Positions 1 to 64,000 of a DNA stretch of 64,000 nt are shown here, piece by piece. The DNA comes from Sphingopyxis sp. TUF1 (GTDB lineage Bacteria; Pseudomonadota; Alphaproteobacteria; Sphingomonadales; Sphingomonadaceae), in contig NZ_CP144683.1 of the NCBI RefSeq assembly GCF_036687315.1, forward strand, positions 1,426,001 through 1,490,000, in the 5' to 3' direction. Both the position numbers and the translations under genes were made by a program. Numbering within the stretch: position 1 is the stretch's first letter; every line of letters begins with the position of its first letter. The notes beneath the pieces were generated by a model. The model was not told where the DNA came from, ran no database searches, and saw nothing but the letters and a program-made list of their open reading frames with translations.

Positions 1-289
1 CGCGGATCACGACGGTGATCGCACGATTCTTGCGGCCATCGTCGGTAAGCGCGGGCGTGAAGCTGAAATTGCGGCGCTGCTCGGCCGACATCTTGTTATA
101 GCGCGCGATCAGCCGCTTGTCGCCCGACGCCGGCGTGAACTGGCCCAGCACGGTTTCAGAAATCTGCGTATCGCGCAGGCGGTCGCTGTTCGACATTGCC
201 GCGAGCGCGGGCGGAAGCGCAAGCATACCCACCGCCAAAGCGGTGAGCCCTGCTTTCCAATAATGTCGCGGCATCCGCGCCATGGTCAT
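1..289 (-). CDS. secreted hypothetical protein, C-terminus outside window
   Basis: An open reading frame enters from the left edge and starts at the ATG at 289; in-frame ATGs at 283 and 274 are alternatives. About 96 codons are visible. The N-terminus reads as a Sec signal peptide: basic MPRHYWK, a hydrophobic stretch of about 15 residues rich in Leu and Ala, then a PPALA-A type cleavage site. The mature part begins AMSNSDRLRDTQIS and is polar. I do not recognise the family. It is divergent from the DUF3576 lipoprotein gene across about 270 bases with no other gene. Start choice and function are uncertain; export is the only supported statement. Confidence 0.6.
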   Translation of the reverse strand, partial: MTMARMPRHYWKAGLTALAVGMLALPPALAAMSNSDRLRDTQISETVLGQFTPASGDKRLIARYNKMSAEQRRNFSFTPALTDDGRKNRAITVVIR

Positions 290-561
290 GCGACTCCAAC
301 CCCAATCGACTCGTCAGATAGGCCCGTCGTCGCAAGAATTCCAGTGATTCGGGTCATAATATCGTAGCGTGCCGACATTTCGCCGAAAATTGTTGCGCAT
401 TCGTCACACCGGTGGTGCTGGCTGACCCAGGGCTGAACGGTGGCGAGGCGCGAATTGCCGCGCTTGCCGGACGGCGGCAACGGCGATAGAGACGCTGACA
501 ATTCCGTATGCGCAGGCGGTTTTCGTTCCCGCCGGCGCCCAAGAGATAAGGTGTTATCGGC

Positions 562-1023
562 ATGTTCCAGCTTTCCGTCCCCGTCAGCCCCGGCCGCCGT
601 GTGGCCTCGCTTGCGCTGATCGGGCTTGCGGCGCTTGGCCTTTCGGCCTGTGCGAACAAGGACCGGCCGCGCGCCGACCTGGCCGCCAGCCAGGTGACGA
701 CGATCGGCGTGAACAGCTATTTGTGGCGGGCTTCGCTCGACGCGCTGTCGTTCATGCCCTTGCTCCAGGCCGATTCGTCGGGCGGCGTCGTGATCACCGA
801 CTGGTATGCCAACCCGTCGAATCCCGGCGAACGGATGAAGGTGACCGTGACCATCCTCGACCAGGATCTGCGTGCCGACGCGCTGCGCATCGCAGCCTCG
901 CGCCAGGTGTCGCAGGGCGGTGCCTGGGTCGATGCGCCGGTGCAGGCGGCAACGGTGCAGAAGCTCGAGGAAATCATCCTCACCCGCGCGCGCGACCTCC
1001 GCCGCTCGGCCATCCGGGATTAA
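562..1023 (+). CDS. DUF3576 domain lipoprotein
   Basis: The 153-aa product has a lipoprotein signal: a hydrophobic segment at about residues 14-28 ends in the lipobox LSAC, so Cys30 is the probable lipidated residue. The remainder (YLWRASLDAL, then ITDWY) fits DUF3576, an alphaproteobacterial envelope family of unknown function that commonly sits just upstream of leuS. The stop is 57 bases before leuS on the same strand, so co-transcription is likely. No catalytic residues can be assigned. The family call rests on recalled motif and context and is fairly secure; the role is unknown. Confidence 0.85.
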   Translation: MFQLSVPVSPGRRVASLALIGLAALGLSACANKDRPRADLAASQVTTIGVNSYLWRASLDALSFMPLLQADSSGGVVITDWYANPSNPGERMKVTVTILDQDLRADALRIAASRQVSQGGAWVDAPVQAATVQKLEEIILTRARDLRRSAIRD

Positions 1024-1080
1024 TCGATTCGCGGCGCGCCCGGCGCGCTCGCCCAGACAGACTGACGGGGTAACCGACAC

Positions 1081-3630
1081 ATGACCCGCGAAACGCGCTT
1101 TGGCGCCCTCGCCGCCGATGCTCGCTGGCAAAAGGCGTGGGAGGCGGCGAACAGCTTTGCCACCACCGAGAGGGCGGGCGCACCCAAAGCCTATATCCTC
1201 GAGATGTTCCCCTATCCGTCGGGGCGCATCCATATGGGACATGTCCGCAACTATGCGATGGGCGACGTGCTCGCGCGGTTCAAGCGGATGACCGGGCACG
1301 ACGTGCTGCATCCGATGGGCTGGGATGCCTTCGGGATGCCCGCCGAAAATGCCGCGATGGAAAAGGGCGTCCACCCCGGCGGCTGGACGCGCGCCAATAT
1401 CGACGCGATGCGCGCGCAATTGAAGCGGCTGGGCCTCGCGATCGACTGGAGCCGCGAACTGGCGACGTGCGAGCCCGATTATTACGGGCAGGAACAGGCG
1501 CTGTTCCTCGACCTCTATGCCGCGGGGCTCGTCCATCGCAAGGAAAGCTACGTCAACTGGGATCCGGTCGACATGACCGTGCTCGCGAACGAGCAGGTCA
1601 TCGACGGGCGCGGCTGGCGATCAGGCGCGCTCGTCGAAAAGAAGAAGCTGTCGCAGTGGTTTTTGAAGATCACCGACTTCGCCGACGAGCTGCTCGAAGG
1701 GCTGGGCAGCCTCGACAGCTGGCCCGACAAGGTGCGGCTGATGCAGGAAAACTGGATCGGCAAATCGCAGGGGCTGGAGTTTTCGTTCAAGCTGACGGGC
1801 GGCGCACCGGGGTTCGACGTGTTCACGACGCGCCCCGATACCGTTTATGGCGCCACATTTACAGCGCTGTCGCCCGACCACCCGCTTACCGAGCAGCTGG
1901 CGAAAAACTCTCCCGAGCTTGCGGAATTCGTTGCCGAATGCCGCCGCCGGGGAACGTCGGCCGAGCAGCTGGAAACCGGGGAAAAGCTGGGCTTCGATAC
2001 CGGCTTGACGGTGCAACACCCGATCGATCCCAACTGGCACCTGCCAGTTTGGGTCGCCAACTATGTGCTGATGGACTATGGCACGGGCGCGATCGGCTGC
2101 TGCCCTGCCCACGATCAGCGCGACCTTGATTTTGCCCGCAAATACGGACTTCCAGCCCATCGGGTGATTGCCGACGGCGACCGGACGGAACAGCATTTCA
2201 CCGGCGACGAAGCTTATCTGGGCTCGGGCAAGCTGGTGAACAGCCACTTCCTCGACGGGATGACGATCGACGAGGCGAAGGCCGCGGTCATCGCGCGCGC
2301 CGAGCATGAAGGCTGGGGCAAGGGCACGACCGTGTGGCGGCTGCGCGACTGGGGCGTGTCGCGCCAGCGCTATTGGGGGACGCCGATCCCCTTCATTCAC
2401 TGCGCCGCGTGCGGGCTCGTCCCCGTGCCCAAGGACCAGCTGCCGGTTGTCCTGCCCGAAGATGCCGACTTCTCGGTTCCCGGCAATCCCTTGGACCGCC
2501 ATCCGACGTGGAAGCATGCCCAATGCCCAAGCTGCGGCGGCGCGGCGGTGCGTGAGACCGACACGCTCGACACCTTCGTCGATTCGAGCTGGTATTTCCT
2601 GCGCTTCGCCTCGGCGCCCGCGGACAAGCCGTTCGATCCCGAGGTGATCCGCCGCTGGCTGCCCGTCGATCAATATATAGGCGGCATCGAGCACGCGATC
2701 CTGCACCTGCTCTACGCGCGCTTCTGGACGCGCGCCCTGAACAAGCTGGGCATGATCGACATCAAGGAGCCCTTCGCGAGCCTGTTCACGCAGGGCATGG
2801 TGACGCACGAAACCTATAGCCGCGCGCAGGGCGAAGGCCTGCCGCCGCTGTACTTTACACCCGACGAAATCGTTCGCTCGGCTGATGGTGCGACGCTCGA
2901 AACCGACGGCGCGCCGGTCGAGGTCGGCCGCGTGATCAAGATGTCGAAGTCGAAGAAAAATGTCGTCGACCCCGACGCCATCCTCGACCAGTATGGCGCC
3001 GACGCCGTGCGCTGGTTCATGCTGTCCGACAGCCCGCCCGAGCGCGACCTGCCGTGGAGCGAGGCGGGGATCGAGGGCGCGTGGCGCTTCGTCCAACGTT
3101 TGTGGCGAATCTTCGGCGATACCGAGAATATCGGCGACGGCGGCGAAGACAAAGCGCTGGCGCGCAAGCTGCATCAGGCGATCGCCGGGGTCGCCGCCGA
3201 CATCGAGGCGTTGGGCTTTAACAAGGCGGTGGCGAAAATCCACGCGCTCGCCAACGAGATCGAAAAGGCCAAGCCTTCGGCGACACGCGCCGAGGCATGC
3301 CGCACCCTCATCCTGCTCGTCGCGCCGATGATGCCGCACTTGGCCGAAGAGGCATGGGCGGCTCTACCGGCAGGCCAGCGAACGACCGCGATGGTCGCCG
3401 ATGCCGCATGGCCCGCGGCCGATCCGGCGCTGCTGATCGACGACGAGGTGACGATCGCGATCCAGATGGCCGGCAAGCTGCGCGATACGATGACCCTCGC
3501 CAAGGGACTGGACAAGGATGCCATCGAAGCCGCCGCGCTGGCGCGCCCGCGGATCGCCGAACTGCTGGCAGGGGCAACACCTAAGAAGGTGATCGTCGTG
3601 CCCGACCGCCTAGTCAATATCGTTCCCTGA
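1081..3630 (+). CDS. leuS: leucyl-tRNA synthetase
   Basis: This 849-aa class I aminoacyl-tRNA synthetase charges tRNA-Leu in the cytoplasm. The HIGH signature appears as HMGH at residues 51-54 after the typical PYPSGRI, and the KMSKS loop is intact at about 620-624. Between them lies the CP1 editing domain, with TTRPDTVYG and a [19 protein letters not shown] editing site, and a zinc-type insert with CAAC and CPSC. Length is normal for bacterial LeuRS. The start at 1081 follows a G-rich stretch. It is downstream of the DUF3576 lipoprotein and upstream of lptE and holA, an order often seen in sphingomonads. Confidence 0.98.
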
Positions 3631-3658
3631 TAATGGCCGGGAGCGGAACCTTTTATTT

Positions 3659-3738
3659 CCGTTCGCGTCGAGCGAAGTCGAGACGCCTATCGTTCGTGCT
3701 TTCCTTCGGGGTGTCTCGACTTCGCTCGACACGAACGG
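3659..3738. repeat. REP-like inverted repeat between leuS and lptE
   Basis: Two arms of about 28 bases (3659-3687 and 3711-3738) are near-perfect reverse complements. Both carry the core GTCGAGCGAAGTCGAGAC, itself nearly palindromic, and the loop is about 23 bases. It could act as a transcript hairpin between leuS and lptE. Its composition (a 'tcgagcgaagtcgaga' core) is typical of interspersed hairpin repeats of sphingomonads. Confidence 0.75.
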
Positions 3739-3760
3739 ATATCTAGGTCAGGTTGAAGAT

Positions 3761-4303
3761 ATGCGCACGCTCCTTGTCTCCTCGCTCGTTGCCGCTTCGC
3801 TGACCCTGGGCGGCTGTGGCTTGCGCCCGCTTTACGCCAGCGGGAGCAAGGGCGCGGTGGCGCAGGTTCTGGCCGAGGTCGATGTCGCGCCGATCGAGGG
3901 GCATGAGGGCTGGCTCGTCCGCAATGCGCTGCGCGACCGTCTCCAGGCGACGCAGGCCGGCGAAGGCGCGGGCAAGCGGCTGCGCCTCGATGTGCGGCTC
4001 GAGGATTCGATTACAGGCTTTGGCGTGCGCGCCGACGATGCGGTGACGCGCGAGCGGCGCACCCTGCGCGCGCGATACCAGCTCGTCGATGCCGCGACGG
4101 GCGAAGTATTGCTCGACGCGACCGCCGCGCAGGACGCCGGCATCGACGTCGTCGGCAGCGAATATGCGACGATCGCTGCCGAATCGACGGCGCTCGAACG
4201 GCTCGCGTCGGGGGTTGCCGACCAGATCGTCGCCCGCCTCGCCGTCTATGCGAACCGCGGCGGCGGCCAGCCTGCCGAAACACCCGCCCCCGCCGGGCAA
4301 TGA
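3761..4303 (+). CDS. lptE: LPS-assembly lipoprotein LptE
   Basis: The 180-aa protein starts with MRTLLVSSLVAASLTLGGCG, a lipoprotein signal with lipobox LGGC (Cys19), followed by GLRPLYA, which is characteristic of alphaproteobacterial LptE (GCGFRPLY). LptE plugs the LptD barrel in the outer membrane and helps insert LPS. Its last four bases overlap the start of holA (ATGA), an arrangement conserved in alphaproteobacteria and a strong context argument. Sequence beyond the N-terminus is poorly conserved in this family, so the call rests on the N-terminal motif and gene order. Confidence 0.88.
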   Translation: MRTLLVSSLVAASLTLGGCGLRPLYASGSKGAVAQVLAEVDVAPIEGHEGWLVRNALRDRLQATQAGEGAGKRLRLDVRLEDSITGFGVRADDAVTRERRTLRARYQLVDAATGEVLLDATAAQDAGIDVVGSEYATIAAESTALERLASGVADQIVARLAVYANRGGGQPAETPAPAGQ

Positions 4304-5331
4304 AGAGCGTCAAGCCCGCCGACCTCGAACGCCAGACGCGCCTCGACCCCGCGGTTCGCTTCATTCTGCTGACCGGACCCGACGAAGCGACAATGGGCGC
4401 GGTCGCGAATCATCTCGTCGCCCTTGCCGGCAAGGAAGCCGAGCGGCTCGACCTGACGAACACGCAGCTGGCACAGGACCCGTCGCTGCTCGCCGCCGAA
4501 GCGGCGTCGATGTCACTGTTTTCGTCCGCCCGCCTGATCCGCATCGACCTGACCGGCAGCGGCGACGACAGCCTCGCCGCGGTCGAAGCGCTGCTTGCCG
4601 CCGAAACCGCGATCAACCCGGTGATCGCGACCGGCGCGTCGGTCACCGCCAAGTCGAAACTCGTCAAACTGGTCGAGGGGTCGGATCATGCGGTCGCCGC
4701 CATCTGTTACCAGCCCGACCGCCGCGCGCTCGTCGGCATCGCGATGGCGGCGGCGCAGGAACAGGGGCTGCGCCTGAGCAATGCCGAGGCGCAATTGCTG
4801 ATCGATCTGGTGTCGGGCGATCAGGCGCTGATGCGCCGCGAGATCGAGAAAATCGCGCTCTATCTGGACGCGGGCGCCGATCGCCAGCGGCAGGTGACCG
4901 CGGCCGACATCGCCGCGCTCGGCGCCGCGACGCACGAGGAGGATGTCAGCGAATGCATCAACGTCGCGCTGGGCGGCAAGGTGCGCGAGCTGCCCGACAT
5001 GCTCGCGACCGCCGCCGCGGTCGGCGTTGCCGAGATCCGCATCATCCGCGCGCTGGCGATCCGCGCGATGCAGCTAGCGCGGCTGCGCGCCGAGGTCGAC
5101 GGCGGCGCGCACCCCGCGACCGTCGTTTCGGCGCGCAGCAGCGGCGTGTTCTGGAAAGAGCGCGACGCGGTCACGGCACAGCTCCACATCTGGGATTCGG
5201 TGCGCATCACCCGTCTGATGAGCCGCCTGCTCGATTGCGAACGCGCGCTGAAGGCATCGGGGACCGCGGGCGGCGTGCTGTTCCGCAAGCTGATGACCGA
5301 CATCGCGCATCAGGCGGCACGCGCGCGGTAG
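4300..5331 (+). CDS. holA: DNA polymerase III subunit delta
   Basis: The 343-aa protein matches HolA, the clamp-loader delta subunit that opens the beta clamp during replication. Visible features are the N-terminal LLTGPDEATM, a region with SLFSSARLIRIDL corresponding to the family's 'SLFG.R/LI.I' element, and a helical C-terminal domain with LIDLVSGDQALMRREIEKIALY. It begins inside the lptE stop (ATGA), implying translational coupling. Length is normal. No oddities seen. Confidence 0.93.
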   Translation: MKSVKPADLERQTRLDPAVRFILLTGPDEATMGAVANHLVALAGKEAERLDLTNTQLAQDPSLLAAEAASMSLFSSARLIRIDLTGSGDDSLAAVEALLAAETAINPVIATGASVTAKSKLVKLVEGSDHAVAAICYQPDRRALVGIAMAAAQEQGLRLSNAEAQLLIDLVSGDQALMRREIEKIALYLDAGADRQRQVTAADIAALGAATHEEDVSECINVALGGKVRELPDMLATAAAVGVAEIRIIRALAIRAMQLARLRAEVDGGAHPATVVSARSSGVFWKERDAVTAQLHIWDSVRITRLMSRLLDCERALKASGTAGGVLFRKLMTDIAHQAARAR

Positions 5332-5345
5332 TTCGCCCCCTATTT

Positions 5346-5423
5346 CGTCATTCCGGCGGAGGCCGGAATCTCACCGTAGCTGATCAATTCGGCGGCGAGA
5401 TCCCGGCCTTCGCCGGGATGACG
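5346..5423. repeat. REP-like inverted repeat after holA
   Basis: Arms at about 5346-5372 (CGTCATTCCGGCGGAGGCCG) and 5397-5423 (ending CCGGGATGACG) are imperfect reverse complements, each with an internal GC-rich hairpin. It lies between the convergent holA and flavodoxin-like genes, where it may serve as a bidirectional transcript end. The 'cgtcattccgg...' motif is common in alphaproteobacterial intergenic repeats. Confidence 0.7.
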
Positions 5424-5450
5424 ATTCGAGAGAAGTTTGAATTAGAGCAA

Positions 5451-5939
5451 TCAGAATATCCCCGCCGCCAGCCCCTCGGCAAGCGCGGCGCCGAGGTCGC
5501 GCGCTTCGGCGAGGCGTTCAGGCGGAATCGTCTTGGGCGCGAGGATGGCTTCAGGAGTCTGCGCGCCGGTGTTGACGATCATCGGGTCCGCGACGCGCTT
5601 GAGCCGCCAGCCGGTCGCGATGCGGTCGAGCTGGCGCTGCGCATTTTCGCCGTCGGACCCCGCGCAGATGATCGTCGCATAGGGGCGGCCTTCGATCCGG
5701 CCGAGACAGGGATAATAGGCGCGGTCGAACATTTCCTTCATCGCGCCCGACAGCGCGGCGAGATTTTCGGGGCCGACGAACAAATAGCCCGCCGCCGCGA
5801 GCAGCATGTCGGGGGTAACATCGGCCGCCGCTACGCGTTGCGCGGCGCCGCCCGCCCCTTCGGCCGCAGCCCTGGCGAGCGCTTCGCTGCCGCCGGTGCG
5901 GCTGTGCCAGGCGATCAGCAGGGGCGGCGCAGCGTCCAT
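5451..5939 (-). CDS. flavodoxin-like / NAD(P)H-dependent FMN reductase family protein
   Basis: I place the start at the ATG at 5939 (MDAAPPLLIAWHSRTGGSEALA), giving 162 aa; the longer open frame to 6080 would overlap the divergent gene's promoter region. The N-terminal LIAWHSRTGGSE fits the flavodoxin phosphate-binding loop (T/S-x-T-G-x-S/T) for FMN. A second element, GYLFVGPENLAALSGAMKEMFDR, is typical of this fold, where the NAD(P)H-dependent FMN reductases carry SPxYxGxxPGxLKxxxD. The physiological partner is unknown. It is convergent with holA. Confidence 0.8.
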   Translation of the reverse strand: MDAAPPLLIAWHSRTGGSEALARAAAEGAGGAAQRVAAADVTPDMLLAAAGYLFVGPENLAALSGAMKEMFDRAYYPCLGRIEGRPYATIICAGSDGENAQRQLDRIATGWRLKRVADPMIVNTGAQTPEAILAPKTIPPERLAEARDLGAALAEGLAAGIF

Positions 5940-6001
5940 CGCGCCTGCTTGCCAAGCGCGGCGACGCGGCGCAAGCTGCGTAAAAAAGGGGGAGGGACCA
6001 A

Positions 6002-7963
6002 ATGCACCGACTGTTGAGTCTATTGCTCGCGGGCTGCCTGCCGCTCGCCGCGCTGGCGCAGGATGTCGCGAGCGAGGCAACGCGCACCGCGCAGGCCGAG
6101 CTTGCGGCGCGCCTGCCGCTCGACGACCCGCGCGACGAAGCGAATGCGACGCGCGGGAAGCTCGCCGAAATTCCGGGCGGGCTGATCACCGGCAAGGATG
6201 GCCGAGTCATCTGGGACCGGCGGCCCTATGCCTTTCTGGAAGCGCGCGCAGCGCCCGACACGGTGAACCCGTCGTTATGGCGGCAGGCGCGGCTCAACGC
6301 CGTCCATGGGTTATTCGAGGTGGTGCCGGGCAAGATCTGGCAGCTGCGCGGCTATGACATTTCGGTCATGACGGTGATCCGCGGCAAGACCGGCTGGATC
6401 GTCGTCGATCCGCTTTTGTCGGAGGAAGCCGCGGCCGCCGCATGGAAACTCTTTGTCGACACGATCGAGGCGAAGGACGGCAAGCGGCCGATCAAGGCCA
6501 TAGTCTTCAGCCACAGCCACAGCGACCATTTCGGCGGCGTCGGCGGCATCGTGACGCCCGAGCAGGTGGCGCGCGATAAAATCCGCATCATCGCCCCGCA
6601 CGGCTTTTCGGAAGAAGCGACGTCGGAAAATGTCCTCGCGGGCGCGGCGATGGGGCGGCGCGCGCTCTATATGTTCGGCGCGATCCTGCCGCCGGGGCCG
6701 ACGGGGCAGGTCGATACCGGGCTGGGGCCGAAGCTGTCGTCCGGCACCATCGGCTATATGGAGCCGACCGAGACGGTCGGGGCGGGCGGCGGCGCGCTGA
6801 CGATCGACGGGCTTGCGTTCGACTTTCTCGACGCGGGTGGGACCGAGGCGCCGTCGGAATTCGTCTTTTATATTCCCGCGTACAAGGCGCTGCACACGAC
6901 CGAGGTGGTGACGCACAACCTCCACAATATATTGACGCTGCGCGGCGCGCAGGTGCGCGACGCGCTGCGCTGGTCGAAGGTGATCGACGCGATGCTGCTG
7001 AAATGGGGCGGCGCTGCCGAGGTCGCACTGGCGTCGCACCACTGGCCGATGTGGGGGACGAACGAGGTTTCGGCGCTGCTCGCGAACCAGCGCGACGCCT
7101 ATCGTTATGTCCACGACCGAACCTTGTTCCTCGCGAACCGCGGCGCGACACTGCACGAGCTGGCCGATCAGACCGCCGAGGCGCCGGTGCAGGGCCGCGA
7201 CTTTTCGACGCGCGGTTATTATGGCACGCTTAACCACGGCATGAAGGCGGTTTATCAACGCTATTTCGGCTGGTGGGACGGCAATCCCGCGAATTTCAAT
7301 CCGCTGCCCCCCGAACAATCGGCGCCCAAATATGTCGCGCTCGCGGGCGGGGCCGACAAGCTGCTCGCGGCCGGGCGCGCAGCGATCGCGGCGGGCGAGT
7401 ATCGCTGGGCCGCGGAGCTTTTGAACAAGCTCGTCTTTGCTGAACCCGGCAATGGTGCGGCGCGAAGCGCGCTTGCTTCGGCCTATGACCAGCTTGGCTA
7501 CCAGGCCGAATCGGGCGCTTGGCGCAACTATTATCTCGCCGCCGCGGCGAGCCTGCGCGGCACCGCAACGGAAACAGCGACAAGCAACGGCCAGAGCCGA
7601 TCGTTCGTCAGCGCGATTCCAACCGCAGTCTTTTTCGACGCGCTCGCGACGCGCTTTGACGCCGCTAAGGGCGCGGCGCTCAAAGGCACGTTCCAGTTTG
7701 TGCTGCCCGACAGCAAGGAGAGCGTTGCCGTCGTCGTCGGCGGCGGGGTCGAATTTCCCCGCTATGGCGTGACCGACCCCGCGCCGACCGCGACGATTAC
7801 CATCGACCGCAAGACGCTCGACGATGTGATGCTGCGACAGGCGCAGTTTCCCGCGCTGATGCAGTCGGGCGCGATCCGCATCGACGGCGACCGCATGGCC
7901 ATCCTGTCGTGGTTCGCGCTGCACCCGCCCACCGACCCGCGCTTCAATATTGTTGTGCCGTAA
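6002..7963 (+). CDS. alkyl/aryl-sulfatase-type metallo-beta-lactamase-fold hydrolase (SdsA/BDS1 family)
   Basis: The 653-aa exported protein has a signal peptide (MHRLLSLLLAGCLPLAALAQD). The metal-binding motif HSHSDH lies at residues 171-176, followed by FGG, as in class III alkyl sulfatases such as SdsA1, which cleave SDS to dodecanol and sulfate with a binuclear zinc centre. The downstream HGF and THNLHN elements and an approximately 110-aa C-terminal SCP2-like domain complete the family architecture. Length matches SdsA1 (about 650 aa). The start follows a strong GGGGGAGGG ribosome site. Substrate range cannot be read from sequence; desulfation of detergents or other alkyl sulfates is the family-based expectation. 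Confidence 0.92.
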   Translation: MHRLLSLLLAGCLPLAALAQDVASEATRTAQAELAARLPLDDPRDEANATRGKLAEIPGGLITGKDGRVIWDRRPYAFLEARAAPDTVNPSLWRQARLNAVHGLFEVVPGKIWQLRGYDISVMTVIRGKTGWIVVDPLLSEEAAAAAWKLFVDTIEAKDGKRPIKAIVFSHSHSDHFGGVGGIVTPEQVARDKIRIIAPHGFSEEATSENVLAGAAMGRRALYMFGAILPPGPTGQVDTGLGPKLSSGTIGYMEPTETVGAGGGALTIDGLAFDFLDAGGTEAPSEFVFYIPAYKALHTTEVVTHNLHNILTLRGAQVRDALRWSKVIDAMLLKWGGAAEVALASHHWPMWGTNEVSALLANQRDAYRYVHDRTLFLANRGATLHELADQTAEAPVQGRDFSTRGYYGTLNHGMKAVYQRYFGWWDGNPANFNPLPPEQSAPKYVALAGGADKLLAAGRAAIAAGEYRWAAELLNKLVFAEPGNGAARSALASAYDQLGYQAESGAWRNYYLAAAASLRGTATETATSNGQSRSFVSAIPTAVFFDALATRFDAAKGAALKGTFQFVLPDSKESVAVVVGGGVEFPRYGVTDPAPTATITIDRKTLDDVMLRQAQFPALMQSGAIRIDGDRMAILSWFALHPPTDPRFNIVVP

Positions 7964-8006
7964 AGCGAGACCGGGGAGCCTTGGCCCCGCTCTCATTTAA
8001 TCTGTT

Positions 8007-8092
8007 CCCCTCCGAAGGCGGGGTCCATCACCGGCTCGTGCCATTCCGAACCCACCGGTGATGGGTCCCCGCCTCCGCGGGGACACACAAAG
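8007..8092. repeat. interspersed inverted repeat
   Basis: Left arm with GGCGGGGTCCATCACCGG and right arm with CCGGTGATGGGTCCCCGCC are reverse complements with two changes, separated by about 25 bases. The right arm ends in its own CCCCGCCTCCGCGGGG hairpin. It sits between the sulfatase and the PH-domain operon. Confidence 0.7.
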
Positions 8093-8128
8093 ATTCACAT
8101 AGCCGAACTCATGCTCTAACACAGTCAT

Positions 8129-8659
8129 ATGACCGACACTCCCGCCGCGCACCCGACCGATCCCTTCGATCCAGCGGCGCTCAACGCGGCCGAGGGACTT
8201 GACCCGGTCGATCTCGCCTATGCCCAGGTGCTGTGTATCGCGACAGCGCTTAACCTGATCCCGCTCGCGATCGGCGCGAGCGTATTGGACTATCTGCTGA
8301 TCCGCGATCTTGGGGGCCCGTACGGGTTGCTCACTGCGCTGGCATGGATCGCAGCGATCGCGGCGATCATCACCTTCCCCTCGCGCCGCGTGTCGCGCTG
8401 GGGCTACCGCATCGGCGAGGGGCAGTTGCGCGTCGCGCGCGGTTGGCTGTTTCGCACCGACACGATCGTCCCCTTCGTACGCGTTCAGCATATCGATGTC
8501 GGACAGGGGCCGATCGAACGCTGGTTCGGCCTGTCGCACCTGATCGTCCACACGTCGGGCACGCACAACAGCACGGTGACGCTGCCCGGCCTGCGCAGCG
8601 ACCTTGCCGCGGCGATGCGCGAGTCGATCCGCCGCCATATCCAGACCGATTTCGCATGA
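8129..8659 (+). CDS. bacterial PH domain membrane protein (YdbS-like)
   Basis: The 176-aa product has two hydrophobic segments (about residues 48-66 and 70-88) followed by a bacterial PH domain (DUF304/bPH2) with WGYRIGEGQLRVARGWLF and TIVPFVRVQHIDVGQGPIERWFGL, the characteristic repeat of this family. Such proteins occur as YdbS/YdbT pairs in the inner membrane; their biochemical role is not established. It overlaps the next gene by ATGA, supporting co-translation with the larger partner. Confidence 0.88.
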   Translation: MTDTPAAHPTDPFDPAALNAAEGLDPVDLAYAQVLCIATALNLIPLAIGASVLDYLLIRDLGGPYGLLTALAWIAAIAAIITFPSRRVSRWGYRIGEGQLRVARGWLFRTDTIVPFVRVQHIDVGQGPIERWFGLSHLIVHTSGTHNSTVTLPGLRSDLAAAMRESIRRHIQTDFA

Positions 8660-10176
8660 CCGAGGCCGCGACCGCGATTCCCCAAACCGGCGAAGGCGGC
8701 GATGCGGCGTGGCAACGGCTGCACCCCGCGACGCTCGCGCTCGCGATCGTCGCGCTGGGGCCCAGATCGCTCAACCTGCTGCCCGCGGTCGCGGCGCTGG
8801 GCTTTACCGGCAACTGGATGTGGATCGTCCCCGCGGTTCTGGTCTTTCTGCTCCTTTCACTCGTCGTCGCCTGGTTCCAGTGGCTGCGCTTTCGCTTCCT
8901 CGTCGGCGACGACGAAGTGGTGATCGAAAGCGGCGTTTTCGCGCGCCAGCACCGCACCATTCCCTTCGACCGCATTCAGGACGTCAGCATCGAACAGGGC
9001 CTTGTCGCGCGCGCGTTGGGCATCGCCAAGGTCGGGTTCGAAACGGGTGCGGGGGGCAAGGAGAATGACGCCGCTCTGAATTCGATCGGGCTGGACGCGG
9101 CGCAGGCGCTGCGTGCGACGATCCGCGCGCACCGCAGCGGCGCGGTCGCGGCGCCCGCCGACGCTGCGCCGGAAAGCGCGGAGGCCGATGCGGACCGGCT
9201 GCTCTTCGCGATGGGGCCGCGCCGGCTGCTGATCGCCGGACTGTTCAATTTTTCGCTCGCCGCGCTCGCCGTCGTCGGCGCCGCGATGCAGTTTTTCGAT
9301 GGGCTGCTGCCCTTCGATTTCAACATTTTAAACCCAAGGGACTGGATCGACATTGCCGAGAATTACGGGCTCGACCAGTGGCTGCTCGCGCATCGCTGGG
9401 TCGCGGGAGTCGGCGCGGCGGCCTCGCTGCTGTTCATCGGTTTCGCGAGCGGCATCGCGACGATGGTCTTTGCCAACTGGAACTTCCGCCTGACGCGCGA
9501 ACCGCGCACGCTCCGCCGCACCCGTGGCCTCACGACGCGCACCGACGTTGCGGTGCCGGTGCGACGCGTGCAGGCGGCGATCCTGATCACCGGCTGGTTC
9601 CGCCGCCGCTTCGGCTGGCACGAATTGAGGCTCCAGAGCCTCGCGAGCGATGGCGAGAAGGAACGCGATCATCAGGTCGTGCCCTTCGGCCGCATTGCCG
9701 AGATCGACCCGGTGCTCGCCGAAGTCGCCATTCGGCGGCCGGGCGCGGACGAACGCTGGCACAAAAGCCACGGCGTCGTTGCGCTCGCCGGGCTCATCGG
9801 CGCGATATTGGCCGCGCTCGGCGGCTCGGCGGCGATCGCATTCGGGCAACCGCTCGGCGGGATCGCGGTCGCCGCGGCAGCGCTCCTCGCCGCCGCGTCG
9901 CTGTTCGGCGCGCGCTTTCATCGCTGGATCGACCTCGACGATCACGTGGCGATCCGCCGCGGCTGGTGGAAACCGCGCACGACGCTGCTGCCGCACGCAT
10001 CGGTGCAAAGCATCGACCTCAAGACCGACTTCGTCCAGCGCCCGCTTGGCCTTGCTACCCTCGTCTTCGGCGTGCCGGGGGGCAGCGCGCTCGCGGCGCA
10101 CGAGATTCCGGCGATCCCGCTGGCGACCGCACACGATCTGCGCGCGCGCATCCTTGCCGCGCGGAGCAGGCCATGA
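8656..10176 (+). CDS. bacterial PH domain membrane protein (YdbT-like)
   Basis: The start at 8656 overlaps the stop of the YdbS-like gene (ATGA), giving 506 aa. Three PH/bPH2 units are visible, marked by HRTIPFDRIQDVSIEQGLVARALG, TDVAVPVRRVQAAILITGWF and TTLLPHASVQSIDL, each next to pairs of membrane helices. That is the standard YdbT layout. The stop overlaps recJ by ATGA, so the three genes probably form one transcription unit. Function is unknown. Longer upstream open frame is ignored because it runs through the YdbS-like gene. Confidence 0.88.
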   Translation: MTEAATAIPQTGEGGDAAWQRLHPATLALAIVALGPRSLNLLPAVAALGFTGNWMWIVPAVLVFLLLSLVVAWFQWLRFRFLVGDDEVVIESGVFARQHRTIPFDRIQDVSIEQGLVARALGIAKVGFETGAGGKENDAALNSIGLDAAQALRATIRAHRSGAVAAPADAAPESAEADADRLLFAMGPRRLLIAGLFNFSLAALAVVGAAMQFFDGLLPFDFNILNPRDWIDIAENYGLDQWLLAHRWVAGVGAAASLLFIGFASGIATMVFANWNFRLTREPRTLRRTRGLTTRTDVAVPVRRVQAAILITGWFRRRFGWHELRLQSLASDGEKERDHQVVPFGRIAEIDPVLAEVAIRRPGADERWHKSHGVVALAGLIGAILAALGGSAAIAFGQPLGGIAVAAAALLAAASLFGARFHRWIDLDDHVAIRRGWWKPRTTLLPHASVQSIDLKTDFVQRPLGLATLVFGVPGGSALAAHEIPAIPLATAHDLRARILAARSRP

Positions 10177-11939
10177 GCGAAACGGCGTTGGGCATCACCC
10201 GCTCGATCGCGGGCCAGCCGTGGCGCTGGCGACGCGCGAGCGCCGACATGGCGGGCGAAAGCCTTGCCCCCGACGATCTCGTCACCCAGCTGCTGCTTGC
10301 GCGCGGCGTTGCGCGCGACGACCTCGATCGCCAGCGCACGCCGACCTTGCGCGGCTTCATGCCCGACCCGTCGCTATTCCGTGACATGGACACCGCCGCG
10401 GCGCGGCTCGCCGATGCCGTCGAACGCAGCGAAGCCGTGACGATCTTCGGCGACTATGACGTCGACGGCGCGACCTCGGCCGCACTGCTCGTGCGCCTGC
10501 TCCGCACGCTCGGCGCACCCGTCGGCGCCTATATCCCCGACCGCTTGATGGAAGGCTATGGCCCGTCGGGCGCCGCGCTCGTCAGGATCGGCGAGGCGGG
10601 GTCGAAGCTGATCGTCACCGTCGATTGCGGCGCGCAGGCGTTCGACGCACTCGCCGAAGCCAGGGAGGCGGGGGTCGAGGTGATCGTCGTCGATCATCAC
10701 CAGTGCGCGACGACGCTGCCCGAAGCGCTCGCGATCGTGAACCCGAACCGGCTCGACGAGGCGCCGGACGCAGCGATCCACGGCAATCTCGCCGCGGTCG
10801 GCGTCGCCTTCCTGCTTGGCGCGGCGCTGCTCCGGACGCTCCGCGCGCGCGGCTTTTTCGTGGGCCGCGACGAACCGGCGCTGATCGACCTGCTCGATCT
10901 TGTCGCGCTCGGCACCGTCGCCGACGTCGCGCGGCTCACCGGCTTCAACCGCGCGCTGGTGACGCAGGGGCTGAAGGTGATGGCGCGGCGCGGCAATATC
11001 GGCCTCGCCGCGCTGATGGATGCGGCGCGGCTGACCAAGCCGCCGGGCGCGAGCGACATGGGCTTTGCGCTCGGGCCGCGGATCAACGCCGGCGGGCGCG
11101 TCGGCAAGTCGGACCTTGGCGTACGGCTGCTGACTACTGACGACCCACAAGAAGCCGCGGAGATCGCACAGGAACTGGGGCGCCTCAACGAAGAACGGCG
11201 CGCGATCGAGGCGGCGGTGCTCGAAGAGGCGATCGAGGCAAGCGCCGCGTGTGGCAACGCGCCCGTCGCGATCGTCGCGGGCGACGGCTGGCACCCCGGG
11301 GTGATCGGTATCGTCGCCGGGCGATTGAAGGAACGGCTGCACCGCCCTGCGATCGTCATCGCGGTCGACGAGGACGGTGTCGGCAAGGGATCGGGGCGTT
11401 CGATTTCGGGCGTCGATCTCGGCGCCGCGATTCTCGCCGCCAAGGAAACGGGGCTGCTCGTCTCGGGGGGCGGCCACGCGATGGCGGCGGGGCTGACCGT
11501 CGCCGCCGACCGCGTCGATGCGCTCGGCGCCTTCCTTAACGATCGTCTCGCCGCCGACGTCGAACGCGCGAGCGGCGAGCGGTCGCTGCTGATCGACGCC
11601 GTGCTCGCGCCGCGCGGCATTTCGCCGCTGTGGTGCGACGCGATCGAAAGCGCGGGACCCTATGGCGCCGGCTGGCCCGCGCCGCGCGTCGCGACGGGGC
11701 CGGTACGAATCGTCGAATCGGGGATCGTCGGCACCGATCATGTCCGCCTGATCGTCGCGGGCGACGATGGCGCGCGCTTCAAGGCGATCGCGTTTCGCAG
11801 CGCCGAAACACCATTGGGGCAGACATTGCTCGGCGCGCGCGGGCGCAAATTATGGCTCGCGGGCCGCGCGAAACGTGACGATTGGGGCAGCCGCCCGGCC
11901 GCCGAACTCCATCTGGAGGATGCCGCCTGGGCCGACTGA
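10173..11939 (+). CDS. recJ: single-stranded-DNA-specific exonuclease RecJ
   Basis: The 588-aa protein degrades single-stranded DNA 5' to 3' in recombination and mismatch repair. DHH-superfamily metal motifs are present: DYDVDG at residues 94-99 and DHH at 174-176, with VDCG between them. The DHHA1 region shows the GSGRSISGVDL and SGGGHAMAAG elements. A C-terminal OB-type region follows. Length is normal. The start overlaps the PH-protein stop by ATGA; the larger upstream open frame lies in an alternate frame of that gene. Confidence 0.96.
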   Translation: MSETALGITRSIAGQPWRWRRASADMAGESLAPDDLVTQLLLARGVARDDLDRQRTPTLRGFMPDPSLFRDMDTAAARLADAVERSEAVTIFGDYDVDGATSAALLVRLLRTLGAPVGAYIPDRLMEGYGPSGAALVRIGEAGSKLIVTVDCGAQAFDALAEAREAGVEVIVVDHHQCATTLPEALAIVNPNRLDEAPDAAIHGNLAAVGVAFLLGAALLRTLRARGFFVGRDEPALIDLLDLVALGTVADVARLTGFNRALVTQGLKVMARRGNIGLAALMDAARLTKPPGASDMGFALGPRINAGGRVGKSDLGVRLLTTDDPQEAAEIAQELGRLNEERRAIEAAVLEEAIEASAACGNAPVAIVAGDGWHPGVIGIVAGRLKERLHRPAIVIAVDEDGVGKGSGRSISGVDLGAAILAAKETGLLVSGGGHAMAAGLTVAADRVDALGAFLNDRLAADVERASGERSLLIDAVLAPRGISPLWCDAIESAGPYGAGWPAPRVATGPVRIVESGIVGTDHVRLIVAGDDGARFKAIAFRSAETPLGQTLLGARGRKLWLAGRAKRDDWGSRPAAELHLEDAAWAD

Positions 11940-11995
11940 GCCTGGGCAACCGCGTCACCGCGCAATATTTTTGCGCGGCCGCCGCCGTCCCATGC

Positions 11996-12022
11996 TTGAC
12001 CGCGCGGAAACGCCCGTCTAAG
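11996..12022 (+). promoter_or_regulatory. possible sigma70 promoter for the tRNA-Glu genes
   Basis: TTGACC at 11996 and TCTAAG at 12017 are separated by 15 bases and lie 22 bases before the first tRNA. The -35 box is good, the -10 box and spacing are sub-optimal. This is an inference from pattern and position only. Confidence 0.35.
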
Positions 12023-12043
12023 GCGCCGCTTCACCGATCAGAC

Positions 12044-12119
12044 GGCCCCTTCGTCTAGCGGTCTAGGACGTCGCCCTTTCACGGCGAAAACACGGGTTCG
12101 AGTCCCGTAGGGGTCACCA
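12044..12119 (+). tRNA. tRNA-Glu (anticodon UUC)
   Basis: The 76-nt gene begins GGCCCCTTCGTCTAGCGG and ends with encoded CCA. The acceptor stem GGCCCCT pairs with AGGGGTC (one G-T). The anticodon loop CTTTCAC carries TTC (UUC) on a five-pair stem TCGCC/GGCGA, and the T arm CGGG-TTCGAGT-CCCG is intact. Overall it resembles E. coli tRNA-Glu closely. Confidence 0.95.
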
Positions 12120-12182
12120 TCGGCAATGCACGCGACATGGGCGCGCGGTCGGCGCGCCGCTTTCGAACAATCCGACCCACAA

Positions 12183-12257
12183 GGCCCCTTCGTCTAGCGG
12201 TCAGGACGCGGCCCTCTCACGGCTGAAACACGGGTTCGATTCCCGTAGGGGTCACCA
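12183..12257 (+). tRNA. tRNA-Glu (anticodon CUC)
   Basis: The 75-nt gene shares acceptor and T arms with the neighbouring tRNA-Glu and also encodes CCA. Its anticodon loop CTCTCAC gives CTC (CUC), reading GAG codons. The 63-base spacer between the two genes suggests one precursor. The 3' half of such tRNAs is a common integration target, relevant to the decayed parB that follows. Confidence 0.94.
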
Positions 12258-12354
12258 GACATCCATGATGCTTCCGCGATCCGCCTTCTTCTGCAAGGCT
12301 ACAGGTTGATTATGAACGATATCGCAAATAGCCCTATTGACGGCTCGCAATAGA

Positions 12355-12815
12355 TCATCTTTGCTGCGCCGCGACGCGCGGCAAAAGATCGTCGAGAGCG
12401 AGAATAAGCTTCACCGTGCCCAGCTCAATCACGAATGTCTCGGCAACTTCGTCCACTCTACCCCCGATTTGACCGTTGTGACCAAAAGCTTTCTGCTGGC
12501 TGACGTCGTCAGGCCGGACCCGCGCAAGATTTCCAGCATCAACGCTTCGAGCCCATCGGCATCGTCGAGAATCGCGCAGGGGAGGCCTCCCAATTCCGCC
12601 CTCGCGCGCCACGGCATGGACGGCGGTAAAGCGCCGACGTCCGGCGACGATTCATAATGCCTATGCGAACAGTTCGGCCGAACGAGCAGCGGAACCAGCA
12701 CGCCGCGCGCGCGAACGCTGGGGAGCAGGCCGGACACATCGGGGTCTTTGCCCTTCTTTCGCATGTTGGTCGCGGCAATTGACAGATGGTCCAAATCGAT
12801 AAAATCGAGCTTCAT
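12355..12815 (-). pseudogene. decayed ParB/RepB-type partition protein
   Basis: From the ATG at 12815 the frame reads MKLDFIDLDHLSIAATNMRK, then GKDPDVSGLLPSVRARGVLVPLLVRPN. This is the recognisable N-terminus of ParB nuclease-domain proteins carried by sphingomonad plasmids and islands. The GRRR motif expected after 'EIVAG' has been lost in a short deletion (SSPDVGALPPS instead), and LPCAILDDAD continues in frame. After a further deletion the helix-turn-helix part (VDEVAETF.IEL.TVK.ILAL..LLPR) appears in another frame, ending near 12358. Deletions plus a frame change make it a pseudogene. It ends about 100 bases from the tRNA-Glu pair, suggesting the remains of an integrated plasmid or island. 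Confidence 0.7.
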
Positions 12816-13630
12816 GATAGTCTTCCTTTCCTTCCACCACACCGGGCCTTGGATGGCCGGGCGGGCGGCGAGGAAAGGCGACGGGACCGCGCCAAAGGAC
12901 GAGGCGCGCCCGAAGGGCGCAACGCAGTGGAGGAGCCGACGCGTAGCGACGGCTTGCGCCCCCGCCGCGCGGTCCCACAGCGGTTCGCCGAATGACACGC
13001 TGTCCGTGGCCGGCTCACGCGCAGCGCCGCCGTGCGATCGGCGCGGCGTCAACCTCGTAGAACAAATGCGCCTTTGTCGCAGCCGCAGGCGCCGCAGCGT
13101 GCACGGGCAGGCGGCGGGCCGGGCGTGGCCAGTGCCGCGCCTGGAGCAGCGCCAGGCGCTGCGTCCCGCCGCAAGGGCCGCGCGCCGCGGCACCAAGAAA
13201 CGAGACAAGAGCGCTGCGCGGCCACCGTGAAAACGTGCGACCTCTGGCGGCAGCCTGCCGCCGCCAGTGTGCGCTCATTTGAGACCGCGCTCGATTTCAA
13301 ATGTTGCGGTGAATTTGCCGGTTGCCGGACGGCTCAATCTGACGATCCGTGCCAACTGGACGCGAAGGATGAATTAGCGCAAAGCGAATCTTAGGATGCA
13401 ATTATATAGTTTCGATAAAGTCAGAATTATTGAATGAAAATTGCATAATAAAATACTCTGTGCCTTTAATACACATAACAGATCGATACTGCCAATTTGG
13501 ATCAAATAATTTCGACCGAATTCCGGGGTTTTCTCAAACGGTTAGATTGACCGCCGGTTTCACGCCGATAGCTTCTAACAACATCTGCGAGCGGAGATAG
13601 TCACGCTCGCCCGTGCAGGATGAAGTATCG
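12816..13630. other. non-coding or decayed stretch before the Rhs locus
   Basis: About 815 bases with no convincing gene. The left half (12816-13270) is very GC-rich, contains the inverted pair GGGACCGCGC / GCGCGGTCCC about 80 bases apart, and resembles the leader that precedes parB genes on sphingomonad elements. From about 13390 composition changes abruptly to AT-rich, with runs such as aattattgaatgaaaattg. This marks the boundary of the Rhs locus and probably holds its promoter, though I cannot fix -35 and -10 boxes. Confidence 0.5.
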
Positions 13631-13846
13631 ATGCGTTGTGCTTTGCTTTGCGTAGCGTTGGTGGGCGCAGCTTCCACGCTGAATGCAACAGAAACCATCA
13701 CCTATACTTACGATGCTAAGGGTCGACTGGTGAAAGTGGTTCGGACCGGCACGGTGAACAACAATGTCACCGTCGATTACGAGCATGACAAGGCCGATAA
13801 CCGCACGCGGCTGAAGACAACGAATTCCCCGAACCCACCACCCTGA
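13631..13846 (+). CDS. secreted single-YD-repeat mini-protein
   Basis: A 71-aa product from the ATG at 13631; a GTG at 13613 would add six residues. Residues 1-19 (MRCALLCVALVGAASTLNA) form a signal peptide. The mature part is little more than one YD repeat, YTYDAKGRLVKVV followed by DYEHDKADNRT, ending in an Asn/Pro-rich tail. It lies 55 bases upstream of the two-part Rhs gene. A paralogue with the same core lies at 21559-22162. No function is known to me; possibilities are a detached Rhs shell strand, a leader for the Rhs shell or a regulator. Confidence 0.7.
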   Translation: MRCALLCVALVGAASTLNATETITYTYDAKGRLVKVVRTGTVNNNVTVDYEHDKADNRTRLKTTNSPNPPP

Positions 13847-13901
13847 TCGGCAGACGCGCTGCGCGCCGGAAATTTGGGAACAGCTTTGAAGGGGGATCGA
13901 C

Positions 13902-15764
13902 GTGGGCACATTCGGCATCGGCGCTATGGCTCGGAATATGTGGAACTGGTTGGCCGCACGATTGGTAGGGCTCGCCTCCCTTTGCGCCAGCTTGGTCTTG
14001 ACCATGTCACCTGCGGCATGGGCGCAGGGTGTGCCACCGCAGAAAGACTATTTTGTGGGCGAGGGACAAGTGGATCTGCAACGCGGCACTTTCCTTTACA
14101 GCAACACGGATATCGTAGCCGGCGCGGGGCCTATCACCATTCCATTAACGCGTATTCATAACGTCAGTGGTGGCGGGGCCGGTCCGCTTGGGTCAAACGC
14201 GACGCACAATCTTCAGGTTCAGCTTGTTGTTCAAAAGTTTCAAGAAGAGCCCAACGGCCCAGGGCGGCCGAGCTATCGCTTCCATGTGGTGCGCGGTTCC
14301 AGCGTCGATGTCTTCTATCAGGGCTATGGCAGCTCGACGATGTTCTACGAGGGCGGATCGGGCGGGTATCAAAAGCTGACCATGTCGTCCTGGTTGGGCC
14401 CCTACACCTATACCGGTCCCGATGGCGAGGTCATTCAGTTCGGGACGGCGCTCTTTCCCAACCCCGGATGTTTTGCGACGGGCCTTCCCGGCCCATGGTG
14501 TGCCCTCGCAACCGATATCAGCTACCCCGACGGGACCAAATGGACCTTCGGTTATGACAGTTCCTCGCGTCTGCGGCTGGTAAGCAGCAACCGGGGAATG
14601 GCGCTTGGCTTCAACTTCGCCACCAGCCCCACGATCCGGATCACGCAGGTATGCGCAGTCAATCTGTCACATAGCTATGCATCGGTCACCGCGCCATGCC
14701 CGGGGGGGTCACCCTCCATCCAATATGGATATGCCTGCACCACCAACGCATGCAAGCTGACCGGTTATACTGACGCGGTGGGTCAAACGACGACCTATGG
14801 CTATGGCGGGACCGGCTTCACCGACGGAATTTCTACAATCACTAATCCCGGCGAAGCGTCACCCAATGTTACGATTAATTATTATAGTTCGGCCAAGGTG
14901 CTGTCCCAGGCGTTCGCCAACGGGGCTACCTGGACCTATAGCTACGCCGACGATGGTCAGCCATGGGAAATATCGCCCTCCAATCAGCAAACGGATGTCG
15001 TCGCACCGGATTTAACGAGTGTTCGATACACTTTTATGGGTGCCAGCGGCTCGAAGCCCAGCAAGGTCAGGGATCAGAACAGCCGCGAATGGAATTATGT
15101 TTACACCTGGGCGGGAGGATTGCGCTCGGTCCTGCAGCGCGTGACCGATCCTGAGGGCAATTACACCCACTACACCTATGATAATGCGACACCGCCTGCA
15201 TCCTACGGCTTGATTCCGCAGCCGACCGAAATCCGCAAGGTCGCGAAGCCGGGATCGGGGTTGCCTGATGTTGTGGCGACGGCAACTTACACGTCGCCCT
15301 GCGTTAACTTGAAAGCGTGCGAGAAGCCCCTTACGAAGACCGACGCGAACGGCAATACGACAAGCTACACCTATGATGCGGTGCATGGCGGCGTGCTGAC
15401 GGAAACCGGTCCGGCGGTCGGGGGCGTGGCGCCGCAGAAGCGCTATGAATATGCGCAGCGCTATGCGTGGGTGAAGAATTCAGCGGGCGGTTATGTTCAG
15501 GCTCCGACGCCAGTGTGGGTGCTGACGCGCGAACGTTATTGCAGGGCCACCGCCGCGTCCGGCGCGAGCTGCGCCGGCGGCGCGGCCGACGAGGTCATCA
15601 CCGATTATGACTATGGCCCGAACAGCGGTCCGAACAATCTTCTTGTCCGCGGCGTCGCGGTCACCGCGGACGGCAAGACGCTGCGGACCTGTTACGGCTA
15701 TGACGCGCAAGGTCGCAAGATCAGCGAGACGAAGCCAGCCGCCAATCTGACGTCATGTTCGTAA
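13902..15764 (+). CDS. Rhs shell protein, N-terminal half (separately secreted)
   Basis: The 620-aa product starts with GTG at 13902 behind the site GAAGGGGG. A long N-terminal segment ends in a signal peptide with the cleavage region SPAAWAQG. It continues with an Rhs-type entry region ([18 protein letters not shown], then [11 protein letters not shown]) and several YD repeats such as YTYDAVHGG and [13 protein letters not shown]. It stops at 15764 with no core domain or tip. The next gene, 15 bases on, resumes YD repeats after its own signal peptide. Together (620+866 aa) they equal one ordinary Rhs protein, such as the 1548-aa one at 31581-36227. The two probably assemble into one shell; this is an inference. 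Confidence 0.85.
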
Positions 15765-15778
15765 GGAGGGATCGAGCC

Positions 15779-18379
15779 ATGAAGCAGTGTCTGTCTGCGC
15801 TGACGATCCTCGGAGCCTTGTGTGGGCTGGCTACGGCAGCGCATGCCCAATCCTCGCCATCGCCCTACACCAGCGCCGTGCGCTACGACGCCGCGGGCCG
15901 CACGACCGGCACGATCGCGCCCGATCCCGACGGAGCAGGGCCGCTCAAGTTCGCCGCGACCCGCACGACGTATAACGCCGTTGGCTTGCCGACCAAGATC
16001 GAGACCGGCGAGCTTGCCGGCTGGCAGTCCGAGGCGATCGCGCCGGCAAGCTGGCCGACGGCCACAGCATCGCCCGCGACCGGGTTCACCATTCTCTCGT
16101 CGATCGAGACGAGCTACGATATCGTCTATCGCAAGGTCAGGGTTGTCACCAAGGGCTCGGACGGCGTTGCGACCGGGCTTGTCCAATACAGCTACGACAG
16201 CGTCGGTCGCCTCGAGTGCGTAGCGCAGCGGATGAATCCGGCCGTTTACGGCACCCTGCCGGCGAGCGCCTGCACGCTGGGGACGGAAGGGAGCTTCGGT
16301 CCCGACCGGATCACGAAGAATGTCTATGATGCGGCGGGACAGCTCGCCAAGGTCCAGAAAGCCTATGGCACGCCGCTGCAGGAAGATTATGCGACCTACA
16401 CTTACAGCCTGAATGGCAAGCGGACGAGCCTGACCGACGCGCGCGGCTACACGGCGTCGATGACCTATGACGGTCACGATCGGCAGGTGAAATGGAACTT
16501 CCCGTCGCCGACGACGCCCGGCGTGGTGTCGACAACCGATTATGAGCAATATGGCTATGACGCGAACGGCAACCGCACGAGCCTGAGGAAGCGCGACGGG
16601 AGCGTCATCACCTATCAATATGATGCGCTGAACCGCAATACCGTGAAGATCGTTCCCGAGCGCGCGGGCCTCGCGGCGACGCACACGCGCGACGTCCATT
16701 ATGGCTATGACCTTCGCGGACTTCAGACCTACGCGCGGTTCGACAGCGCGGCGGCGGTATCGGACGGGGTGACGACGGCCTATGACGGCTTTGGGCGCAT
16801 GACCTCGTCAGCGCTCACGATGGATGGGGTCTCCAGGGCGCTCTCCTACTGGTACGACAAAAATGGCAATCGGACGCAACTGAGTTGGCCGGATAACGTC
16901 AAGCACAGCTATAGCTATGACGGGCTCGATCGAATGAGCGTCCTCTTTCATGGCGCGATCGGCTCCACGATTGAAATGGTGACTTACGGCTATAATGATC
17001 GTGGGCTGCGATCGAGCCAAGCGGCTCGCTATGGCCCCCTATCATCCTTCGGCTATGATCCGACCGGGCGCCTCAACGCGCTGACGCACAATGTGACGGG
17101 CGCCGCGCAGGATGTGGCGCTCACCTATGGCTATACGCCCGCGTCGCAGGTCGCGCAGCAGAGCCGCGACAATGATGCCTATGCCTGGACCGGCCACTTC
17201 AACGTTGATCGCAACTACACGGCGAACGGGCTCAACCAATATACCGCGGCGGGCCCGGCGGCGTTCGCTTATGACGCGAACGGCAACCTGACGTCGGACG
17301 GATCGACAACCTATGTCTATGACATCGAGAATCGGTTGGTAAGCGCGAGCGGTGCGACGAATGCGACGCTGCGCTATGATCCGCTGGGCCGTCTGTATGA
17401 GACGGTGGGCGGCGGCGCGTCGACGCGGTTCCTGTATGACGGCGATCAACTGGTCGCGGAATATGATGGCACTGGCAATCTGCTGCGTCGTTATGCGCAT
17501 GGCCAGAATATCGACGATCCGGTTGTGTGGTATGAGGGCAGCGGCACCATGTCGCGCTGGCTCCACACCGATCATCAGGGCAGCGTCATCGCGGTGACCG
17601 ACATGTCCGGCGCTGCGATCGCGATCAACGCCTATGATGAATATGGCATCCCCAAGCCGGGCAACCTCGGGCGGTTCCAGTACACCGGCCAGGCGTGGAT
17701 CCCCGAGCTCGGCATGTACCACTACAAGGCCCGCATCTACTCGCCAACCCTCGGACGGTTCCTCCAGACCGATCCGATCGGATATGAGGATCAGGTCAAC
17801 CTCTATGCTTATGTAAACAATGATCCCGTGAACCGGGTAGACCCCACTGGAATGGAGTCTCCGTGCATTACGGCGGGAGCGGCTTGCGTCGACGCCAACC
17901 TGACATGGAGCGACATCGGCAATCGCGCTCTAACGGCTTTGACAGTAGTAGCGGTGGCTGTCGATATTCTGGACGGGCCGATCCCGGACGTCGGGGCAGC
18001 GGCGGTATCTGCGCGCACTGCACGCGCTGAGCAGATGTCTCAAAATGCAGCAAACGGAGCCCGGAGAGAGAGGGAAGTCGCCGCCGCGCTGCGACGAGAA
18101 AACCCCGGCGCGCGCGTTCAGGGTCAAAGCACGCTAAGAGATAGCAGTGGTCGGATTGTACGTGATCCAAAATCCGGCGAAGCTCGACGCGTCGACCATG
18201 CGGTAATACGAGGCGACAAGGCGAAAACCGTTGAAACAACGAGTCCTACGGCTCCAAAAGCAGGGCAGTTAGCGAAGGAGGAGCGAGTCAGGGATGCCGG
18301 TGGAACACACATTAGAGACCGGGAAACTGGAAAGCTTTGCGAGGTTTCCGGTGTCAGCGAGATCAGAAGGTGTAACTGA
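15779..18379 (+). CDS. Rhs shell C-terminal half with core domain and variable toxin tip 1
   Basis: The 866-aa product starts at the ATG at 15779, behind AAGGAGGG that overlaps the end of the preceding gene. Residues 1-24 ([20 protein letters not shown]) are a Sec signal. About 650 residues of YD repeats follow, closing with the Rhs core signature [20 protein letters not shown] and the pre-tip motif DPTG near residue 690. The tip of about 175 aa has a hydrophobic linker, then [36 protein letters not shown] and [11 protein letters not shown]. The order E, D, E-x-T/S, Q/K resembles a PD-(D/E)XK nuclease-fold toxin, but this is tentative. An immunity-like gene follows two bases later. Confidence 0.88.
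16565..17812 (+). repeat. direct repeat copy A: rhs core
   Basis: This segment recurs at 18755-20002 with a constant offset of 2190 bases. By eye the copies differ only at a few bases in the first 110 positions and again after the FLQT codons near 17766; between these the lines read identically. It encodes the C-terminal YD repeats and core up to the tip boundary. 2190 is divisible by three, so exchange between copies would keep the reading frame. Confidence 0.92.
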
Positions 18380-18381
18380 AT

Positions 18382-18756
18382 ATGAAAACTAACTACAAGA
18401 TCATCGACATGCCGACTACTCTTTCACGAGATGTCAAGATCCAGAGCTCTAACGATCCAAATAAATGGGTCAAAGACAATGTTTGGTATGAACAAATACG
18501 ACTTATATATAGTAGCTTTGTAGGTTTTCTCAAAAAGAACGATCTTTTAATTAACAATGATATTAAGTACTCTGACGATTTAGTGGTATTTTTCAGCGAT
18601 TTGAATAAAGATGGCAGAGCTCTCATTCAATCGGGCGCAGATGACCGGTGGCTTGATACCTTTGACAAACCGGGAGGAGGGCCACCGCCTTCCGATACAT
18701 CCGCGCTAGAAAGAGCATTGCAGAAAGTCCGAGTGACAAAGGACGACAACGCTTAA
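18382..18756 (+). CDS. probable immunity protein for Rhs tip 1
   Basis: The 124-aa protein starts two bases after the Rhs stop, with ATG at 18382. Its composition is far more AT-rich than the shell (for example ttttaattaacaatgatattaag), a common sign of exchanged toxin/immunity cassettes. It has no signal peptide, consistent with cytoplasmic neutralisation. Content is polar with WVKDNVWYEQIRLIYSSF and a Pro/Gly-rich stretch PGGGPPPSDTS. I recognise no family; the assignment is by position, composition and size. Its final codons abut the start of repeat copy B. Confidence 0.75.
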   Translation: MKTNYKIIDMPTTLSRDVKIQSSNDPNKWVKDNVWYEQIRLIYSSFVGFLKKNDLLINNDIKYSDDLVVFFSDLNKDGRALIQSGADDRWLDTFDKPGGGPPPSDTSALERALQKVRVTKDDNA

Positions 18757-20002
18757 CGGCAATCGCACGAGCCTGAAGAAGCGCGACGGCAGCGTCATCA
18801 CCTATCAATATGATGCGCTGAACCGCAACATAGTGAAGATCGTTCCCGAGCGCAGCGGCCTCGCGGCGACGCACACGCGCGACGTCCATTATGGCTATGA
18901 CCTTCGCGGACTTCAGACCTACGCGCGGTTCGACAGCGCGGCGGCGGTATCGGACGGGGTGACGACGGCCTATGACGGCTTTGGGCGCATGACCTCGTCA
19001 GCGCTCACGATGGATGGGGTCTCCAGGGCGCTCTCCTACTGGTACGACAAAAATGGCAATCGGACGCAACTGAGTTGGCCGGATAACGTCAAGCACAGCT
19101 ATAGCTATGACGGGCTCGATCGAATGAGCGTCCTCTTTCATGGCGCGATCGGCTCCACGATTGAAATGGTGACTTACGGCTATAATGATCGTGGGCTGCG
19201 ATCGAGCCAAGCGGCTCGCTATGGCCCCCTATCATCCTTCGGCTATGATCCGACCGGGCGCCTCAACGCGCTGACGCACAATGTGACGGGCGCCGCGCAG
19301 GATGTGGCGCTCACCTATGGCTATACGCCCGCGTCGCAGGTCGCGCAGCAGAGCCGCGACAATGATGCCTATGCCTGGACCGGCCACTTCAACGTTGATC
19401 GCAACTACACGGCGAACGGGCTCAACCAATATACCGCGGCGGGCCCGGCGGCGTTCGCTTATGACGCGAACGGCAACCTGACGTCGGACGGATCGACAAC
19501 CTATGTCTATGACATCGAGAATCGGTTGGTAAGCGCGAGCGGTGCGACGAATGCGACGCTGCGCTATGATCCGCTGGGCCGTCTGTATGAGACGGTGGGC
19601 GGCGGCGCGTCGACGCGGTTCCTGTATGACGGCGATCAACTGGTCGCGGAATATGATGGCACTGGCAATCTGCTGCGTCGTTATGCGCATGGCCAGAATA
19701 TCGACGATCCGGTTGTGTGGTATGAGGGCAGCGGCACCATGTCGCGCTGGCTCCACACCGATCATCAGGGCAGCGTCATCGCGGTGACCGACATGTCCGG
19801 CGCTGCGATCGCGATCAACGCCTATGATGAATATGGCATCCCCAAGCCGGGCAACCTCGGGCGGTTCCAGTACACCGGCCAGGCGTGGATCCCCGAGCTC
19901 GGCATGTACCACTACAAGGCCCGCATCTACTCGCCAACCCTCGGACGGTTCCTCCAAACCGACCCCATCGGTTATGAAGATCAGGTCAACCTCTATGCCT
20001 AT
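18755..20002 (+). repeat. direct repeat copy B: displaced rhs core
   Basis: Second copy of the rhs core, beginning at the AACGGC that overlaps the immunity stop codon TAA and running to the divergence point just before GTG-GTA-GGT-GAC. Near-identity with copy A over about 1.25 kb indicates recent duplication or ongoing gene conversion. Confidence 0.92.
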
Positions 20003-20608
20003 GTGGTAGGTGACCCTATCAATAATACTGATCCCAACGGCACAGATTGTGGCTCGCTTATACAGGGGGCTGTTGGCGGCAACTGCTCGGGAGGAAGCAT
20101 CCTCGAGATGCTCGGCGGCGGGCGATATGACTGGAGCACCAACCAATTGGATCGGTCAGTCAATGCCGGTAACAGAGGAGACGGAGGGCGATACTCATCT
20201 CCAGCAGCAGGGCAGCCCAAGCCTCCTCAGCAGGTCATTGAGCCTACCAATCCGCCTCAGCTGCCACCAAGGAATCCACCTCCTGGAACGAGTGTGCGTG
20301 TTGGTGCCCCGAGCGAGATTTACCCTAACGGGTATTGGAAGCTGGAGAAGCAGCTGTCCAACGGAAGCAAGCAGCCTTTGGATATATCGACGGGGAAGCC
20401 GCCAGGGAATATGTCCTCAGCAGAGACGCGTGCGCGAACGCATGTGCCTTTGCCAGAAGGTGCATATGACAAGCATTTTCGATTTTCCGAGCAGGTAGCA
20501 ATTGATAGAAATGAAGATGGTGGCTGGCTGTCGTGGGGTAAGCAGATGAGGTCAAGAGTCCTTGGAGCGATTGTTTGCGTCCTCTTTTGCGAGGCCCCTG
20601 CGTACTAA
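18833..20608 (+). CDS. orphan Rhs core plus toxin tip 2 (probably silent cassette)
   Basis: An open frame carries the duplicated rhs core followed by a different tip. It has no signal peptide and no ribosome site; the first usable codon is a GTG at 18833 inside a YD repeat, so it is probably not translated on its own. After YAYVVGDPINNTDPNG the tip (about 190 aa) has a cysteine-containing Gly-rich part, a Pro-rich spacer (PKPPQQVIEPTNPPQLPPRN), then a compact domain with PSEIYPNGYWKLEK, PLDISTGKP and ETRARTHVPLP. The 'GYW ... STGKP ... THVPLP' pattern recalls some small polymorphic-toxin tips but I cannot name a family. Recombination with copy A would fuse this tip to the secreted shell in frame. 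Confidence 0.8.
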   Translation: MKIVPERSGLAATHTRDVHYGYDLRGLQTYARFDSAAAVSDGVTTAYDGFGRMTSSALTMDGVSRALSYWYDKNGNRTQLSWPDNVKHSYSYDGLDRMSVLFHGAIGSTIEMVTYGYNDRGLRSSQAARYGPLSSFGYDPTGRLNALTHNVTGAAQDVALTYGYTPASQVAQQSRDNDAYAWTGHFNVDRNYTANGLNQYTAAGPAAFAYDANGNLTSDGSTTYVYDIENRLVSASGATNATLRYDPLGRLYETVGGGASTRFLYDGDQLVAEYDGTGNLLRRYAHGQNIDDPVVWYEGSGTMSRWLHTDHQGSVIAVTDMSGAAIAINAYDEYGIPKPGNLGRFQYTGQAWIPELGMYHYKARIYSPTLGRFLQTDPIGYEDQVNLYAYVVGDPINNTDPNGTDCGSLIQGAVGGNCSGGSILEMLGGGRYDWSTNQLDRSVNAGNRGDGGRYSSPAAGQPKPPQQVIEPTNPPQLPPRNPPPGTSVRVGAPSEIYPNGYWKLEKQLSNGSKQPLDISTGKPPGNMSSAETRARTHVPLPEGAYDKHFRFSEQVAIDRNEDGGWLSWGKQMRSRVLGAIVCVLFCEAPAY

Positions 20609-20638
20609 AAATAGAGAGAAAAAACTTGGAATTTTGTT

Positions 20639-20977
20639 ATGAAACATATCGAAGAATTTAATTTACAGTCTTTCATTGGGAAAGACATAACTTCTTTCAG
20701 TGTTGAAAAAAACCAGATATCCATATTTTTTGATGGGGGCGCTCACATAACCACTTTCCTTTATGAAGAATTTATAAGTATAAACTCATTCTATGGAGAA
20801 AATTCTATAATAAATATAATTAATAATATAGTTGGAATTAAAATTTATAATATTGCTTTTGAGAAAAACAATATGGTGCTTTTTTTGTCTAATGGATTCA
20901 GGGTCGTATTCGCATGTGATGATCTTCCATTTGAATCTTATATAATATTCGATGGAACAAGAAGGATAGTTGTTTGA
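20639..20977 (+). CDS. probable immunity protein for Rhs tip 2
   Basis: The 112-aa product begins 30 bases after the orphan tip stop. It is strikingly AT-rich (for example aattctataataaatataattaataatatag), rich in Ile, Phe and Asn, and lacks a signal peptide. Patterns such as SFIGKDITSFSVEKNQISIFFDGG suggest a beta-rich small domain. Position directly behind a toxin tip, small size and foreign composition support an immunity role. No family recognised. Confidence 0.7.
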   Translation: MKHIEEFNLQSFIGKDITSFSVEKNQISIFFDGGAHITTFLYEEFISINSFYGENSIINIINNIVGIKIYNIAFEKNNMVLFLSNGFRVVFACDDLPFESYIIFDGTRRIVV

Positions 20978-21084
20978 TCTATAATAAAAGAACAATCTAG
21001 CGCCTGGTCGGCACGGAGGTTCTTGTATAGGGATCGGAGGCAGAAGCTTTAGACTTCTGCGATCGTAAGGGCTGAAACAATTGC

Positions 21085-21120
21085 CCAGGAATTACGGAGA
21101 TAGGTGCAATAACCCCTAAA
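21085..21120. repeat. left inverted repeat flanking the RAYT relic
   Basis: Its reverse complement, TTTAGGGGTTATTGCACCTA then TCTCCGTAATTCCTGG, matches the repeat at 21497-21531 (TTAGGGGTTTATGCACCTGT then CACCGTAATCCCTG) with only a few mismatches. It overlaps the stop of the transposase relic. Confidence 0.75.
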
Positions 21121-21425
21121 TATTCTGCAGCTTGGGTCCGCGCTTCGGCGGCTTGAGCGCGCGGCCCGTCTTCGCCTCCATATCCTTCAGACATTGCAGG
21201 GAACCGACCGGCCTACCGATACGCTCCGCTTTGCGAAGAGCGGCGTAAGTGAAGGTTCATCGAAGGCCTCGTCCAGAAAGGTAGTAAAATCTCCTACCCG
21301 CTCCAGCGCCGGTGCGACGATAACGATGCCGTCGTCCTCAGCGCCGCAAAGCGCCCGGTTGCTCCACCATTTCCAGTCGTTCGGTGCGCGATGCCGGGAA
21401 GGACGATGCGGGGTAGTCTGGCCAT
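21116..21425 (-). pseudogene. decayed REP-associated tyrosine transposase (RAYT, Y1_Tnp family)
   Basis: From the ATG at 21425 the frame reads MARLPRIVLPGIAHR, the familiar N-terminus of RAYT proteins (MARLPR.V.PG..HHV.QRG). A large deletion removes the catalytic HUH/Tyr middle. Sequence then rejoins with W-S-NRAL, AEDDGIVIVAPALERVGDF, matching the C-terminal third. A frame change gives ALRKAERIGRPVGSLQCLKD and the basic tail TGRALKPPKRGPKLQNI with stop at 21116. It is non-functional. Inverted repeats at both ends support a mobile origin, and REP-like hairpins elsewhere in the window fit the idea of a RAYT family in this genome. Confidence 0.75.
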
Positions 21426-21496
21426 GCCCCCCGTGTCGGGCAAGCCGAGCGAAGGATCAATCCAGCGAAAAGCCAGTTGGCGCCGGAATGGATCAG

Positions 21497-21531
21497 CTTA
21501 GGGGTTTATGCACCTGTCACCGTAATCCCTG
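21497..21531. repeat. right inverted repeat flanking the RAYT relic
   Basis: Partner of 21085-21120 in opposite orientation, about 70 bases upstream of the relic's start codon. The pair defines an element of about 447 bases. Confidence 0.75.
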
Positions 21532-21558
21532 AAAAAAGAATCGGCGCGTTTCTATCCG

Positions 21559-22162
21559 TCAACACCCCGCGCCATTATAGCAAAACCTAATCAAGATATC
21601 AGCGTCTGTGATTGATGCATTCATCGAGGTGACAGTCCAGCTAATATTCAGGACGAGATTGTCTCCAGGATCGATCGTACTGGCCCACGGCGACACCTGC
21701 ACAGCCCGATAAAGATCGCTTGAATTGCCAGGCAAGAATGGCCCAGTCCCTCCAAATGGCGCATCGTAAATGCTGTACTGGCCGGACCCGGAAACGCGCA
21801 TGATCGTATAGGACAGCGTCACGGGCGCCGCGCACTCATTGTTCCGCATGATATAGGGATAAACCGAGAATTCGTCGGATCCGCCCGTAAAATCCGGTGC
21901 TGCTGTAAAGGTGCATCCGGCGGGCGTGGGGGTTGGTGTCGGGGTCGGATTGGAACTGTTCGTTACCTTGACCCGGGACCGGTTGTCGGCCGGGTCATGT
22001 TCATAATCTGTCGTAACGCCGCTGTTGACGCTGCCCGAGCGCACGACCTTCACGAGGCGACCTTTGGCGTCGTAGGTGTAGCTGATCGTCTCGGAGGCGA
22101 TCGCGGGGCATTGCCACTGCAAGTGCCGGCAGCATCGCAAGAATCAATCGCACATGTTTCAT
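21559..22162 (-). pseudogene. second YD mini-protein with C-terminal domain; signal peptide frameshifted
   Basis: The main frame encodes ETISYTYDAKGRLVKVVRSG and DYEHDPADNRSRVKV, nearly the same YD unit as the mini-gene at 13631. A (PT)n linker and about 115 residues follow, with AAPDFTGGSDEFSVYPYIM and DPGDNLVLNISWTV, a beta-sandwich-like extracellular domain. The natural start, ATG at 22162, encodes a good signal peptide (MKHVRLILAMLPALAVA), but it is one base out of frame with the YD part. The only start in the main frame is a TTG at 22140. So it is either frameshifted or carries a sequence error or a slippage site. It lies 222 bases from the end of virB11, an AT-rich gap with no gene. Confidence 0.6.
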
Positions 22163-22384
22163 GAGCGCCCCTATCCAAATTACAGGAAACGGAAGTTAGA
22201 TGGGCGCTGTTTCCGCCCCTGCCTTTTGGCTATTACCCACAATTTGTACAGTCAAGCTGAACTCTAAATCGTCATTAAATTATTATAACCAAAGTGGTTG
22301 TTTGGCAAAGAGCTGACAATTTTTGGCCATTAGAACCTGAATTATGTCATTTTTACTTCAATAATATGACGTTTACATTGGCGC

Positions 22385-23377
22385 TTACTCTACTCCAACC
22401 GATATTCCCGACACGTGGCGTCCGGTCGCATCGCGGCTGAGTTGCAGCACGACGTCAACCGTCGTGCGCACATAGGCAAGGATATCCTCGCGCTGGAGCG
22501 TTGATCCCCCTTCCAGAACCAACAGCGCCAACTGCTCGAACGCACGCTCGGTGCTGTCGGCGTGGATCGTCGTCATCGATCCCGGATGCCCGGTGTTGAT
22601 CGCGCGGAGAAAGGCGAAGGCCTCAGGCCCGCGAAGCTCGCCGAGGATGATGCGGTCGGGCCGCATGCGAAGCGATGCCGATACGAGGTCATTGGCGGTC
22701 ACCGCCGCCTCGCCGAGCGCGCTGCGCGCGGCGATCAGGCCGACGGCATTCTCATGCGCCAGCTTTATCTCGGGCGTGTCCTCGATCAGCACCAGTCGTT
22801 CCTCGGCCGGTATCTCGCGAATGAGGGCACCCAGGAACGTCGTCTTGCCCGACGAGGTGCCGCCCGAGATCAGGATATTGAGGCGCCCGCGCACCGCTTC
22901 GCGCAACGCCGATGCGACATCGCCGCTGTGGACGAGCGCGCGAACACGCGCGATCGCGGCGGATTCCTTCAGCCCAGCCTTGCGAACGTCACGGAACGCG
23001 TCAGCTGTCACATAATCGTCGAGCGTCAGCTCGGCCGACACATGCTTGCGGATCGCGATGGCGATCTCCCCGCGCGTCGCGGGCGGTGCGACGATCTGGA
23101 TGCGCGATCCGTCGGGCAGGCTCGCCGAGAGCAAGGGATGTTCGCGGCTGATCCCCTGGTGATTGGGCGCCGCGACCTGCCGCGCCAGCCGCGCGAGGAG
23201 CGCACTGTCGAGCGCGGGCACATCGTGGCGTTCGATGGTGCCGCCCAGCGTCTCGATCCAGAGCTCGTGCGGCCGGTTGATATAGATGTCGGTCACGTCG
23301 GCGCGGTCGAGCGCGAAGGATAGCGGCGCCAGATAGCTCGCGAGATAGACGCGGTCGGCGAGCGCGGTCGCCGTCAT
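22385..23377 (-). CDS. virB11: VirB11-like secretion ATPase
   Basis: The 330-aa protein is a hexameric traffic ATPase that acts on the cytoplasmic face of type IV secretion systems. The Walker A loop GGTSSGKTT is at residues 172-180, followed by the Asp box LVLIEDTPEI and the Walker B/His region LRMRPDRIILGELRGPEAF and NTGHPGSMTTIHA, all diagnostic of VirB11/TrbB. Length is normal. It is the last gene of the operon, overlapping virB10 by ATGA. Confidence 0.95.
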   Translation of the reverse strand: MTATALADRVYLASYLAPLSFALDRADVTDIYINRPHELWIETLGGTIERHDVPALDSALLARLARQVAAPNHQGISREHPLLSASLPDGSRIQIVAPPATRGEIAIAIRKHVSAELTLDDYVTADAFRDVRKAGLKESAAIARVRALVHSGDVASALREAVRGRLNILISGGTSSGKTTFLGALIREIPAEERLVLIEDTPEIKLAHENAVGLIAARSALGEAAVTANDLVSASLRMRPDRIILGELRGPEAFAFLRAINTGHPGSMTTIHADSTERAFEQLALLVLEGGSTLQREDILAYVRTTVDVVLQLSRDATGRHVSGISVGVE

Positions 23378-24468
23378 CGTGCCGTCTCGCTCCCGGTAAA
23401 GTCGAGATCGCGCGCGACGAACACGCTGATGCTCGTGCCCTGCCGGACGCTCAGCGTCGGCGGGATCTGCGTCGCCTGCGTCATCGCCCCGGCGCCCGGC
23501 AGCGACCCGGGCAGCGCGATCACGACCGAGTCTCCGACCGAGCGCGCCGCAAGATTGCCGCCGATGAGCATCGCGGTCTGAAGGATCGAGCCGGCGAACC
23601 GCTCGAGGAAATGGCTGTTGACGCTCGCACGCACGCCGCCGACGCCGACAGGGTCGGTCGCGGGCGATCCGATCGCGATCGTCACCCCATCGGGCCGGAT
23701 AAGCCGTGTCCAGGTGACGAAGGCGCGTTTCTGACCGGGGCTCGTATCGGAGGCATATTCGCCGATGAGCCGGCTACCGCGCGGAATGAGAACGCGCGTG
23801 CCGTCGAACCCGCGCACGTCGCGCTGGATGAGTGCGCGGGCGAACCCCGCCCCGCTCGAGTTCATCGCGGTCTCGAGGACGGCGGCGATCAGCGTGCCCT
23901 GCGGCACGGTGGTCGCGCGGTTGGCGATCGATCCGGCGCGGCTGCGGTGGGCAGGGCCCTGCAAGGCGGCGGTCCGGGCGTCGGCCGCGGGCGGCGATGC
24001 ACCATCGGCGGCAGAGGGCCTGCCCTGATCGACGACGAGGATCGCGCCGCTACTCGTGCGCGGCGGCGCGGCCTCGGGCGGCGGACCATAGCTGGGCGGC
24101 GGCGCATAAACGGGCGGCGGACTTGTATCGGGCCGGGGCGCGGCGCGGGGCACGGCCGCGGGTAAGGACGCAGGCGGCGCTGATGGCACAGGCGCGGACG
24201 GCGGTGCGGCACGGGGCAGCGGGGGAATGAAGAGCGCGGGCGGCGCTTGCGATACGCTCGCAAGGTCGGATGGGGCTGCGCGCACCGCGGGCGCAGACAA
24301 GGCGCGGCGCCGCGCATCGAGGACCGAGAACAGCAGGCCGGCGGCCAGAACCGCGCCGATCCCGATCGCGACGCCCGACACGCCCGCCCGCGGCCGGGCG
24401 ACCTGCGGCAATACGCTGCGCTCGGCAGCGGCATCGGGAACGGGCGCCTCTGGGCCAGGCGCGCTCAA
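23374..24468 (-). CDS. virB10: VirB10-like channel protein
   Basis: I choose the TTG at 24468 because it overlaps the virB9 stop (TTGA), giving 364 aa; the longer open frame runs back through virB9. A single membrane helix (VSGVAIGIGAVLAAGLLFSV, about residues 30-50) is followed by a long Pro/Ala-rich periplasmic stretch (PPPVYAPPPSYGPPPEAAPP). The TrbI/VirB10 C-terminal domain follows, with QGTLIAAVLETAMNS, GTRVLIPRGSRLIGEYAS and RAFVTWTRLIRPDG. It spans both membranes and forms the outer-membrane cap with VirB9. Confidence 0.93.
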   Translation of the reverse strand: MSAPGPEAPVPDAAAERSVLPQVARPRAGVSGVAIGIGAVLAAGLLFSVLDARRRALSAPAVRAAPSDLASVSQAPPALFIPPLPRAAPPSAPVPSAPPASLPAAVPRAAPRPDTSPPPVYAPPPSYGPPPEAAPPRTSSGAILVVDQGRPSAADGASPPAADARTAALQGPAHRSRAGSIANRATTVPQGTLIAAVLETAMNSSGAGFARALIQRDVRGFDGTRVLIPRGSRLIGEYASDTSPGQKRAFVTWTRLIRPDGVTIAIGSPATDPVGVGGVRASVNSHFLERFAGSILQTAMLIGGNLAARSVGDSVVIALPGSLPGAGAMTQATQIPPTLSVRQGTSISVFVARDLDFTGSETAR

Positions 24469-25166
24469 GACGCCTCGTCCTTCGGAAGGTAGCGCTTTGC
24501 GCGCGCGGTCTTGCGGTCGATCCGGAACAGGAGCTCGGCATGGACGCTGTCGATCACATAGAGAGACCCGCGCATATTGCCGTTGGCGAGGCGTTCGCGG
24601 CCATGCTCGTCGATGAAGAAGACGGCAGGAAGCGCGACATCGGCAGGCCATTCGATATAGGTCCGGCGGCCGTCATCGTGCAGCCGCACGGGCCGCAGCG
24701 AGCGCGTTCCGCGCACGCGGTAGAGACCGACAGGGTGGCCGCTCGCGGTCGGCTCCGCGGCAACATAGCCGGCCTCTTCGGCGGGATAGCGGAACCGGAC
24801 CTCATAGGGCGGCGCGCCATTGGACGGCACCAGATCAAAGGCATAGAAGCGCGCGCTGGTGATGACCGTCATATTGGTGCTGACCCCGCCCTGCGAGGGG
24901 CGCACGAACAGCATGTTGCCGCTCTGGCTCGGCGCGACCTGCCAGGCACCGCTGTCGCCGAGCGCGACATGCTCAATCACTTCGTCGGGGGCGAGCGCAA
25001 TCATCACCTGATAGCCCGGCGCGCCCTCGATTTCGACGACCTGGTCGCGGCGATAATCGACCGTCTGCATCCGCGCGTCGCCATAGCCCGGCTGCGGGCT
25101 CGCCCGCGCTGCGGCATCGGGCGCCGTGAGCAGCAGGAGCGCCGCCAAGGCGAGGCGAGCGGTCAT
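24465..25166 (-). CDS. virB9: VirB9-like channel protein
   Basis: The 233-aa periplasmic protein has a signal peptide (MTARLALAALLLLTAPDAAARA) without a lipobox cysteine. The VirB9/CagX domain is shown by MQTVDYRRDQVVEIEG near the N-terminus, LFVRPSQGGVSTNMTVIT in the middle and GRRTYIEWPADVALPAVFFI near the C-terminus. Start overlaps the virB8 stop by ATGA. No virB7 lipoprotein gene lies next to it, so the usual VirB7-VirB9 link is missing or encoded elsewhere. Confidence 0.92.
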   Translation of the reverse strand: MTARLALAALLLLTAPDAAARASPQPGYGDARMQTVDYRRDQVVEIEGAPGYQVMIALAPDEVIEHVALGDSGAWQVAPSQSGNMLFVRPSQGGVSTNMTVITSARFYAFDLVPSNGAPPYEVRFRYPAEEAGYVAAEPTASGHPVGLYRVRGTRSLRPVRLHDDGRRTYIEWPADVALPAVFFIDEHGRERLANGNMRGSLYVIDSVHAELLFRIDRKTARAKRYLPKDEAS

Positions 25167-25936
25167 CGGCGGACCACAACCGGCTGGGAAGCGTCGGTAG
25201 CCGGGGCTGCGTCCGGTGCGTCGGCCGCGGTGCCGGGCGACGACGACGCTGGAATCGGCAGCGCCTCGGCGCTCTTGCGATAGCTTGTCACCTTGAACCC
25301 GAGCGGGTTGATCATGCGGTCGGCAACGCTCATCGGCTCGCCGCTATATTCGAAATGGACGATCGCGACCCACGGCTGCGCCGGCGCCACTTGCCCGCCC
25401 GCGTCGCGGCGCCGCGTATCGAAGCGCACCATCGCGCTGTCGTCGCTCATCGGCGTCACGCTCTTGACCTCGACGTCGATGCGCGCGCTGCGCGGCAGCC
25501 GCACGAGCGGGCTCTCGGGGTTCGAGGCCTGGATGGCCGCGAGATAATCGTCGCGCGCCCTGCCCGCGGACCAGAGCGCGACCTTGCGATAGTCGCCTTG
25601 GAGAAGTTCGATATCGAAGCCTTCGCGGGCGATGACATATTGGACGAGGAAGGATTGGGTGAGTGCACGTTCGCGCGAGATCGCGTCGGGTTCGAGCGGT
25701 TTCAGCGGCTGGACGAACCCTGTCTGGCGATCGACCAGCAATGTATAGGGCTCGACCGTCTTGAGCGGGGTGAGAAACAAGAGAGCCAGCGCCTCGCACA
25801 CCGCGATCACCGACGCCGCGCCCGCGACCCACCAGGCGGTGCGGCGCGACGCGCGCAGCGCATCGGCCTGATCCTTCGCCCAGCTTCCCGCTTCGGAATA
25901 ATAAGCGTCGAGCGCTTCGCGGCTGGATTTCTTCAT
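25163..25936 (-). CDS. virB8: VirB8-like inner-membrane protein
   Basis: The 257-aa bitopic protein has a short cytoplasmic N-terminus with YYSEAGSWAKDQADALRASR, one membrane helix (about residues 34-56, WWVAGAASVIAVCEALALLF) and the periplasmic VirB8 domain with VEPYTLLVDRQTGFVQ, YVIAREGFDIELLQGDYRKVALWS and VAIVHFEYSGEPMS. It nucleates assembly in VirB systems. It overlaps virB6 and virB9 by ATGA on both sides, leaving no room for virB7. Confidence 0.93.
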   Translation of the reverse strand: MKKSSREALDAYYSEAGSWAKDQADALRASRRTAWWVAGAASVIAVCEALALLFLTPLKTVEPYTLLVDRQTGFVQPLKPLEPDAISRERALTQSFLVQYVIAREGFDIELLQGDYRKVALWSAGRARDDYLAAIQASNPESPLVRLPRSARIDVEVKSVTPMSDDSAMVRFDTRRRDAGGQVAPAQPWVAIVHFEYSGEPMSVADRMINPLGFKVTSYRKSAEALPIPASSSPGTAADAPDAAPATDASQPVVVRR

Positions 25937-27150
25937 GATTGTCGGTCTCTGGCAAGGGCGCGCGAGGAGATGCGGTGGCGGGTGCGGCGCGTCGAGGCCT
26001 GCGCCGCCGATTGAGGGGCGGTGCGTTCACCCCGGTCACGGTCGGCGACGCTGCGGGCGATGAAGGCGGCACGCGAGTCGCCCGTGCCATCGGTTGCAAG
26101 CGCTTCGCGGCGCTGGCTGATCGCAACCGCGTCGGCGATCGCCGCGGCGCGCGAGCGGCTTTCGATCGGCGCGTGGTCGGCGGCGGGCTGACGCGCGCCT
26201 TCGGCACGCCGAGCGCCATCGCGAACGTCACGGATCGGTGAGGCCTGCATCCACGCCGGGATGTGAAGGCTCAAGGTCAGACGGCTGACAATGAACAGTA
26301 CCGCCGCGAGCGCGAGTCCGAAGATCGCCGCCGCGGCGAGCAATTGCGCGGGCGCGCCCATGATGTCGAGCCCGGCACCACGCCACGCAAGCAGCGTAGC
26401 GAGCCAGGGCTCGAGAAAGGCGAGCGTCACGCCGAGCGTGATCGCGATGCCAAGGCTGCCGAGCGCCGAGCCGAGCAGCGCCTTCAGCCAGCCCGCGAAC
26501 AGCCCGCGCGTCCCGTCGAAGAGCAGGAAGGCGGCGAACAGTGGTGCCAGTGCCAGCAACAGCCCGGCGACAATGCGCACCACGGCGAAGGAGCCGATTG
26601 TCGCGACGAGGAAAATCACGCGCGCGAACCCCAGCGCGAAATTGTCGAAGCCGATAAACGGCGGCGGCGGCACCGACGGCATCACCGGCTGCCCATCCGC
26701 GCCCAGCGGCACCGGCCCGACGCCTTCGATCGCGAGAATCTCGAGCGCCTGATCGACGCCATCGATCCGCGCAACCAGTCCGCCGCCGCTTCCCGGCAGA
26801 CTCGCCGCGCCGCCGATCGTCGCGGCAAGCTCGGCGGGCGCGCGCAGGACGATGTCATAGACGAGGATCTGATAGGCGGGCCAGCTCGTCGCGAGCACCA
26901 GCACCAGCCCGATCTTGACGAAGGTCAGCACGCCTTCGCGCACCGTCGGTGTGTGCCCGAGCAGCATCCGGTAACCGAGGAGTGCGATCAGCAGCGTGAC
27001 CATGCCGGTGAGCAGAACCGACGCGGGCGATCCGGGCGCGGCAAGCGCACCATAGCCGCCGGCCCCGATCGCTTGCGCCTGGCAGTCGAGGAAGGTGAGC
27101 AGGCTCGGCGCGAAGCTGTCCGGAGAAGGGATGGAATTGCAGACGGCCAT
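25933..27150 (-). CDS. virB6: VirB6-like polytopic membrane protein
   Basis: The start at 27150 lies two bases after the virB4 stop, giving 405 aa (MAVCNSIPSPDSF). There are at least five strongly hydrophobic segments, for example VLLTGMVTLLIALLGYRMLL, ILVYDIVL, VRIVAGLLLALAPLFAAFLLF and LGSLGIAITLGVTLAFLEP. This is typical of TrbL/VirB6, the inner-membrane channel component. The last 110 or so residues form a hydrophilic, Arg/Ala-rich tail (EGARQPAADHAPIESRSRAA), which is longer than in Agrobacterium VirB6. Confidence 0.9.
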   Translation of the reverse strand: MAVCNSIPSPDSFAPSLLTFLDCQAQAIGAGGYGALAAPGSPASVLLTGMVTLLIALLGYRMLLGHTPTVREGVLTFVKIGLVLVLATSWPAYQILVYDIVLRAPAELAATIGGAASLPGSGGGLVARIDGVDQALEILAIEGVGPVPLGADGQPVMPSVPPPPFIGFDNFALGFARVIFLVATIGSFAVVRIVAGLLLALAPLFAAFLLFDGTRGLFAGWLKALLGSALGSLGIAITLGVTLAFLEPWLATLLAWRGAGLDIMGAPAQLLAAAAIFGLALAAVLFIVSRLTLSLHIPAWMQASPIRDVRDGARRAEGARQPAADHAPIESRSRAAAIADAVAISQRREALATDGTGDSRAAFIARSVADRDRGERTAPQSAAQASTRRTRHRISSRALARDRQS

Positions 27151-27152
27151 GA

Positions 27153-29522
27153 TCAGGCCCGCTCCAAGAGCTTGTCGTACCATCCCTCGGGTGCGTCGCC
27201 ATGTTCGGCGCGCAGTTCGTCGAGGATGCGAACGGTGCGCTCGCGCCCCGACAGGATCGTCAGCAGTTCATGCTCGCCGGAGAGGTTGAGGCGCGCGACG
27301 ACGCTTTCATGGCCGTGCTTGACGAGGAAGCAGTGCGCGCTGTCGGGGAGCGAGCGCACCAGCTCATATTCATGGGGGGTGAGCCCGAAGCCCTCAACAT
27401 AATCTTCGCGGCGCGCCTTGGGGTTCGCCATGAAGATCTGCGTCGCCGCCTGCTCGATGATCGCGCTCGCAATCCGGCTTTCCAATGCATCTTGCGCACT
27501 CTGCGTCGCGAAGCCGACGATGCCGTTCCTTTTGCGGATCGTCTTTTCCCAATCCTTGATCCGGCGCACGAACACATCGTCGTCGAGCGCCTTCCAGCCT
27601 TCGTCGACGACGATGATCGCCGGACTCCCGTCGAGCCGCTCCTCGACTCGGTGAAACAGATACATCATCGCCGGGGTGCGCACCGCCGGATCATCGAGGA
27701 TTTGCGTCATGTCGAAACCGACCGAACGCGCCGACAAATCGGTCGCATCGACTTCATTGTCGAAGAGCCACGCACGCTCGCCGTCGCCCCACCAGGGCCT
27801 GAGGCGCGACCAGAGGTCGTCGGCGCGCGGGCGATGCCCGCCGCGGAACAACTCGACGATATGGCGAAGGCGGCGGTGGTGCGGCGGCTGCGCATAATTG
27901 GCATCGACCGCATCCTTGATCTCGGCAAGCTCCTCGACGCTCGCGCCGCCGGCAAGCAGCGCGAGCCAATCGATCAGGAACTGGCGGTTCGTGGCATTAT
28001 CTTCGAGCTGGAGCGGGTTGAGTCCCGACGGTGCGCCGGGGCGCAGCACGTCATAACGACCCCCGATCGCCCGGATGAAGAGTTCGCCGCCGCGATCCTT
28101 GTCGAAAAAGACGATGCGCGGATCGAACCGCCGCGCCTGCGCGAGCAGGAAGTTGAGCGCCACCGTCTTGCCAGACCCCGACGGGCCGATGATCGTGAAA
28201 TTGCCGAGGTCGCGTGCATGGAAGTTGAAGAAGTACGGCCCAGCTGCGGTCGTTTCGAACAGGGTGACGGCATCGCCCCAATGGTTGCCCGACGCTTGCC
28301 CGATCGCAAAATTATGCCCGCTTGCAAGCCCCGCAAAATTGCCTGTCGAGACAAGGCCGCGCCGCGCAATATATTTGAAGTTGCCTGGAAACTGCGCCCA
28401 GAAGGCAGGTTCGAGCGCAATATCCTCACGCACCGCGATGATCCCGAGATCGGCGAGCGTCGCCTGCACCTCGGCGACCCCGGCATCGACCTCGGCGGGC
28501 GAGGCGCCGCGAACCGCAATCGTCATATGATGTTCGCCAAACCCCGACCGCCCCGCCGCAACCTCGTCCTTGGCGTTCGACAGGTCGGCACGCAGGCTCA
28601 GCGCCTCGTCCTCCGCCGAGCGCATTCGCCGCAGCGTCAGGTTCATGCGCTCGAGCGCCGCCTGACGCTCGACGAAGCCAAAGGATTGCGCGACGGTAAG
28701 CTCGAAGGGCAGGCGCAGCAGTTCGTCGAACATCCCGGGACTCGTCTGCCCCGGATAATCCTTAATCGATACGAGGCCGACAAAACCGCTCCCGGCCTCG
28801 CCCGCAGGGCCGAGCTCGACCGTCTCCTGCCCGAAACTTATGCGCCGATCGGGCAAATAGGCGCCGATGTCCTGCGTCGGCAGCAGGACCGGCCGATTCT
28901 CGCCGTTGTAGAGCGTCGAGAAGAATTCAAGCAGCTCGGAACAGGCGCCCGCCTTGCCTTCATACACGCCGAGCAGCGCCGGTTCATAGCTGCCGAGCGC
29001 CGCCATCAGCGTCTCGCGCGCAGTATCGAGCTGACGCAGCTCGTGCGTAATGGTTTCACTCGCGCTGCGTGCGCCGCCGAGCCGTTCACGCACGGCATCG
29101 AGCAGGCCGATACGGCCCTGCAACGGGCGGCGCACAAGCGTGAGATAAAGATCGTTGACGAAGAGCTGGCGCCGTCCGAGCCGCGCCTGCCATACCACAT
29201 CAAGCTTCGCCGAAAAGCGATCGGTGAAGCCGCCGTCGAGCCGGGCCTCGACACGGCGGCGGACGATGTGATGATGGAGCGCAAAGCGCGACGAGCCGAT
29301 CGACTGGAGCATCGCGTCGCGCAGCCGCTTGCGATAGTTGATCTCCTCGGTGTCCGCGGTCTCGAAGAGCAGGCCGCGCAAGGCGATGACCTGCATCAAG
29401 AGCCCGTCGCGCGTCGCGACCGTATGATCGTCGACATGGTGACTGAACGGCAGGTGGCGTCCAGCAGGCGCCTCCCTTGCAACGATTTTCGGAGAGGATG
29501 CTAGGGCCGGTAGGAGTTGCAT
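27153..29522 (-). CDS. virB4: VirB4-like secretion ATPase
   Basis: I use the ATG at 29522 (MQLLPALASSPKIVAREA), which overlaps the end of virB3, giving 789 aa. The N-terminal CagE/VirB4 domain shows ADTEEINYRKRLRDAMLQS and GFVERQAALERMNLTLRRM. The C-terminal ATPase has Walker A GPSGSGKT near residue 445, FFDKDRGGELFIRAIGG, Walker B AIIVVDEGWKALDD and GFATQSAQDAL. This energises pilus biogenesis and substrate transfer. Length is normal. Confidence 0.96.
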   Translation of the reverse strand: MQLLPALASSPKIVAREAPAGRHLPFSHHVDDHTVATRDGLLMQVIALRGLLFETADTEEINYRKRLRDAMLQSIGSSRFALHHHIVRRRVEARLDGGFTDRFSAKLDVVWQARLGRRQLFVNDLYLTLVRRPLQGRIGLLDAVRERLGGARSASETITHELRQLDTARETLMAALGSYEPALLGVYEGKAGACSELLEFFSTLYNGENRPVLLPTQDIGAYLPDRRISFGQETVELGPAGEAGSGFVGLVSIKDYPGQTSPGMFDELLRLPFELTVAQSFGFVERQAALERMNLTLRRMRSAEDEALSLRADLSNAKDEVAAGRSGFGEHHMTIAVRGASPAEVDAGVAEVQATLADLGIIAVREDIALEPAFWAQFPGNFKYIARRGLVSTGNFAGLASGHNFAIGQASGNHWGDAVTLFETTAAGPYFFNFHARDLGNFTIIGPSGSGKTVALNFLLAQARRFDPRIVFFDKDRGGELFIRAIGGRYDVLRPGAPSGLNPLQLEDNATNRQFLIDWLALLAGGASVEELAEIKDAVDANYAQPPHHRRLRHIVELFRGGHRPRADDLWSRLRPWWGDGERAWLFDNEVDATDLSARSVGFDMTQILDDPAVRTPAMMYLFHRVEERLDGSPAIIVVDEGWKALDDDVFVRRIKDWEKTIRKRNGIVGFATQSAQDALESRIASAIIEQAATQIFMANPKARREDYVEGFGLTPHEYELVRSLPDSAHCFLVKHGHESVVARLNLSGEHELLTILSGRERTVRILDELRAEHGDAPEGWYDKLLERA

Positions 29523-29785
29523 CGCCAGATCGCAAAATTGCGCACGCGCGGGCAACGACCGACCCGGGCGAGCCACAGATCAAAGAAGCGCGGCTCCTTG
29601 AGGCACAGGAGCACGCCCGCAAGATGGACGACCAGCGCAATGACCAGCGCCCAGACGGTCTTGAAGATCAGGAACAGCTCGGTCGCGAGCACGGCATTGG
29701 CGACGAAATAGCTGTAGGTGACGCCCGCGAACATCTGCGGCCGCGTCAGCGCCACGAACATCACGTCGCGCTCAACCCCATTCAC
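29501..29785 (-). CDS. virB3: VirB3-like membrane protein
   Basis: The 94-aa protein has the family pattern VFVALTRPQMFAGVTYSYF (here MFVALTRPQMF) and two adjacent hydrophobic segments around residues 25-62. The C-terminal DLWLARVGRCPRVRN fits VirB3 (HDxRxFRLLxLWLRTK in relatives). Its last 22 bases overlap virB4. VirB3 works with VirB4 at the inner membrane. Confidence 0.88.
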   Translation of the reverse strand: MNGVERDVMFVALTRPQMFAGVTYSYFVANAVLATELFLIFKTVWALVIALVVHLAGVLLCLKEPRFFDLWLARVGRCPRVRNFAIWRCNSYRP

Positions 29786-29788
29786 GCC

Positions 29789-30109
29789 TCAGCGCCCCAA
29801 GCTGGCGGTCGATTGGATGCCCGCGACGATGCTCGCGGCACCGAAGAGAATGAAGCAGCCGAGAATGACCGTCGCGCCATAGCGCCAGTTGATCCGGCCT
29901 GTGAGCATCATGAAGCCGACCGTGGCAACGGCGATCACCGCGACGACGGTTGCGATCGTGCCGAGTAACGTCCCCTCAAGCCAGCGCACCGCCGAGACGA
30001 GCACACCCGAGCCCGCGGGGTCCGCGATATCCTGCGCCTGCGCACCGGCCGCGTGAAACAAAGTCGTCAGCGCAGCGGCAACTGCGGTGATTCTTACTTT
30101 CAGTTCCAC
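29789..30109 (-). CDS. virB2: VirB2-like pilin
   Basis: I prefer the GTG at 30109 because GGGGGGAT lies five bases upstream; a GTG at 30127 would add six residues. The 106-aa precursor has a long signal peptide ending AAGAQAQD, then ADPAGSGVLVSAVRWLEGTL and two hydrophobic helices (GTIATVVAVIAVATVGFMML and GATVILGCFILFGAASIVAG) separated by the short loop TGRINWRY, the standard VirB2/TrbC fold. It is the first gene of the leftward operon. Confidence 0.92.
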   Translation of the reverse strand: MELKVRITAVAAALTTLFHAAGAQAQDIADPAGSGVLVSAVRWLEGTLLGTIATVVAVIAVATVGFMMLTGRINWRYGATVILGCFILFGAASIVAGIQSTASLGR

Positions 30110-30286
30110 GAAATCCCCCCGCGTCACGGCAAAGTTGCGTTGATACCAAATAGCAGGCTAGCGTCGGCTCGATCGATCTGCCAGCCGGAAATCAAAGGCT
30201 TGCACGGTAATTGATGCCATTATGGCAGTGTTTCTGGTTGCATCGCCGAGCGCGAACCGTTTGCGATAAATTCCATCGGAGGGTTC

Positions 30287-30658
30287 ATGTATTCATTTCG
30301 CCCAACGCTTAGCGATCCGCCCGCCGGAAGTCCCCTTGCCGAAGGCGTGGCGTGGGTCGAAGGCGCCGCGCTCGGCAGCACCGCGACCGTCGTCGCGGTC
30401 ATAGCGGTCGCGGCGATCGGGCTGCTCATGCTGTCCGGAAGGCTCGATCTTCGGCGCGGCATAACTGTGGTGCTGGGATGCTTCATCCTGTTCGGGGCCG
30501 GCGGGATCGCCGCGGGCCTCACCGGCCTGGCGGGCGCTGATCCGCGGCCACCGGCGACGGCGGAGCCCAGCCCGTCGCCAAGCCAATTACGACCGACTAT
30601 GCCGCGCCCTTCCGTCTACGACCCCTATGCAGGCGCCTCCGTGCCCGTGAGTCGCTAG
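30287..30658 (+). CDS. second VirB2-like pilin, divergent and without a classical signal peptide
   Basis: The 123-aa product shares the core of the neighbouring VirB2 closely: VEGAALGSTATVVAVIAVAA versus LEGTLLGTIATVVAVIAVAT, the loop SGRLDLRRG versus TGRINWRYG, and VVLGCFILFGAGGIAAG versus VILGCFILFGAASIVAG. It differs in two ways: the N-terminus is short and polar (MYSFRPTLSDPPAGSPLAEG), with no pilin signal sequence, and a 45-residue Pro/Ser-rich tail has been added (PRPPATAEPSPSPSQ). It is transcribed away from the virB operon across 178 bases. It may be a minor pilin, a tip or capping variant, or a diverging duplicate. Confidence 0.75.
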   Translation: MYSFRPTLSDPPAGSPLAEGVAWVEGAALGSTATVVAVIAVAAIGLLMLSGRLDLRRGITVVLGCFILFGAGGIAAGLTGLAGADPRPPATAEPSPSPSQLRPTMPRPSVYDPYAGASVPVSR

Positions 30659-30673
30659 TCAACGACCGAGCCG

Positions 30674-31283
30674 AGGTGGTCGTCAGCCCGATGCGCTCGT
30701 CGAATCCGTTGTACAGCATTGCCTGCGTCTCGGCCCGCGCGCGCGCATAGCTCGCCAGCCGCGCATGGCCGTCATAGTCTAGCGTCACCCCTGCACCCGC
30801 CGGGCGCGTGTCGGCGATCAGGTTGCCGCGCGCGTCGTGCGTGAAGCTGCGCGTCCCCGCGGTATGCGCGCGACCGAGGTCAGCCGGTTCGTCCCGCTGG
30901 CGACGGCGTGGACGTCGCTCTGCGACGGGCTGGCGTCGCCGGCGTTCACCCGCCGCTCGACGCCGAGCAGATTGCCATTCTTGTCGTGGACATAATCCTC
31001 GCGCGCAAAGCCGCCCGTACCGCCATCCACCCGGTTCAACCGGTCGACGCTGTCATACCCAAAGCTGCGGCTGTTCGCCGGGGTCACATGGTCGGTGATC
31101 GATGTGATATTGTCGTCACCGTCATAACCGTAACTGACATGCCAGACGTCGTCGCCCGCCGCGGTGAACAGCCGCTTCGAGGCCAGTCGTCGGTCGCTCC
31201 CCCAATCCTGCTCCAGCTTCAACCCATTGCCGAAATCCGCCGACAGCATCGGGCCAAAGGGTTCATAGGCGATGTTGGTCGCG
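30674..31283 (-). pseudogene. broken rhs core fragment
   Basis: This stretch duplicates the part of the large rhs gene lying at about 32420-33021, with clear but imperfect identity. It encodes MLSADFGNGLKLEQDWGSDR through the YD repeats to YNGFDERIGLTT. Relative to the intact copy there is a two-base insertion (CGGTATGCGCGCGACC against CGGCATGCACGACC near 30868), which breaks the frame. There is no core signature, no tip and no signal peptide. It is a displaced cassette whose tip has been lost up to the neighbouring pilin gene. Confidence 0.85.
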
Positions 31284-31350
31284 GCTGCCGTTGTGACGCG
31301 CCGCGGTGGGGGCGCGTCGTTGACTCGATCACCGATATGCCGCGACCAGC

Positions 31351-31581
31351 TTAGCTCCTGTATACAATAATGTCTGGGCCAGAGTAGGATGCATCCAAGA
31401 GATAGTCCACAAAATGCTCATGATCCCAAATTTCGGTCGTTGACGCTTCTTTCGCGCATTTGTTCAGAAAATCTGCCAATTTTTTCATTTCGGTTGGATC
31501 GAGATAGAGCGTCGCTTCCGTCAATCGCCCTACTCCGCCGCGGGGATCGACCCGGTTATCGGGAGTACCAAAAAGTTCCAT
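31351..31581 (-). CDS. probable immunity protein for Rhs tip 3
   Basis: I place the start at the ATG at 31581, which shares one base with the Rhs stop (TGATG) and has GGAG six bases upstream; the frame is also open to a GTG at 31611. The 76-aa product (MELFGTPDNRVDPRGGVG) contains ATLYLDPTEMKKLADFLNKC and ends GPDIIVYRS. No signal peptide. The tight coupling to the toxin gene and small size support immunity. It recalls small cytosolic immunity proteins of the 'LYLT.EE...L...L' type, but I cannot name a family. Confidence 0.75.
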   Translation of the reverse strand: MELFGTPDNRVDPRGGVGRLTEATLYLDPTEMKKLADFLNKCAKEASTTEIWDHEHFVDYLLDASYSGPDIIVYRS

Positions 31582-34500
31582 CAATCGCTCCATGCTTCGG
31601 ATAATGGCCACAACGCATCGTTAGCGGCTGTCTCTGCTGCGTGTGCAATACCATCATTGTACCAATTCCACGCGAATGTACCAATAATCAATGGCTTACA
31701 TAGTTTGAAGCCCTTCTTAGCCAAATAGGGTATAAGCTTTTTGCGTGCGCTGTTAGGAACGCCATCCAAGCCCTGCTTGTGGCTTGGTGTTCCATCTAGC
31801 TTCACAGCGCCAACCGGCCTGCCCTTAGGATCATAAATGTGCGCGTGCGGCTGTCCTCTCCCAGAGGTAGGCTGGTCGATTCTAACGCGATATTTGGTGC
31901 CGGGCACCTGTTTGGTTCCATTTGGGCCCGGTGTTTCAAGTCCATAGGGATCGATATTTACCATGGGATTGCCGAGCGCATAGACATAAGGATTCGTATC
32001 TCCTCCCAGCCCGATGGGATCGGCCTGCACATAGCGTCCCAATGTCGGGTCATAATCGCGGTAATAGTTATAATAGAGATCGGCATGCTGCTCGACCTGG
32101 CCCGGGAACCCGATGCGGGCGTGGCCGGTGGGGGTGACCGCGGCGCCGCTGGCGTCAGTCGTCATCACCGGGGTGCCGAGGTGGTTGCCTTGCACCCAGA
32201 GGATCTTGCTCGTGCCGCCGTCGGGCACCGCGACCGCCAGCGGCATATAGCCGCCCAGCCCATCGTCGCCGCCGAACGCCGTCCCATCACCGACCTCGGG
32301 CAGCAGCCAGATATATTCGGCGCGAAGGTCGGCGGTGGTCGCGCCATATTCGCCTATGATGCGGTGGCCCGCGTCATAGACAAAGCGCCGCTCCTCGACC
32401 GCGCTGCCGCCGAGCAGCGTGGTCAGACCGACGCGCTCGTCGAACCCGTTGTACAGCATCGCCTGCGTCTCGGCGCCAGCGCGCGCATAGCTCGACAGTC
32501 GCGCGTGGCCGTCATAGCCGAGCGTCACCCCCGCGCCCGCCGGGCGCGTGTCGGCGATCAGGTTGCCGCGCGCGTCGTGCGTGAAACTGCGCGTCCCCGC
32601 GGCATGCACGACCGAGGTCAGTCGGTTCGTCCCGCTGGCGATCGCATGGACGTCGCTCTGCGCCGGGCTGGCGTCGCCGGCGTTCACCCGCCGCTCGACG
32701 CCGAGCAGATTGCCATTCTTGTCGTGGACATAATCCTCGCGCGCAAAGCCGCCCGTACCGCCATCCACCCGGTTCAACCGGTCGACGCTGTCATACCCAA
32801 AGCTGCGGCTGTTCGCCGGGGTCACATGGTCGGTGATCGATGTGATATTGTCGTCACCGTCATAACCGTAACTGACATGCCAGACGTCGTCGCCCGCCGC
32901 GGTGAACAGCCGCTTCGAGGCCAGTCGTCGGTCGCTTCCCCAATCCTGCTCCAGCTTCAACCCATTGCCGAAATCCGCCGACAGCATCGGGCCAAAGGGT
33001 TCATAGGCGATGTCAGTCGCGAGCACGGTCCAGTTTGCGCCCGCATTCGCGCGCGTTTTTACCTCAATTACGCGCCCCTTGGCATCGCGCGCGTAGGCAA
33101 TTTCGCGCCCACTGGGATATGTCATCTGCACAATGCGATCGGCAAGGTCATAGCTCCAGCCGAGCGTCCCGGTCGGCTCCACCTTGGCGGTCAGATTGCC
33201 TCGATGGTCGTATCCGAAACTGGTCGTCCCACTGCTATCGGTCATGCTCGCCAGGCGACCGACGCAGGCGCAGCCCGGGACGCCGCCGTCGTCATAGCTA
33301 TAGGTGATAACCTCCGAAGATGGTCGTGCGACGGGGGTTTTGGCGGTAACGCGGCCCAAAATATCGCGCGTATAGTCGATCCGCTGACCCCGACCGTCGA
33401 TCGTCGCAGTCAAATCGCCCGCGGCATCATAATAATGGATGCTGGTGCCGCGATCGGGGCTCACCTCCTGTACCACCTCGCCGAAGCCATTCCGGACAAA
33501 TGTGGTTTGCACCGATACGGCATCGGTAAAGCCGGTGATCGCGTCGATCGCATTATATTGGGTCGCAGTCGTCCCGGTGTCGGGGGCGACCGTGGACGCC
33601 AGGCGGTTCAGAGGGTCGAAGGCCATATCGGTCGCATGGCTGCGCGGCGAGGTTGTCCGGACCGGATTGCCATTCTTGTCATAGACCCAGGTCGTCGTGC
33701 GGCCAGGGCCGAGCGTTTCGGTGAGCATGCGTCCGATGCTGTCGAAAGTCCGCACAATCGTGCTGCGCGCGACTCCATCCGCGCGCTCGATCTTCTGCTC
33801 AGTCACATTGCCCATCGCATCGTGCGCGAACGTCTGTTTCTCGCCATCGGCCGAGGCGATCTCCAGCAACTGCCCCGCGAGATCATAGACAAAGCTGAGC
33901 TTTTCGGTCGCTGGCGTGGTAATTCCGGTGACGCGGCCTTCGATGTCATATTCATAGCTGGTCGTCGCATCGAGCGAAGCGGTTGTCGGATGTTTGACCG
34001 TACTGGTGAGTAAGCGGCCCAAAGTGTCGTAAGTAAAGAGCGTTTCGACATTATTGGCATCTGTCATTGAGGCCGGCCGCCCATTGGCATCATGGCCAGC
34101 GAATGTCGTGACATGGCCTAGGCCATTGGTAACGGTTAGCAGATTGCCTGCGCCATCATAAGCAAAGCTGATGATATCGTCCTGCGAGCCAATCGGAGCC
34201 CGCGGACCGTTTATCGATTGCAGCCGCCCGCCCGCGCCCCAGATGTATGTTTCGGTGCGGGCCTGCCCTGCCGACGAATAGGGCACGCTGTGCGTCGTCG
34301 TGTCGGTCAGGGTGCGCGTCAGCAATTCGCCCGTCGCGCCATAGGTCATCTCGGTGCGAAGACCCGGAACATCGATGCGCGTGGGAAGGTCACGCACCGG
34401 TTCCCACTGAATATTCGTGGTGCGAGCCGCACTGGTCCCTGCCGCTTCTGTTATTTTCGTTGGACGAAGCCCCGCATGATCATTTGTAAGACTTGTCATG

Positions 34501-36227
34501 TGACCGCGCCGGTCCGTCACCGAATTCGCGATACGGACGAATAGCGAGCCGTTTGCAAGTTCGTGCCCCCATGCCTGAAGATCAGCAGGGACCGAGGGTG
34601 CTTGTAGGCCATCGATGCTTACCAGCACTGAGGGCATGTTGGGCGGCGCTGATTGGGCGTATCGACGATAGAACTTATAGTTCTCCTGTCGCCCCAGTGC
34701 ATTGGTTACCGCTCGATAGGTAGTCTTCCAGCTCCCGCTCACGACATGCGTGTAGTCGACCTCAACCTTCCCCACCCCACCGGCTCGCTCCGAGCTCTTG
34801 ACAAGACCATAGTCGTGATAGGTATATGTCGAGAGGCGCTGCCCGTTCTGATCCAGAATACCGGTTAATGCATAGGGATAAGCACTATCTTCATAGAGAT
34901 ACTCGCGCGCCCAGAGCTCTGTTCCAGAAGCGCTCTGCCGACTGACCCTGCTCAAGCGATCCTCTCGACCTACGCGATTCAGTGATGAAGTATCGCTATA
35001 TGTATAGATTAGTTTGGTTGTATCCGGCAGCACAATTTGTGATATGACCATCACATTTTGTATCGTTCCATATTCTACGACGCTAGTACCACCACCTGGT
35101 ATAAGAGCAGAGCTTTTTGATTTTGCTTCAGCCCATGTGATCTGCATTTCTCGTCCGAAACTGTCCCTGACTTTGCTCGGATACTGGCCGCTGTCTTCAT
35201 AATCGAAGAACAATGTATAGCCGCCCGGAAAAACCTTTTCAGTGGGCACTAGATAACGAAGCCCGTCCTGCCATTCTTCAGCACGTCGGTAAAGCGTATA
35301 GGTGCCGCTTGATTCCGTGAGCTTAAACTCACCCGGTCCATTGGAAATGGCCGCTCCAGTTTTAAAATAGTCATCCCGGATTATTCCTGGATTGGCCACA
35401 GCTTCGAATTTTCTTCGACTCATTCCCGATCCGGAGTAATATACATATCCCATCCGGTTCGTACGATCTTCGGCGCCGAGATAATCATACCCTCCACTCT
35501 CGGTAAGAATTTCGACCGTCTCATAATAGTGTCCGTATACAGCAAGCCTGCCGGGTATGACGCCGTGCCAATTTGCGCCAAATCCTGGAATCGGGGTGAT
35601 TGCCTGTCGACGGTTCTGATGTTGCAAGCTTCGGTAAGATCGCTCGACCCTGAACATCCCGTCGGCCGTTTCGAAATCCACTTCGCGATCGATCTTCGAA
35701 CCTGTCGCGAGCGAAATCGGATTCCCGACGAGAGGCGTAGGCCCGCCGCTTACCGCGCGCGTCTCCTCGGTACAGTCGCACTCTGGCTCACTATCGTGAA
35801 CTAGAGAACATTCTCCGGTACGAAGAAGAGAGTATCCTGAAGGACAATATAAAGATATGATAGTTGGCAAAACCGTACTTGAATCCGGGGGTCCACCGTG
35901 TTGACGGGATTTCCACTTGCAGCCGTAGGTATTATAGTCTCGGTAAACAGGCGCTTCATAGGTCGCATTGGGATTGTAAATCTCATGCTGCTTTCGACAT
36001 GCCGCATCGGGGGTCGGAAAGCTGTCAGAACTTCCTAATGTTTTCCAAAAGGAACGAGGCGCGGCGGTGGGCGTCTCTCCCGGAAGCTCGCTTTGAGCGT
36101 AGGCAGGCATCGCAATCAGCAGCGGGCACGCGATCAAAGTCCCGGATTTGTTTCGTACATAACTGAGGATGGCCCAGAGCGAAGCCCAAAGAATTCTACC
36201 AGCACTACCGGTTGCCCGTTTAAGCAC
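31581..36227 (-). CDS. full-length secreted Rhs/YD-repeat toxin with tip 3
   Basis: The 1548-aa protein starts with GTG at 36227, with GGAG eight bases upstream. The first 45 residues have two hydrophobic stretches and a cleavage site MPAYAQ-SE. A cysteine-containing N-terminal region (ECDCTEETRAV) leads to GNPISLATGSKIDREVDFE, the Rhs shell entry, then dozens of YD repeats. The core signature is GRYVQADPIGLGGDTNPYVY and the pre-tip motif DPYG is near residue 1428. The tip of about 120 aa has YRVRIDQPTSGRGQPHAHIY, VGAVKLDGTPSHKQG and a C-terminal hydrophobic helix. The conserved-looking His residues (HAH, PSHK) suggest a nuclease but this is unproven. It is unsplit, unlike the locus at 13902-18379. 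Confidence 0.88.
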   Translation of the reverse strand: MLKRATGSAGRILWASLWAILSYVRNKSGTLIACPLLIAMPAYAQSELPGETPTAAPRSFWKTLGSSDSFPTPDAACRKQHEIYNPNATYEAPVYRDYNTYGCKWKSRQHGGPPDSSTVLPTIISLYCPSGYSLLRTGECSLVHDSEPECDCTEETRAVSGGPTPLVGNPISLATGSKIDREVDFETADGMFRVERSYRSLQHQNRRQAITPIPGFGANWHGVIPGRLAVYGHYYETVEILTESGGYDYLGAEDRTNRMGYVYYSGSGMSRRKFEAVANPGIIRDDYFKTGAAISNGPGEFKLTESSGTYTLYRRAEEWQDGLRYLVPTEKVFPGGYTLFFDYEDSGQYPSKVRDSFGREMQITWAEAKSKSSALIPGGGTSVVEYGTIQNVMVISQIVLPDTTKLIYTYSDTSSLNRVGREDRLSRVSRQSASGTELWAREYLYEDSAYPYALTGILDQNGQRLSTYTYHDYGLVKSSERAGGVGKVEVDYTHVVSGSWKTTYRAVTNALGRQENYKFYRRYAQSAPPNMPSVLVSIDGLQAPSVPADLQAWGHELANGSLFVRIANSVTDRRGHMTSLTNDHAGLRPTKITEAAGTSAARTTNIQWEPVRDLPTRIDVPGLRTEMTYGATGELLTRTLTDTTTHSVPYSSAGQARTETYIWGAGGRLQSINGPRAPIGSQDDIISFAYDGAGNLLTVTNGLGHVTTFAGHDANGRPASMTDANNVETLFTYDTLGRLLTSTVKHPTTASLDATTSYEYDIEGRVTGITTPATEKLSFVYDLAGQLLEIASADGEKQTFAHDAMGNVTEQKIERADGVARSTIVRTFDSIGRMLTETLGPGRTTTWVYDKNGNPVRTTSPRSHATDMAFDPLNRLASTVAPDTGTTATQYNAIDAITGFTDAVSVQTTFVRNGFGEVVQEVSPDRGTSIHYYDAAGDLTATIDGRGQRIDYTRDILGRVTAKTPVARPSSEVITYSYDDGGVPGCACVGRLASMTDSSGTTSFGYDHRGNLTAKVEPTGTLGWSYDLADRIVQMTYPSGREIAYARDAKGRVIEVKTRANAGANWTVLATDIAYEPFGPMLSADFGNGLKLEQDWGSDRRLASKRLFTAAGDDVWHVSYGYDGDDNITSITDHVTPANSRSFGYDSVDRLNRVDGGTGGFAREDYVHDKNGNLLGVERRVNAGDASPAQSDVHAIASGTNRLTSVVHAAGTRSFTHDARGNLIADTRPAGAGVTLGYDGHARLSSYARAGAETQAMLYNGFDERVGLTTLLGGSAVEERRFVYDAGHRIIGEYGATTADLRAEYIWLLPEVGDGTAFGGDDGLGGYMPLAVAVPDGGTSKILWVQGNHLGTPVMTTDASGAAVTPTGHARIGFPGQVEQHADLYYNYYRDYDPTLGRYVQADPIGLGGDTNPYVYALGNPMVNIDPYGLETPGPNGTKQVPGTKYRVRIDQPTSGRGQPHAHIYDPKGRPVGAVKLDGTPSHKQGLDGVPNSARKKLIPYLAKKGFKLCKPLIIGTFAWNWYNDGIAHAAETAANDALWPLSEAWSD

Positions 36228-37196
36228 TTTTACACTCCATGAAAAAGTTCACCGGTTGGTCAGCGAAACGGCTGAAAATAGGACAATCCCTCATCTGCGA
36301 CTGCGTTCGGTTGCCTGCCAGATCGTGAGCTTATTTACGAAGACGTTATTGTTCATCGCGCCCCGAGCCCACCGTTTTCACCTGCGCAATGCGCGTAGCT
36401 ATTAATTTCCGTAGCGGAGACGGGACGGTGAACGAAGGAAGGAACCACTGGAGAGCAGGCACGCAATTGTGATCCATGGATCACTCCCAATCGGGACATA
36501 GCAAGATTAAGTAATCCGTATCTTATCAAGGGATTATATTTCGATCACAAAGTGATCAAGTCAAATTCCGATGTAAAATACGGAATTACAACCATAATGG
36601 TGATTTACATGTCTTGGGTGGGGTATAATTACTGCGATAACGGCCAAGATCAAGCGCACAGCCGCCGCCTGCTAGCCAGTTGGAACTGGCCGGTTTCGGA
36701 TAGGCAGCATTGATGGTTATATCGGGTGAAGCGGATCTCGCGCGGATTGGACGGCAACCTGCCAGATCGACGCGCACGCCTATCGTTACGTCGCTCCTGC
36801 GAACGCGTGAATGCCGGCCGTGGGGACCATCAATTCTGACGCCCCTGGGTTCAGGCGATTGATGAGCTTCAGATCCTTGAACGATTAGCCGTCTCGCGAC
36901 GCCGTTGCTACCCAAGAACCTCGTTCGACTGATGGTATTTCTGATGGAGTTTAGACGCGAGGACTACAAATACTGAATTATAATCAAGGTGATACTGAGA
37001 TAATAATTTGACGTAGGCTGACCAAAATTCTCTTTAACGGAGTCTCAAACAGTCTCGTACGCAGCTGTTCCCTGATGGTTTTCCGATTTCGCCATTTCAG
37101 GCAAGATGCATGACGCCGCCCTCGAATCAGGAGAGTCGCGCGCACCGCCGTTGACAGCAGCGCGCCTTGCCCATGTCGTCGTCCCTTCAGGCTAAG
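36228..37196. other. long intergenic region upstream of the large rhs gene
   Basis: About 970 bases without a supportable gene. The half next to rhs holds GTGATC/GATCAC palindromes (36466-36481 and 36543-36557) and is AT-rich around 36480-36620, plausible as an rhs promoter region. The half towards copB has mixed composition and short open frames that look like chance. I recognise no mobile-element ends. Confidence 0.5.
36466..36481. promoter_or_regulatory. perfect 16-bp palindrome, possible operator
   Basis: GTGATCCATGGATCAC is a perfect palindrome about 240 bases upstream of the rhs start on the minus strand. Sixty bases on, 36543-36557 has the same half-sites in reverse order (GATCACaaaGTGATC). 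Binding protein unknown. Confidence 0.4.
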
Positions 37197-38381
37197 CTAA
37201 AACCAGGTCCTGATCCCCATGACCAGGCTCATGCTGTCGGCATCCTCGCCCGCGGCGCGAGCGAAGCGTGCGGTGTCGCCGACCTTCCGCGCCCATTCAA
37301 CCCCAACATAGGGCGCGAATTCCTTCACGACTTCGTAGCGCAGACGCAGTCCGAGTTCCATGTCGGACAAGCCGGACCCGACGCCGATTTCCGGCACATC
37401 CTGCCAGGCGAAATTGACTTCGACCATCGGCTGGAGGATCAGCTTCTGCGTGATGCGTTGATCATAATGGCCTTCGAGCCGGCCGTGCAGATCGCCCTTG
37501 TGCGACAGGAACAGCGCGCCTTCGACTTCGAACCAATAGGGCGCGAGCCCCTCGAAACCGATCGTCGCATAGGTGCGATCAGGCCCCGGCCCCAGATCTT
37601 GGCGAATGCCCGCCTGCGCATTGAAGTAGGGGCCGACAGCACGGCTGTAGAGCAATTGCATCTCGGTCCCTTCGATCCCCTCGTCAAAGACGCCCTCGCC
37701 TTCGCTCTTGATCGTCAGCCGGTTGATATCGCCGCCATACCAGGCCTCGCCGTCCCAGCGAAAACCGTCATCTCCCTTGCGCGCCTGATATTCGGCGAGG
37801 TTGAAACTGATGAAGGCGATCTTCTGCGCCCCATTTTCGTCCATCATCGCATGGCGCGAATGCTCCATTTCCGCCTTCGGAAAGAGGCGATCGGCGTACC
37901 AGTCGCTCGGCGGCGCAGGCGCCGCGGCGTCGCCCGGCGGCAGGTCCGTGCCGCTTGCCCCGCGCATGTCGCCCGTGCCCGCCGTGGGCTCCTTCGGGGT
38001 GCAATGGCCCATCCTGGCATGTTCGGGCGGACAGTCGGGGTCGGACGGGGCGGCGGTGCCATGGTCCATCGCGTCCATGTCCGGCATTTGCGCAGTCGAA
38101 GCATCCGGTTCCGCCTTAGGCGTGCAATGGCCCATTGCCGCATGCTCGGGCGTGCAACTGGCATCCTTGGGTTTCATGTCCACGGCGCCATGATCCATCT
38201 CGGGCATCGGCGTAGGTTCGGTTCGCGGGTGCGAAGATGCGTGCGGCTTGGCAGCAGGTTTCTCAGCTTCGGTCGGCATGGTCATGCCCGGCATTGACGA
38301 ATGATCCGTCGACTGCGCCGCGGCCGGCACGGCGAAGGCGAGCGCGGCCGTGCCGGCGAGGAAAAGCCGCGCGCGGGTCAT
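37197..38381 (-). CDS. copB: copper resistance protein B
   Basis: The 394-aa outer-membrane protein has a signal peptide (MTRARLFLAGTAALAFAVPA) and a Met/His-rich N-terminal half (HSSMPGMTMPTE, PMPEMDHGAVDM, QMPDMDAMDHG). Two copies of a C-x-PEHA-x-MGHC motif are present near residues 76 and 117. The C-terminal beta-barrel CopB domain begins at DWYADRLFPKAEMEHSRHAM and ends MSLVMGIRTWF with the terminal aromatic expected for BAM substrates. CopB is thought to bind or export copper at the outer membrane. It overlaps copA by ATGA. Confidence 0.95.
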   Translation of the reverse strand: MTRARLFLAGTAALAFAVPAAAQSTDHSSMPGMTMPTEAEKPAAKPHASSHPRTEPTPMPEMDHGAVDMKPKDASCTPEHAAMGHCTPKAEPDASTAQMPDMDAMDHGTAAPSDPDCPPEHARMGHCTPKEPTAGTGDMRGASGTDLPPGDAAAPAPPSDWYADRLFPKAEMEHSRHAMMDENGAQKIAFISFNLAEYQARKGDDGFRWDGEAWYGGDINRLTIKSEGEGVFDEGIEGTEMQLLYSRAVGPYFNAQAGIRQDLGPGPDRTYATIGFEGLAPYWFEVEGALFLSHKGDLHGRLEGHYDQRITQKLILQPMVEVNFAWQDVPEIGVGSGLSDMELGLRLRYEVVKEFAPYVGVEWARKVGDTARFARAAGEDADSMSLVMGIRTWF

Positions 38382-40171
38382 GCGTCGTCTCCCCTCGGAC
38401 GGACGCTGACGACGCGCATCATCCCTGCGTGCATATGGTAAAGCATGTGACAGTGAAACGCCCAGTCGCCGAGCGCATCGGCGGTAAAGTCGAAGCTCGC
38501 GGTGCCGCCGGGCTGGACAAGGACCGTGTGCTTGCGGGGCGAGCGATCGCCCTTGCCCGTGACCAGTTCGAAGAAATGACCGTGCAGGTGGATGGGGTGG
38601 CTCATCATCGAATCGTTGATGAGGTTGATCCGCACCCGCTCACCCTCGATGAAGGGGATGGGCTCGTGATGGTCGGACATTTTGACGCCGTCGAACGACC
38701 ACATGAAGCGTTCCATGTTGCCGGTCAGATGGATGTCGAGCGAGCGCGACGCCGCGCGAACGTCGGGATTGCGCTCGAGCGCAACGAGGTCGTGATAGGT
38801 CAGCACCTTGTGCCCGACATCTTCCAGACCTTGGCCGGGCTCGCCCATGCGGTCGACCGGCATCGGCGAGATGGTCTGGACGCCCGGGTCGCGTTTGACC
38901 TGGGGTGCGACGTCGAAATCGCGCATGCTGTGGTCCATGCCTCCGGCGCCATGCCCCATCGCGGCATGATCCGTTGGCGCGGCATCGGCGGACAGGGTGC
39001 AATGACCCATCGCGGCATGTTCGGGGGTGCAGGCGGCGTCGCCAGCCGTGCCGCCCGACATCGCGCCCATCCCCATGTCCTTCATGGTCGCCAGCGGCCG
39101 CTCGCGCAGCGGAGGCACTTCGGCAGCCATGCCGGCGCGCGGGGCGAGCGTCGCGCGCGCCATCCCGGACCGGTCGTTCGCCTCGGCGACCAGCGTATAG
39201 GCGCGGTCCTCGACCGGGGTCACGATGACGTCGTATGTTTCAGCGACAGCGATCTGGAACTCGTCGATCTCGGTCGGCACCACGTTGAGCCCGTCGGCCT
39301 GGACCACCGTCATGCGGAGGCCTGGAATGCGCACATTGAAGATCGTCATTGCCGACGCGTTGATGATGCGCAGCCGGACGCGCTCGCCGGGAGTGAAAAG
39401 CGCCGTCCAATTGTCGCGCGGACCATATCCGTTTACCAGAAACCGGTAAGTCGATCCGTTGACGTCGGCGATGTCGGTCGGATCCATCCGCATCGCGCCC
39501 CACTCGACACGGTCCTTGAGCGATTGGTCCTTGCCGGCAAGCAGCCCGGACAGCGTCTGGCGCTGCATGTTGAAATGACCCGGATTGACCTTCATCTTGC
39601 GAAAGATCGCCTCGGGCGAGAGGTCGCTGTGGTCCGACAGCACGACGACATGTTCGCGGTCGTACGCGACCGGATCGGCGCCCGCGGGATCGATGACGAT
39701 CGGGCCGTAGTGGCCCAGCTGTTCCTGCAGCCCCGAATGGCTGTGATACCAATAGGTCCCCGACTGGACGACGGGAAACTCATACACGAACTGCGATCGC
39801 GGTTTGATGCCGGGAAAGCTGACGCCGGGCACGCCGTCCATATGGAACGGCAGAATCAGGCCGTGCCAGTGGATTGAACTGTCTTCGTCGAGATCGTTGA
39901 TCACGGTGAGGCGCGCCGCCTGCCCCTCCTTCAGCCGGATCAGCGGCCCGGGCACGGTGCCGTTGATGCCAATCGCGCGGCTGACCTTGCCATCGACCCG
40001 CATCGTTTGCCGCGCGATGCGCAGGCTGATGTCATTGCCAGACACCGTTGGCAGGGGCGCGACAATCCCGGGCGACACGGCCTGCGCCCACGCCGGAAAC
40101 CAAGGGGCCAGCGCGGCGACCGTCCCGCCACCCAACGCCCCACCTACGAAACGACGCCTGTCAATCTGCAT
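38378..40171 (-). CDS. copA: copper resistance multicopper oxidase
   Basis: The 597-aa periplasmic oxidase has a Tat signal (MQIDRRRFVGGALGGGTVAA). The four copper-ligand motifs are all visible: SIHWHGLI, GTYWYHSHSG, HPIHLHGHFFEL and the T1/T3 motif FHCHMLYHMHAGMM. A Met/His-rich insert near residues 360-410 includes the motif C-T-PEHAAMGHC shared with CopB and MGHGAGGMDHSM. It oxidises Cu(I) and sequesters copper. Translationally coupled to copB, and 93 bases downstream of an ECF sigma gene, suggesting control by that sigma factor. Confidence 0.97.
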   Translation of the reverse strand: MQIDRRRFVGGALGGGTVAALAPWFPAWAQAVSPGIVAPLPTVSGNDISLRIARQTMRVDGKVSRAIGINGTVPGPLIRLKEGQAARLTVINDLDEDSSIHWHGLILPFHMDGVPGVSFPGIKPRSQFVYEFPVVQSGTYWYHSHSGLQEQLGHYGPIVIDPAGADPVAYDREHVVVLSDHSDLSPEAIFRKMKVNPGHFNMQRQTLSGLLAGKDQSLKDRVEWGAMRMDPTDIADVNGSTYRFLVNGYGPRDNWTALFTPGERVRLRIINASAMTIFNVRIPGLRMTVVQADGLNVVPTEIDEFQIAVAETYDVIVTPVEDRAYTLVAEANDRSGMARATLAPRAGMAAEVPPLRERPLATMKDMGMGAMSGGTAGDAACTPEHAAMGHCTLSADAAPTDHAAMGHGAGGMDHSMRDFDVAPQVKRDPGVQTISPMPVDRMGEPGQGLEDVGHKVLTYHDLVALERNPDVRAASRSLDIHLTGNMERFMWSFDGVKMSDHHEPIPFIEGERVRINLINDSMMSHPIHLHGHFFELVTGKGDRSPRKHTVLVQPGGTASFDFTADALGDWAFHCHMLYHMHAGMMRVVSVRPRGDDA

Positions 40172-40264
40172 AAAATTCCCGATGCCATATGGTCTGACTG
40201 GTCATACGCGGCCTAACCGAGCGCCCCTCACGCGCGCGACCAAATTCGTCGCGCCTGATGGCAC

Positions 40265-40849
40265 TTACTCTTTTGCGCGCAACGGCATTTCGCCGAGCAG
40301 CGTCCGCAACTTTGCGCGCGCGCGATAAAGCCGCGTTTCGACCGTCTTTTCGCTTATCCCGAGCAATTCGGCTGTTTCCGCCTGACTGAGCTCCTCGACC
40401 CCGCGCAGGATCAGAATTTCGCGCAGCCCAAGCGGTAGCCGCGATATAGCGGCACGAACGCGCGCAAGTTCGGCGCGGTCCTGCGCCTCGGCGTCGGGGG
40501 CCGGGCGATCACCTGCGACATCCTGGGCGGTTTCGAGCGGCAAGGCACGGGCGAAAAACGACCGCACCGTGCGCCGGCGCGCCCAGTCGCGGCACTTGTT
40601 GAGCGCGATGCGCGCGATCCAGATCCGGAATGGCCGGTCGGTGTCGTAGCGGCTGAGCGCCGCAAAACCCGCGACAAAGGTTTCCTGGGTCAAATCCATC
40701 GCCTCGTCGGGATCCCCGATATTGTTCCGAATCAATCGAAACACGGGCGCTTTGTAGCGTCGCAGAAATTCGCGATAGGCCAGCTGCTGGCCAGCTTGGG
40801 CAAGAGCGGCGAGCTCGCGGTCGCTACATTGCGTAAGGTCGAGACTCAC
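40265..40849 (-). CDS. ECF RNA polymerase sigma factor (CnrH-like position)
   Basis: The 194-aa protein has region 2 (YKAPVFRLIRNNIGDPDEAM, LTQETFVAGFAALSRY, RPFRIWIARIALNKCRDWAR) and region 4 (RLPLGLREILILRGVEELSQ, AETAELLGISEKTVETRLYR). It overlaps the periplasmic-sensor gene by ATGA and precedes copA. The order small membrane protein, sensor, sigma matches cnrYXH of Cupriavidus, in which CnrH is released from CnrY when CnrX senses metal. Here the regulated genes are probably copAB, so copper is the likely signal; that is an inference. Confidence 0.93.
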   Translation of the reverse strand: MSLDLTQCSDRELAALAQAGQQLAYREFLRRYKAPVFRLIRNNIGDPDEAMDLTQETFVAGFAALSRYDTDRPFRIWIARIALNKCRDWARRRTVRSFFARALPLETAQDVAGDRPAPDAEAQDRAELARVRAAISRLPLGLREILILRGVEELSQAETAELLGISEKTVETRLYRARAKLRTLLGEMPLRAKE

Positions 40850-41286
40850 CGGGCATCGGCGGTCAGCGCCTGGACCACAGTCTTGTCGAACATCTCGGCC
40901 TGCTTGCGATCCAGAACCACCCGCATCGCGAACAGATGCTGGAGCATTTCCTTTTGCAATTCGCCCATCACCCGATGGGTCTCGTCAATCGCCTCGGTGA
41001 CGCGCGGCCCATAGCCATGCTCGGCCTCGATCGCCTGCGCGAGCCGGATATTGGCGGCGCGCATGTCGAGTTCGAGGGCATCACGCCGCAGCGCGAATTT
41101 CGCTTCGATCCTGTCCATCTTCGCCTGCTGCGCGGGCGAGAGTGCAAGCTCGCTATGAAGCCGTGCGTGTAACTCGGTTTCGCTGACACGCGGCGTCTCG
41201 ACGATAAAACGTCCGGCGAGCACGCCGGCCAGCGCCGCGACGAAAGCAACCAGACCGAACAACAGTAAACGGCGCGACGGCGTCAT
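40846..41286 (-). CDS. periplasmic heavy-metal sensor (CnrX-like)
   Basis: I use the ATG at 41286 (MTPSRRLLLFGLVAFVAALA), which overlaps the upstream gene's stop by ATGA; 146 aa. A single N-terminal helix anchors a periplasmic four-helix domain with ELHARLHSELALSPAQQAKM and RVTEAIDETHRVMGELQKEM. This is the CnrX/ZraP-type heavy-metal-resistance fold. His and Met residues in the first helix (LHARLH) and around HLFAMRVV are candidate metal ligands. Its role would be to hold the anti-sigma factor until metal binds. Confidence 0.85.
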   Translation of the reverse strand: MTPSRRLLLFGLVAFVAALAGVLAGRFIVETPRVSETELHARLHSELALSPAQQAKMDRIEAKFALRRDALELDMRAANIRLAQAIEAEHGYGPRVTEAIDETHRVMGELQKEMLQHLFAMRVVLDRKQAEMFDKTVVQALTADAR

Positions 41287-41549
41287 CAACGCGTGCCCAG
41301 CATTGCCGCCGCGGCCAAGGGACTGGGCGCGATGAGCGGCGTGATGGGACTCGCGGCGAGCGCCGGAGGAACGGCGGCGATACCGGCGACGAACCCTCCA
41401 CCGAGCGAGACAAAAGCGGCAAGCGCCAACATCCGCTGCATCGCCGACGCCTCGCGCTGCTGGCTCGACAACGCGGCCAGAATGCAATCATCGAGCGTGT
41501 CGAGCGCGGTCGGCTGCTTCGCTTCGTTCAAGATCCGGAGTTCGTCCAT
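41286..41549 (-). CDS. small membrane protein, candidate anti-sigma factor (CnrY-like position)
   Basis: The 87-aa product has a polar N-terminus with LDTLDDCILAALSSQQRE, then a membrane helix at about residues 40-60 (MLALAAFVSLGGGFVAGIAA) and a second hydrophobic C-terminal stretch rich in Ala and Pro. CnrY and NccY are similarly small, with a cytoplasmic sigma-binding helix and one membrane segment. Sequence similarity is too weak to assign on its own; position as first gene of a Y-X-H-ordered operon is the main evidence. It is divergent from copC across 145 bases. Confidence 0.65.
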   Translation of the reverse strand: MDELRILNEAKQPTALDTLDDCILAALSSQQREASAMQRMLALAAFVSLGGGFVAGIAAVPPALAASPITPLIAPSPLAAAAMLGTR

Positions 41550-41694
41550 TGGGCTCTGCTATCAGTCCTTCCAAACGTCATACGCGCACGGCCGCGTCAT
41601 CCCTCAGAAATCATCCGACGATCACGCCCAGATTTTCCAAGGGCCGGACGCTCGTAGTGCGTATTAGCAGGACAGACCCGACATTGGAGCATGT

Positions 41695-42078
41695 ATGATC
41701 AAGTCCATTCTTCCCGCCGCCACGGCAGCGCTCGCGCTGCTACTCGCCCCGACGGCGGCAAGCGCCCATGCGAAGCTTGTGGGTTCGACGCCTAGCGCGA
41801 ATGCGACCGTCTCGAAGGTGACCTCAATCGGCCTCCAGTTCAACGAAAAGATCGTGGCGTCGACGGTAAAGGTTGAGCTTGTGATGACAGGAATGCCGGG
41901 CATGACCAATCACGCCCCGATGAAAATTGCCGTGACGCCGATGATGGGCAAGGACGGCAAGTCGATGACGCTCTCGCTGAAGCGCGCCCTTGTTTCAGGG
42001 ACCTATGAGGTCAAATGGGCCGCCGCGGGCGCCGATACCCACCGCATGGGAGGCGAATTCAGCTTTACCGTAAAATAG
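41695..42078 (+). CDS. copC: periplasmic copper-binding protein CopC
   Basis: The 127-aa protein has a signal peptide ending SAHAKL; after cleavage the mature N-terminus begins with His, the classical Cu(II) ligand (HAKLVGSTPSANATV). The beta-barrel CopC fold is shown by LQFNEKIVASTVKVEL and GTYEVKWAAAGADTHRMGGE. A Met-rich loop (MTGMPGMTNHAPM) is the likely Cu(I) site. No copD follows. It is transcribed away from the sigma/anti-sigma operon. Confidence 0.93.
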   Translation: MIKSILPAATAALALLLAPTAASAHAKLVGSTPSANATVSKVTSIGLQFNEKIVASTVKVELVMTGMPGMTNHAPMKIAVTPMMGKDGKSMTLSLKRALVSGTYEVKWAAAGADTHRMGGEFSFTVK

Positions 42079-42222
42079 CGCCACAGGCGGCGTCGGTTGA
42101 TCGGCATCAGGCGCGCGCTCTTTGCAAAGCTGACGCCGATCATCTGACTGGCCGCGTCTATCCGCTATGCGCAGACGTGAAGGGATACTCCGGTATCGCT
42201 GCGCGGCGGCGCGGCAATGCTC

Positions 42223-43893
42223 CTAAGCGCGTTTCTTGAACTCGAGCTCCGGAAACCCCGCGGCCGCCGACTGGTCCAGCGCGTCGTAATAGAAGTTCGC
42301 GCCGCCGAAATAGATCAGCACGCGCGCACCCTTGTCGTCGCGATTGGCGCCCATCATCCACGAATTGACCTTGTCGCCTTCGGCCATCAACGTCTGGGCG
42401 TGGATATTGGCAGTCGCGGCGGTCCATTCGCGCTCCGCCTCTTCGCGCGGTTCAAAGACGTCGAACCCTTCATTCTCCATCTTGGTGATGCAGCGCGAGA
42501 TCCAGATCGCATTCTGTTCGATCGAGGTCGGCAGGTTGGCGAACGGCGCCTGCGGGCCCGTGACAATGAACATATTGGGGAAACCCGCAACGCATACGCC
42601 CATGATCGACGAGGATTGCACCTGCCATTTTTCGCGCAGCGTCCGGCCACCCTCGCCGCGGATCGGAAAGGCTTCGAGCGCGCCGGTGTAAGCCTTGAAG
42701 CCCGTCGCCAGCACGATGATGTCGAATTCATATTCGTTGAGCGTCGTCCGGATGCCGGTTTCGGTGATCTCGACCAGCGGTTCGCGTTTCTTGATGTCGA
42801 CCAGATGCACATTGTCGCGGTTAAAAGCTTCGAAATAGCCATGGTCGAGCGGCGGACGCTTGGCGAACAATGGATAATCGTCAAAGCTGGGGGTCAGCAG
42901 GTCGGCCAGCGCGGGATCCTTGACCCGTTCGCGCATCTTGGCGGCAATGAAGTCGCCCGCGATCCGGTTGGCTTCGGGGCTGGCGAGCAGGTCGTCAAAG
43001 GTTTCGAACACCCAGCGGAAACTGCCGGTCCAATTCTCCTCGAAAATCCGCTGCCGCTCATCGGGCGGGGTATCCATCACATTGCGCCCGACCGGGCTGT
43101 CGAACGCCATGCCGAAGACATGATTGCGGCACTTGGCCACGATCGCCGGGTAATTATCCTTGATCTCCTTCTCCCACTCGGGAGTCATGTCTTTCTGCAT
43201 CGCGGGCAGGACATAATTGGGGGTGCGCTGAAACACCGTCACGCTGCCCGCGGTTTCCGCGACGACGGGCAACATCTGGACGGTGGTTGCACCCGCGCCG
43301 ATGATGCCGACGTTCTTGCCGGTATAATCCAGCCCTTCGTGCGGCCAGCGCGACGAATGAAAAATCGGTCCCTTGAAACGGTCCATGCCGGGGATGTTCG
43401 GAATCATCGGCTCCGAAATCATCCCCATGCCGCTGATGAAATATTTGCAGGTATAGACGTCGCCGTCGCCGGTCTTCACCTGCCAGCAGCCGCGCGATTC
43501 CAGATATTCCGCCTCGACGATTTCAGTGTTAAGCTGAATGTGCGGCCACATGTCGCATTTGTCGGCGACGAACCGCATGTACTTCTGGGTCTCCTCGCGG
43601 CCGGGATAGCGCTTCGACCACGACCATTCCTGAAGCAGCTCGGGCGAAAAGGTCAGGCAGTAATAATAGCTTTCGCTGTCGGTCGCCGCGCCCGGATAGC
43701 GGTTCCACGCCCAGGTGCCGCCAACGTCGGATGCACGGTCGAAAACGCGGACGCTGACACCCGCCTCGCGCAGATAATGGATCAGCGCCAGCCCGGCAAA
43801 ACCGGCGCCGATGACGATCGCGTCATAGTCCAGTTCCGGCTGGCCTTCGCGATTTTCGGTGGCCACGCCGGTATCCGCGTTCGTTATCGTCAT
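42223..43893 (-). CDS. Baeyer-Villiger-type flavin monooxygenase
   Basis: The start is the ATG at 43893, with GGAGAGAG just upstream; a TTG 12 bases earlier lies within that ribosome site. The 556-aa protein has the FAD Rossmann motif VIGAGFAG (residues 27-34), GGTWAWNRYPGAATDSESYY, and the type I Baeyer-Villiger fingerprint F-K-G-P-I-F-H-S-S-R-W (173-183). The NADPH motif IIGAGATTVQ follows at 197-206. These enzymes insert oxygen next to a ketone, giving esters or lactones. It follows the CoA transferase in the same direction and is probably part of ketone ring or chain cleavage in this cluster. Confidence 0.93.
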   Translation of the reverse strand: MTITNADTGVATENREGQPELDYDAIVIGAGFAGLALIHYLREAGVSVRVFDRASDVGGTWAWNRYPGAATDSESYYYCLTFSPELLQEWSWSKRYPGREETQKYMRFVADKCDMWPHIQLNTEIVEAEYLESRGCWQVKTGDGDVYTCKYFISGMGMISEPMIPNIPGMDRFKGPIFHSSRWPHEGLDYTGKNVGIIGAGATTVQMLPVVAETAGSVTVFQRTPNYVLPAMQKDMTPEWEKEIKDNYPAIVAKCRNHVFGMAFDSPVGRNVMDTPPDERQRIFEENWTGSFRWVFETFDDLLASPEANRIAGDFIAAKMRERVKDPALADLLTPSFDDYPLFAKRPPLDHGYFEAFNRDNVHLVDIKKREPLVEITETGIRTTLNEYEFDIIVLATGFKAYTGALEAFPIRGEGGRTLREKWQVQSSSIMGVCVAGFPNMFIVTGPQAPFANLPTSIEQNAIWISRCITKMENEGFDVFEPREEAEREWTAATANIHAQTLMAEGDKVNSWMMGANRDDKGARVLIYFGGANFYYDALDQSAAAGFPELEFKKRA

Positions 43894-43952
43894 CACTCTC
43901 TCCAATCATTCGGCGACACCTTGACCGGCGCCCTCCATTTTCCTCAACAGTT

Positions 43953-45107
43953 TCAATCGACCGCCACGCGATCGGGATCGGCGACACCGATCTCGGCAAG
44001 AATGTCTTTCCGATCGGAATCGCGCTGCCACATCCGGGGCGCGACGACCTCTGTGTGGTCAAAGCGCGGCGCCGGGTGCGGCTGAATCCAGCCATCGACC
44101 TCCAGATAGCTGCCGCGGTCCCGACTGTGCGCATGGGACGGAGCCTCTGCCATGGTGAGCACTTCGGTGTAGCAGCAGTCGCGATGGAGCAATCGGCCGG
44201 TCCAGAACGCGCGCGGCGCCGTCGCAAAGATGTCGGCGAGCCGCGCCTTCATCGCGGGCCATTTCGACCGGTCGTGCTGCGCGGCAAACAGGGGGTCGCC
44301 GGACAGCCCCAGCCCATCGATCAACCGCGCATAGAATTGCGCCTCGATCGCGCCGATTGCGACAAAGCCGCCATCCGCACAGGCGTAGCAGGCATAGAAG
44401 GGCGCGCCACCGTCGAGCAGGTTCTGCCCGCGTCCCTTGTCCCACATCCCATTGTGGGTGAGCGACCACATGCCGGCCATCAACGCCGCCGACCCTTCGG
44501 CCATGCTGCAATCGATCACGCGGCCCTTACCGTCCTGCCGTGCCGCGAGCAGCGCAGCGACGAACCCGAAAGCCAGCATCATGCCGCCGCCGCCATAATC
44601 GCCGATCAGGTTCAGCGGCGGGGTCGGCGGCGCGCCTTCCGAACCCAGCGCCGCGAGGCAACCGTTGAGCGAGATATAGTTGAGGTCGTGGCCCGCCTTG
44701 TCGGACAAGGGACCATCCTGCCCCCAGCCGGTCATTCGGCCGTAAACCAGCGCGGGATTGCGCTGCATCAGCAGTTCGGGCCCAAGGCCCAGCCGCTCGG
44801 CCACGCCGGGCCGGAATCCTTCGATGAGGCCATCGGCGGTTTCGGCAAGCCGCGCGACGATCTCGACCGATTCGGGGCGCTTGAGATCGAGCGTGATCGA
44901 TCGTCGCGAGCGCAGCAGGACATCGCGCCGCTGATCCTGCGCCAGCGGGTCGCTGCCGCCGGGTCGGTCGATACGGATCACCTCGGCCCCATGGTCGGCA
45001 AGCATCATGGCGCAAAAGGGTGCGGGGCCGATGCCGGCCAGTTCGATTACGCGCACGCCGTCGAGCACCGGTCGCATCAAACCGCCGTCGGAATCCGCGC
45101 GGTTCAT
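43953..45107 (-). CDS. CaiB/BaiF family CoA transferase or acyl-CoA racemase
   Basis: The ATG at 45107 has AGGA upstream, giving 384 aa; an ATG ten codons later is possible. The family III CoA-transferase signature is clear: VRVIELAGIGPAPFCAMMLA, ADHGAEVIRIDRPGG, LDLKRPE, and GGGGMMLAFGFVAALLAARQ with GRVIDCSMAEGSAAL. The opening region resembles alpha-methylacyl-CoA racemase (AMACR), used for methyl-branched side chains of steroids and isoprenoids. It lies directly behind a 17-bp palindrome and ahead of the monooxygenase. Confidence 0.9.
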   Translation of the reverse strand: MNRADSDGGLMRPVLDGVRVIELAGIGPAPFCAMMLADHGAEVIRIDRPGGSDPLAQDQRRDVLLRSRRSITLDLKRPESVEIVARLAETADGLIEGFRPGVAERLGLGPELLMQRNPALVYGRMTGWGQDGPLSDKAGHDLNYISLNGCLAALGSEGAPPTPPLNLIGDYGGGGMMLAFGFVAALLAARQDGKGRVIDCSMAEGSAALMAGMWSLTHNGMWDKGRGQNLLDGGAPFYACYACADGGFVAIGAIEAQFYARLIDGLGLSGDPLFAAQHDRSKWPAMKARLADIFATAPRAFWTGRLLHRDCCYTEVLTMAEAPSHAHSRDRGSYLEVDGWIQPHPAPRFDHTEVVAPRMWQRDSDRKDILAEIGVADPDRVAVD

Positions 45108-45279
45108 CGGTCCTGCTTTTCAGCGACGCGAAATCGGAGGTTGCACCGGACAATGCACGCGGGCGCGGACATGGCGGCCCGATGACGCCCAATCATTCGC
45201 AACCACAGCGGGTCGGCCGCCTTTGCCAAGCCCAATCTCCCACATTTCCGGGTGCCGTCATCGGCATCTCGCAATTTAC

Positions 45280-45296
45280 TTGCTAGCGTCTAGCAA
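45280..45296. promoter_or_regulatory. candidate TetR operator 1
   Basis: TTGCTAGcgtCTAGCAA is a perfect inverted repeat with a 3-bp centre, lying 173 bases upstream of the CoA-transferase start. It fits TTGCTW-N5-WAGCAA, the same pattern as the palindrome at 51825-51843. Size is right for a TetR-family dimer. Confidence 0.6.
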
Positions 45297-45370
45297 ATAG
45301 AAAATCAAGCGCAAAAGACCGCATATAAATAGCTGTTTTTCCTGATTTTATTATGGAATTCGCGATCGAA

Positions 45371-46075
45371 TCAGTATGTGATTCCAAAGGCCTTGGCAGT
45401 CGAACGGCGATAGGCTTCAAACTGTTTCGGCAGATCGACGCTGTCGGGCGCGACGAGCCATTGATAGATCGTCCCGAAGATGAAGCTGCAAAAGCCGAAC
45501 GCATAGCATTCGGCATCGACCGACGCGTCGATTTCGCCGCTGGCGATGCCTTCCTCGACCCAATGCGCGACGTCGCGGCGATAGATTTCGTGATAGGCGG
45601 CAAGATGGTCGCGCACGTCATTGTGCGAACTGATCGATTCAAACCACAGGATATACATCGCCTGCATGTAACCCGAGTGGCTCGACAGAAATCCCTCGAC
45701 CGCGCGCAACGCGGCAAGGCAGGCCTGCGCGCCGCCGCGGGTGCCGACCTTGTTCGCCAGTTCGCGCGTCCAGCTGGTGTTGAAATGCAGCACCAACTGG
45801 CCAAACAACGCGTCCTTCGATCCGAAACGGCTCGACGCCAGTCCGCGCGAATAACCCGCGCGCTCGCCCACTTCCTTGAGCGTGGTCGCGTGCGTCCCCT
45901 GTTCGACGATCAACTGCATCGCCGCGTCGAACATCCGCGCGTCGGACAGCGCAGTGCGTTCCGCCTGGGTGCGGCGACTGGCGCGCGGTTTGGCACGCAC
46001 CTTGGCAGGCGCTGGATGGACATCCGTCACCTCGCGCAGCGAGGCCTTGCCTTTCATCGACGACGGCGCGTTCAT
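45371..46075 (-). CDS. TetR/AcrR family transcriptional regulator
   Basis: The ATG at 46075 shares a base with the acyl-CoA synthetase stop (TGATG), giving 234 aa. After a basic extension of about 35 residues comes the TetR DNA-binding domain with FDAAMQLIVEQGTHATTLKE and VGERAGYSRGLASSRFGSKD ALF-type helix-turn-helix. The ligand domain includes SSHSGYMQAMYILWFESISS. As the last gene of the leftward receptor-SDR-phosphotransferase-synthetase operon, it is likely a local regulator answering a CoA thioester or the substrate itself. Confidence 0.92.
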   Translation of the reverse strand: MNAPSSMKGKASLREVTDVHPAPAKVRAKPRASRRTQAERTALSDARMFDAAMQLIVEQGTHATTLKEVGERAGYSRGLASSRFGSKDALFGQLVLHFNTSWTRELANKVGTRGGAQACLAALRAVEGFLSSHSGYMQAMYILWFESISSHNDVRDHLAAYHEIYRRDVAHWVEEGIASGEIDASVDAECYAFGFCSFIFGTIYQWLVAPDSVDLPKQFEAYRRSTAKAFGITY

Positions 46076-47703
46076 CAAGATTCGTCAATCCTTTCAAAAG
46101 CCGTTTTGCCCGTCGCGACGGCCGCGCGCAGCGCCTGCTTGTCAATCTTGCCGACGCTGGTCAATGGCAGCGTGCCCACATGCGCCCAATATTCGGGAAT
46201 CCAGAAGCGCGCGACCTGCCCCCGCAGCGCTGACCGCAACCTCTCAAAATCAGGCCGTTTGCCGTCGGGCGTGGTGACGATCGCCAGCGGTCGTTCCTCC
46301 CAGCGCGGATCGGCGATGCCGATAACGGCGGCAAGGTCGACGCCGGGCAGGCTGGCGACATGATTCTCCAACTCGGCTGAAGGGATCCATTCGCCGCCCG
46401 ATTTGATCAGATCCTTCAGCCGGTCGGTGACCTGGACATAACCGCGTGCGTCGATCGTCCCGGCATCGCCGGTGTCGAGCCAGCCGTCGTTAGTCAGCAC
46501 CCCCGCCCCGGCACCGCGGTGGTAGCCGCGTGCGATCCACGCCCCGCGCAGTTGCAGGCGGCCGACGCTCTTGCCGTCCTCGGCAACCGGCTTGTTCTGA
46601 TCGTCGACCAGCCGCACGCGGACGCCGGCAACCGGACGCCCGCTTTTTGCCCGCAAACGGCGCGCCTCATCGGGCGCAACATCCGCCGGGGGATGCGAAA
46701 GAACGCACAGCGGACTGGTCTCGGTCATGCCCCAGCCCTGAATCAGCGGCACGCTCCACCGGCGCTCGACATCGGCGATCAGCCCTTCAGAAACCGCCGA
46801 TCCGCCCGCCACGATGACACGAAAGCTGCTCATGTCGACAGGGTCGGTCGCATCGGCGCGCAGCAGGTCGTTGAGGATCGTCGGCACGGTCGCGGTAAAG
46901 GTCGGCGCGGTGGCGCGGACCATCGCCCGGATCGCTTCGGGCTGCAAATGCGGCCCCGGCAGCACGAAATCGGCGCCCGCGAGCCAGCCCGAATAGGGCA
47001 GCCCCCAGGCGTTGGCATGGAACATCGGCGGCAGCAGCAGGATCGTGTCACGGTCGCTGAGCGCAAAGGCGTTGGCAGCCATCGAAGCCAGGCTGTGGAG
47101 GAATATTGTGCGGTGCGAATAGACCACGCCCTTCGGATCGCCCGTCGTTCCCGACGTATAGCAGGTCGCCGCCGCCGCGGTTTCATCCACCTCCGGGAAA
47201 TGTGACAGCGGCGCATGAGTCGCGATAAATGCCTCATAAGCGGCCCAGGGCTTCGCAAGCCCGGCAAGGCCATCGGTGTCCCCGGTGACAATGACCTGCG
47301 CCAGTCCTTCCAGCGAATTGATCTGCGGCAGCAGCGCGGTCAGCAACGCACCATCGGCAATCAGAATGCCGTCTTCAGCATCCGCCATGATGAAACGAAG
47401 CTGGTCGGGATGCAGCCGCAGGTTGAGCGTGTGGAGCACCGCGCCCATCGCGGGCACCGCCAGATAAGCCTCGAAATGCGCAAAATCGTTCCAGCTGAGC
47501 GTTGCGACACGGGTGTTCGTCCCGACACCGGCGGCCCGCAACGCCGCGGCCAGACGGCGGGCGCGTTCGGCGGTTGCGGCATAGCTGCGCCACGTCACCT
47601 GCTCGCCGTTGAACAGCCCGATGCGGCTGCTCGCATGGATATGCTCCCCGTGCGCAAAGATCGTCGCGGTGCCGAGCGGCTCGTGCATCATGGTGGCGTC
47701 CAT
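46075..47703 (-). CDS. AMP-forming acyl-CoA synthetase
   Basis: The 542-aa enzyme activates a carboxylic acid to its CoA thioester. The AMP-binding motif YTSGTTGDPKGVVYSH is complete, followed by LPPMFHANAWGLPYSGWLAG, GWGMTETSPL and DGWLDTGDAGTIDARGY, with RLKDLIKSGGEWI and a C-terminal catalytic Lys in SVGKIDKQALR. The medium/long-chain FadD-like subgroup fits. Start overlaps the phosphotransferase stop (TGATG). Confidence 0.95.
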   Translation of the reverse strand: MDATMMHEPLGTATIFAHGEHIHASSRIGLFNGEQVTWRSYAATAERARRLAAALRAAGVGTNTRVATLSWNDFAHFEAYLAVPAMGAVLHTLNLRLHPDQLRFIMADAEDGILIADGALLTALLPQINSLEGLAQVIVTGDTDGLAGLAKPWAAYEAFIATHAPLSHFPEVDETAAAATCYTSGTTGDPKGVVYSHRTIFLHSLASMAANAFALSDRDTILLLPPMFHANAWGLPYSGWLAGADFVLPGPHLQPEAIRAMVRATAPTFTATVPTILNDLLRADATDPVDMSSFRVIVAGGSAVSEGLIADVERRWSVPLIQGWGMTETSPLCVLSHPPADVAPDEARRLRAKSGRPVAGVRVRLVDDQNKPVAEDGKSVGRLQLRGAWIARGYHRGAGAGVLTNDGWLDTGDAGTIDARGYVQVTDRLKDLIKSGGEWIPSAELENHVASLPGVDLAAVIGIADPRWEERPLAIVTTPDGKRPDFERLRSALRGQVARFWIPEYWAHVGTLPLTSVGKIDKQALRAAVATGKTAFERIDES

Positions 47704-48725
47704 CAGGCCATACCCTCACCTGCGGCGATCCGCCGCGCCGCGTCGAGCAAGGCGGGGACGTCCTGCTCAAGCCCGCGCTCATAGGCGCCGTCGACCTGCC
47801 CTTGGCGAAACAGCACATAGGCGCCCTCGACGATCGCCGCGAGGCGCCAGAGCGCGAAGGCCTGAAAATATGCCAGATGATCGATCGACAAGCCCGTCGC
47901 GCGCGCCCATCGCTGCGCGAGGCCGCGGCCATCGACCGCCCCTACGACATTCGACACGCGCTGAACAAAGGCGAAGCCGAGCGGCGCGCTTTCATCGCGG
48001 TTCCACATCGCGGTGACCAGTCCGACATCGACCATCGGATCGGCCAGCGTCGCCATTTCCCAATCGAGGATTGCCCTGACTTGCGGCACATCCGGGTCCA
48101 TCAGCACATTGTCGAGATGATAGTCGCAATGCACGATCCGCACCGCCTCGGGTTCCGGTACGTTCGCGGCCAGCCACGCGCCGAGCACTTCGATCAGCGG
48201 CAGGTCGCGAACGGCTTGGGCAGCCCGCACCGCGCGCCATCGCTCGATCTGCCGGGCGACAAAGGTCCGCGCCTTGCCGACATCGCCCAGCTCGGCAGGG
48301 ACCGGCTCGATTGCATGAACGCTGGCGAGCGCGTCGATCAGCGCGTGACCGACCGCATCGAGCGTATCGACGGTATTCGGATAGGCGGGCGGCAAGGTGT
48401 CGGTGATCGCCAGCCCGCGGACGAAACGGGTCAGCGAAAACGGCGCGCCGAGCACGTCCGGATCGTCGCAGAACAGGATGGGTTCGGCGACCGGCGCCTT
48501 GCCCGCAATCGCCGAGACGAAGCGAAATTCGCGCGCAATGCCTGCACCGGCAAGGTCGGACACCGTGTCGGCGGGCGGATGCCGCAGGACCATGGGACCG
48601 CTCGCCGTTTCGACGAGGCTGGTGACGTTCGCGTTGCCGCCGGTCAGCGGGCGGACGATCCGCGCTTCGGCAATCCCGGCTTCCCTCTCCAGCCAGCGGG
48701 CGAACCGCTCGGCCGGATCGCTCAC
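47703..48725 (-). CDS. phosphotransferase-family protein (APH-like, ACAD10/11 type)
   Basis: I choose the GTG at 48725, overlapping the SDR stop (GTGA), giving 340 aa (MSDPAERFARWLEREAGIAE). The kinase-like fold has LTGGNANVTSLVE, the catalytic VHCDYHLDNVLMD and the metal site ILDWEMATLADPMVD. Related domains are fused to acyl-CoA dehydrogenases in ACAD10/11, where they take part in catabolism of hydroxy-acyl-CoAs. Placement beside an acyl-CoA synthetase and near an acyl-CoA dehydrogenase supports that type of role over antibiotic resistance. Confidence 0.88.
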   Translation of the reverse strand: MSDPAERFARWLEREAGIAEARIVRPLTGGNANVTSLVETASGPMVLRHPPADTVSDLAGAGIAREFRFVSAIAGKAPVAEPILFCDDPDVLGAPFSLTRFVRGLAITDTLPPAYPNTVDTLDAVGHALIDALASVHAIEPVPAELGDVGKARTFVARQIERWRAVRAAQAVRDLPLIEVLGAWLAANVPEPEAVRIVHCDYHLDNVLMDPDVPQVRAILDWEMATLADPMVDVGLVTAMWNRDESAPLGFAFVQRVSNVVGAVDGRGLAQRWARATGLSIDHLAYFQAFALWRLAAIVEGAYVLFRQGQVDGAYERGLEQDVPALLDAARRIAAGEGMA

Positions 48726-49456
48726 AATCTGCACAGCAGCCCGCCGTCGTTCGAGATGATCGAACCGGTCATATAGGGCGAGCCGGCGACCCACCAGACA
48801 ACATCGGCCAGCTCCTCGGCGGTGCCTTCGCGGCCCAGCGGAATGCTGGCCACCAGCTTGGCCTTGGCGCGCGCCGGTATTCCGGCGGTCATTTCGGTCG
48901 ATGTCATGCCCGGAATCACCAGATTGACCCGGATGCCGCGCCGCGCCAGTTCGACGGCCAGCACCTGCGTCAGTCCGGCTAGCCCCGCTTTCGACGCGCC
49001 GTAAGCGGCATCGCCGGCAAAACCGCGCAAACCCACAACCGCCCCGATATTCACGATCGATCCGCCCTCGCCCAGATAGGGCAGGGCGGCGCGTACGAAG
49101 TTGAGCGGACCGGACAGGTTGGTATCAAGCACGGCCTGCCAGTCATCGTGCGACAGCGAGCCGAGAAGCCCGCCGCGATGCAGTCCGGCGTTATTGATCA
49201 GGACGTCGATACCGCCCCACTGCCGGGCGACCTCACCGCATGCGTTGGTGACCGATGCCGGATCGGTCACGTCGGCGGCGAGGCCGATGGCCCCGCCGCC
49301 GATCGCATTTGCCTGAGCGCCGATGTCTGCGCCGCGCGCGATCAGCGCGACGCGGTCGCCCTTGCTGGCCGCCAGCCGGGCGATCGCAAGGCCCAGGCCC
49401 CGCGATGCTCCGGTGACCACCCATCGGCGTGGTTCAGCTTTCGACGATGTCGTCAT
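48722..49456 (-). CDS. short-chain dehydrogenase/reductase
   Basis: The 244-aa SDR has the NAD(P) motif TGASRGLG near residue 15, DVTD, NNAG, and the catalytic Tyr and Lys in YGASKAGLAG, with VNLVIPGMTSTEM after it. It probably oxidises or reduces a hydroxyl/keto group of a CoA intermediate. Starts 12 bases after the TonB-receptor stop and overlaps the phosphotransferase. Confidence 0.93.
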   Translation of the reverse strand: MTTSSKAEPRRWVVTGASRGLGLAIARLAASKGDRVALIARGADIGAQANAIGGGAIGLAADVTDPASVTNACGEVARQWGGIDVLINNAGLHRGGLLGSLSHDDWQAVLDTNLSGPLNFVRAALPYLGEGGSIVNIGAVVGLRGFAGDAAYGASKAGLAGLTQVLAVELARRGIRVNLVIPGMTSTEMTAGIPARAKAKLVASIPLGREGTAEELADVVWWVAGSPYMTGSIISNDGGLLCRL

Positions 49457-49468
49457 CCCCGGCCCTGC

Positions 49469-51736
49469 TCAAAAGGCCTGCGTCACGGCGACGCCCCACG
49501 TCCGGCGCGGACGCGGCGCGGCGTAGCTCCACACCCCCTGCACGTCGTAACCGATCGTCCAGCCCTTTTCGTTCGCCAGATTCTTGCCGAACAGGCTGAC
49601 CGTCGTGTTGTTGAACCGCGCGTTGATCGACGCGTCGACGAGGAACTGGCCATCGTTGCGCAGATTGGGATTGTTGAGGAAGGTGATCTCGTGGCCGCTG
49701 ATATAGTGGACATCGCCCGAGAGCCACGCAGACGCATCGCTGCCGATATCGACCTCGTAGGTTCCGCCGACATTCCCCGTCCATTTGGGCGCGCGGCGGA
49801 TCTTGAGGAAGGTCGCATCGACCGGCGTGCCGGTGCTGAAGATGTCGCCGACGAAATCCTTATACTTGGCGTCGAGATAACCAAGGTTGCCGTGCAGGGT
49901 CAGTCCGTCGGTAACGCGCGCGGTCAGATCGAGTTCAAACCCTTTCAATTCTGCCGACGATGCGTTGATCGTCCGGTTTTCACGCCCCGTCGACGTGCCG
50001 GGGGCCGGCACGTCCAGATCCTGCTGCATATCCTTATATTTCATCAGGAAAGCGGCGCCGTTGAAACGCACCCGGCCGCCAGCGAACTCGGTCTTGAAAC
50101 CGACTTCGTAATTGTCGAGCGTTTCGGGATCATAGGGAATCGTCGCGGCGCCGATCGTCGACGGACGCCCGTTGAACCCGCCGCCGCGGTATCCGCGCGA
50201 CCAGAGCGCATAGACCATCGCCTCGTCGGTCAGCTCGTAGCGAAGCGACACGCGCGGCGTGAATTTGGACCAGCTTTTCTTGACCGGTTCCGCCATCACG
50301 ATGACGCCGGGCGCGCTTCCGACCGGATTTTCCTCGACCGTCGTGCCATAGAAGAAAATCGGCAGATCGTTGACGATGCTGGACTTCTTGTCCTTGGTAT
50401 AACGGGCGCCGAGGGTCAGCGTCAGCCGATCGGTCAGGTCGTAATCGCCTTCGCCATAGACCGCCCATGATTTGTTCGTCTGCGTCACGTCCTGCGCGCT
50501 GGTCAGGAGCGGCGGTCCCGCAAAGCCGATATAATTTTTGAGGTTGATCGTATAGCGCGAGTCCCAGAAATAGGCGCCGAGGACAAAGGTCATCGGCCCC
50601 GACCCGCCCTTGGTCAACCGTAGCTCGTTCGTTGTCTGCCGCCACCGAGCGGGCCGGTCGGTGTGATAGAGCGTCTGCGGACCGGCGTCGAAATCCTGCG
50701 TGATCTCTTCCTCGGTTTTCAGCCAGCCGAAGATATAGTCGAACTGCATGTCCGACCCGATGTCATAGGTCGCTTTGCCGGTTACCATGTCGAGCCGGAA
50801 CTCGGCATTCTTCTCGAGCCTGCCGTCCGATACGCTGACATAACGGTCGCCCGACGTCGGCACACCCGGCGCGGGCGAGCATTGTCCGTAAACCGCGCAG
50901 AACAGATCGGTCGGACGATTGACCGCCAGCAGCTGCGGCGGATCCTGCTTCGTCTTCTGATGGTCGTAGCTGATCTGGAGGTCCAGATTGTCGGTCGGCT
51001 CGATCAGCAGCGCGGCCGCGATCGCATAGAATTCGGACCGCTGGCCCGGCTGATCATAGACGCTGTTGTAAAAATAGCCGTCGGACTTCTCATAGGCACC
51101 GCTGACCTTGAGCGCCATATTTTCGGACAATCCGGTGCTGGCGACGCCCTCGACCTTCCAGGTGTCGAACCGGCCATAGGTGAGCCGCGCCTTCCCGGTC
51201 AGGTCATAGGTCGGGCGCGAACGCGCGAGGTTGATGACGCCGCCCGTGGCATTGCGTCCGAACAGCGTTCCTTGCGGCCCGCGCAGCACCTCGACACGGT
51301 CGATGTCGATGGCTTTCAGCAAGCTCCCCGAACTTTGGCCGATATAGACGTCGTCGAACACCACGCCGACCGCGGGATCGACCGATTTTTCGACGTCCGC
51401 GACGCCGATGCCGCGAATATAGACCGCGGCCACGCCGCCCGGTCCCTGCTGCGTGTCGTCGATCACGATATTGGGTGACGAGTCGGCAAAGTCACGCACG
51501 TCCGAATCGAAGCGTCGTTCAAGCTCGCCGGCCGACAGGGCGCTGATCGACGCGGGCACATCCTGCATGCTTTCTTCGCGCTTGCGCGCGGTGACGACGA
51601 TCTCTTCGAGTCCGCCGGACGAGGACGCCGACGTTTCGCCGCTCGCGTCCTGCGCGCTCGCGGCCGATGCCGGACAGATTATCAATGCAGCGGTGGCGAG
51701 CAGGCTCGCGGTTTTGACGCGATCGGTCATGATCAT
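49469..51736 (-). CDS. TonB-dependent outer-membrane receptor
   Basis: The 755-aa receptor has a signal peptide (ending ASAASAQDA), a TonB-box region LEEIVVTARKREE, and the plug domain with SMQDVPASISALSAGELERR, VRDFADSSPNI and VEVLRGPQGTLFGRNATGGV. The 22-stranded barrel ends in a C-terminal Phe (VAVTQAF). It belongs to the large sphingomonad group used to import hydrophobic organics, not only siderophores. It begins the leftward catabolic operon. Start is ATG 51736 or 51730; GGGAGAG precedes both. Confidence 0.95.
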   Translation of the reverse strand: MIMTDRVKTASLLATAALIICPASAASAQDASGETSASSSGGLEEIVVTARKREESMQDVPASISALSAGELERRFDSDVRDFADSSPNIVIDDTQQGPGGVAAVYIRGIGVADVEKSVDPAVGVVFDDVYIGQSSGSLLKAIDIDRVEVLRGPQGTLFGRNATGGVINLARSRPTYDLTGKARLTYGRFDTWKVEGVASTGLSENMALKVSGAYEKSDGYFYNSVYDQPGQRSEFYAIAAALLIEPTDNLDLQISYDHQKTKQDPPQLLAVNRPTDLFCAVYGQCSPAPGVPTSGDRYVSVSDGRLEKNAEFRLDMVTGKATYDIGSDMQFDYIFGWLKTEEEITQDFDAGPQTLYHTDRPARWRQTTNELRLTKGGSGPMTFVLGAYFWDSRYTINLKNYIGFAGPPLLTSAQDVTQTNKSWAVYGEGDYDLTDRLTLTLGARYTKDKKSSIVNDLPIFFYGTTVEENPVGSAPGVIVMAEPVKKSWSKFTPRVSLRYELTDEAMVYALWSRGYRGGGFNGRPSTIGAATIPYDPETLDNYEVGFKTEFAGGRVRFNGAAFLMKYKDMQQDLDVPAPGTSTGRENRTINASSAELKGFELDLTARVTDGLTLHGNLGYLDAKYKDFVGDIFSTGTPVDATFLKIRRAPKWTGNVGGTYEVDIGSDASAWLSGDVHYISGHEITFLNNPNLRNDGQFLVDASINARFNNTTVSLFGKNLANEKGWTIGYDVQGVWSYAAPRPRRTWGVAVTQAF

Positions 51737-51824
51737 TTCTCTCCCATCGACGGGCGTATGATTTTCTCGCGATGCCGTGTGCGGTTTCGCGATTCACGCT
51801 CCGGAGCAGAGATTGACGCACTTG

Positions 51825-51843
51825 TTTGCTTTCGACAAGCAAA
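51825..51843. promoter_or_regulatory. candidate TetR operator 2
   Basis: TTTGCTTtcgacAAGCAAA is a perfect 7+7 inverted repeat with a 5-bp centre, located 89 bases upstream of the TonB-receptor start and 163 bases upstream of the divergent SDR start. Shares the TTGCTW-N5-WAGCAA pattern with the site at 45280-45296. Confidence 0.6.
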
Positions 51844-52005
51844 TTTTGATTCGTGCGTCTGGCAGATTGGTCATGACAGATTTAATATCATGATTTATAA
51901 TGCTATATTTCGCATTTCCGCATCATGGAAATATTCTTGCTTGTTCTCATCTAGTAAGTGTGTAACAAGATTCGCAACGATAATGATGCATTGGGAGAGT
52001 GACGA

Positions 52006-52758
52006 ATGGCAGGCCGGCTGGACGGTAAGTCGGCGTTGATCTCGGGCGGCGCGAGCGGCCTGGGCGAAGCGCAAGCGATCCTTTACGCTCGCGAGGGCGC
52101 ATCGGTGCTGATCGGTGACGTACAGGCGGAAAAGGGCGAATCCGTTGTCGCCGCAATCACCCGCGAAGGCGGCAAAGCCGCCTTCATTCATCTCGACGTG
52201 ACCGATGCCGACAATTGGGACAAAGCCGTCGCCGACGCCGTCGCGCGGTTCGGAAAACTGACCACGTTGGTCAACAATGCCGGCATCTTCCACCCGGGCG
52301 GGATCGTCGATGAAACGCGACAGGGCTGGGATCGCATGATCGCGATCAACCAGACCGCCGTGTTTCTGGGGATGAAAGCCGCCACCCCTGCCCTGCTCGC
52401 GACGGGCAACGCGGCGATCGTCAATATCAGCTCGCTTTATGGCCTCATCGGCAGCCCGAATGCCATTTCCTACCATGCCTCCAAGGCAGCGGTCCGGATT
52501 ATGGGCAAGGCCGGCGCGCTCGAATTCGCGAAGCAGGGTATCCGCGTCAACACCATCTTTCCCGGCCAGATCAAGACGCCGATCCTGGGCGACATCACCC
52601 CCGAACAGGATGCGGCGATCAAAGCATCAATCCCGATGGGCGTCGTCGGCGATCCGATGGATATCGCCTACGCCAGCCTGTACCTCGCGTCCGATGAGGC
52701 CAAATATGTGTCGGGCGCCGAACTGTGGGTCGATGGCGCATGGTACGCGGGACAATGA
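52006..52758 (+). CDS. short-chain dehydrogenase/reductase
   Basis: The 250-aa SDR starts behind GGGAG and has SGGASGLGEA as cofactor motif, LDVTDADNW, NNAG, and YHASKAAVRIMGK with catalytic Tyr/Lys. VNTIFPGQIKTPIL and VSGAELWVDGAWYAG close the fold. The Asp in IGDVQAEKG suggests NAD(H) preference. It resembles hydroxysteroid- or cyclohexanol-type dehydrogenases; the substrate is not determined. First gene of the rightward operon, divergent from the receptor. Confidence 0.93.
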   Translation: MAGRLDGKSALISGGASGLGEAQAILYAREGASVLIGDVQAEKGESVVAAITREGGKAAFIHLDVTDADNWDKAVADAVARFGKLTTLVNNAGIFHPGGIVDETRQGWDRMIAINQTAVFLGMKAATPALLATGNAAIVNISSLYGLIGSPNAISYHASKAAVRIMGKAGALEFAKQGIRVNTIFPGQIKTPILGDITPEQDAAIKASIPMGVVGDPMDIAYASLYLASDEAKYVSGAELWVDGAWYAGQ

Positions 52759-52789
52759 GCGTGACGGCGCGCAAAGGGGCGAACTGCTG

Positions 52790-54082
52790 ATGGCCTGGGA
52801 CTTTTCGACCGACGCCGAATTTCAGGCTCAACTCGACTGGATGGCCGCGTTCGTGCGCGAAGAGGTTGAGCCGCTCGACCTCGTATTTCGCGGGCCAGCA
52901 GAACCATTTGATCCGGCTGGAAAGGCGCGCAGGATCATGCGGCCGCTCCAGCAAATCGTCAAAGAACGAGGCCTATGGGCCTGTCATCTCGGTCCGGAAC
53001 TCGGCGGCGCGGGATTTGGCCAGGTAAAGCTTGGCCTGATGAACGAAATCCTCGGACGAAGCAGGTTTGCCCCGGTCGTGTTCGGAACGCAGGCGCCCGA
53101 CACCGGCAATGCCGAGATCCTCGCCCGCTTCGGCACACCCGAACAGAAGGCGCAATATCTCCAGCCGTTGCTCGATGGCGAGATCGTCTCCTGCTATTCG
53201 ATGACCGAACCGCAGGCCGGGGCCGATCCCGGCGAATTTACCTGTCAGGCGCGTCTCGATGGCGGCGAGTGGGTCATCAACGGCGAGAAATGGTTTGCGA
53301 GCCACGCCTGCATCGCCGAATTTTTGATCGTCATGGTCATCACCGACCCGGACGTGCCGGTCCATCAGGGTTCGACGATGCTGATCGTCCCGCAGGGCAC
53401 GCCGGGGCTGGAAATCGTGCGCAACACCGCGGTCGGGCCAAAGGACGAGATCGGCAGCGGCGTTCACGGCTATCTGCGCTTCACCGATTGCCGCGTGCCC
53501 GAGGCGAGCCGCCTCGGCCCGGTCGGCGAAGGCTTCAAGGTCGCGCAGTCGCGCCTCGGCGGCGGCCGCATCCATCATGCGATGCGCACCGTCGGCATGC
53601 TGAACAAGGCGATGGACTATATGAAGGAGCGTGTCGTCAGCCGTACGACTAAGGGCGAACGGCTGGCGGACAAGCAGATGGTTCAGGAAAAAATCGCCGA
53701 CAGCTATACGCAGATCCTGCAGTTCCGGCTGCACGTGCTCTATGCCGCCTGGCTGCTCGACCGCGATCAGGCCTACACCCGCCCGGTGCGGCGCGAGATC
53801 AGCGCGATCAAGGCGGCGATGCCCGGCGTGCTGAAGGACGTCGTGTACCGCGCGCTCCATCTCCACGGCTCGCTCGGCATGTCGAACGAAACGCCGCTGA
53901 TGGATATGTGGCAATATGTCCCCGAGATGGGGATCGTCGACGGGCCGACGGAGGTTCACAAGATCGGCGTCGCCAAGGACATCCTGCGCGACGTCATTCC
54001 TTTCGATGGCCCCTTCCCCAGCTATCATGTGCCGACGCGGCTTGCCGCGGCGCGCGAAAAATTTGCCGCCTACCTCGACTGA
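52790..54082 (+). CDS. acyl-CoA dehydrogenase
   Basis: The start at 52790 (MAWDFSTDAEFQAQLDWMAA) gives 430 aa; the open frame upstream lies in another frame of the SDR gene. The family signatures are YSMTEPQAGADPGEF, GEWVINGEKWFASHA and GVHGYLRFTDCRVPE, with RLGGGRIHHAMRTVGM and the C-terminal LHGSLGMSNETPLMDMWQ and VDGPTEVHKI. It belongs to the long variety resembling ACAD10/11 and is likely to introduce a double bond into a branched or cyclic acyl-CoA. Confidence 0.94.
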   Translation: MAWDFSTDAEFQAQLDWMAAFVREEVEPLDLVFRGPAEPFDPAGKARRIMRPLQQIVKERGLWACHLGPELGGAGFGQVKLGLMNEILGRSRFAPVVFGTQAPDTGNAEILARFGTPEQKAQYLQPLLDGEIVSCYSMTEPQAGADPGEFTCQARLDGGEWVINGEKWFASHACIAEFLIVMVITDPDVPVHQGSTMLIVPQGTPGLEIVRNTAVGPKDEIGSGVHGYLRFTDCRVPEASRLGPVGEGFKVAQSRLGGGRIHHAMRTVGMLNKAMDYMKERVVSRTTKGERLADKQMVQEKIADSYTQILQFRLHVLYAAWLLDRDQAYTRPVRREISAIKAAMPGVLKDVVYRALHLHGSLGMSNETPLMDMWQYVPEMGIVDGPTEVHKIGVAKDILRDVIPFDGPFPSYHVPTRLAAAREKFAAYLD

Positions 54083-54109
54083 GCCCGCGACGCCCGCAAG
54101 GAGCCCGAT

Positions 54110-54577
54110 ATGACCGAATCCACCGACCTGGCTCAGCGCCTCGACCGCGTCGAAAGCCGTTTTGCGATGCACGATCTCGTCAGCGATTATTGTCACGGCT
54201 TCGACAAGCGCGACTGGGATCGTTTCGCCGCGATCTGGTGGCCCGACGCCGTCTGGGACATCGGCCCGCCCTTCGGCAGCTTCGAAGGCGCGGAGGGCAT
54301 CGCGCACGTCACCAAGGATATTCTCTGGGACGCGTGGCTCGCATCGAGCCATTTCACGACCAATCTCGTCATCACATTCGAGGGGGCCGACCGGGCAACG
54401 GGCGTGTGCGACGTCGATTGTATCGGCACGACGTCGGACGGTCAGGCGCAGACGGTCAGCGCAAGCTATTTCGACCTGTTCGAGCGGCGCGACGGCGTCT
54501 GGAAGATCGCTCGCCGCAAGGTCAAAATGCACCATTTCAACCCACTTCCCGGCGTCACCCTGTCGCCGCCCGCATAG
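54110..54577 (+). CDS. SnoaL-like / NTF2-fold protein
   Basis: The 155-aa protein fits the SnoaL_4-type cone fold: ALHDLVSDYCHGFDKRDWDR-like entry (here MHDLVSDYCHGFDKRDWDRF), AIWWPDAVWDIGPPFGS, FTTNLVITFEGADRA and WKIARRKVKMHHF at the end. Such proteins act as small isomerases, hydratases or dehydratases on polycyclic or steroid-like substrates. It lies 27 bases after the dehydrogenase. Actual reaction unknown. Confidence 0.88.
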   Translation: MTESTDLAQRLDRVESRFAMHDLVSDYCHGFDKRDWDRFAAIWWPDAVWDIGPPFGSFEGAEGIAHVTKDILWDAWLASSHFTTNLVITFEGADRATGVCDVDCIGTTSDGQAQTVSASYFDLFERRDGVWKIARRKVKMHHFNPLPGVTLSPPA

Positions 54578-54585
54578 GAGCGTTT

Positions 54586-55386
54586 ATGGCCTATCTCGAA
54601 TCCGACGGCGGACGCGTCTATTATGAGCATCACCGCGCATCCAAGCTGCCAGTCGTCCTGATCCACGGCTGGGGCATGTCGGGCGACTATTGGGCTTCGG
54701 CCGTCGAGGCCCTCCTCGCCGACGGCCATGGGGCGATCGTGGTCGATCACCGCGGCTGCGGCCGCTCCGATCGCGACTTTTCCGACATGTCGATCGACGC
54801 GATCGCGCGCGACGTCGTTGCCGTCGTCGATCGCTGCGACGCCGAGCGCGTCGTGCTCAACGGCTGGTCGCTCGGCGGCGCCGTCGCCGTCGCGGCCGCC
54901 GAACGGCTGGGCGAGCGCGTCGCCGGACTGATCCTGACCTGCGGCGCGTCGCCGCGCTACGTCCAGGGCGAGGGCTTTCCGCACGGCGGGACTGCCGAAG
55001 ACGTGCTGGGGATCGCAGCCGCGATCACCGCCGACCGCCCCGGCTTCTTCCGCGCACTTGCCGAGGGCGCGTCGGGCGAAGGCGCCAGCGAGGCGATGAT
55101 CGGCTGGGTCGAGCGCGGATTTCTTGCCACCGGCCCGCGCGCCAGCGAAACGCTCGCCGGGCTTGCGACGCTCGACCAGCGCGACCTGCTGGCGTCCTTC
55201 GCCTTCCCGGTGCTGTCGATCGGCGGTGCAAAGGACGGCATCGCCGACCCCGCCATCGCCGGTTTCGCGGCGAACTGCGCGAGGAACGGCACCTTGCTAA
55301 CGCTCGACACCGGACATTCGCCGCAGCTCGAAGCACCCAGTGTGTATAACGAGGCATTGCTCGCCTTTGTGAGGAAACTTGCCTGA
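54586..55386 (+). CDS. alpha/beta hydrolase
   Basis: The 266-aa protein from the ATG at 54586 (preceded by TAGGAG) has the oxyanion region VLIHGWGMSGDYW, DHRGCGRSD, the nucleophile elbow GWSLGG, and catalytic Asp and His in GGAKDGIADP and DTGHSPQLE. It could hydrolyse an ester or lactone produced by the Baeyer-Villiger enzyme of the cluster. Its stop shares a base with the next gene (TGATG). Confidence 0.92.
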   Translation: MAYLESDGGRVYYEHHRASKLPVVLIHGWGMSGDYWASAVEALLADGHGAIVVDHRGCGRSDRDFSDMSIDAIARDVVAVVDRCDAERVVLNGWSLGGAVAVAAAERLGERVAGLILTCGASPRYVQGEGFPHGGTAEDVLGIAAAITADRPGFFRALAEGASGEGASEAMIGWVERGFLATGPRASETLAGLATLDQRDLLASFAFPVLSIGGAKDGIADPAIAGFAANCARNGTLLTLDTGHSPQLEAPSVYNEALLAFVRKLA

Positions 55387-56531
55387 TGACGCCGCCGCCG
55401 CTCGACGATCTCGCCGCCCTGCTCGCCCCCCTCCACGCACCCTTCACATGCAAGTCGCTTAAAGCGCCGAACCGGTTCTGCATGGCGCCCATGTCGCGCT
55501 ATTTTGCACCCGGTGGCGTGCTGACCGGCGAAGGCGCCGAATATTACCGCCGCCGCGCCGCCGCGGGGATCGGCACGATCATTACCGAGGGCACTGGCGT
55601 CGCGATCGACCATACCGTCGCCGCGGATACGGTGCCGCTGTTCGCCGGCGACGAACCGCTCGCTGGCTGGAAGGATGCGGTCGATGCCGTCCATGCCGAA
55701 GGAGGCATGTTCGTTCCGCAACTGTGGCACGTCGGCGGCTGCATCGATTTCAACTATCCCGACGCACCGCACGCCGAACTGGTCAGCCCGTCGGGCTTTG
55801 CGGGCCCCGACGTTCCCGGCGGCCGCGCGATGACGGATCAGGACATCGCCGACACCGTCGCCGCCTTTGCCGAATCGGCGCGCGCCGCCAAGGCGATCGG
55901 CTGCGACGCAATCGAACTGCACGGCGCGCACGGTTATATCTTCGACCAGTTCTTCTGGGACAAGACCAACCTGCGCAGCGATCGCTATGGCGGCGCAGAC
56001 ATCGCCGACCGCGCGACGTTCGCGGCCGAGGTGGTCGCGGCCTGCCGCGAGGCGGTCGGCGAGGATTTCGCCATCATCTTCCGCGTCTCGCAGTGGAAGA
56101 CCTATGATTATGACGTGAAACTGGCGCGCGATCCCGACGAGATGCACCGCTGGCTCGATCCGCTGGCGCGCGCCGGCGTCGATATATTCCACGCCTCGCA
56201 GCGCCGCTTCTGGGAGCCCGAATATGAGGGCGATCCCAGGAACTTCGGCGGCTGGATCAAGGAGGTCACCGGCAAGCCCGTGATCACCGTCGGATCGATC
56301 GGCATGGACCGCGACCTGATGCAGGATTTTGTCGAGGGAATTTCCTCGCCGATGCTTGGTCGGTTAGAAGATCTTGTCGCGATGTTCGAGCGCGGCGAAT
56401 TCGACCTTGTCGCGCTCGGCCGCGTCTTGCTCGCCGATCCCAACTGGCTGGAAAAGATCGAACAGCGCCGTATCGACGAGCTGACTCCTTATGACCGTGC
56501 GACCGCGCTCAAACAATATGAGCATGATTGA
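55386..56531 (+). CDS. Old Yellow Enzyme family NADH:flavin oxidoreductase
   Basis: The 381-aa FMN enzyme has the OYE barrel signatures KAPNRFCMAPMSRYFAPGG, FVPQLWHVGG, IELHGAHGYIFDQFFWDKTN, LRSDRYGG, and near the end VITVGSIGMDRD and LVALGRVLLADPNW. It reduces activated C=C bonds of enones or cyclic enoates. Being the last gene of the rightward operon, it suits breakdown of an unsaturated cyclic substrate. Convergent with the next gene. Confidence 0.93.
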   Translation: MTPPPLDDLAALLAPLHAPFTCKSLKAPNRFCMAPMSRYFAPGGVLTGEGAEYYRRRAAAGIGTIITEGTGVAIDHTVAADTVPLFAGDEPLAGWKDAVDAVHAEGGMFVPQLWHVGGCIDFNYPDAPHAELVSPSGFAGPDVPGGRAMTDQDIADTVAAFAESARAAKAIGCDAIELHGAHGYIFDQFFWDKTNLRSDRYGGADIADRATFAAEVVAACREAVGEDFAIIFRVSQWKTYDYDVKLARDPDEMHRWLDPLARAGVDIFHASQRRFWEPEYEGDPRNFGGWIKEVTGKPVITVGSIGMDRDLMQDFVEGISSPMLGRLEDLVAMFERGEFDLVALGRVLLADPNWLEKIEQRRIDELTPYDRATALKQYEHD

Positions 56532-56602
56532 TAGCGACGGCTCGCCGCAATGGGCGCATTGGGTTGGGAGGAGCGGCCAGCGGCACACGCCGCAAACCGG
56601 GC

Positions 56603-57655
56603 CTATTCTCGAACGGTAACCAGCGGGCGCTGCTCGGCGCGGCCCATCGACAGCAGGATCGGATCAGCCGCCTGGCGTGCCATGAAATCGGCCTTGCTTG
56701 CGATACCCTGCCATTCGATGCCGATAAGCGCCTGCGCGATCGCGCCGCCCAGCGTGTCGCCGGGGCCGGGCAGGATGACGACGTCGGGAGCGAACTCCTT
56801 GACCGCGACCTGCACCGACAGCGCGAAATCATAGGGCGCCAGGATTTGATGCCCGAAGGTGTAGTCCCACACGGCGGCGGCATCGGACGAAAAGCGCCGC
56901 CACACATGCCCGCGCCCGTCGACCATCGGGATCGCGGGGCGGCCGAACAGCGACACCGGTAACTCAGCCTTCGCCTTGTCCGAGCTGCCGAACATCAGCG
57001 GGGTGTGGAACGGACCGTGGCCCGCAAGGCGCAGCGGATCGCGCCCCGGCGTCGGCGGCGCTTCGGCGAGCAGGGCGGCGAGTCCCTCTTCATTGCCCGC
57101 GAAAACCAGCATTCCAGCAAGGTCGATCGACAGCGCCAGATCGTGGCCCGGCCGGGCGTCGGTCGCGGCGACAAGATCGAACAACGCGTCACGAAGCCCC
57201 GGGACCGGCCGCCAGTCCTCGTCGACGACCTGCAGCAATATCTGCCCGCCGGGGCCGTGCGTCTGGCTGTTGAGCCCCATGGCGTTGGCGATGCGGAACC
57301 CGTCGGCGATCGACACCGCGCCGCCGAGCGCGAGCGCGCTGTACCAGCCCATCGAATTGCCGAGGGCGGCGACGACGTCATATTTGTGACGGTCGATGCT
57401 GAGGTAATCGAGCGCGGTCGCGGTATAGATGAGCGGCGCCGCAACATCGCCGCGCATGTGCGTCGCGACGCTGAAGCGATCCGCGCCATCGAGTTCGCTC
57501 ACCGTCGGCTGCCCGCGCTCGCGGCGCTGCGCATCGAAATCGGCGATCAGCTCGGCAAAGCGCGCGCGATGCAGCCGCGCGATGCAGCCCAGCTCGCCCT
57601 TGCCATAGGTGCCGCGGCCGGGCGCGACGACGATCGCGGTTTTGCGGTCGCTCAT
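56603..57655 (-). CDS. malonyl-CoA:ACP transacylase-like acyltransferase
   Basis: The ATG at 57655 overlaps the E1 stop by ATGA, giving 350 aa. The acyltransferase fold shows VVAPGRGTYGKGELG in place of the usual FPGQGxQ, the nucleophile motif GNSMG with Ser101, and the catalytic His in GHGPFHTPLM (His217). It lacks a fused ACP or other PKS domain. Pairing with a 2-oxoacid dehydrogenase E1 is unusual; an acyl transfer role to or from CoA is possible. Substrate unknown. Confidence 0.8.
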   Translation of the reverse strand: MSDRKTAIVVAPGRGTYGKGELGCIARLHRARFAELIADFDAQRRERGQPTVSELDGADRFSVATHMRGDVAAPLIYTATALDYLSIDRHKYDVVAALGNSMGWYSALALGGAVSIADGFRIANAMGLNSQTHGPGGQILLQVVDEDWRPVPGLRDALFDLVAATDARPGHDLALSIDLAGMLVFAGNEEGLAALLAEAPPTPGRDPLRLAGHGPFHTPLMFGSSDKAKAELPVSLFGRPAIPMVDGRGHVWRRFSSDAAAVWDYTFGHQILAPYDFALSVQVAVKEFAPDVVILPGPGDTLGGAIAQALIGIEWQGIASKADFMARQAADPILLSMGRAEQRPLVTVRE

Positions 57656-59853
57656 GCCAGGAGCTCCTTCGCCGCCGCGACGATGCTGTCGCGGCTCGGC
57701 AGGGTCAGCGTCGCCGCCCGCCCCAGCGGAATGAAACTGTCGTCGGCGGCGATCCGTGCGACCTTCTTCTCCGGCGTCCGCTCGACGAACAGCGCCATCA
57801 GCGCCTCGCTCTGCGATCCGGTGATGCGGCATTCGTCGACGATCAGGATGCGTCCGGCCTCGCCGACCGCGGCGACCAGCTTGCCCGCATCGACCGGCCC
57901 CAGCCAGCGCAGATCGATCACGCGCGCCTTGACGCCGCCCTCGGCGAGCAATTTTTCGGCCTGCCGCGACAGATAATATCCATTACCATAGGTGACGATC
58001 GCCAGGTCGGTGCCGTCGCCATGAACCCCGAGGTCGCCCAGACGGATCGGTGCGCCCTCGCCCGGCGCCTCATAGACGCTCGTCCACAGGCCATCGCCCT
58101 CTTCATGCAGGTCGCGCGTCATATAGAGCGCGATTGGTTCGACGAACACGACGACGCGCTGCTCCTCTCGCGCCAGCCGGACGCATTCGCGCAGCATCTG
58201 CACCGCGTCACGCCCGTTCGACGGCACCGCCAGTATGACGCCCGGAATGTCGCGGAACACCGCGAGGCTGTTGTCGTTGTGGAAATGACCGCCAAAGCCT
58301 TTTTGATAGCCCAGCCCCGCGATGCGGATGACCATCGGGTTGGTGTACTGCCCGTTGGAGAAGAAGCTCAAGGTCGCCGCTTCGCCGCGGATCTGGTCCT
58401 CGGCATTGTGGACATAGGCGAGGAACTGGATTTCGGGCATCGGGATAAAGCCGTTGTGCGCCATGCCGATCGCGAGCCCCAGAATCGCCTGTTCGTCGAG
58501 CAATGTGTTGACGACGCGCGCCGACCCGAAGCGCTGGTGCAGCTTGGCGGTGACGTTATAGACGCCGCCCTTCGGCCCGACATCCTCGCCCATCACCGCG
58601 ATTTCTCGGTGCGCGAGCATCAGGTCGGCAAGCGCCCAGCTGAGCAGCCGCGCCATGTGCATCGGCTTGTCCATCTGGCCCCAGTCGCTGCCGAACATCG
58701 CCTGGCGATCATCGTGCGAAGGCGTGTTGGCACGCGCGAGTTCGCGTTTCGGCGGGATCAGACTCTCCATGACATGCGCGGGCGTCGTGATTTTCGGCCG
58801 CCGGATCGCCGCCTCGGCCTGCCGCGCCAGTGTGGCGCCGATCTCTTCATAGGCGTCAGCGATTTCGGCCGGCGACATCCATCCCTGCCCGGCCATCAGC
58901 GCCGCGCCCTTCAGCAACGGGTCGCGCGCCTCGTCGGCCTCGATCAGCGCCTTGGGCAGATAAGCACCCTGCACGTCCGATCCCGCGTGGCCGTAAAGCC
59001 GCACCGTCGCCATATGCAGGAAGACCGGCCTTCGCGTGCGGCGCGCATGGTCGACCGCTTCCTTCGCACCCTTGTACGCCCCGGCGAGGTCGGTGCCGTC
59101 GCACTGGATATAGTGCAGCCCCGCGCGATGGCGGAACTGCGCCTCGATCCATCCGGTCGGGGTGCGCGTCGAAATGCCGATACCATTGTCTTCGCAGAGA
59201 AAAATGAGCGGCATCGGCGAGCCCTGAAACGCCGCCCAGCCGGCGGTGTTGAACGCGCCCTGCGCGGTCGAATGGTTCGCCGACGCATCGCCGAAGCTCG
59301 CGAGTACCACCGCATCGTCTGGAAGCGGCAAACCCGTCATGCCCAGCCGCCGCGCGATGCCGATCGAAAAGGCGGCGCCGACCGCTTTCGGCAAATGCGA
59401 GGCGATCGTTGAGGTCTGCGGCGGAATATTGAGCGGTTTTGACCCGATGACCTTGTGCCGCCCCCCCGAAATCGGGTCTTCGGATGACGCCGCAAAGCTC
59501 AAGAGCATGTCCCACGTCGGCGTTTGCCCCGGCACCTGCCGCGCGCGGTGAAGCTGAAAGGCGTTCGAGCGATAGTGGAGAAACGCCATGTCGGTGACGC
59601 GCAGCGCCGCGGCGACCGCGGCATTGCCCTCATGCCCCGACGAGCCGATCGTATAGAAACCTTCGCCGCGGGCTTGCAGATGGCGCGACAGCCGGTCCAT
59701 CTGGCGGCTCGTCAGCTGCGACAGGAAGATGTCGGTCGCCTCGGCGCGCGACAGCCCGATCGCGCCGGGATCGGGCGCGTCGGCGCGGCCGGGTAACCGT
59801 CCTTCGGCCAGCGCGCCAAGGAATTTTTCATGTACCGCCTGCGCCGCGTCCAC
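57652..59853 (-). CDS. fused alpha-beta E1 of a TPP-dependent 2-oxoacid dehydrogenase
   Basis: I choose the GTG at 59853, which has GGAGAG upstream, giving 733 aa. Residues 1-370 are E1-alpha: GSSGHEGNAAVAAALRVTD, then the TPP motif GDASANHSTAQGAFNTAGWA with LIFLCEDN. The second half is the E1-beta transketolase domain: VMGEDVGPKGGVYNVTAKLH, VVNTLLDEQAILGLAIGMAH and GPVDAGKLVAA, with RILIVDECRITGSQSEAL. Both halves in one chain is a known but less common arrangement (branched-chain/acetoin type). No E2 or E3 lies in this window. Confidence 0.9.
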   Translation of the reverse strand: MDAAQAVHEKFLGALAEGRLPGRADAPDPGAIGLSRAEATDIFLSQLTSRQMDRLSRHLQARGEGFYTIGSSGHEGNAAVAAALRVTDMAFLHYRSNAFQLHRARQVPGQTPTWDMLLSFAASSEDPISGGRHKVIGSKPLNIPPQTSTIASHLPKAVGAAFSIGIARRLGMTGLPLPDDAVVLASFGDASANHSTAQGAFNTAGWAAFQGSPMPLIFLCEDNGIGISTRTPTGWIEAQFRHRAGLHYIQCDGTDLAGAYKGAKEAVDHARRTRRPVFLHMATVRLYGHAGSDVQGAYLPKALIEADEARDPLLKGAALMAGQGWMSPAEIADAYEEIGATLARQAEAAIRRPKITTPAHVMESLIPPKRELARANTPSHDDRQAMFGSDWGQMDKPMHMARLLSWALADLMLAHREIAVMGEDVGPKGGVYNVTAKLHQRFGSARVVNTLLDEQAILGLAIGMAHNGFIPMPEIQFLAYVHNAEDQIRGEAATLSFFSNGQYTNPMVIRIAGLGYQKGFGGHFHNDNSLAVFRDIPGVILAVPSNGRDAVQMLRECVRLAREEQRVVVFVEPIALYMTRDLHEEGDGLWTSVYEAPGEGAPIRLGDLGVHGDGTDLAIVTYGNGYYLSRQAEKLLAEGGVKARVIDLRWLGPVDAGKLVAAVGEAGRILIVDECRITGSQSEALMALFVERTPEKKVARIAADDSFIPLGRAATLTLPSRDSIVAAAKELLA

Positions 59854-60016
59854 TTGTCTCTCCTGTCGTTCACCAGCTGGTTGCCGCTGTAACCACCGCC
59901 GATTTTGCCGCGCGCTAGAACGGGGCGGTCCGGCGCGCAAGCATCTCTTGCCTTGCTGCGCGCGGTCGCGCTACCACCTTCGCGATGACCGAGCGGGGCG
60001 AAATCTTCTTTTCAGC

Positions 60017-60727
60017 ATGATCTCCCTGTGGATCGCCCAGTCGTCGGCCGCGGCCGGCACGGCCAGCGCCGCAGGGGAAGGGGGCTGGCTGCTCGATCCC
60101 GAGCTTGTCGATCCCGCGTTCAGCCAGACGATCGCCGGCGGCGAGATCCAGACCGCGCTGCCGCCACCACCCCCGCCGCCCGCCCCGCCGCCCGAATGGC
60201 TGACGTCGCTGTTCGAGGCGATCGGCCGGTTTTTCGACTGGAGCACCCCCGCGGCGAAACCTTTGCTGTGGATAGCGGTCGCGGTCGTAGCGCTGTTCCT
60301 TCTCTATCATTTCGTGCCCGCCTTTGCGCGCTGGGCCGACAATCTGCGCTTCCGCCGCCGCCCGGACGATGCCGACAGCGAAGACGAGGCCGCATCCGCC
60401 GAGGCGGTAGCGGCGCGCGCCTTGCTGGCCGAGGCCGATGCGCTCGCCGCCGCTGGCCGCTTTGCCGAGGCGGTGCACCTGCTCCTTTATCGCAGCGTCG
60501 AGGATATCGAAGGGCGGCGTCCCGGCCTCGTCAAACCCGCGATGACCTCGCGCGACCTTGCGGACGCGCGCGACCTGCCGCCGGTGGCGCGCGGCGCGTT
60601 CAGCCGCATCGCGCGCGCGGTCGAGATCAGCCTGTTCGGCGGTCGCGCGATCGACGCCGCAGCGTGGGATCAATGCCGCACCGCCTATGCCGATCTGACC
60701 ATCGGCAAAAACTGGGCGCGGGCATGA
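60017..60727 (+). CDS. DUF4129 domain membrane protein
   Basis: The start at 60017 (MISLWIAQSSAAAGTASAAG) gives 236 aa. A Pro-rich stretch (PPPPPPPAPPP, about residues 49-58) precedes a membrane helix (LLWIAVAVVALFLLYHFVPA). The cytoplasmic DUF4129 region has AAAGRFAEAVHLLLYRSVED and ends with a segment around [11 protein letters not shown]. It begins the DUF4129-DUF4350-MoxR-DUF58 operon, of a kind often linked to envelope or stress functions. Overlaps the next gene by ATGA. Confidence 0.85.
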   Translation: MISLWIAQSSAAAGTASAAGEGGWLLDPELVDPAFSQTIAGGEIQTALPPPPPPPAPPPEWLTSLFEAIGRFFDWSTPAAKPLLWIAVAVVALFLLYHFVPAFARWADNLRFRRRPDDADSEDEAASAEAVAARALLAEADALAAAGRFAEAVHLLLYRSVEDIEGRRPGLVKPAMTSRDLADARDLPPVARGAFSRIARAVEISLFGGRAIDAAAWDQCRTAYADLTIGKNWARA

Positions 60728-61956
60728 CGGGCGAGAAGGACCTCGATCATGGCTTCAACCCGCGGCTGATCGCGGCGGTCGTCGCGATCGGCGTCGTCGC
60801 CTTCATCGCGCTCTGGGCGCTGATCGCGCTGGGGCCGCAGCTCGGCAGCGGCAACGACGGCGGCGGCCATGCGCTGTCAAAGGCGGCGCCGGGCTATGCC
60901 GGGATCGTCGATCTGACCGAGCGCGCGGGCGCCGAGGTCGAACTGCAGCGGCGGGTCGAGACCGAGCCCTATGACGATTATGAAGCGTTGCTGATCCTGA
61001 CCCCGACGCACCGCACCCGCGCCGCGGCGATCACCGAACTGCTGGACGCCCAACGCAGCTCCCCGACGCTGATCGTGCTGCCCAAATGGCAGGCAATGGC
61101 GGTACCCGGGCGGGCGCCCAAGCCGGGATGGGTTGGCGCGGGATTTCCGGTCTTACCGCCAGCGGCGATGCTGCCTGCCGCCGATTTCGGCGAGGTCGCG
61201 ATCAAGGCGGCGCCGACGCGGGCACGCGTCGTGTCGGCCCGCCTCGCCGGCCGCGACCTTACTGTCCATCTCCCGCGCACTGTCCAGACGATCGCGGGCG
61301 AAGATCTCGAAACGCTGATCGCGGTGCCGGGCGGCGACGCAGTGCTCGCGCAGGTCGGCGGCCGCGATATCTATATTCTCGCCGATCCCGACCTCATCAA
61401 CAATTTTGCCTTTGCCTCGCGCGAGCGCGCTTCCGCCGGCGCGCTGCTGATCGACGCCCTTGCCGATTATGCGGACGCCGACGGCCTCGCCTTCGACGTG
61501 ACGCTCAACGGCTTGGGCGCGCAGCGGTCGCTGCTCCGCTTCGCCTTCGTCCCGCCCTTCATCGGCATCACCCTCTGCCTGATCGCCGCCGGGCTGTTCG
61601 CACTGTGGCAGGCGTGGGCGCGTTTCGGTCCGGCGCTCAAACCGGGCCGCGCGATCCCGGTGTCGAAGGCGGCGCTGATCGCAAACAGCGCCGACCTTAT
61701 CAAACAGGCGCGCCGCGAACTCGACGGCGCCGCCGCCTATGTCAAAAGCCAGCGCAGCGCGATCGCGCGGCGCTTGCACGCGCCCGCGGGGCTGGACGAC
61801 GATGCGACCGACGCGTGGATCGACCGGCATCAACGCGGCGGCGAACCCTTCTCCGCTCTCGCGCAGCGCCTGCCGCGCGCGCGCAGTACGCATGAATTTC
61901 TTGCAGACGCGCAGGCGCTGCACGCCATCAGGAAGGATCTACTCCGTGACAGCTGA
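60724..61956 (+). CDS. DUF4350 domain membrane protein
   Basis: The 410-aa protein has an N-terminal helix ([20 protein letters not shown]), a domain of the DUF4350 / GATase-like type with [17 protein letters not shown] and [34 protein letters not shown], and a second helix near residue 285 ([19 protein letters not shown]). Its last 11 bases overlap the moxR start. Function not established; it is a conserved partner of MoxR. Confidence 0.85.
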
Positions 61957-62908
61957 CATCCAGAGCGTCCAGGCGCTCGGCGCCGCGATCGAGGGCGAGG
62001 TCGCCAAAGCCGTGTTCGGGCAGGGGCCGCTCACCCGAATGGTGACGATCGCGCTGCTCGCGGGCGGGCATGTGCTACTCGAAGGCCCGCCGGGCACCGC
62101 CAAGACGCTGCTTGCGCAGGCCTTCGCGCGCGCCACCGGCCTCGATTTCGGGCGCATTCAGTTCACCCCCGACCTGATGCCCGGCGACATTTTGGGGTCG
62201 AACCTCTTCAACTTCCAGACGTCGAGCTTCACGCTCACCAAGGGGCCGATCTTCACCGAGCTGCTGCTCGCCGACGAAATCAACCGCACCCCACCCAAGA
62301 CGCAGGCCGCGCTGCTCGAGGCGATGCAGGAACGGCGCGTGACGATCAATGGCGAGCCCCATGTCATGAGCCCGCGCTTCACCGTCCTTGCGACGCAGAA
62401 CCCGATCGAGCAGCAGGGGGTCTATCCGCTGCCCGAGGCGCAGCTCGACCGCTTCCTGTTCAAGCTCGTCGTCGATTATCCCGCAGCCGACGAGGAACGG
62501 CGGATCGTCGCCGACCATGGCGGGCGCTTCAAAAGCCCCGCGGTCGGCGATTTCGGCGTCACGCAGGTCGCCGATGCCGCGGCGATCGGCGCGGCGATCG
62601 ACGTGATCGCGACGGTCCGGCTCGCCGACGAGATCGTCGATTATATCGTCCGCCTCGTCCGCGCGACGCGCGCGAGCGCCGACCTCGAATGCGGCGCCAG
62701 CCCACGCGCCGCGACGCTGCTCGCGCGCGCGACGTGCGCCGCGGCGGCGCTCGACGGGCGCGACTATGTGATCCCCGACGATGTCCAGCGCCTCGCCGCC
62801 GGTGTGCTGCGCCACCGCGTCATCCTGTCGGCGGCGGCCGAGATCGAGGGGCGCAGCGTCGAACAGGTCGTCGCCGCGCTGCTCGAACGCGAGGATGTGC
62901 CGCGGTGA
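61946..62908 (+). CDS. MoxR family AAA+ ATPase
   Basis: GTG start at 61946, 320 aa. Walker A is GPPGTAKT (about residues 45-52), Walker B with [20 protein letters not shown], and the sensor-1 region [25 protein letters not shown]. MoxR ATPases act as chaperones for metal or complex assembly together with DUF58/VWA proteins, as encoded alongside. Confidence 0.95.
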
Positions 62909-62927
62909 TTAGAGGCTGCATTCAATC

Positions 62928-63057
62928 CTCCCTGTCGCGCAGCGATGGGGAGGTGGCAGCGCGAAGCGCTGACGGAGGGGCTAGGACGCCGACGTCGCCG
63001 CCCCTCCACCACACCCTTCGGGCGCGGTCCCCCTCCCCATGGCTTCGCCACAGGGAG
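62928..63057. repeat. interspersed inverted repeat between moxR and the DUF58 gene
   Basis: The ends CTCCCTGTCGCGCAGCGATG and CATGGCTTCGCCACAGGGAG are imperfect reverse complements enclosing about 85 bases with an inner pair (GACGGAGGGGC / GCCCCTCCACC). Such 'ccctcccc...aggtggcagcgcgaagcgc' units are common in sphingomonad intergenic DNA. It interrupts an otherwise compact operon. Confidence 0.7.
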
Positions 63058-63068
63058 CATCTTTTGCG

Positions 63069-64000
63069 ATGATCTACCCCACCCGCCGCGCCATCTATCT
63101 ACTGCTGCTCGGCGCCCCGCTGGCACTTGTGCTCGGACTGATCCGGCCCGAGCTGTGGCTAGTCGCGCCGGGCTGGATCGGGGCGATCCTTGCCTGCCTG
63201 ATCCTCGACACGATCGCGGGTCCCAATCCGCGCCACCTGACGCTCGACGCGCGCTTTCCGGCGCAGGTCGGCGTCGGCGACCCGTTCGACCTGTCGCTTG
63301 CCGCGCGCGGTCGCACGCTCCCGCCGCGCGCCGAGATCGCGCTGTCGCTTGACGAGCGGCTGGCCGGGGGCGGGCGCCTTGCGGACGAGATGCGCCGCGC
63401 TGAAGGCGCGCTCGTTCGCACGCTATCGCTCGCCGCCTCGCGCCGCGGGCAGGCGCTGATCGAGGCGCTTTGGGTACGCTGGGCGGGGCCGCTCGGGCTG
63501 GTGTGGAAACAGCGTAGATTTGCCATCGATGGCGCGGTCACCGTCGTGCCCAGCCTGCGCGCGGTGACCGACGAGGGCAGCCGGTTGTTTCAGCGCAACA
63601 GCTGGTTCGGCCTTCGCCAACAACGCTTCCGCGGCGAAGGCACCGAGTTTGAGGCGCTCGCCGAATATCAACCAGGCATGGACCGCCGCGCGATCGACTG
63701 GAACGCCTCGGCGCGCCACGTCAAGCTGCTCGCCAAGGAATATCGCGTCGAACGCGACAATCGCGTCGTGCTCGCGATCGACGCGGGACGGACGATGGCC
63801 GAGCCGGTCGGCGGGATGCCGCGCGTCGACCGTGCCGTCTCGGCGGCGCTGCTCCTCGCCTATGTCGGTCTGAAACTCAATGACCGGATCAGCCTCTTTT
63901 CCTTCGCCGCCAGGCCGCAGGCGCTGACCCCCGCCTATATGCACACGCAGGATTTCCCGGCGTTGCAACGCGCGGCGGGCCTGATCGACTATGCGCCGGT
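63069..64000 (+). CDS. DUF58 domain protein, C-terminus outside window
   Basis: From ATG 63069, about 310 codons are visible. Two N-terminal helices (AIYLLLLGAPLALVLGLIRP and LVAPGWIGAILACLILD) lead to a beta-sandwich region and the DUF58 signature RGEGTEFEALAEYQPGMDRR, AIDWNASARH, followed by a VWA-like start VVLAIDAGRTMAEPVGG, close to the usual D-x-S/G-x-S/T metal site. Partner of the preceding MoxR ATPase. Confidence 0.93.
   Translation, partial: MIYPTRRAIYLLLLGAPLALVLGLIRPELWLVAPGWIGAILACLILDTIAGPNPRHLTLDARFPAQVGVGDPFDLSLAARGRTLPPRAEIALSLDERLAGGGRLADEMRRAEGALVRTLSLAASRRGQALIEALWVRWAGPLGLVWKQRRFAIDGAVTVVPSLRAVTDEGSRLFQRNSWFGLRQQRFRGEGTEFEALAEYQPGMDRRAIDWNASARHVKLLAKEYRVERDNRVVLAIDAGRTMAEPVGGMPRVDRAVSAALLLAYVGLKLNDRISLFSFAARPQALTPAYMHTQDFPALQRAAGLIDYAP

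Follow-up and report, generated by a model that had tools for sequence, protein, structure and literature searches.

How might Rhs toxins with Sec signal peptides cross the outer membrane, and could a VirB operon that is encoded between two such toxin loci in Sphingopyxis sp. TUF1 take part in this step? For Rhs proteins that carry signal peptides in diderm bacteria, we know of no settled route through this membrane. The window investigated here is a stretch of 64,000 nucleotides from the genome of this strain, a complete sequence of 3.47 Mb in one contig that was searched genome-wide by profile. Judged from sequences, it appears moderately probable that many sphingomonads use a VirB type IV secretion system (T4SS) lacking VirD4 together with Sec-exported Rhs toxins, and that a second pilin-like protein, VirB2b, would dock these toxins before they are displayed or pushed out.

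A VirB operon between Rhs toxin genes

The island delimited in an initial annotation of the window has correct coordinates: a secreted YD-repeat protein of 71 aa starts at 13631, and an Rhs gene for 1548 aa at 36227. The virB2-3-4-6-8-9-10-11 operon described within it is real, as all eight genes are named by Pfam or NCBIfam on the minus strand between 22385 and 30127 (Table 1). Its tight gene overlaps were likewise found, several vir neighbours sharing 4 bases, and the long overlap of virB10 with virB9 is probably a matter of start-codon choice. A P-type T4SS core is present, with the VirB4 ATPase, VirB6, VirB8, VirB9, VirB10 and a pilin in a single operon. The lack of VirD4, VirB5 and a relaxase, noted earlier for the island, extends to the complete genome, which has no match to PF02534 (VirD4), to PF07996 (VirB5) or, as far as this profile reaches for relaxases, to PF03432. 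The island ORFs scanned, which took in part of the small ORFs, gave no recognisable VirB7 or VirB1, and small lipoproteins are hard to detect. An island edge at the tRNA-Glu pair was considered and rejected, as no second copy of the tRNA 3' end was found in the window. In comparison with G042, the one further Sphingopyxis genome sampled, the nine vir genes have dN/dS values of 0.08-0.21 and are therefore under purifying selection.

Table 1. Features of the VirB and Rhs island, in window positions
Feature	Position	Strand	Basis
mini-YD, 71 aa, signal peptide and one YD repeat, first gene of split Rhs operon	13631..13846	+	YD_repeat_2x E 7.4e-4; relatives adjoin Rhs in related loci
Rhs N-terminal half, signal peptide, DUF6531, RHS repeats	13902..15764	+	
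Rhs C-terminal half, own signal peptide, Rhs core, variable C-terminal domain	15755..18379	+	
Candidate immunity gene	18382..18756	+	position alone; no Pfam/NCBIfam match
Orphan Rhs core, different C-terminus, no signal peptide; displaced toxin module	18833..20608	+	
Candidate immunity gene	20639..20977	+	position alone; no family match
Decayed remnant of virB2b tail	21000..21107	-	tblastn E 2.2e-4; 0/50 shuffles as good
Second mini-YD protein, C-terminal extension	21559..22140	-	
virB11 (ATPase)	22385..23377	-	TIGR02788 1.9e-107
virB10	23374..24651	-	TrbI 1.6e-42
virB9	24465..25166	-	CagX 1.5e-47
virB8	25163..25936	-	VirB8 3.1e-53
virB6	25933..27183	-	TrbL 1.1e-25
virB4 (ATPase)	27153..29576	-	TIGR00929 1.8e-227; solved relative TrwK/VirB4 7o41
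virB3	29501..29785	-	VirB3 4.1e-24
virB2a, ordinary pilin with signal peptide	29789..30127	-	TrbC 1.3e-15; signal peptide by eye
virB2b, no signal peptide, proline-rich tail ending DPYAGA	30287..30658	+	TrbC (PF04956) E 1.1e-10; family alignment; fold match
Orphan Rhs fragment	30818..31249	-	RHS_repeat 0.0042, below cut-off; tblastn to Rhs
Imm32-like immunity candidate	31351..31611	-	Imm32 E 4.8e-4, 20.4 bits vs cut-off 27
Full-length Rhs, 1548 aa, signal peptide, DUF6531, RHS repeats, Rhs core, variable C-terminus	31581..36227	-	

Rhs genes with Sec-like N-termini, recognised by eye and with a crude test, flank the operon on both sides, as had been proposed. They have the architecture of Rhs polymorphic toxins, in which RHS repeats and the Rhs-associated core are followed by a variable C-terminus. 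The immunity-like genes of the initial annotation fared less evenly: one has a sub-threshold match to Imm32, and two others are candidates by position alone. The C-terminus of the full-length Rhs (31581-31955) gave no Pfam match to a toxin domain. A pairing of Ntox37 with Imm32 is listed in PMC3482391 and gives no more than a lead to the toxin activity. The crude test called a signal peptide in 51/62 Rhs ORFs linked to a T4SS, in 20/24 linked to virB2b, in 7/8 that have no such link but lie in clade A genomes (defined below) and in 5/9 from genomes that lack clade A; the rule both misses and over-calls signal peptides, many negatives are fragments, and a few genes are counted twice (G042/L074 and G074/L104). 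By sequence, the Sec signal peptides therefore make the Rhs cargo periplasmic.

A second pilin-like protein with a conserved tail

The virB2b gene is divergent from virB2a, at a distance of 159 bases. In the alignment of VirB2b proteins the pilin core is kept, the signal peptide of the VirB2a type is absent, and about 40 extra residues end in DPYAGA. By inspection, VirB2b starts approximately where mature VirB2a starts. The DPYAGA motif was found in 50 VirB2b ORFs, at a median of 11 residues from the C-terminus, and in none of the other ORFs of the T4SS loci. A structure model of VirB2b (mean pLDDT 77, pTM 0.38) consists of three helices and an extended tail, with an arginine-rich loop between helices, and its best match in the PDB is the Agrobacterium T-pilus (8exh; probability 0.98, E 0.19). 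Profile and fold thus both assign VirB2b to the TrbC/VirB2 pilins, whose cleavable N-terminal signal peptide it lacks. VirB2b went unmentioned in the initial annotation; it provides the strongest evidence and is the more specific tie between machine and toxin.

Among 385 genomes of a class-wide sample containing few sphingomonads, full-length VirB2b (E 1e-20) was found in one, the window's own. A database search with the VirB2b alignment returned at least 5044 proteins, which come without genomic context and were left out of the counts. Two genomes without any Rhs core have a diverged form of the protein, which counts against a strict tie to Rhs: in G015 a VirB2b-like protein is kept and the motif is absent, and in G016 the motif of such a protein is altered.

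Rhs, VirD4 and T6SS in the family

VirB4 matches in 119 genomes of the family were grouped by identity into clade A (61-100%), clade B (52-56%), clade C (39-47%) and distant Trb types, fragments being left out of the A, B and C typing; the window belongs to clade A. The initial annotation had asked for a linkage with rhs genes within 20 kb, and such a linkage exists far over chance: an Rhs core (TIGR03696) lies at most 20 kb from VirB4 in 13 of 21 clade A loci, compared with 0/46 in sister clade B (Fisher 8e-9) and 0/14 in plasmid clade C, whereas random placement expects 0.38 for clade A. Two of the Rhs-less clade A loci are poor tests, G065 being a 9-kb contig and G067 having a broken virB4. 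At the level of whole genomes, Rhs is present in 15/21 with clade A versus 16/98 others, together the 31 genomes over the family cut-off, with two weaker ones excluded. Full-length virB2b is present in 18/21 clade A genomes versus 2/98 others, one of these two being only 66% complete.

The initial annotation had named a VirD4 and relaxase elsewhere in the genome, paired with the operon, as one finding that would refute its reading. For the window's genome a hidden VirD4 was rejected, as it has none; among clade A genomes one lies within 20 kb only in G038, near a Trb-type system. VirD4 of at least 100 bits is absent from 14 of the 21 clade A genomes and present in 7. At the loci of the best 80 of 141 relatives, a tblastn search with two query ORFs, in flanks of up to 10 kb and some shorter, found VirD4 at one (L127) and none at the other 79. 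VirB5 (PF07996) occurs in 11/119 genomes, the clade A members among them being G075 and G112, where it lies on other contigs or about 36 kb away. These counts bear on the idea that the operon is a conjugation system in decay, left behind after VirD4 and relaxase were lost. Such an origin would be in keeping with the VirB homology and with two related T4SS copies on plasmids, but the absence of VirD4 is the rule in the clade, the window has open genes that show purifying selection, and the plasmid of S. aerolata has been classed as non-mobilizable, so that decay is regarded as very improbable.

A T6SS as the Rhs route was considered and rejected, as T6SSs are present in 10/119 genomes, the window's genome not among them, and in 1 of the 31 Rhs genomes. 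Also rejected was a separate lineage of T4SS-linked Rhs: their label requires 24 changes on the Rhs tree, compared with a mean of 25.0 after shuffling (193/500 as low). In this quick tree with many weak forks, Rhs of T4SS-free genomes are dispersed among the T4SS-linked ones and form no separate branch. The virB2b-linked Rhs are somewhat clustered (12 changes versus 15.7, 3/500), several copies being from the same genomes. Some related loci carry many Rhs. Of the 16 Rhs genomes without clade A, only one has virB2b; mini-YD genes were found in four of 12 stretches fetched from them (L163, L164, L167 and L171). Because Rhs and mini-YD occur in genomes without the T4SS, it could not be their sole route, unless it was lost there.

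Co-occurrence of virB2b and Rhs at T4SS loci

The pairing was scored at the 100 loci left after the removal of 4 duplicates, among which 3 clade B outgroups were counted as having neither gene; virB2b was scored by its tail motif, and flanks extended up to 20 kb for the loci from the family genomes (G) and, for most of the other loci (L), some 6-7 kb past the operon. Both virB2b and a nearby Rhs are present at 36 loci, virB2b only at 10, Rhs only at 3 (L113, L136 and L146, which lack a motif-bearing virB2b) and neither at 40, and 11 loci were left unscored for short flanks (p 2.8e-12). Fisher values overstate the association because the loci are related, and the tree-based test is weaker. On the VirB4 tree, the virB2b and Rhs labels require 16 changes each. 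In 10 independent pairs on well-supported branches, Rhs went with virB2b in a mean of 6.7, there was no difference in 3.3, and the opposite never occurred (sign test, median p 0.016, range 0.004-0.125). Eight genomes of the named set have an Rhs-less virB2b locus, and in seven of them 4 to 12 Rhs cores were found at other places. Different neighbours are seen at loci that lack both virB2b and Rhs, and the machine therefore probably has another basic role. Tail-collar proteins were seen in 7/34 of these loci.

virB2b modules away from the machine

Full-length virB2b was sought anywhere in 39 of the 48 genomes of the named set, most with a T4SS locus that lacks virB2b. Of 37 copies, 23 lie at most 15 kb from an Rhs core, with 0.9 expected. 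Five are probably at a T4SS because a VirB2a-like gene lies within 12 kb. The remaining 32 comprise 19 copies, in 10 genomes, within 15 kb of an Rhs core and 13 without one. In 18 of 20 stretches around such copies no virB3, 4, 6, 8, 9, 10 or 11 was found; the other two contain a virB11 piece (L188) and a whole T4SS (L190). A repeated layout, with virB2b back to back with a mini-YD gene and then Rhs, was present in 7/20 stretches (L172-L174, L178, L181, L182 and L185), with gaps of 64 to 291 bases. The gene order is similar in L175 and L176, where ORFs overlap; virB2b is split into two ORFs in L172 and L174, and stands alone in L177 and L191. A like module of Sphingorhabdus soli (G044; L156) is on a contig other than that of the T4SS. 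Counted per genome (n=39), 22 have both virB2b and Rhs, 2 have virB2b only (G120 and G132), 4 have Rhs only, and 11 have the T4SS and neither gene.

This leads back to the question whether toxins and machine are connected in function, or whether T4SS operons and Rhs toxins merely pile up in the same mobile islands. A shared neighbourhood of this kind would agree with the copies found on plasmids, with the displaced Rhs fragments and remnants in islands, and with Rhs genes lying on either side and in either orientation. However, it leaves the empty clades B and C (0/46 and 0/14) unaccounted for, virB2b follows Rhs within clade A on the VirB4 tree and adjoins Rhs away from the T4SS in the repeated layout, and a lone pilin gene that travels with the toxins and keeps its tail conserved is not expected from hitchhiking. 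An explanation by neighbourhood alone is therefore held to be unlikely.

Equally doubtful is that the T4SS makes a pilus for contact, or an adhesin, in the manner of Bartonella Trw, with VirB2b tuning adhesion to prey and the Rhs toxins leaving the cell in another way and profiting from the contact. Trw offers a precedent (PMC12857230), the window's genome has two VirB2-type pilins and neither VirD4 nor VirB5, and Rhs occur in genomes without a clade A T4SS. Yet the T6SS, the sole alternative route searched for, is nearly absent, and virB2b, being encoded with Rhs modules at a distance from the T4SS, looks more like a partner of the cargo than like an adhesin of general use. A third possibility, uptake of DNA by the T4SS from neighbours killed by Rhs, takes H. 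pylori ComB as its model, which likewise has no VirD4 and no VirB5 (PMC12857230). ComB also has no VirB11 (PMC12857230), whereas VirB11 is present in the window and in clade A loci of full extent, and DNA uptake leaves virB2b beside distant Rhs modules unexplained; we give it very little weight.

Proposed mechanism

In the favoured reading, in which VirB2b docks Sec-exported Rhs toxins on the VirD4-less machine, Sec would first bring mini-YD and Rhs, the latter whole or as two halves exported one by one, to the periplasm, the signal peptides being seen and the process presumed. VirB2b, having no signal peptide, would enter the inner membrane with its arginine-rich loop in the cytoplasm, as the positive-inside rule suggests, so that both of its ends, including the DPYAGA tail, would be periplasmic. 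It could then join the VirB2a pilus or the pilus tip, and the tail may be the dock for the Rhs shell. Pilus assembly through the channel of VirB6, VirB8, VirB9 and VirB10 would be powered by VirB4 and VirB11. As a result, Rhs might be displayed or pushed past the outer membrane for contact killing, with the immunity genes guarding kin. The Rhs shell is large relative to the known width of T4SS channels, which counts against the proposed export.

The modules away from the machine lead to a further proposal, for which we see about an even chance: Rhs modules may bring their own pilin, VirB2b, which would connect them to a common VirD4-less T4SS with its genes at another place. Such a modular pilin adaptor, encoded with the cargo, would give Rhs a T4SS route. 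VgrG and PAAR proteins, to which VirB2b is likened here, accompany orphan T6SS effectors. If the proposal is true, the modules would be to the T4SS what orphan VgrG/PAAR effector modules are to the T6SS.

Comparison with known systems

Like other Rhs toxins, which use T6SS, T7SS, Tc and Sec routes, those of the window have RHS repeats, an Rhs core, a variable C-terminus, displaced C-terminal modules and immunity-like genes. A standard polymorphic-toxin survey states that T4SSs are apparently unused by polymorphic toxins. In the literature searched, as far as its accessible text goes and with bioRxiv preprints and most subscription journals excepted, no paper was found that links Rhs with a VirD4-less T4SS. 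VirD4-less systems themselves are already known, and a 2025 review (PMC12857230), whose main text contains neither the word Rhs nor Sphingo, lists Ptl, Brucella VirB, ComB and Bartonella Trw. What the comparison suggests as new is a VirD4-less VirB T4SS with a cargo-linked pilin.

The X-T4SS of Xanthomonas and Stenotrophomonas is alike in being a VirB machine proposed to kill bacteria, but according to PMC6759196 it needs VirD4 to recognise its effectors, whereas the window has no VirD4 and a cargo with signal peptides. ComB shares the lack of VirD4 and VirB5 and differs by taking up DNA and by its missing VirB11. Trw resembles the window in having VirB homologues without VirD4 and more than one VirB2-type pilin (PMC12857230); it has several copies of VirB2 and VirB5, in contrast to the window, where a single special VirB2b bears a fixed tail motif, VirB5 is missing and there is a linkage to toxins.

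Bordetella Ptl, to which the locus was compared in the initial annotation, has no VirD4 and no VirB5 either, and its signal-peptide-bearing cargo is thought to be Sec-dependent and to take a two-step route, as given in PMC8402538 and PMC12857230. Genes for Sec-signal cargo beside the operon, a mark of the Ptl type, are present in the window. By analogy, a Ptl-like logic, from Sec to the periplasm and on to a VirD4-less VirB machine, fits the window. The earlier Ptl-like reading is partly supported: the lack of VirD4 and the linkage to rhs stood, and the association is not exclusive, with Rhs in 16/98 genomes without clade A and 11/39 T4SS genomes without Rhs or virB2b. Ptl further differs by its VirB7 homologue (PMC12857230), none being recognised among the window ORFs scanned, and the window by its second, apparently cargo-linked pilin and by a polymorphic Rhs toxin as candidate cargo. 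How periplasmic pertussis toxin is recruited to its VirD4-less T4SS is called an intriguing open question in PMC12857230. If true, a pilin that is linked to the cargo and has a short, conserved tail would offer one gene and one motif for this question of cargo recruitment, in environmental bacteria.

Second toxin pair and surroundings of the island

A separate pair of genes encoding a short secreted YD-repeat (mini-YD) protein and an Rhs protein of 1433 residues lies about 1 Mb from the window in the TUF1 genome. The final 71 residues of its mini-YD protein are identical to those of the window copy at 13631-13846, and virB2b, the second pilin-like gene, was not found in the 20-kb stretch around the pair. 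Whereas other mini-YD proteins end directly after the YD repeat, the one in L088 carries an Ig- or cadherin-like domain C-terminal to it.

Near the tRNA-Glu pair, a minus-strand reading resembles the N terminus of a plasmid ParB and is perhaps the remnant of a mobile element; the ORF at this position had no match in Pfam. Copper-resistance genes and a sigma-70-family factor directly adjoin the island.

Coordinates of the features discussed
Feature	Sequence	Position	Strand
Second mini-YD and Rhs pair	L152	7028-11605	
Mini-YD	window	13631-13846	+
Mini-YD with Ig- or cadherin-like domain	L088	14003-14671	
ParB-like reading	window	12300-13210	-
ORF without Pfam match	window	12429-13208	
CopB, multicopper oxidase, CopC, sigma-70-family factor	window	37197-42078	
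Neighbours of a T4SS locus without virB2b and Rhs (examples)	L125	3211-5182, 13565-14179	

Related secretion loci

The T4SS of the window also occurs in a genome bin labelled Verrucomicrobiaceae (L151, L188), which holds 11 Rhs cores, with virB2b close to Rhs; either misbinned contigs or transfer would account for it. Clade B VirB4, sister to the window's clade A, marks a widespread second chromosomal VirB system (46 loci in the family genomes), with VirD4 within 20 kb in 1/46 loci and an Rhs core within that distance in none. Upstream of it, three genomes (G012, G014, G036) carry a gene resembling that of a lytic transglycosylase.

T4SS loci lacking both virB2b and Rhs frequently have other neighbours, possibly other cargo: by family names taken from one member each, NosD-like proteins (12 of 34 loci), phage tail-collar proteins (7/34), and sulfotransferase-like proteins and Asp/Asn hydroxylases (5/34 each). 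The toxin array of G098 (L042 and L043) is unusually rich, a single clade A VirB4 having ten Rhs cores no more than approximately 21 kb away.
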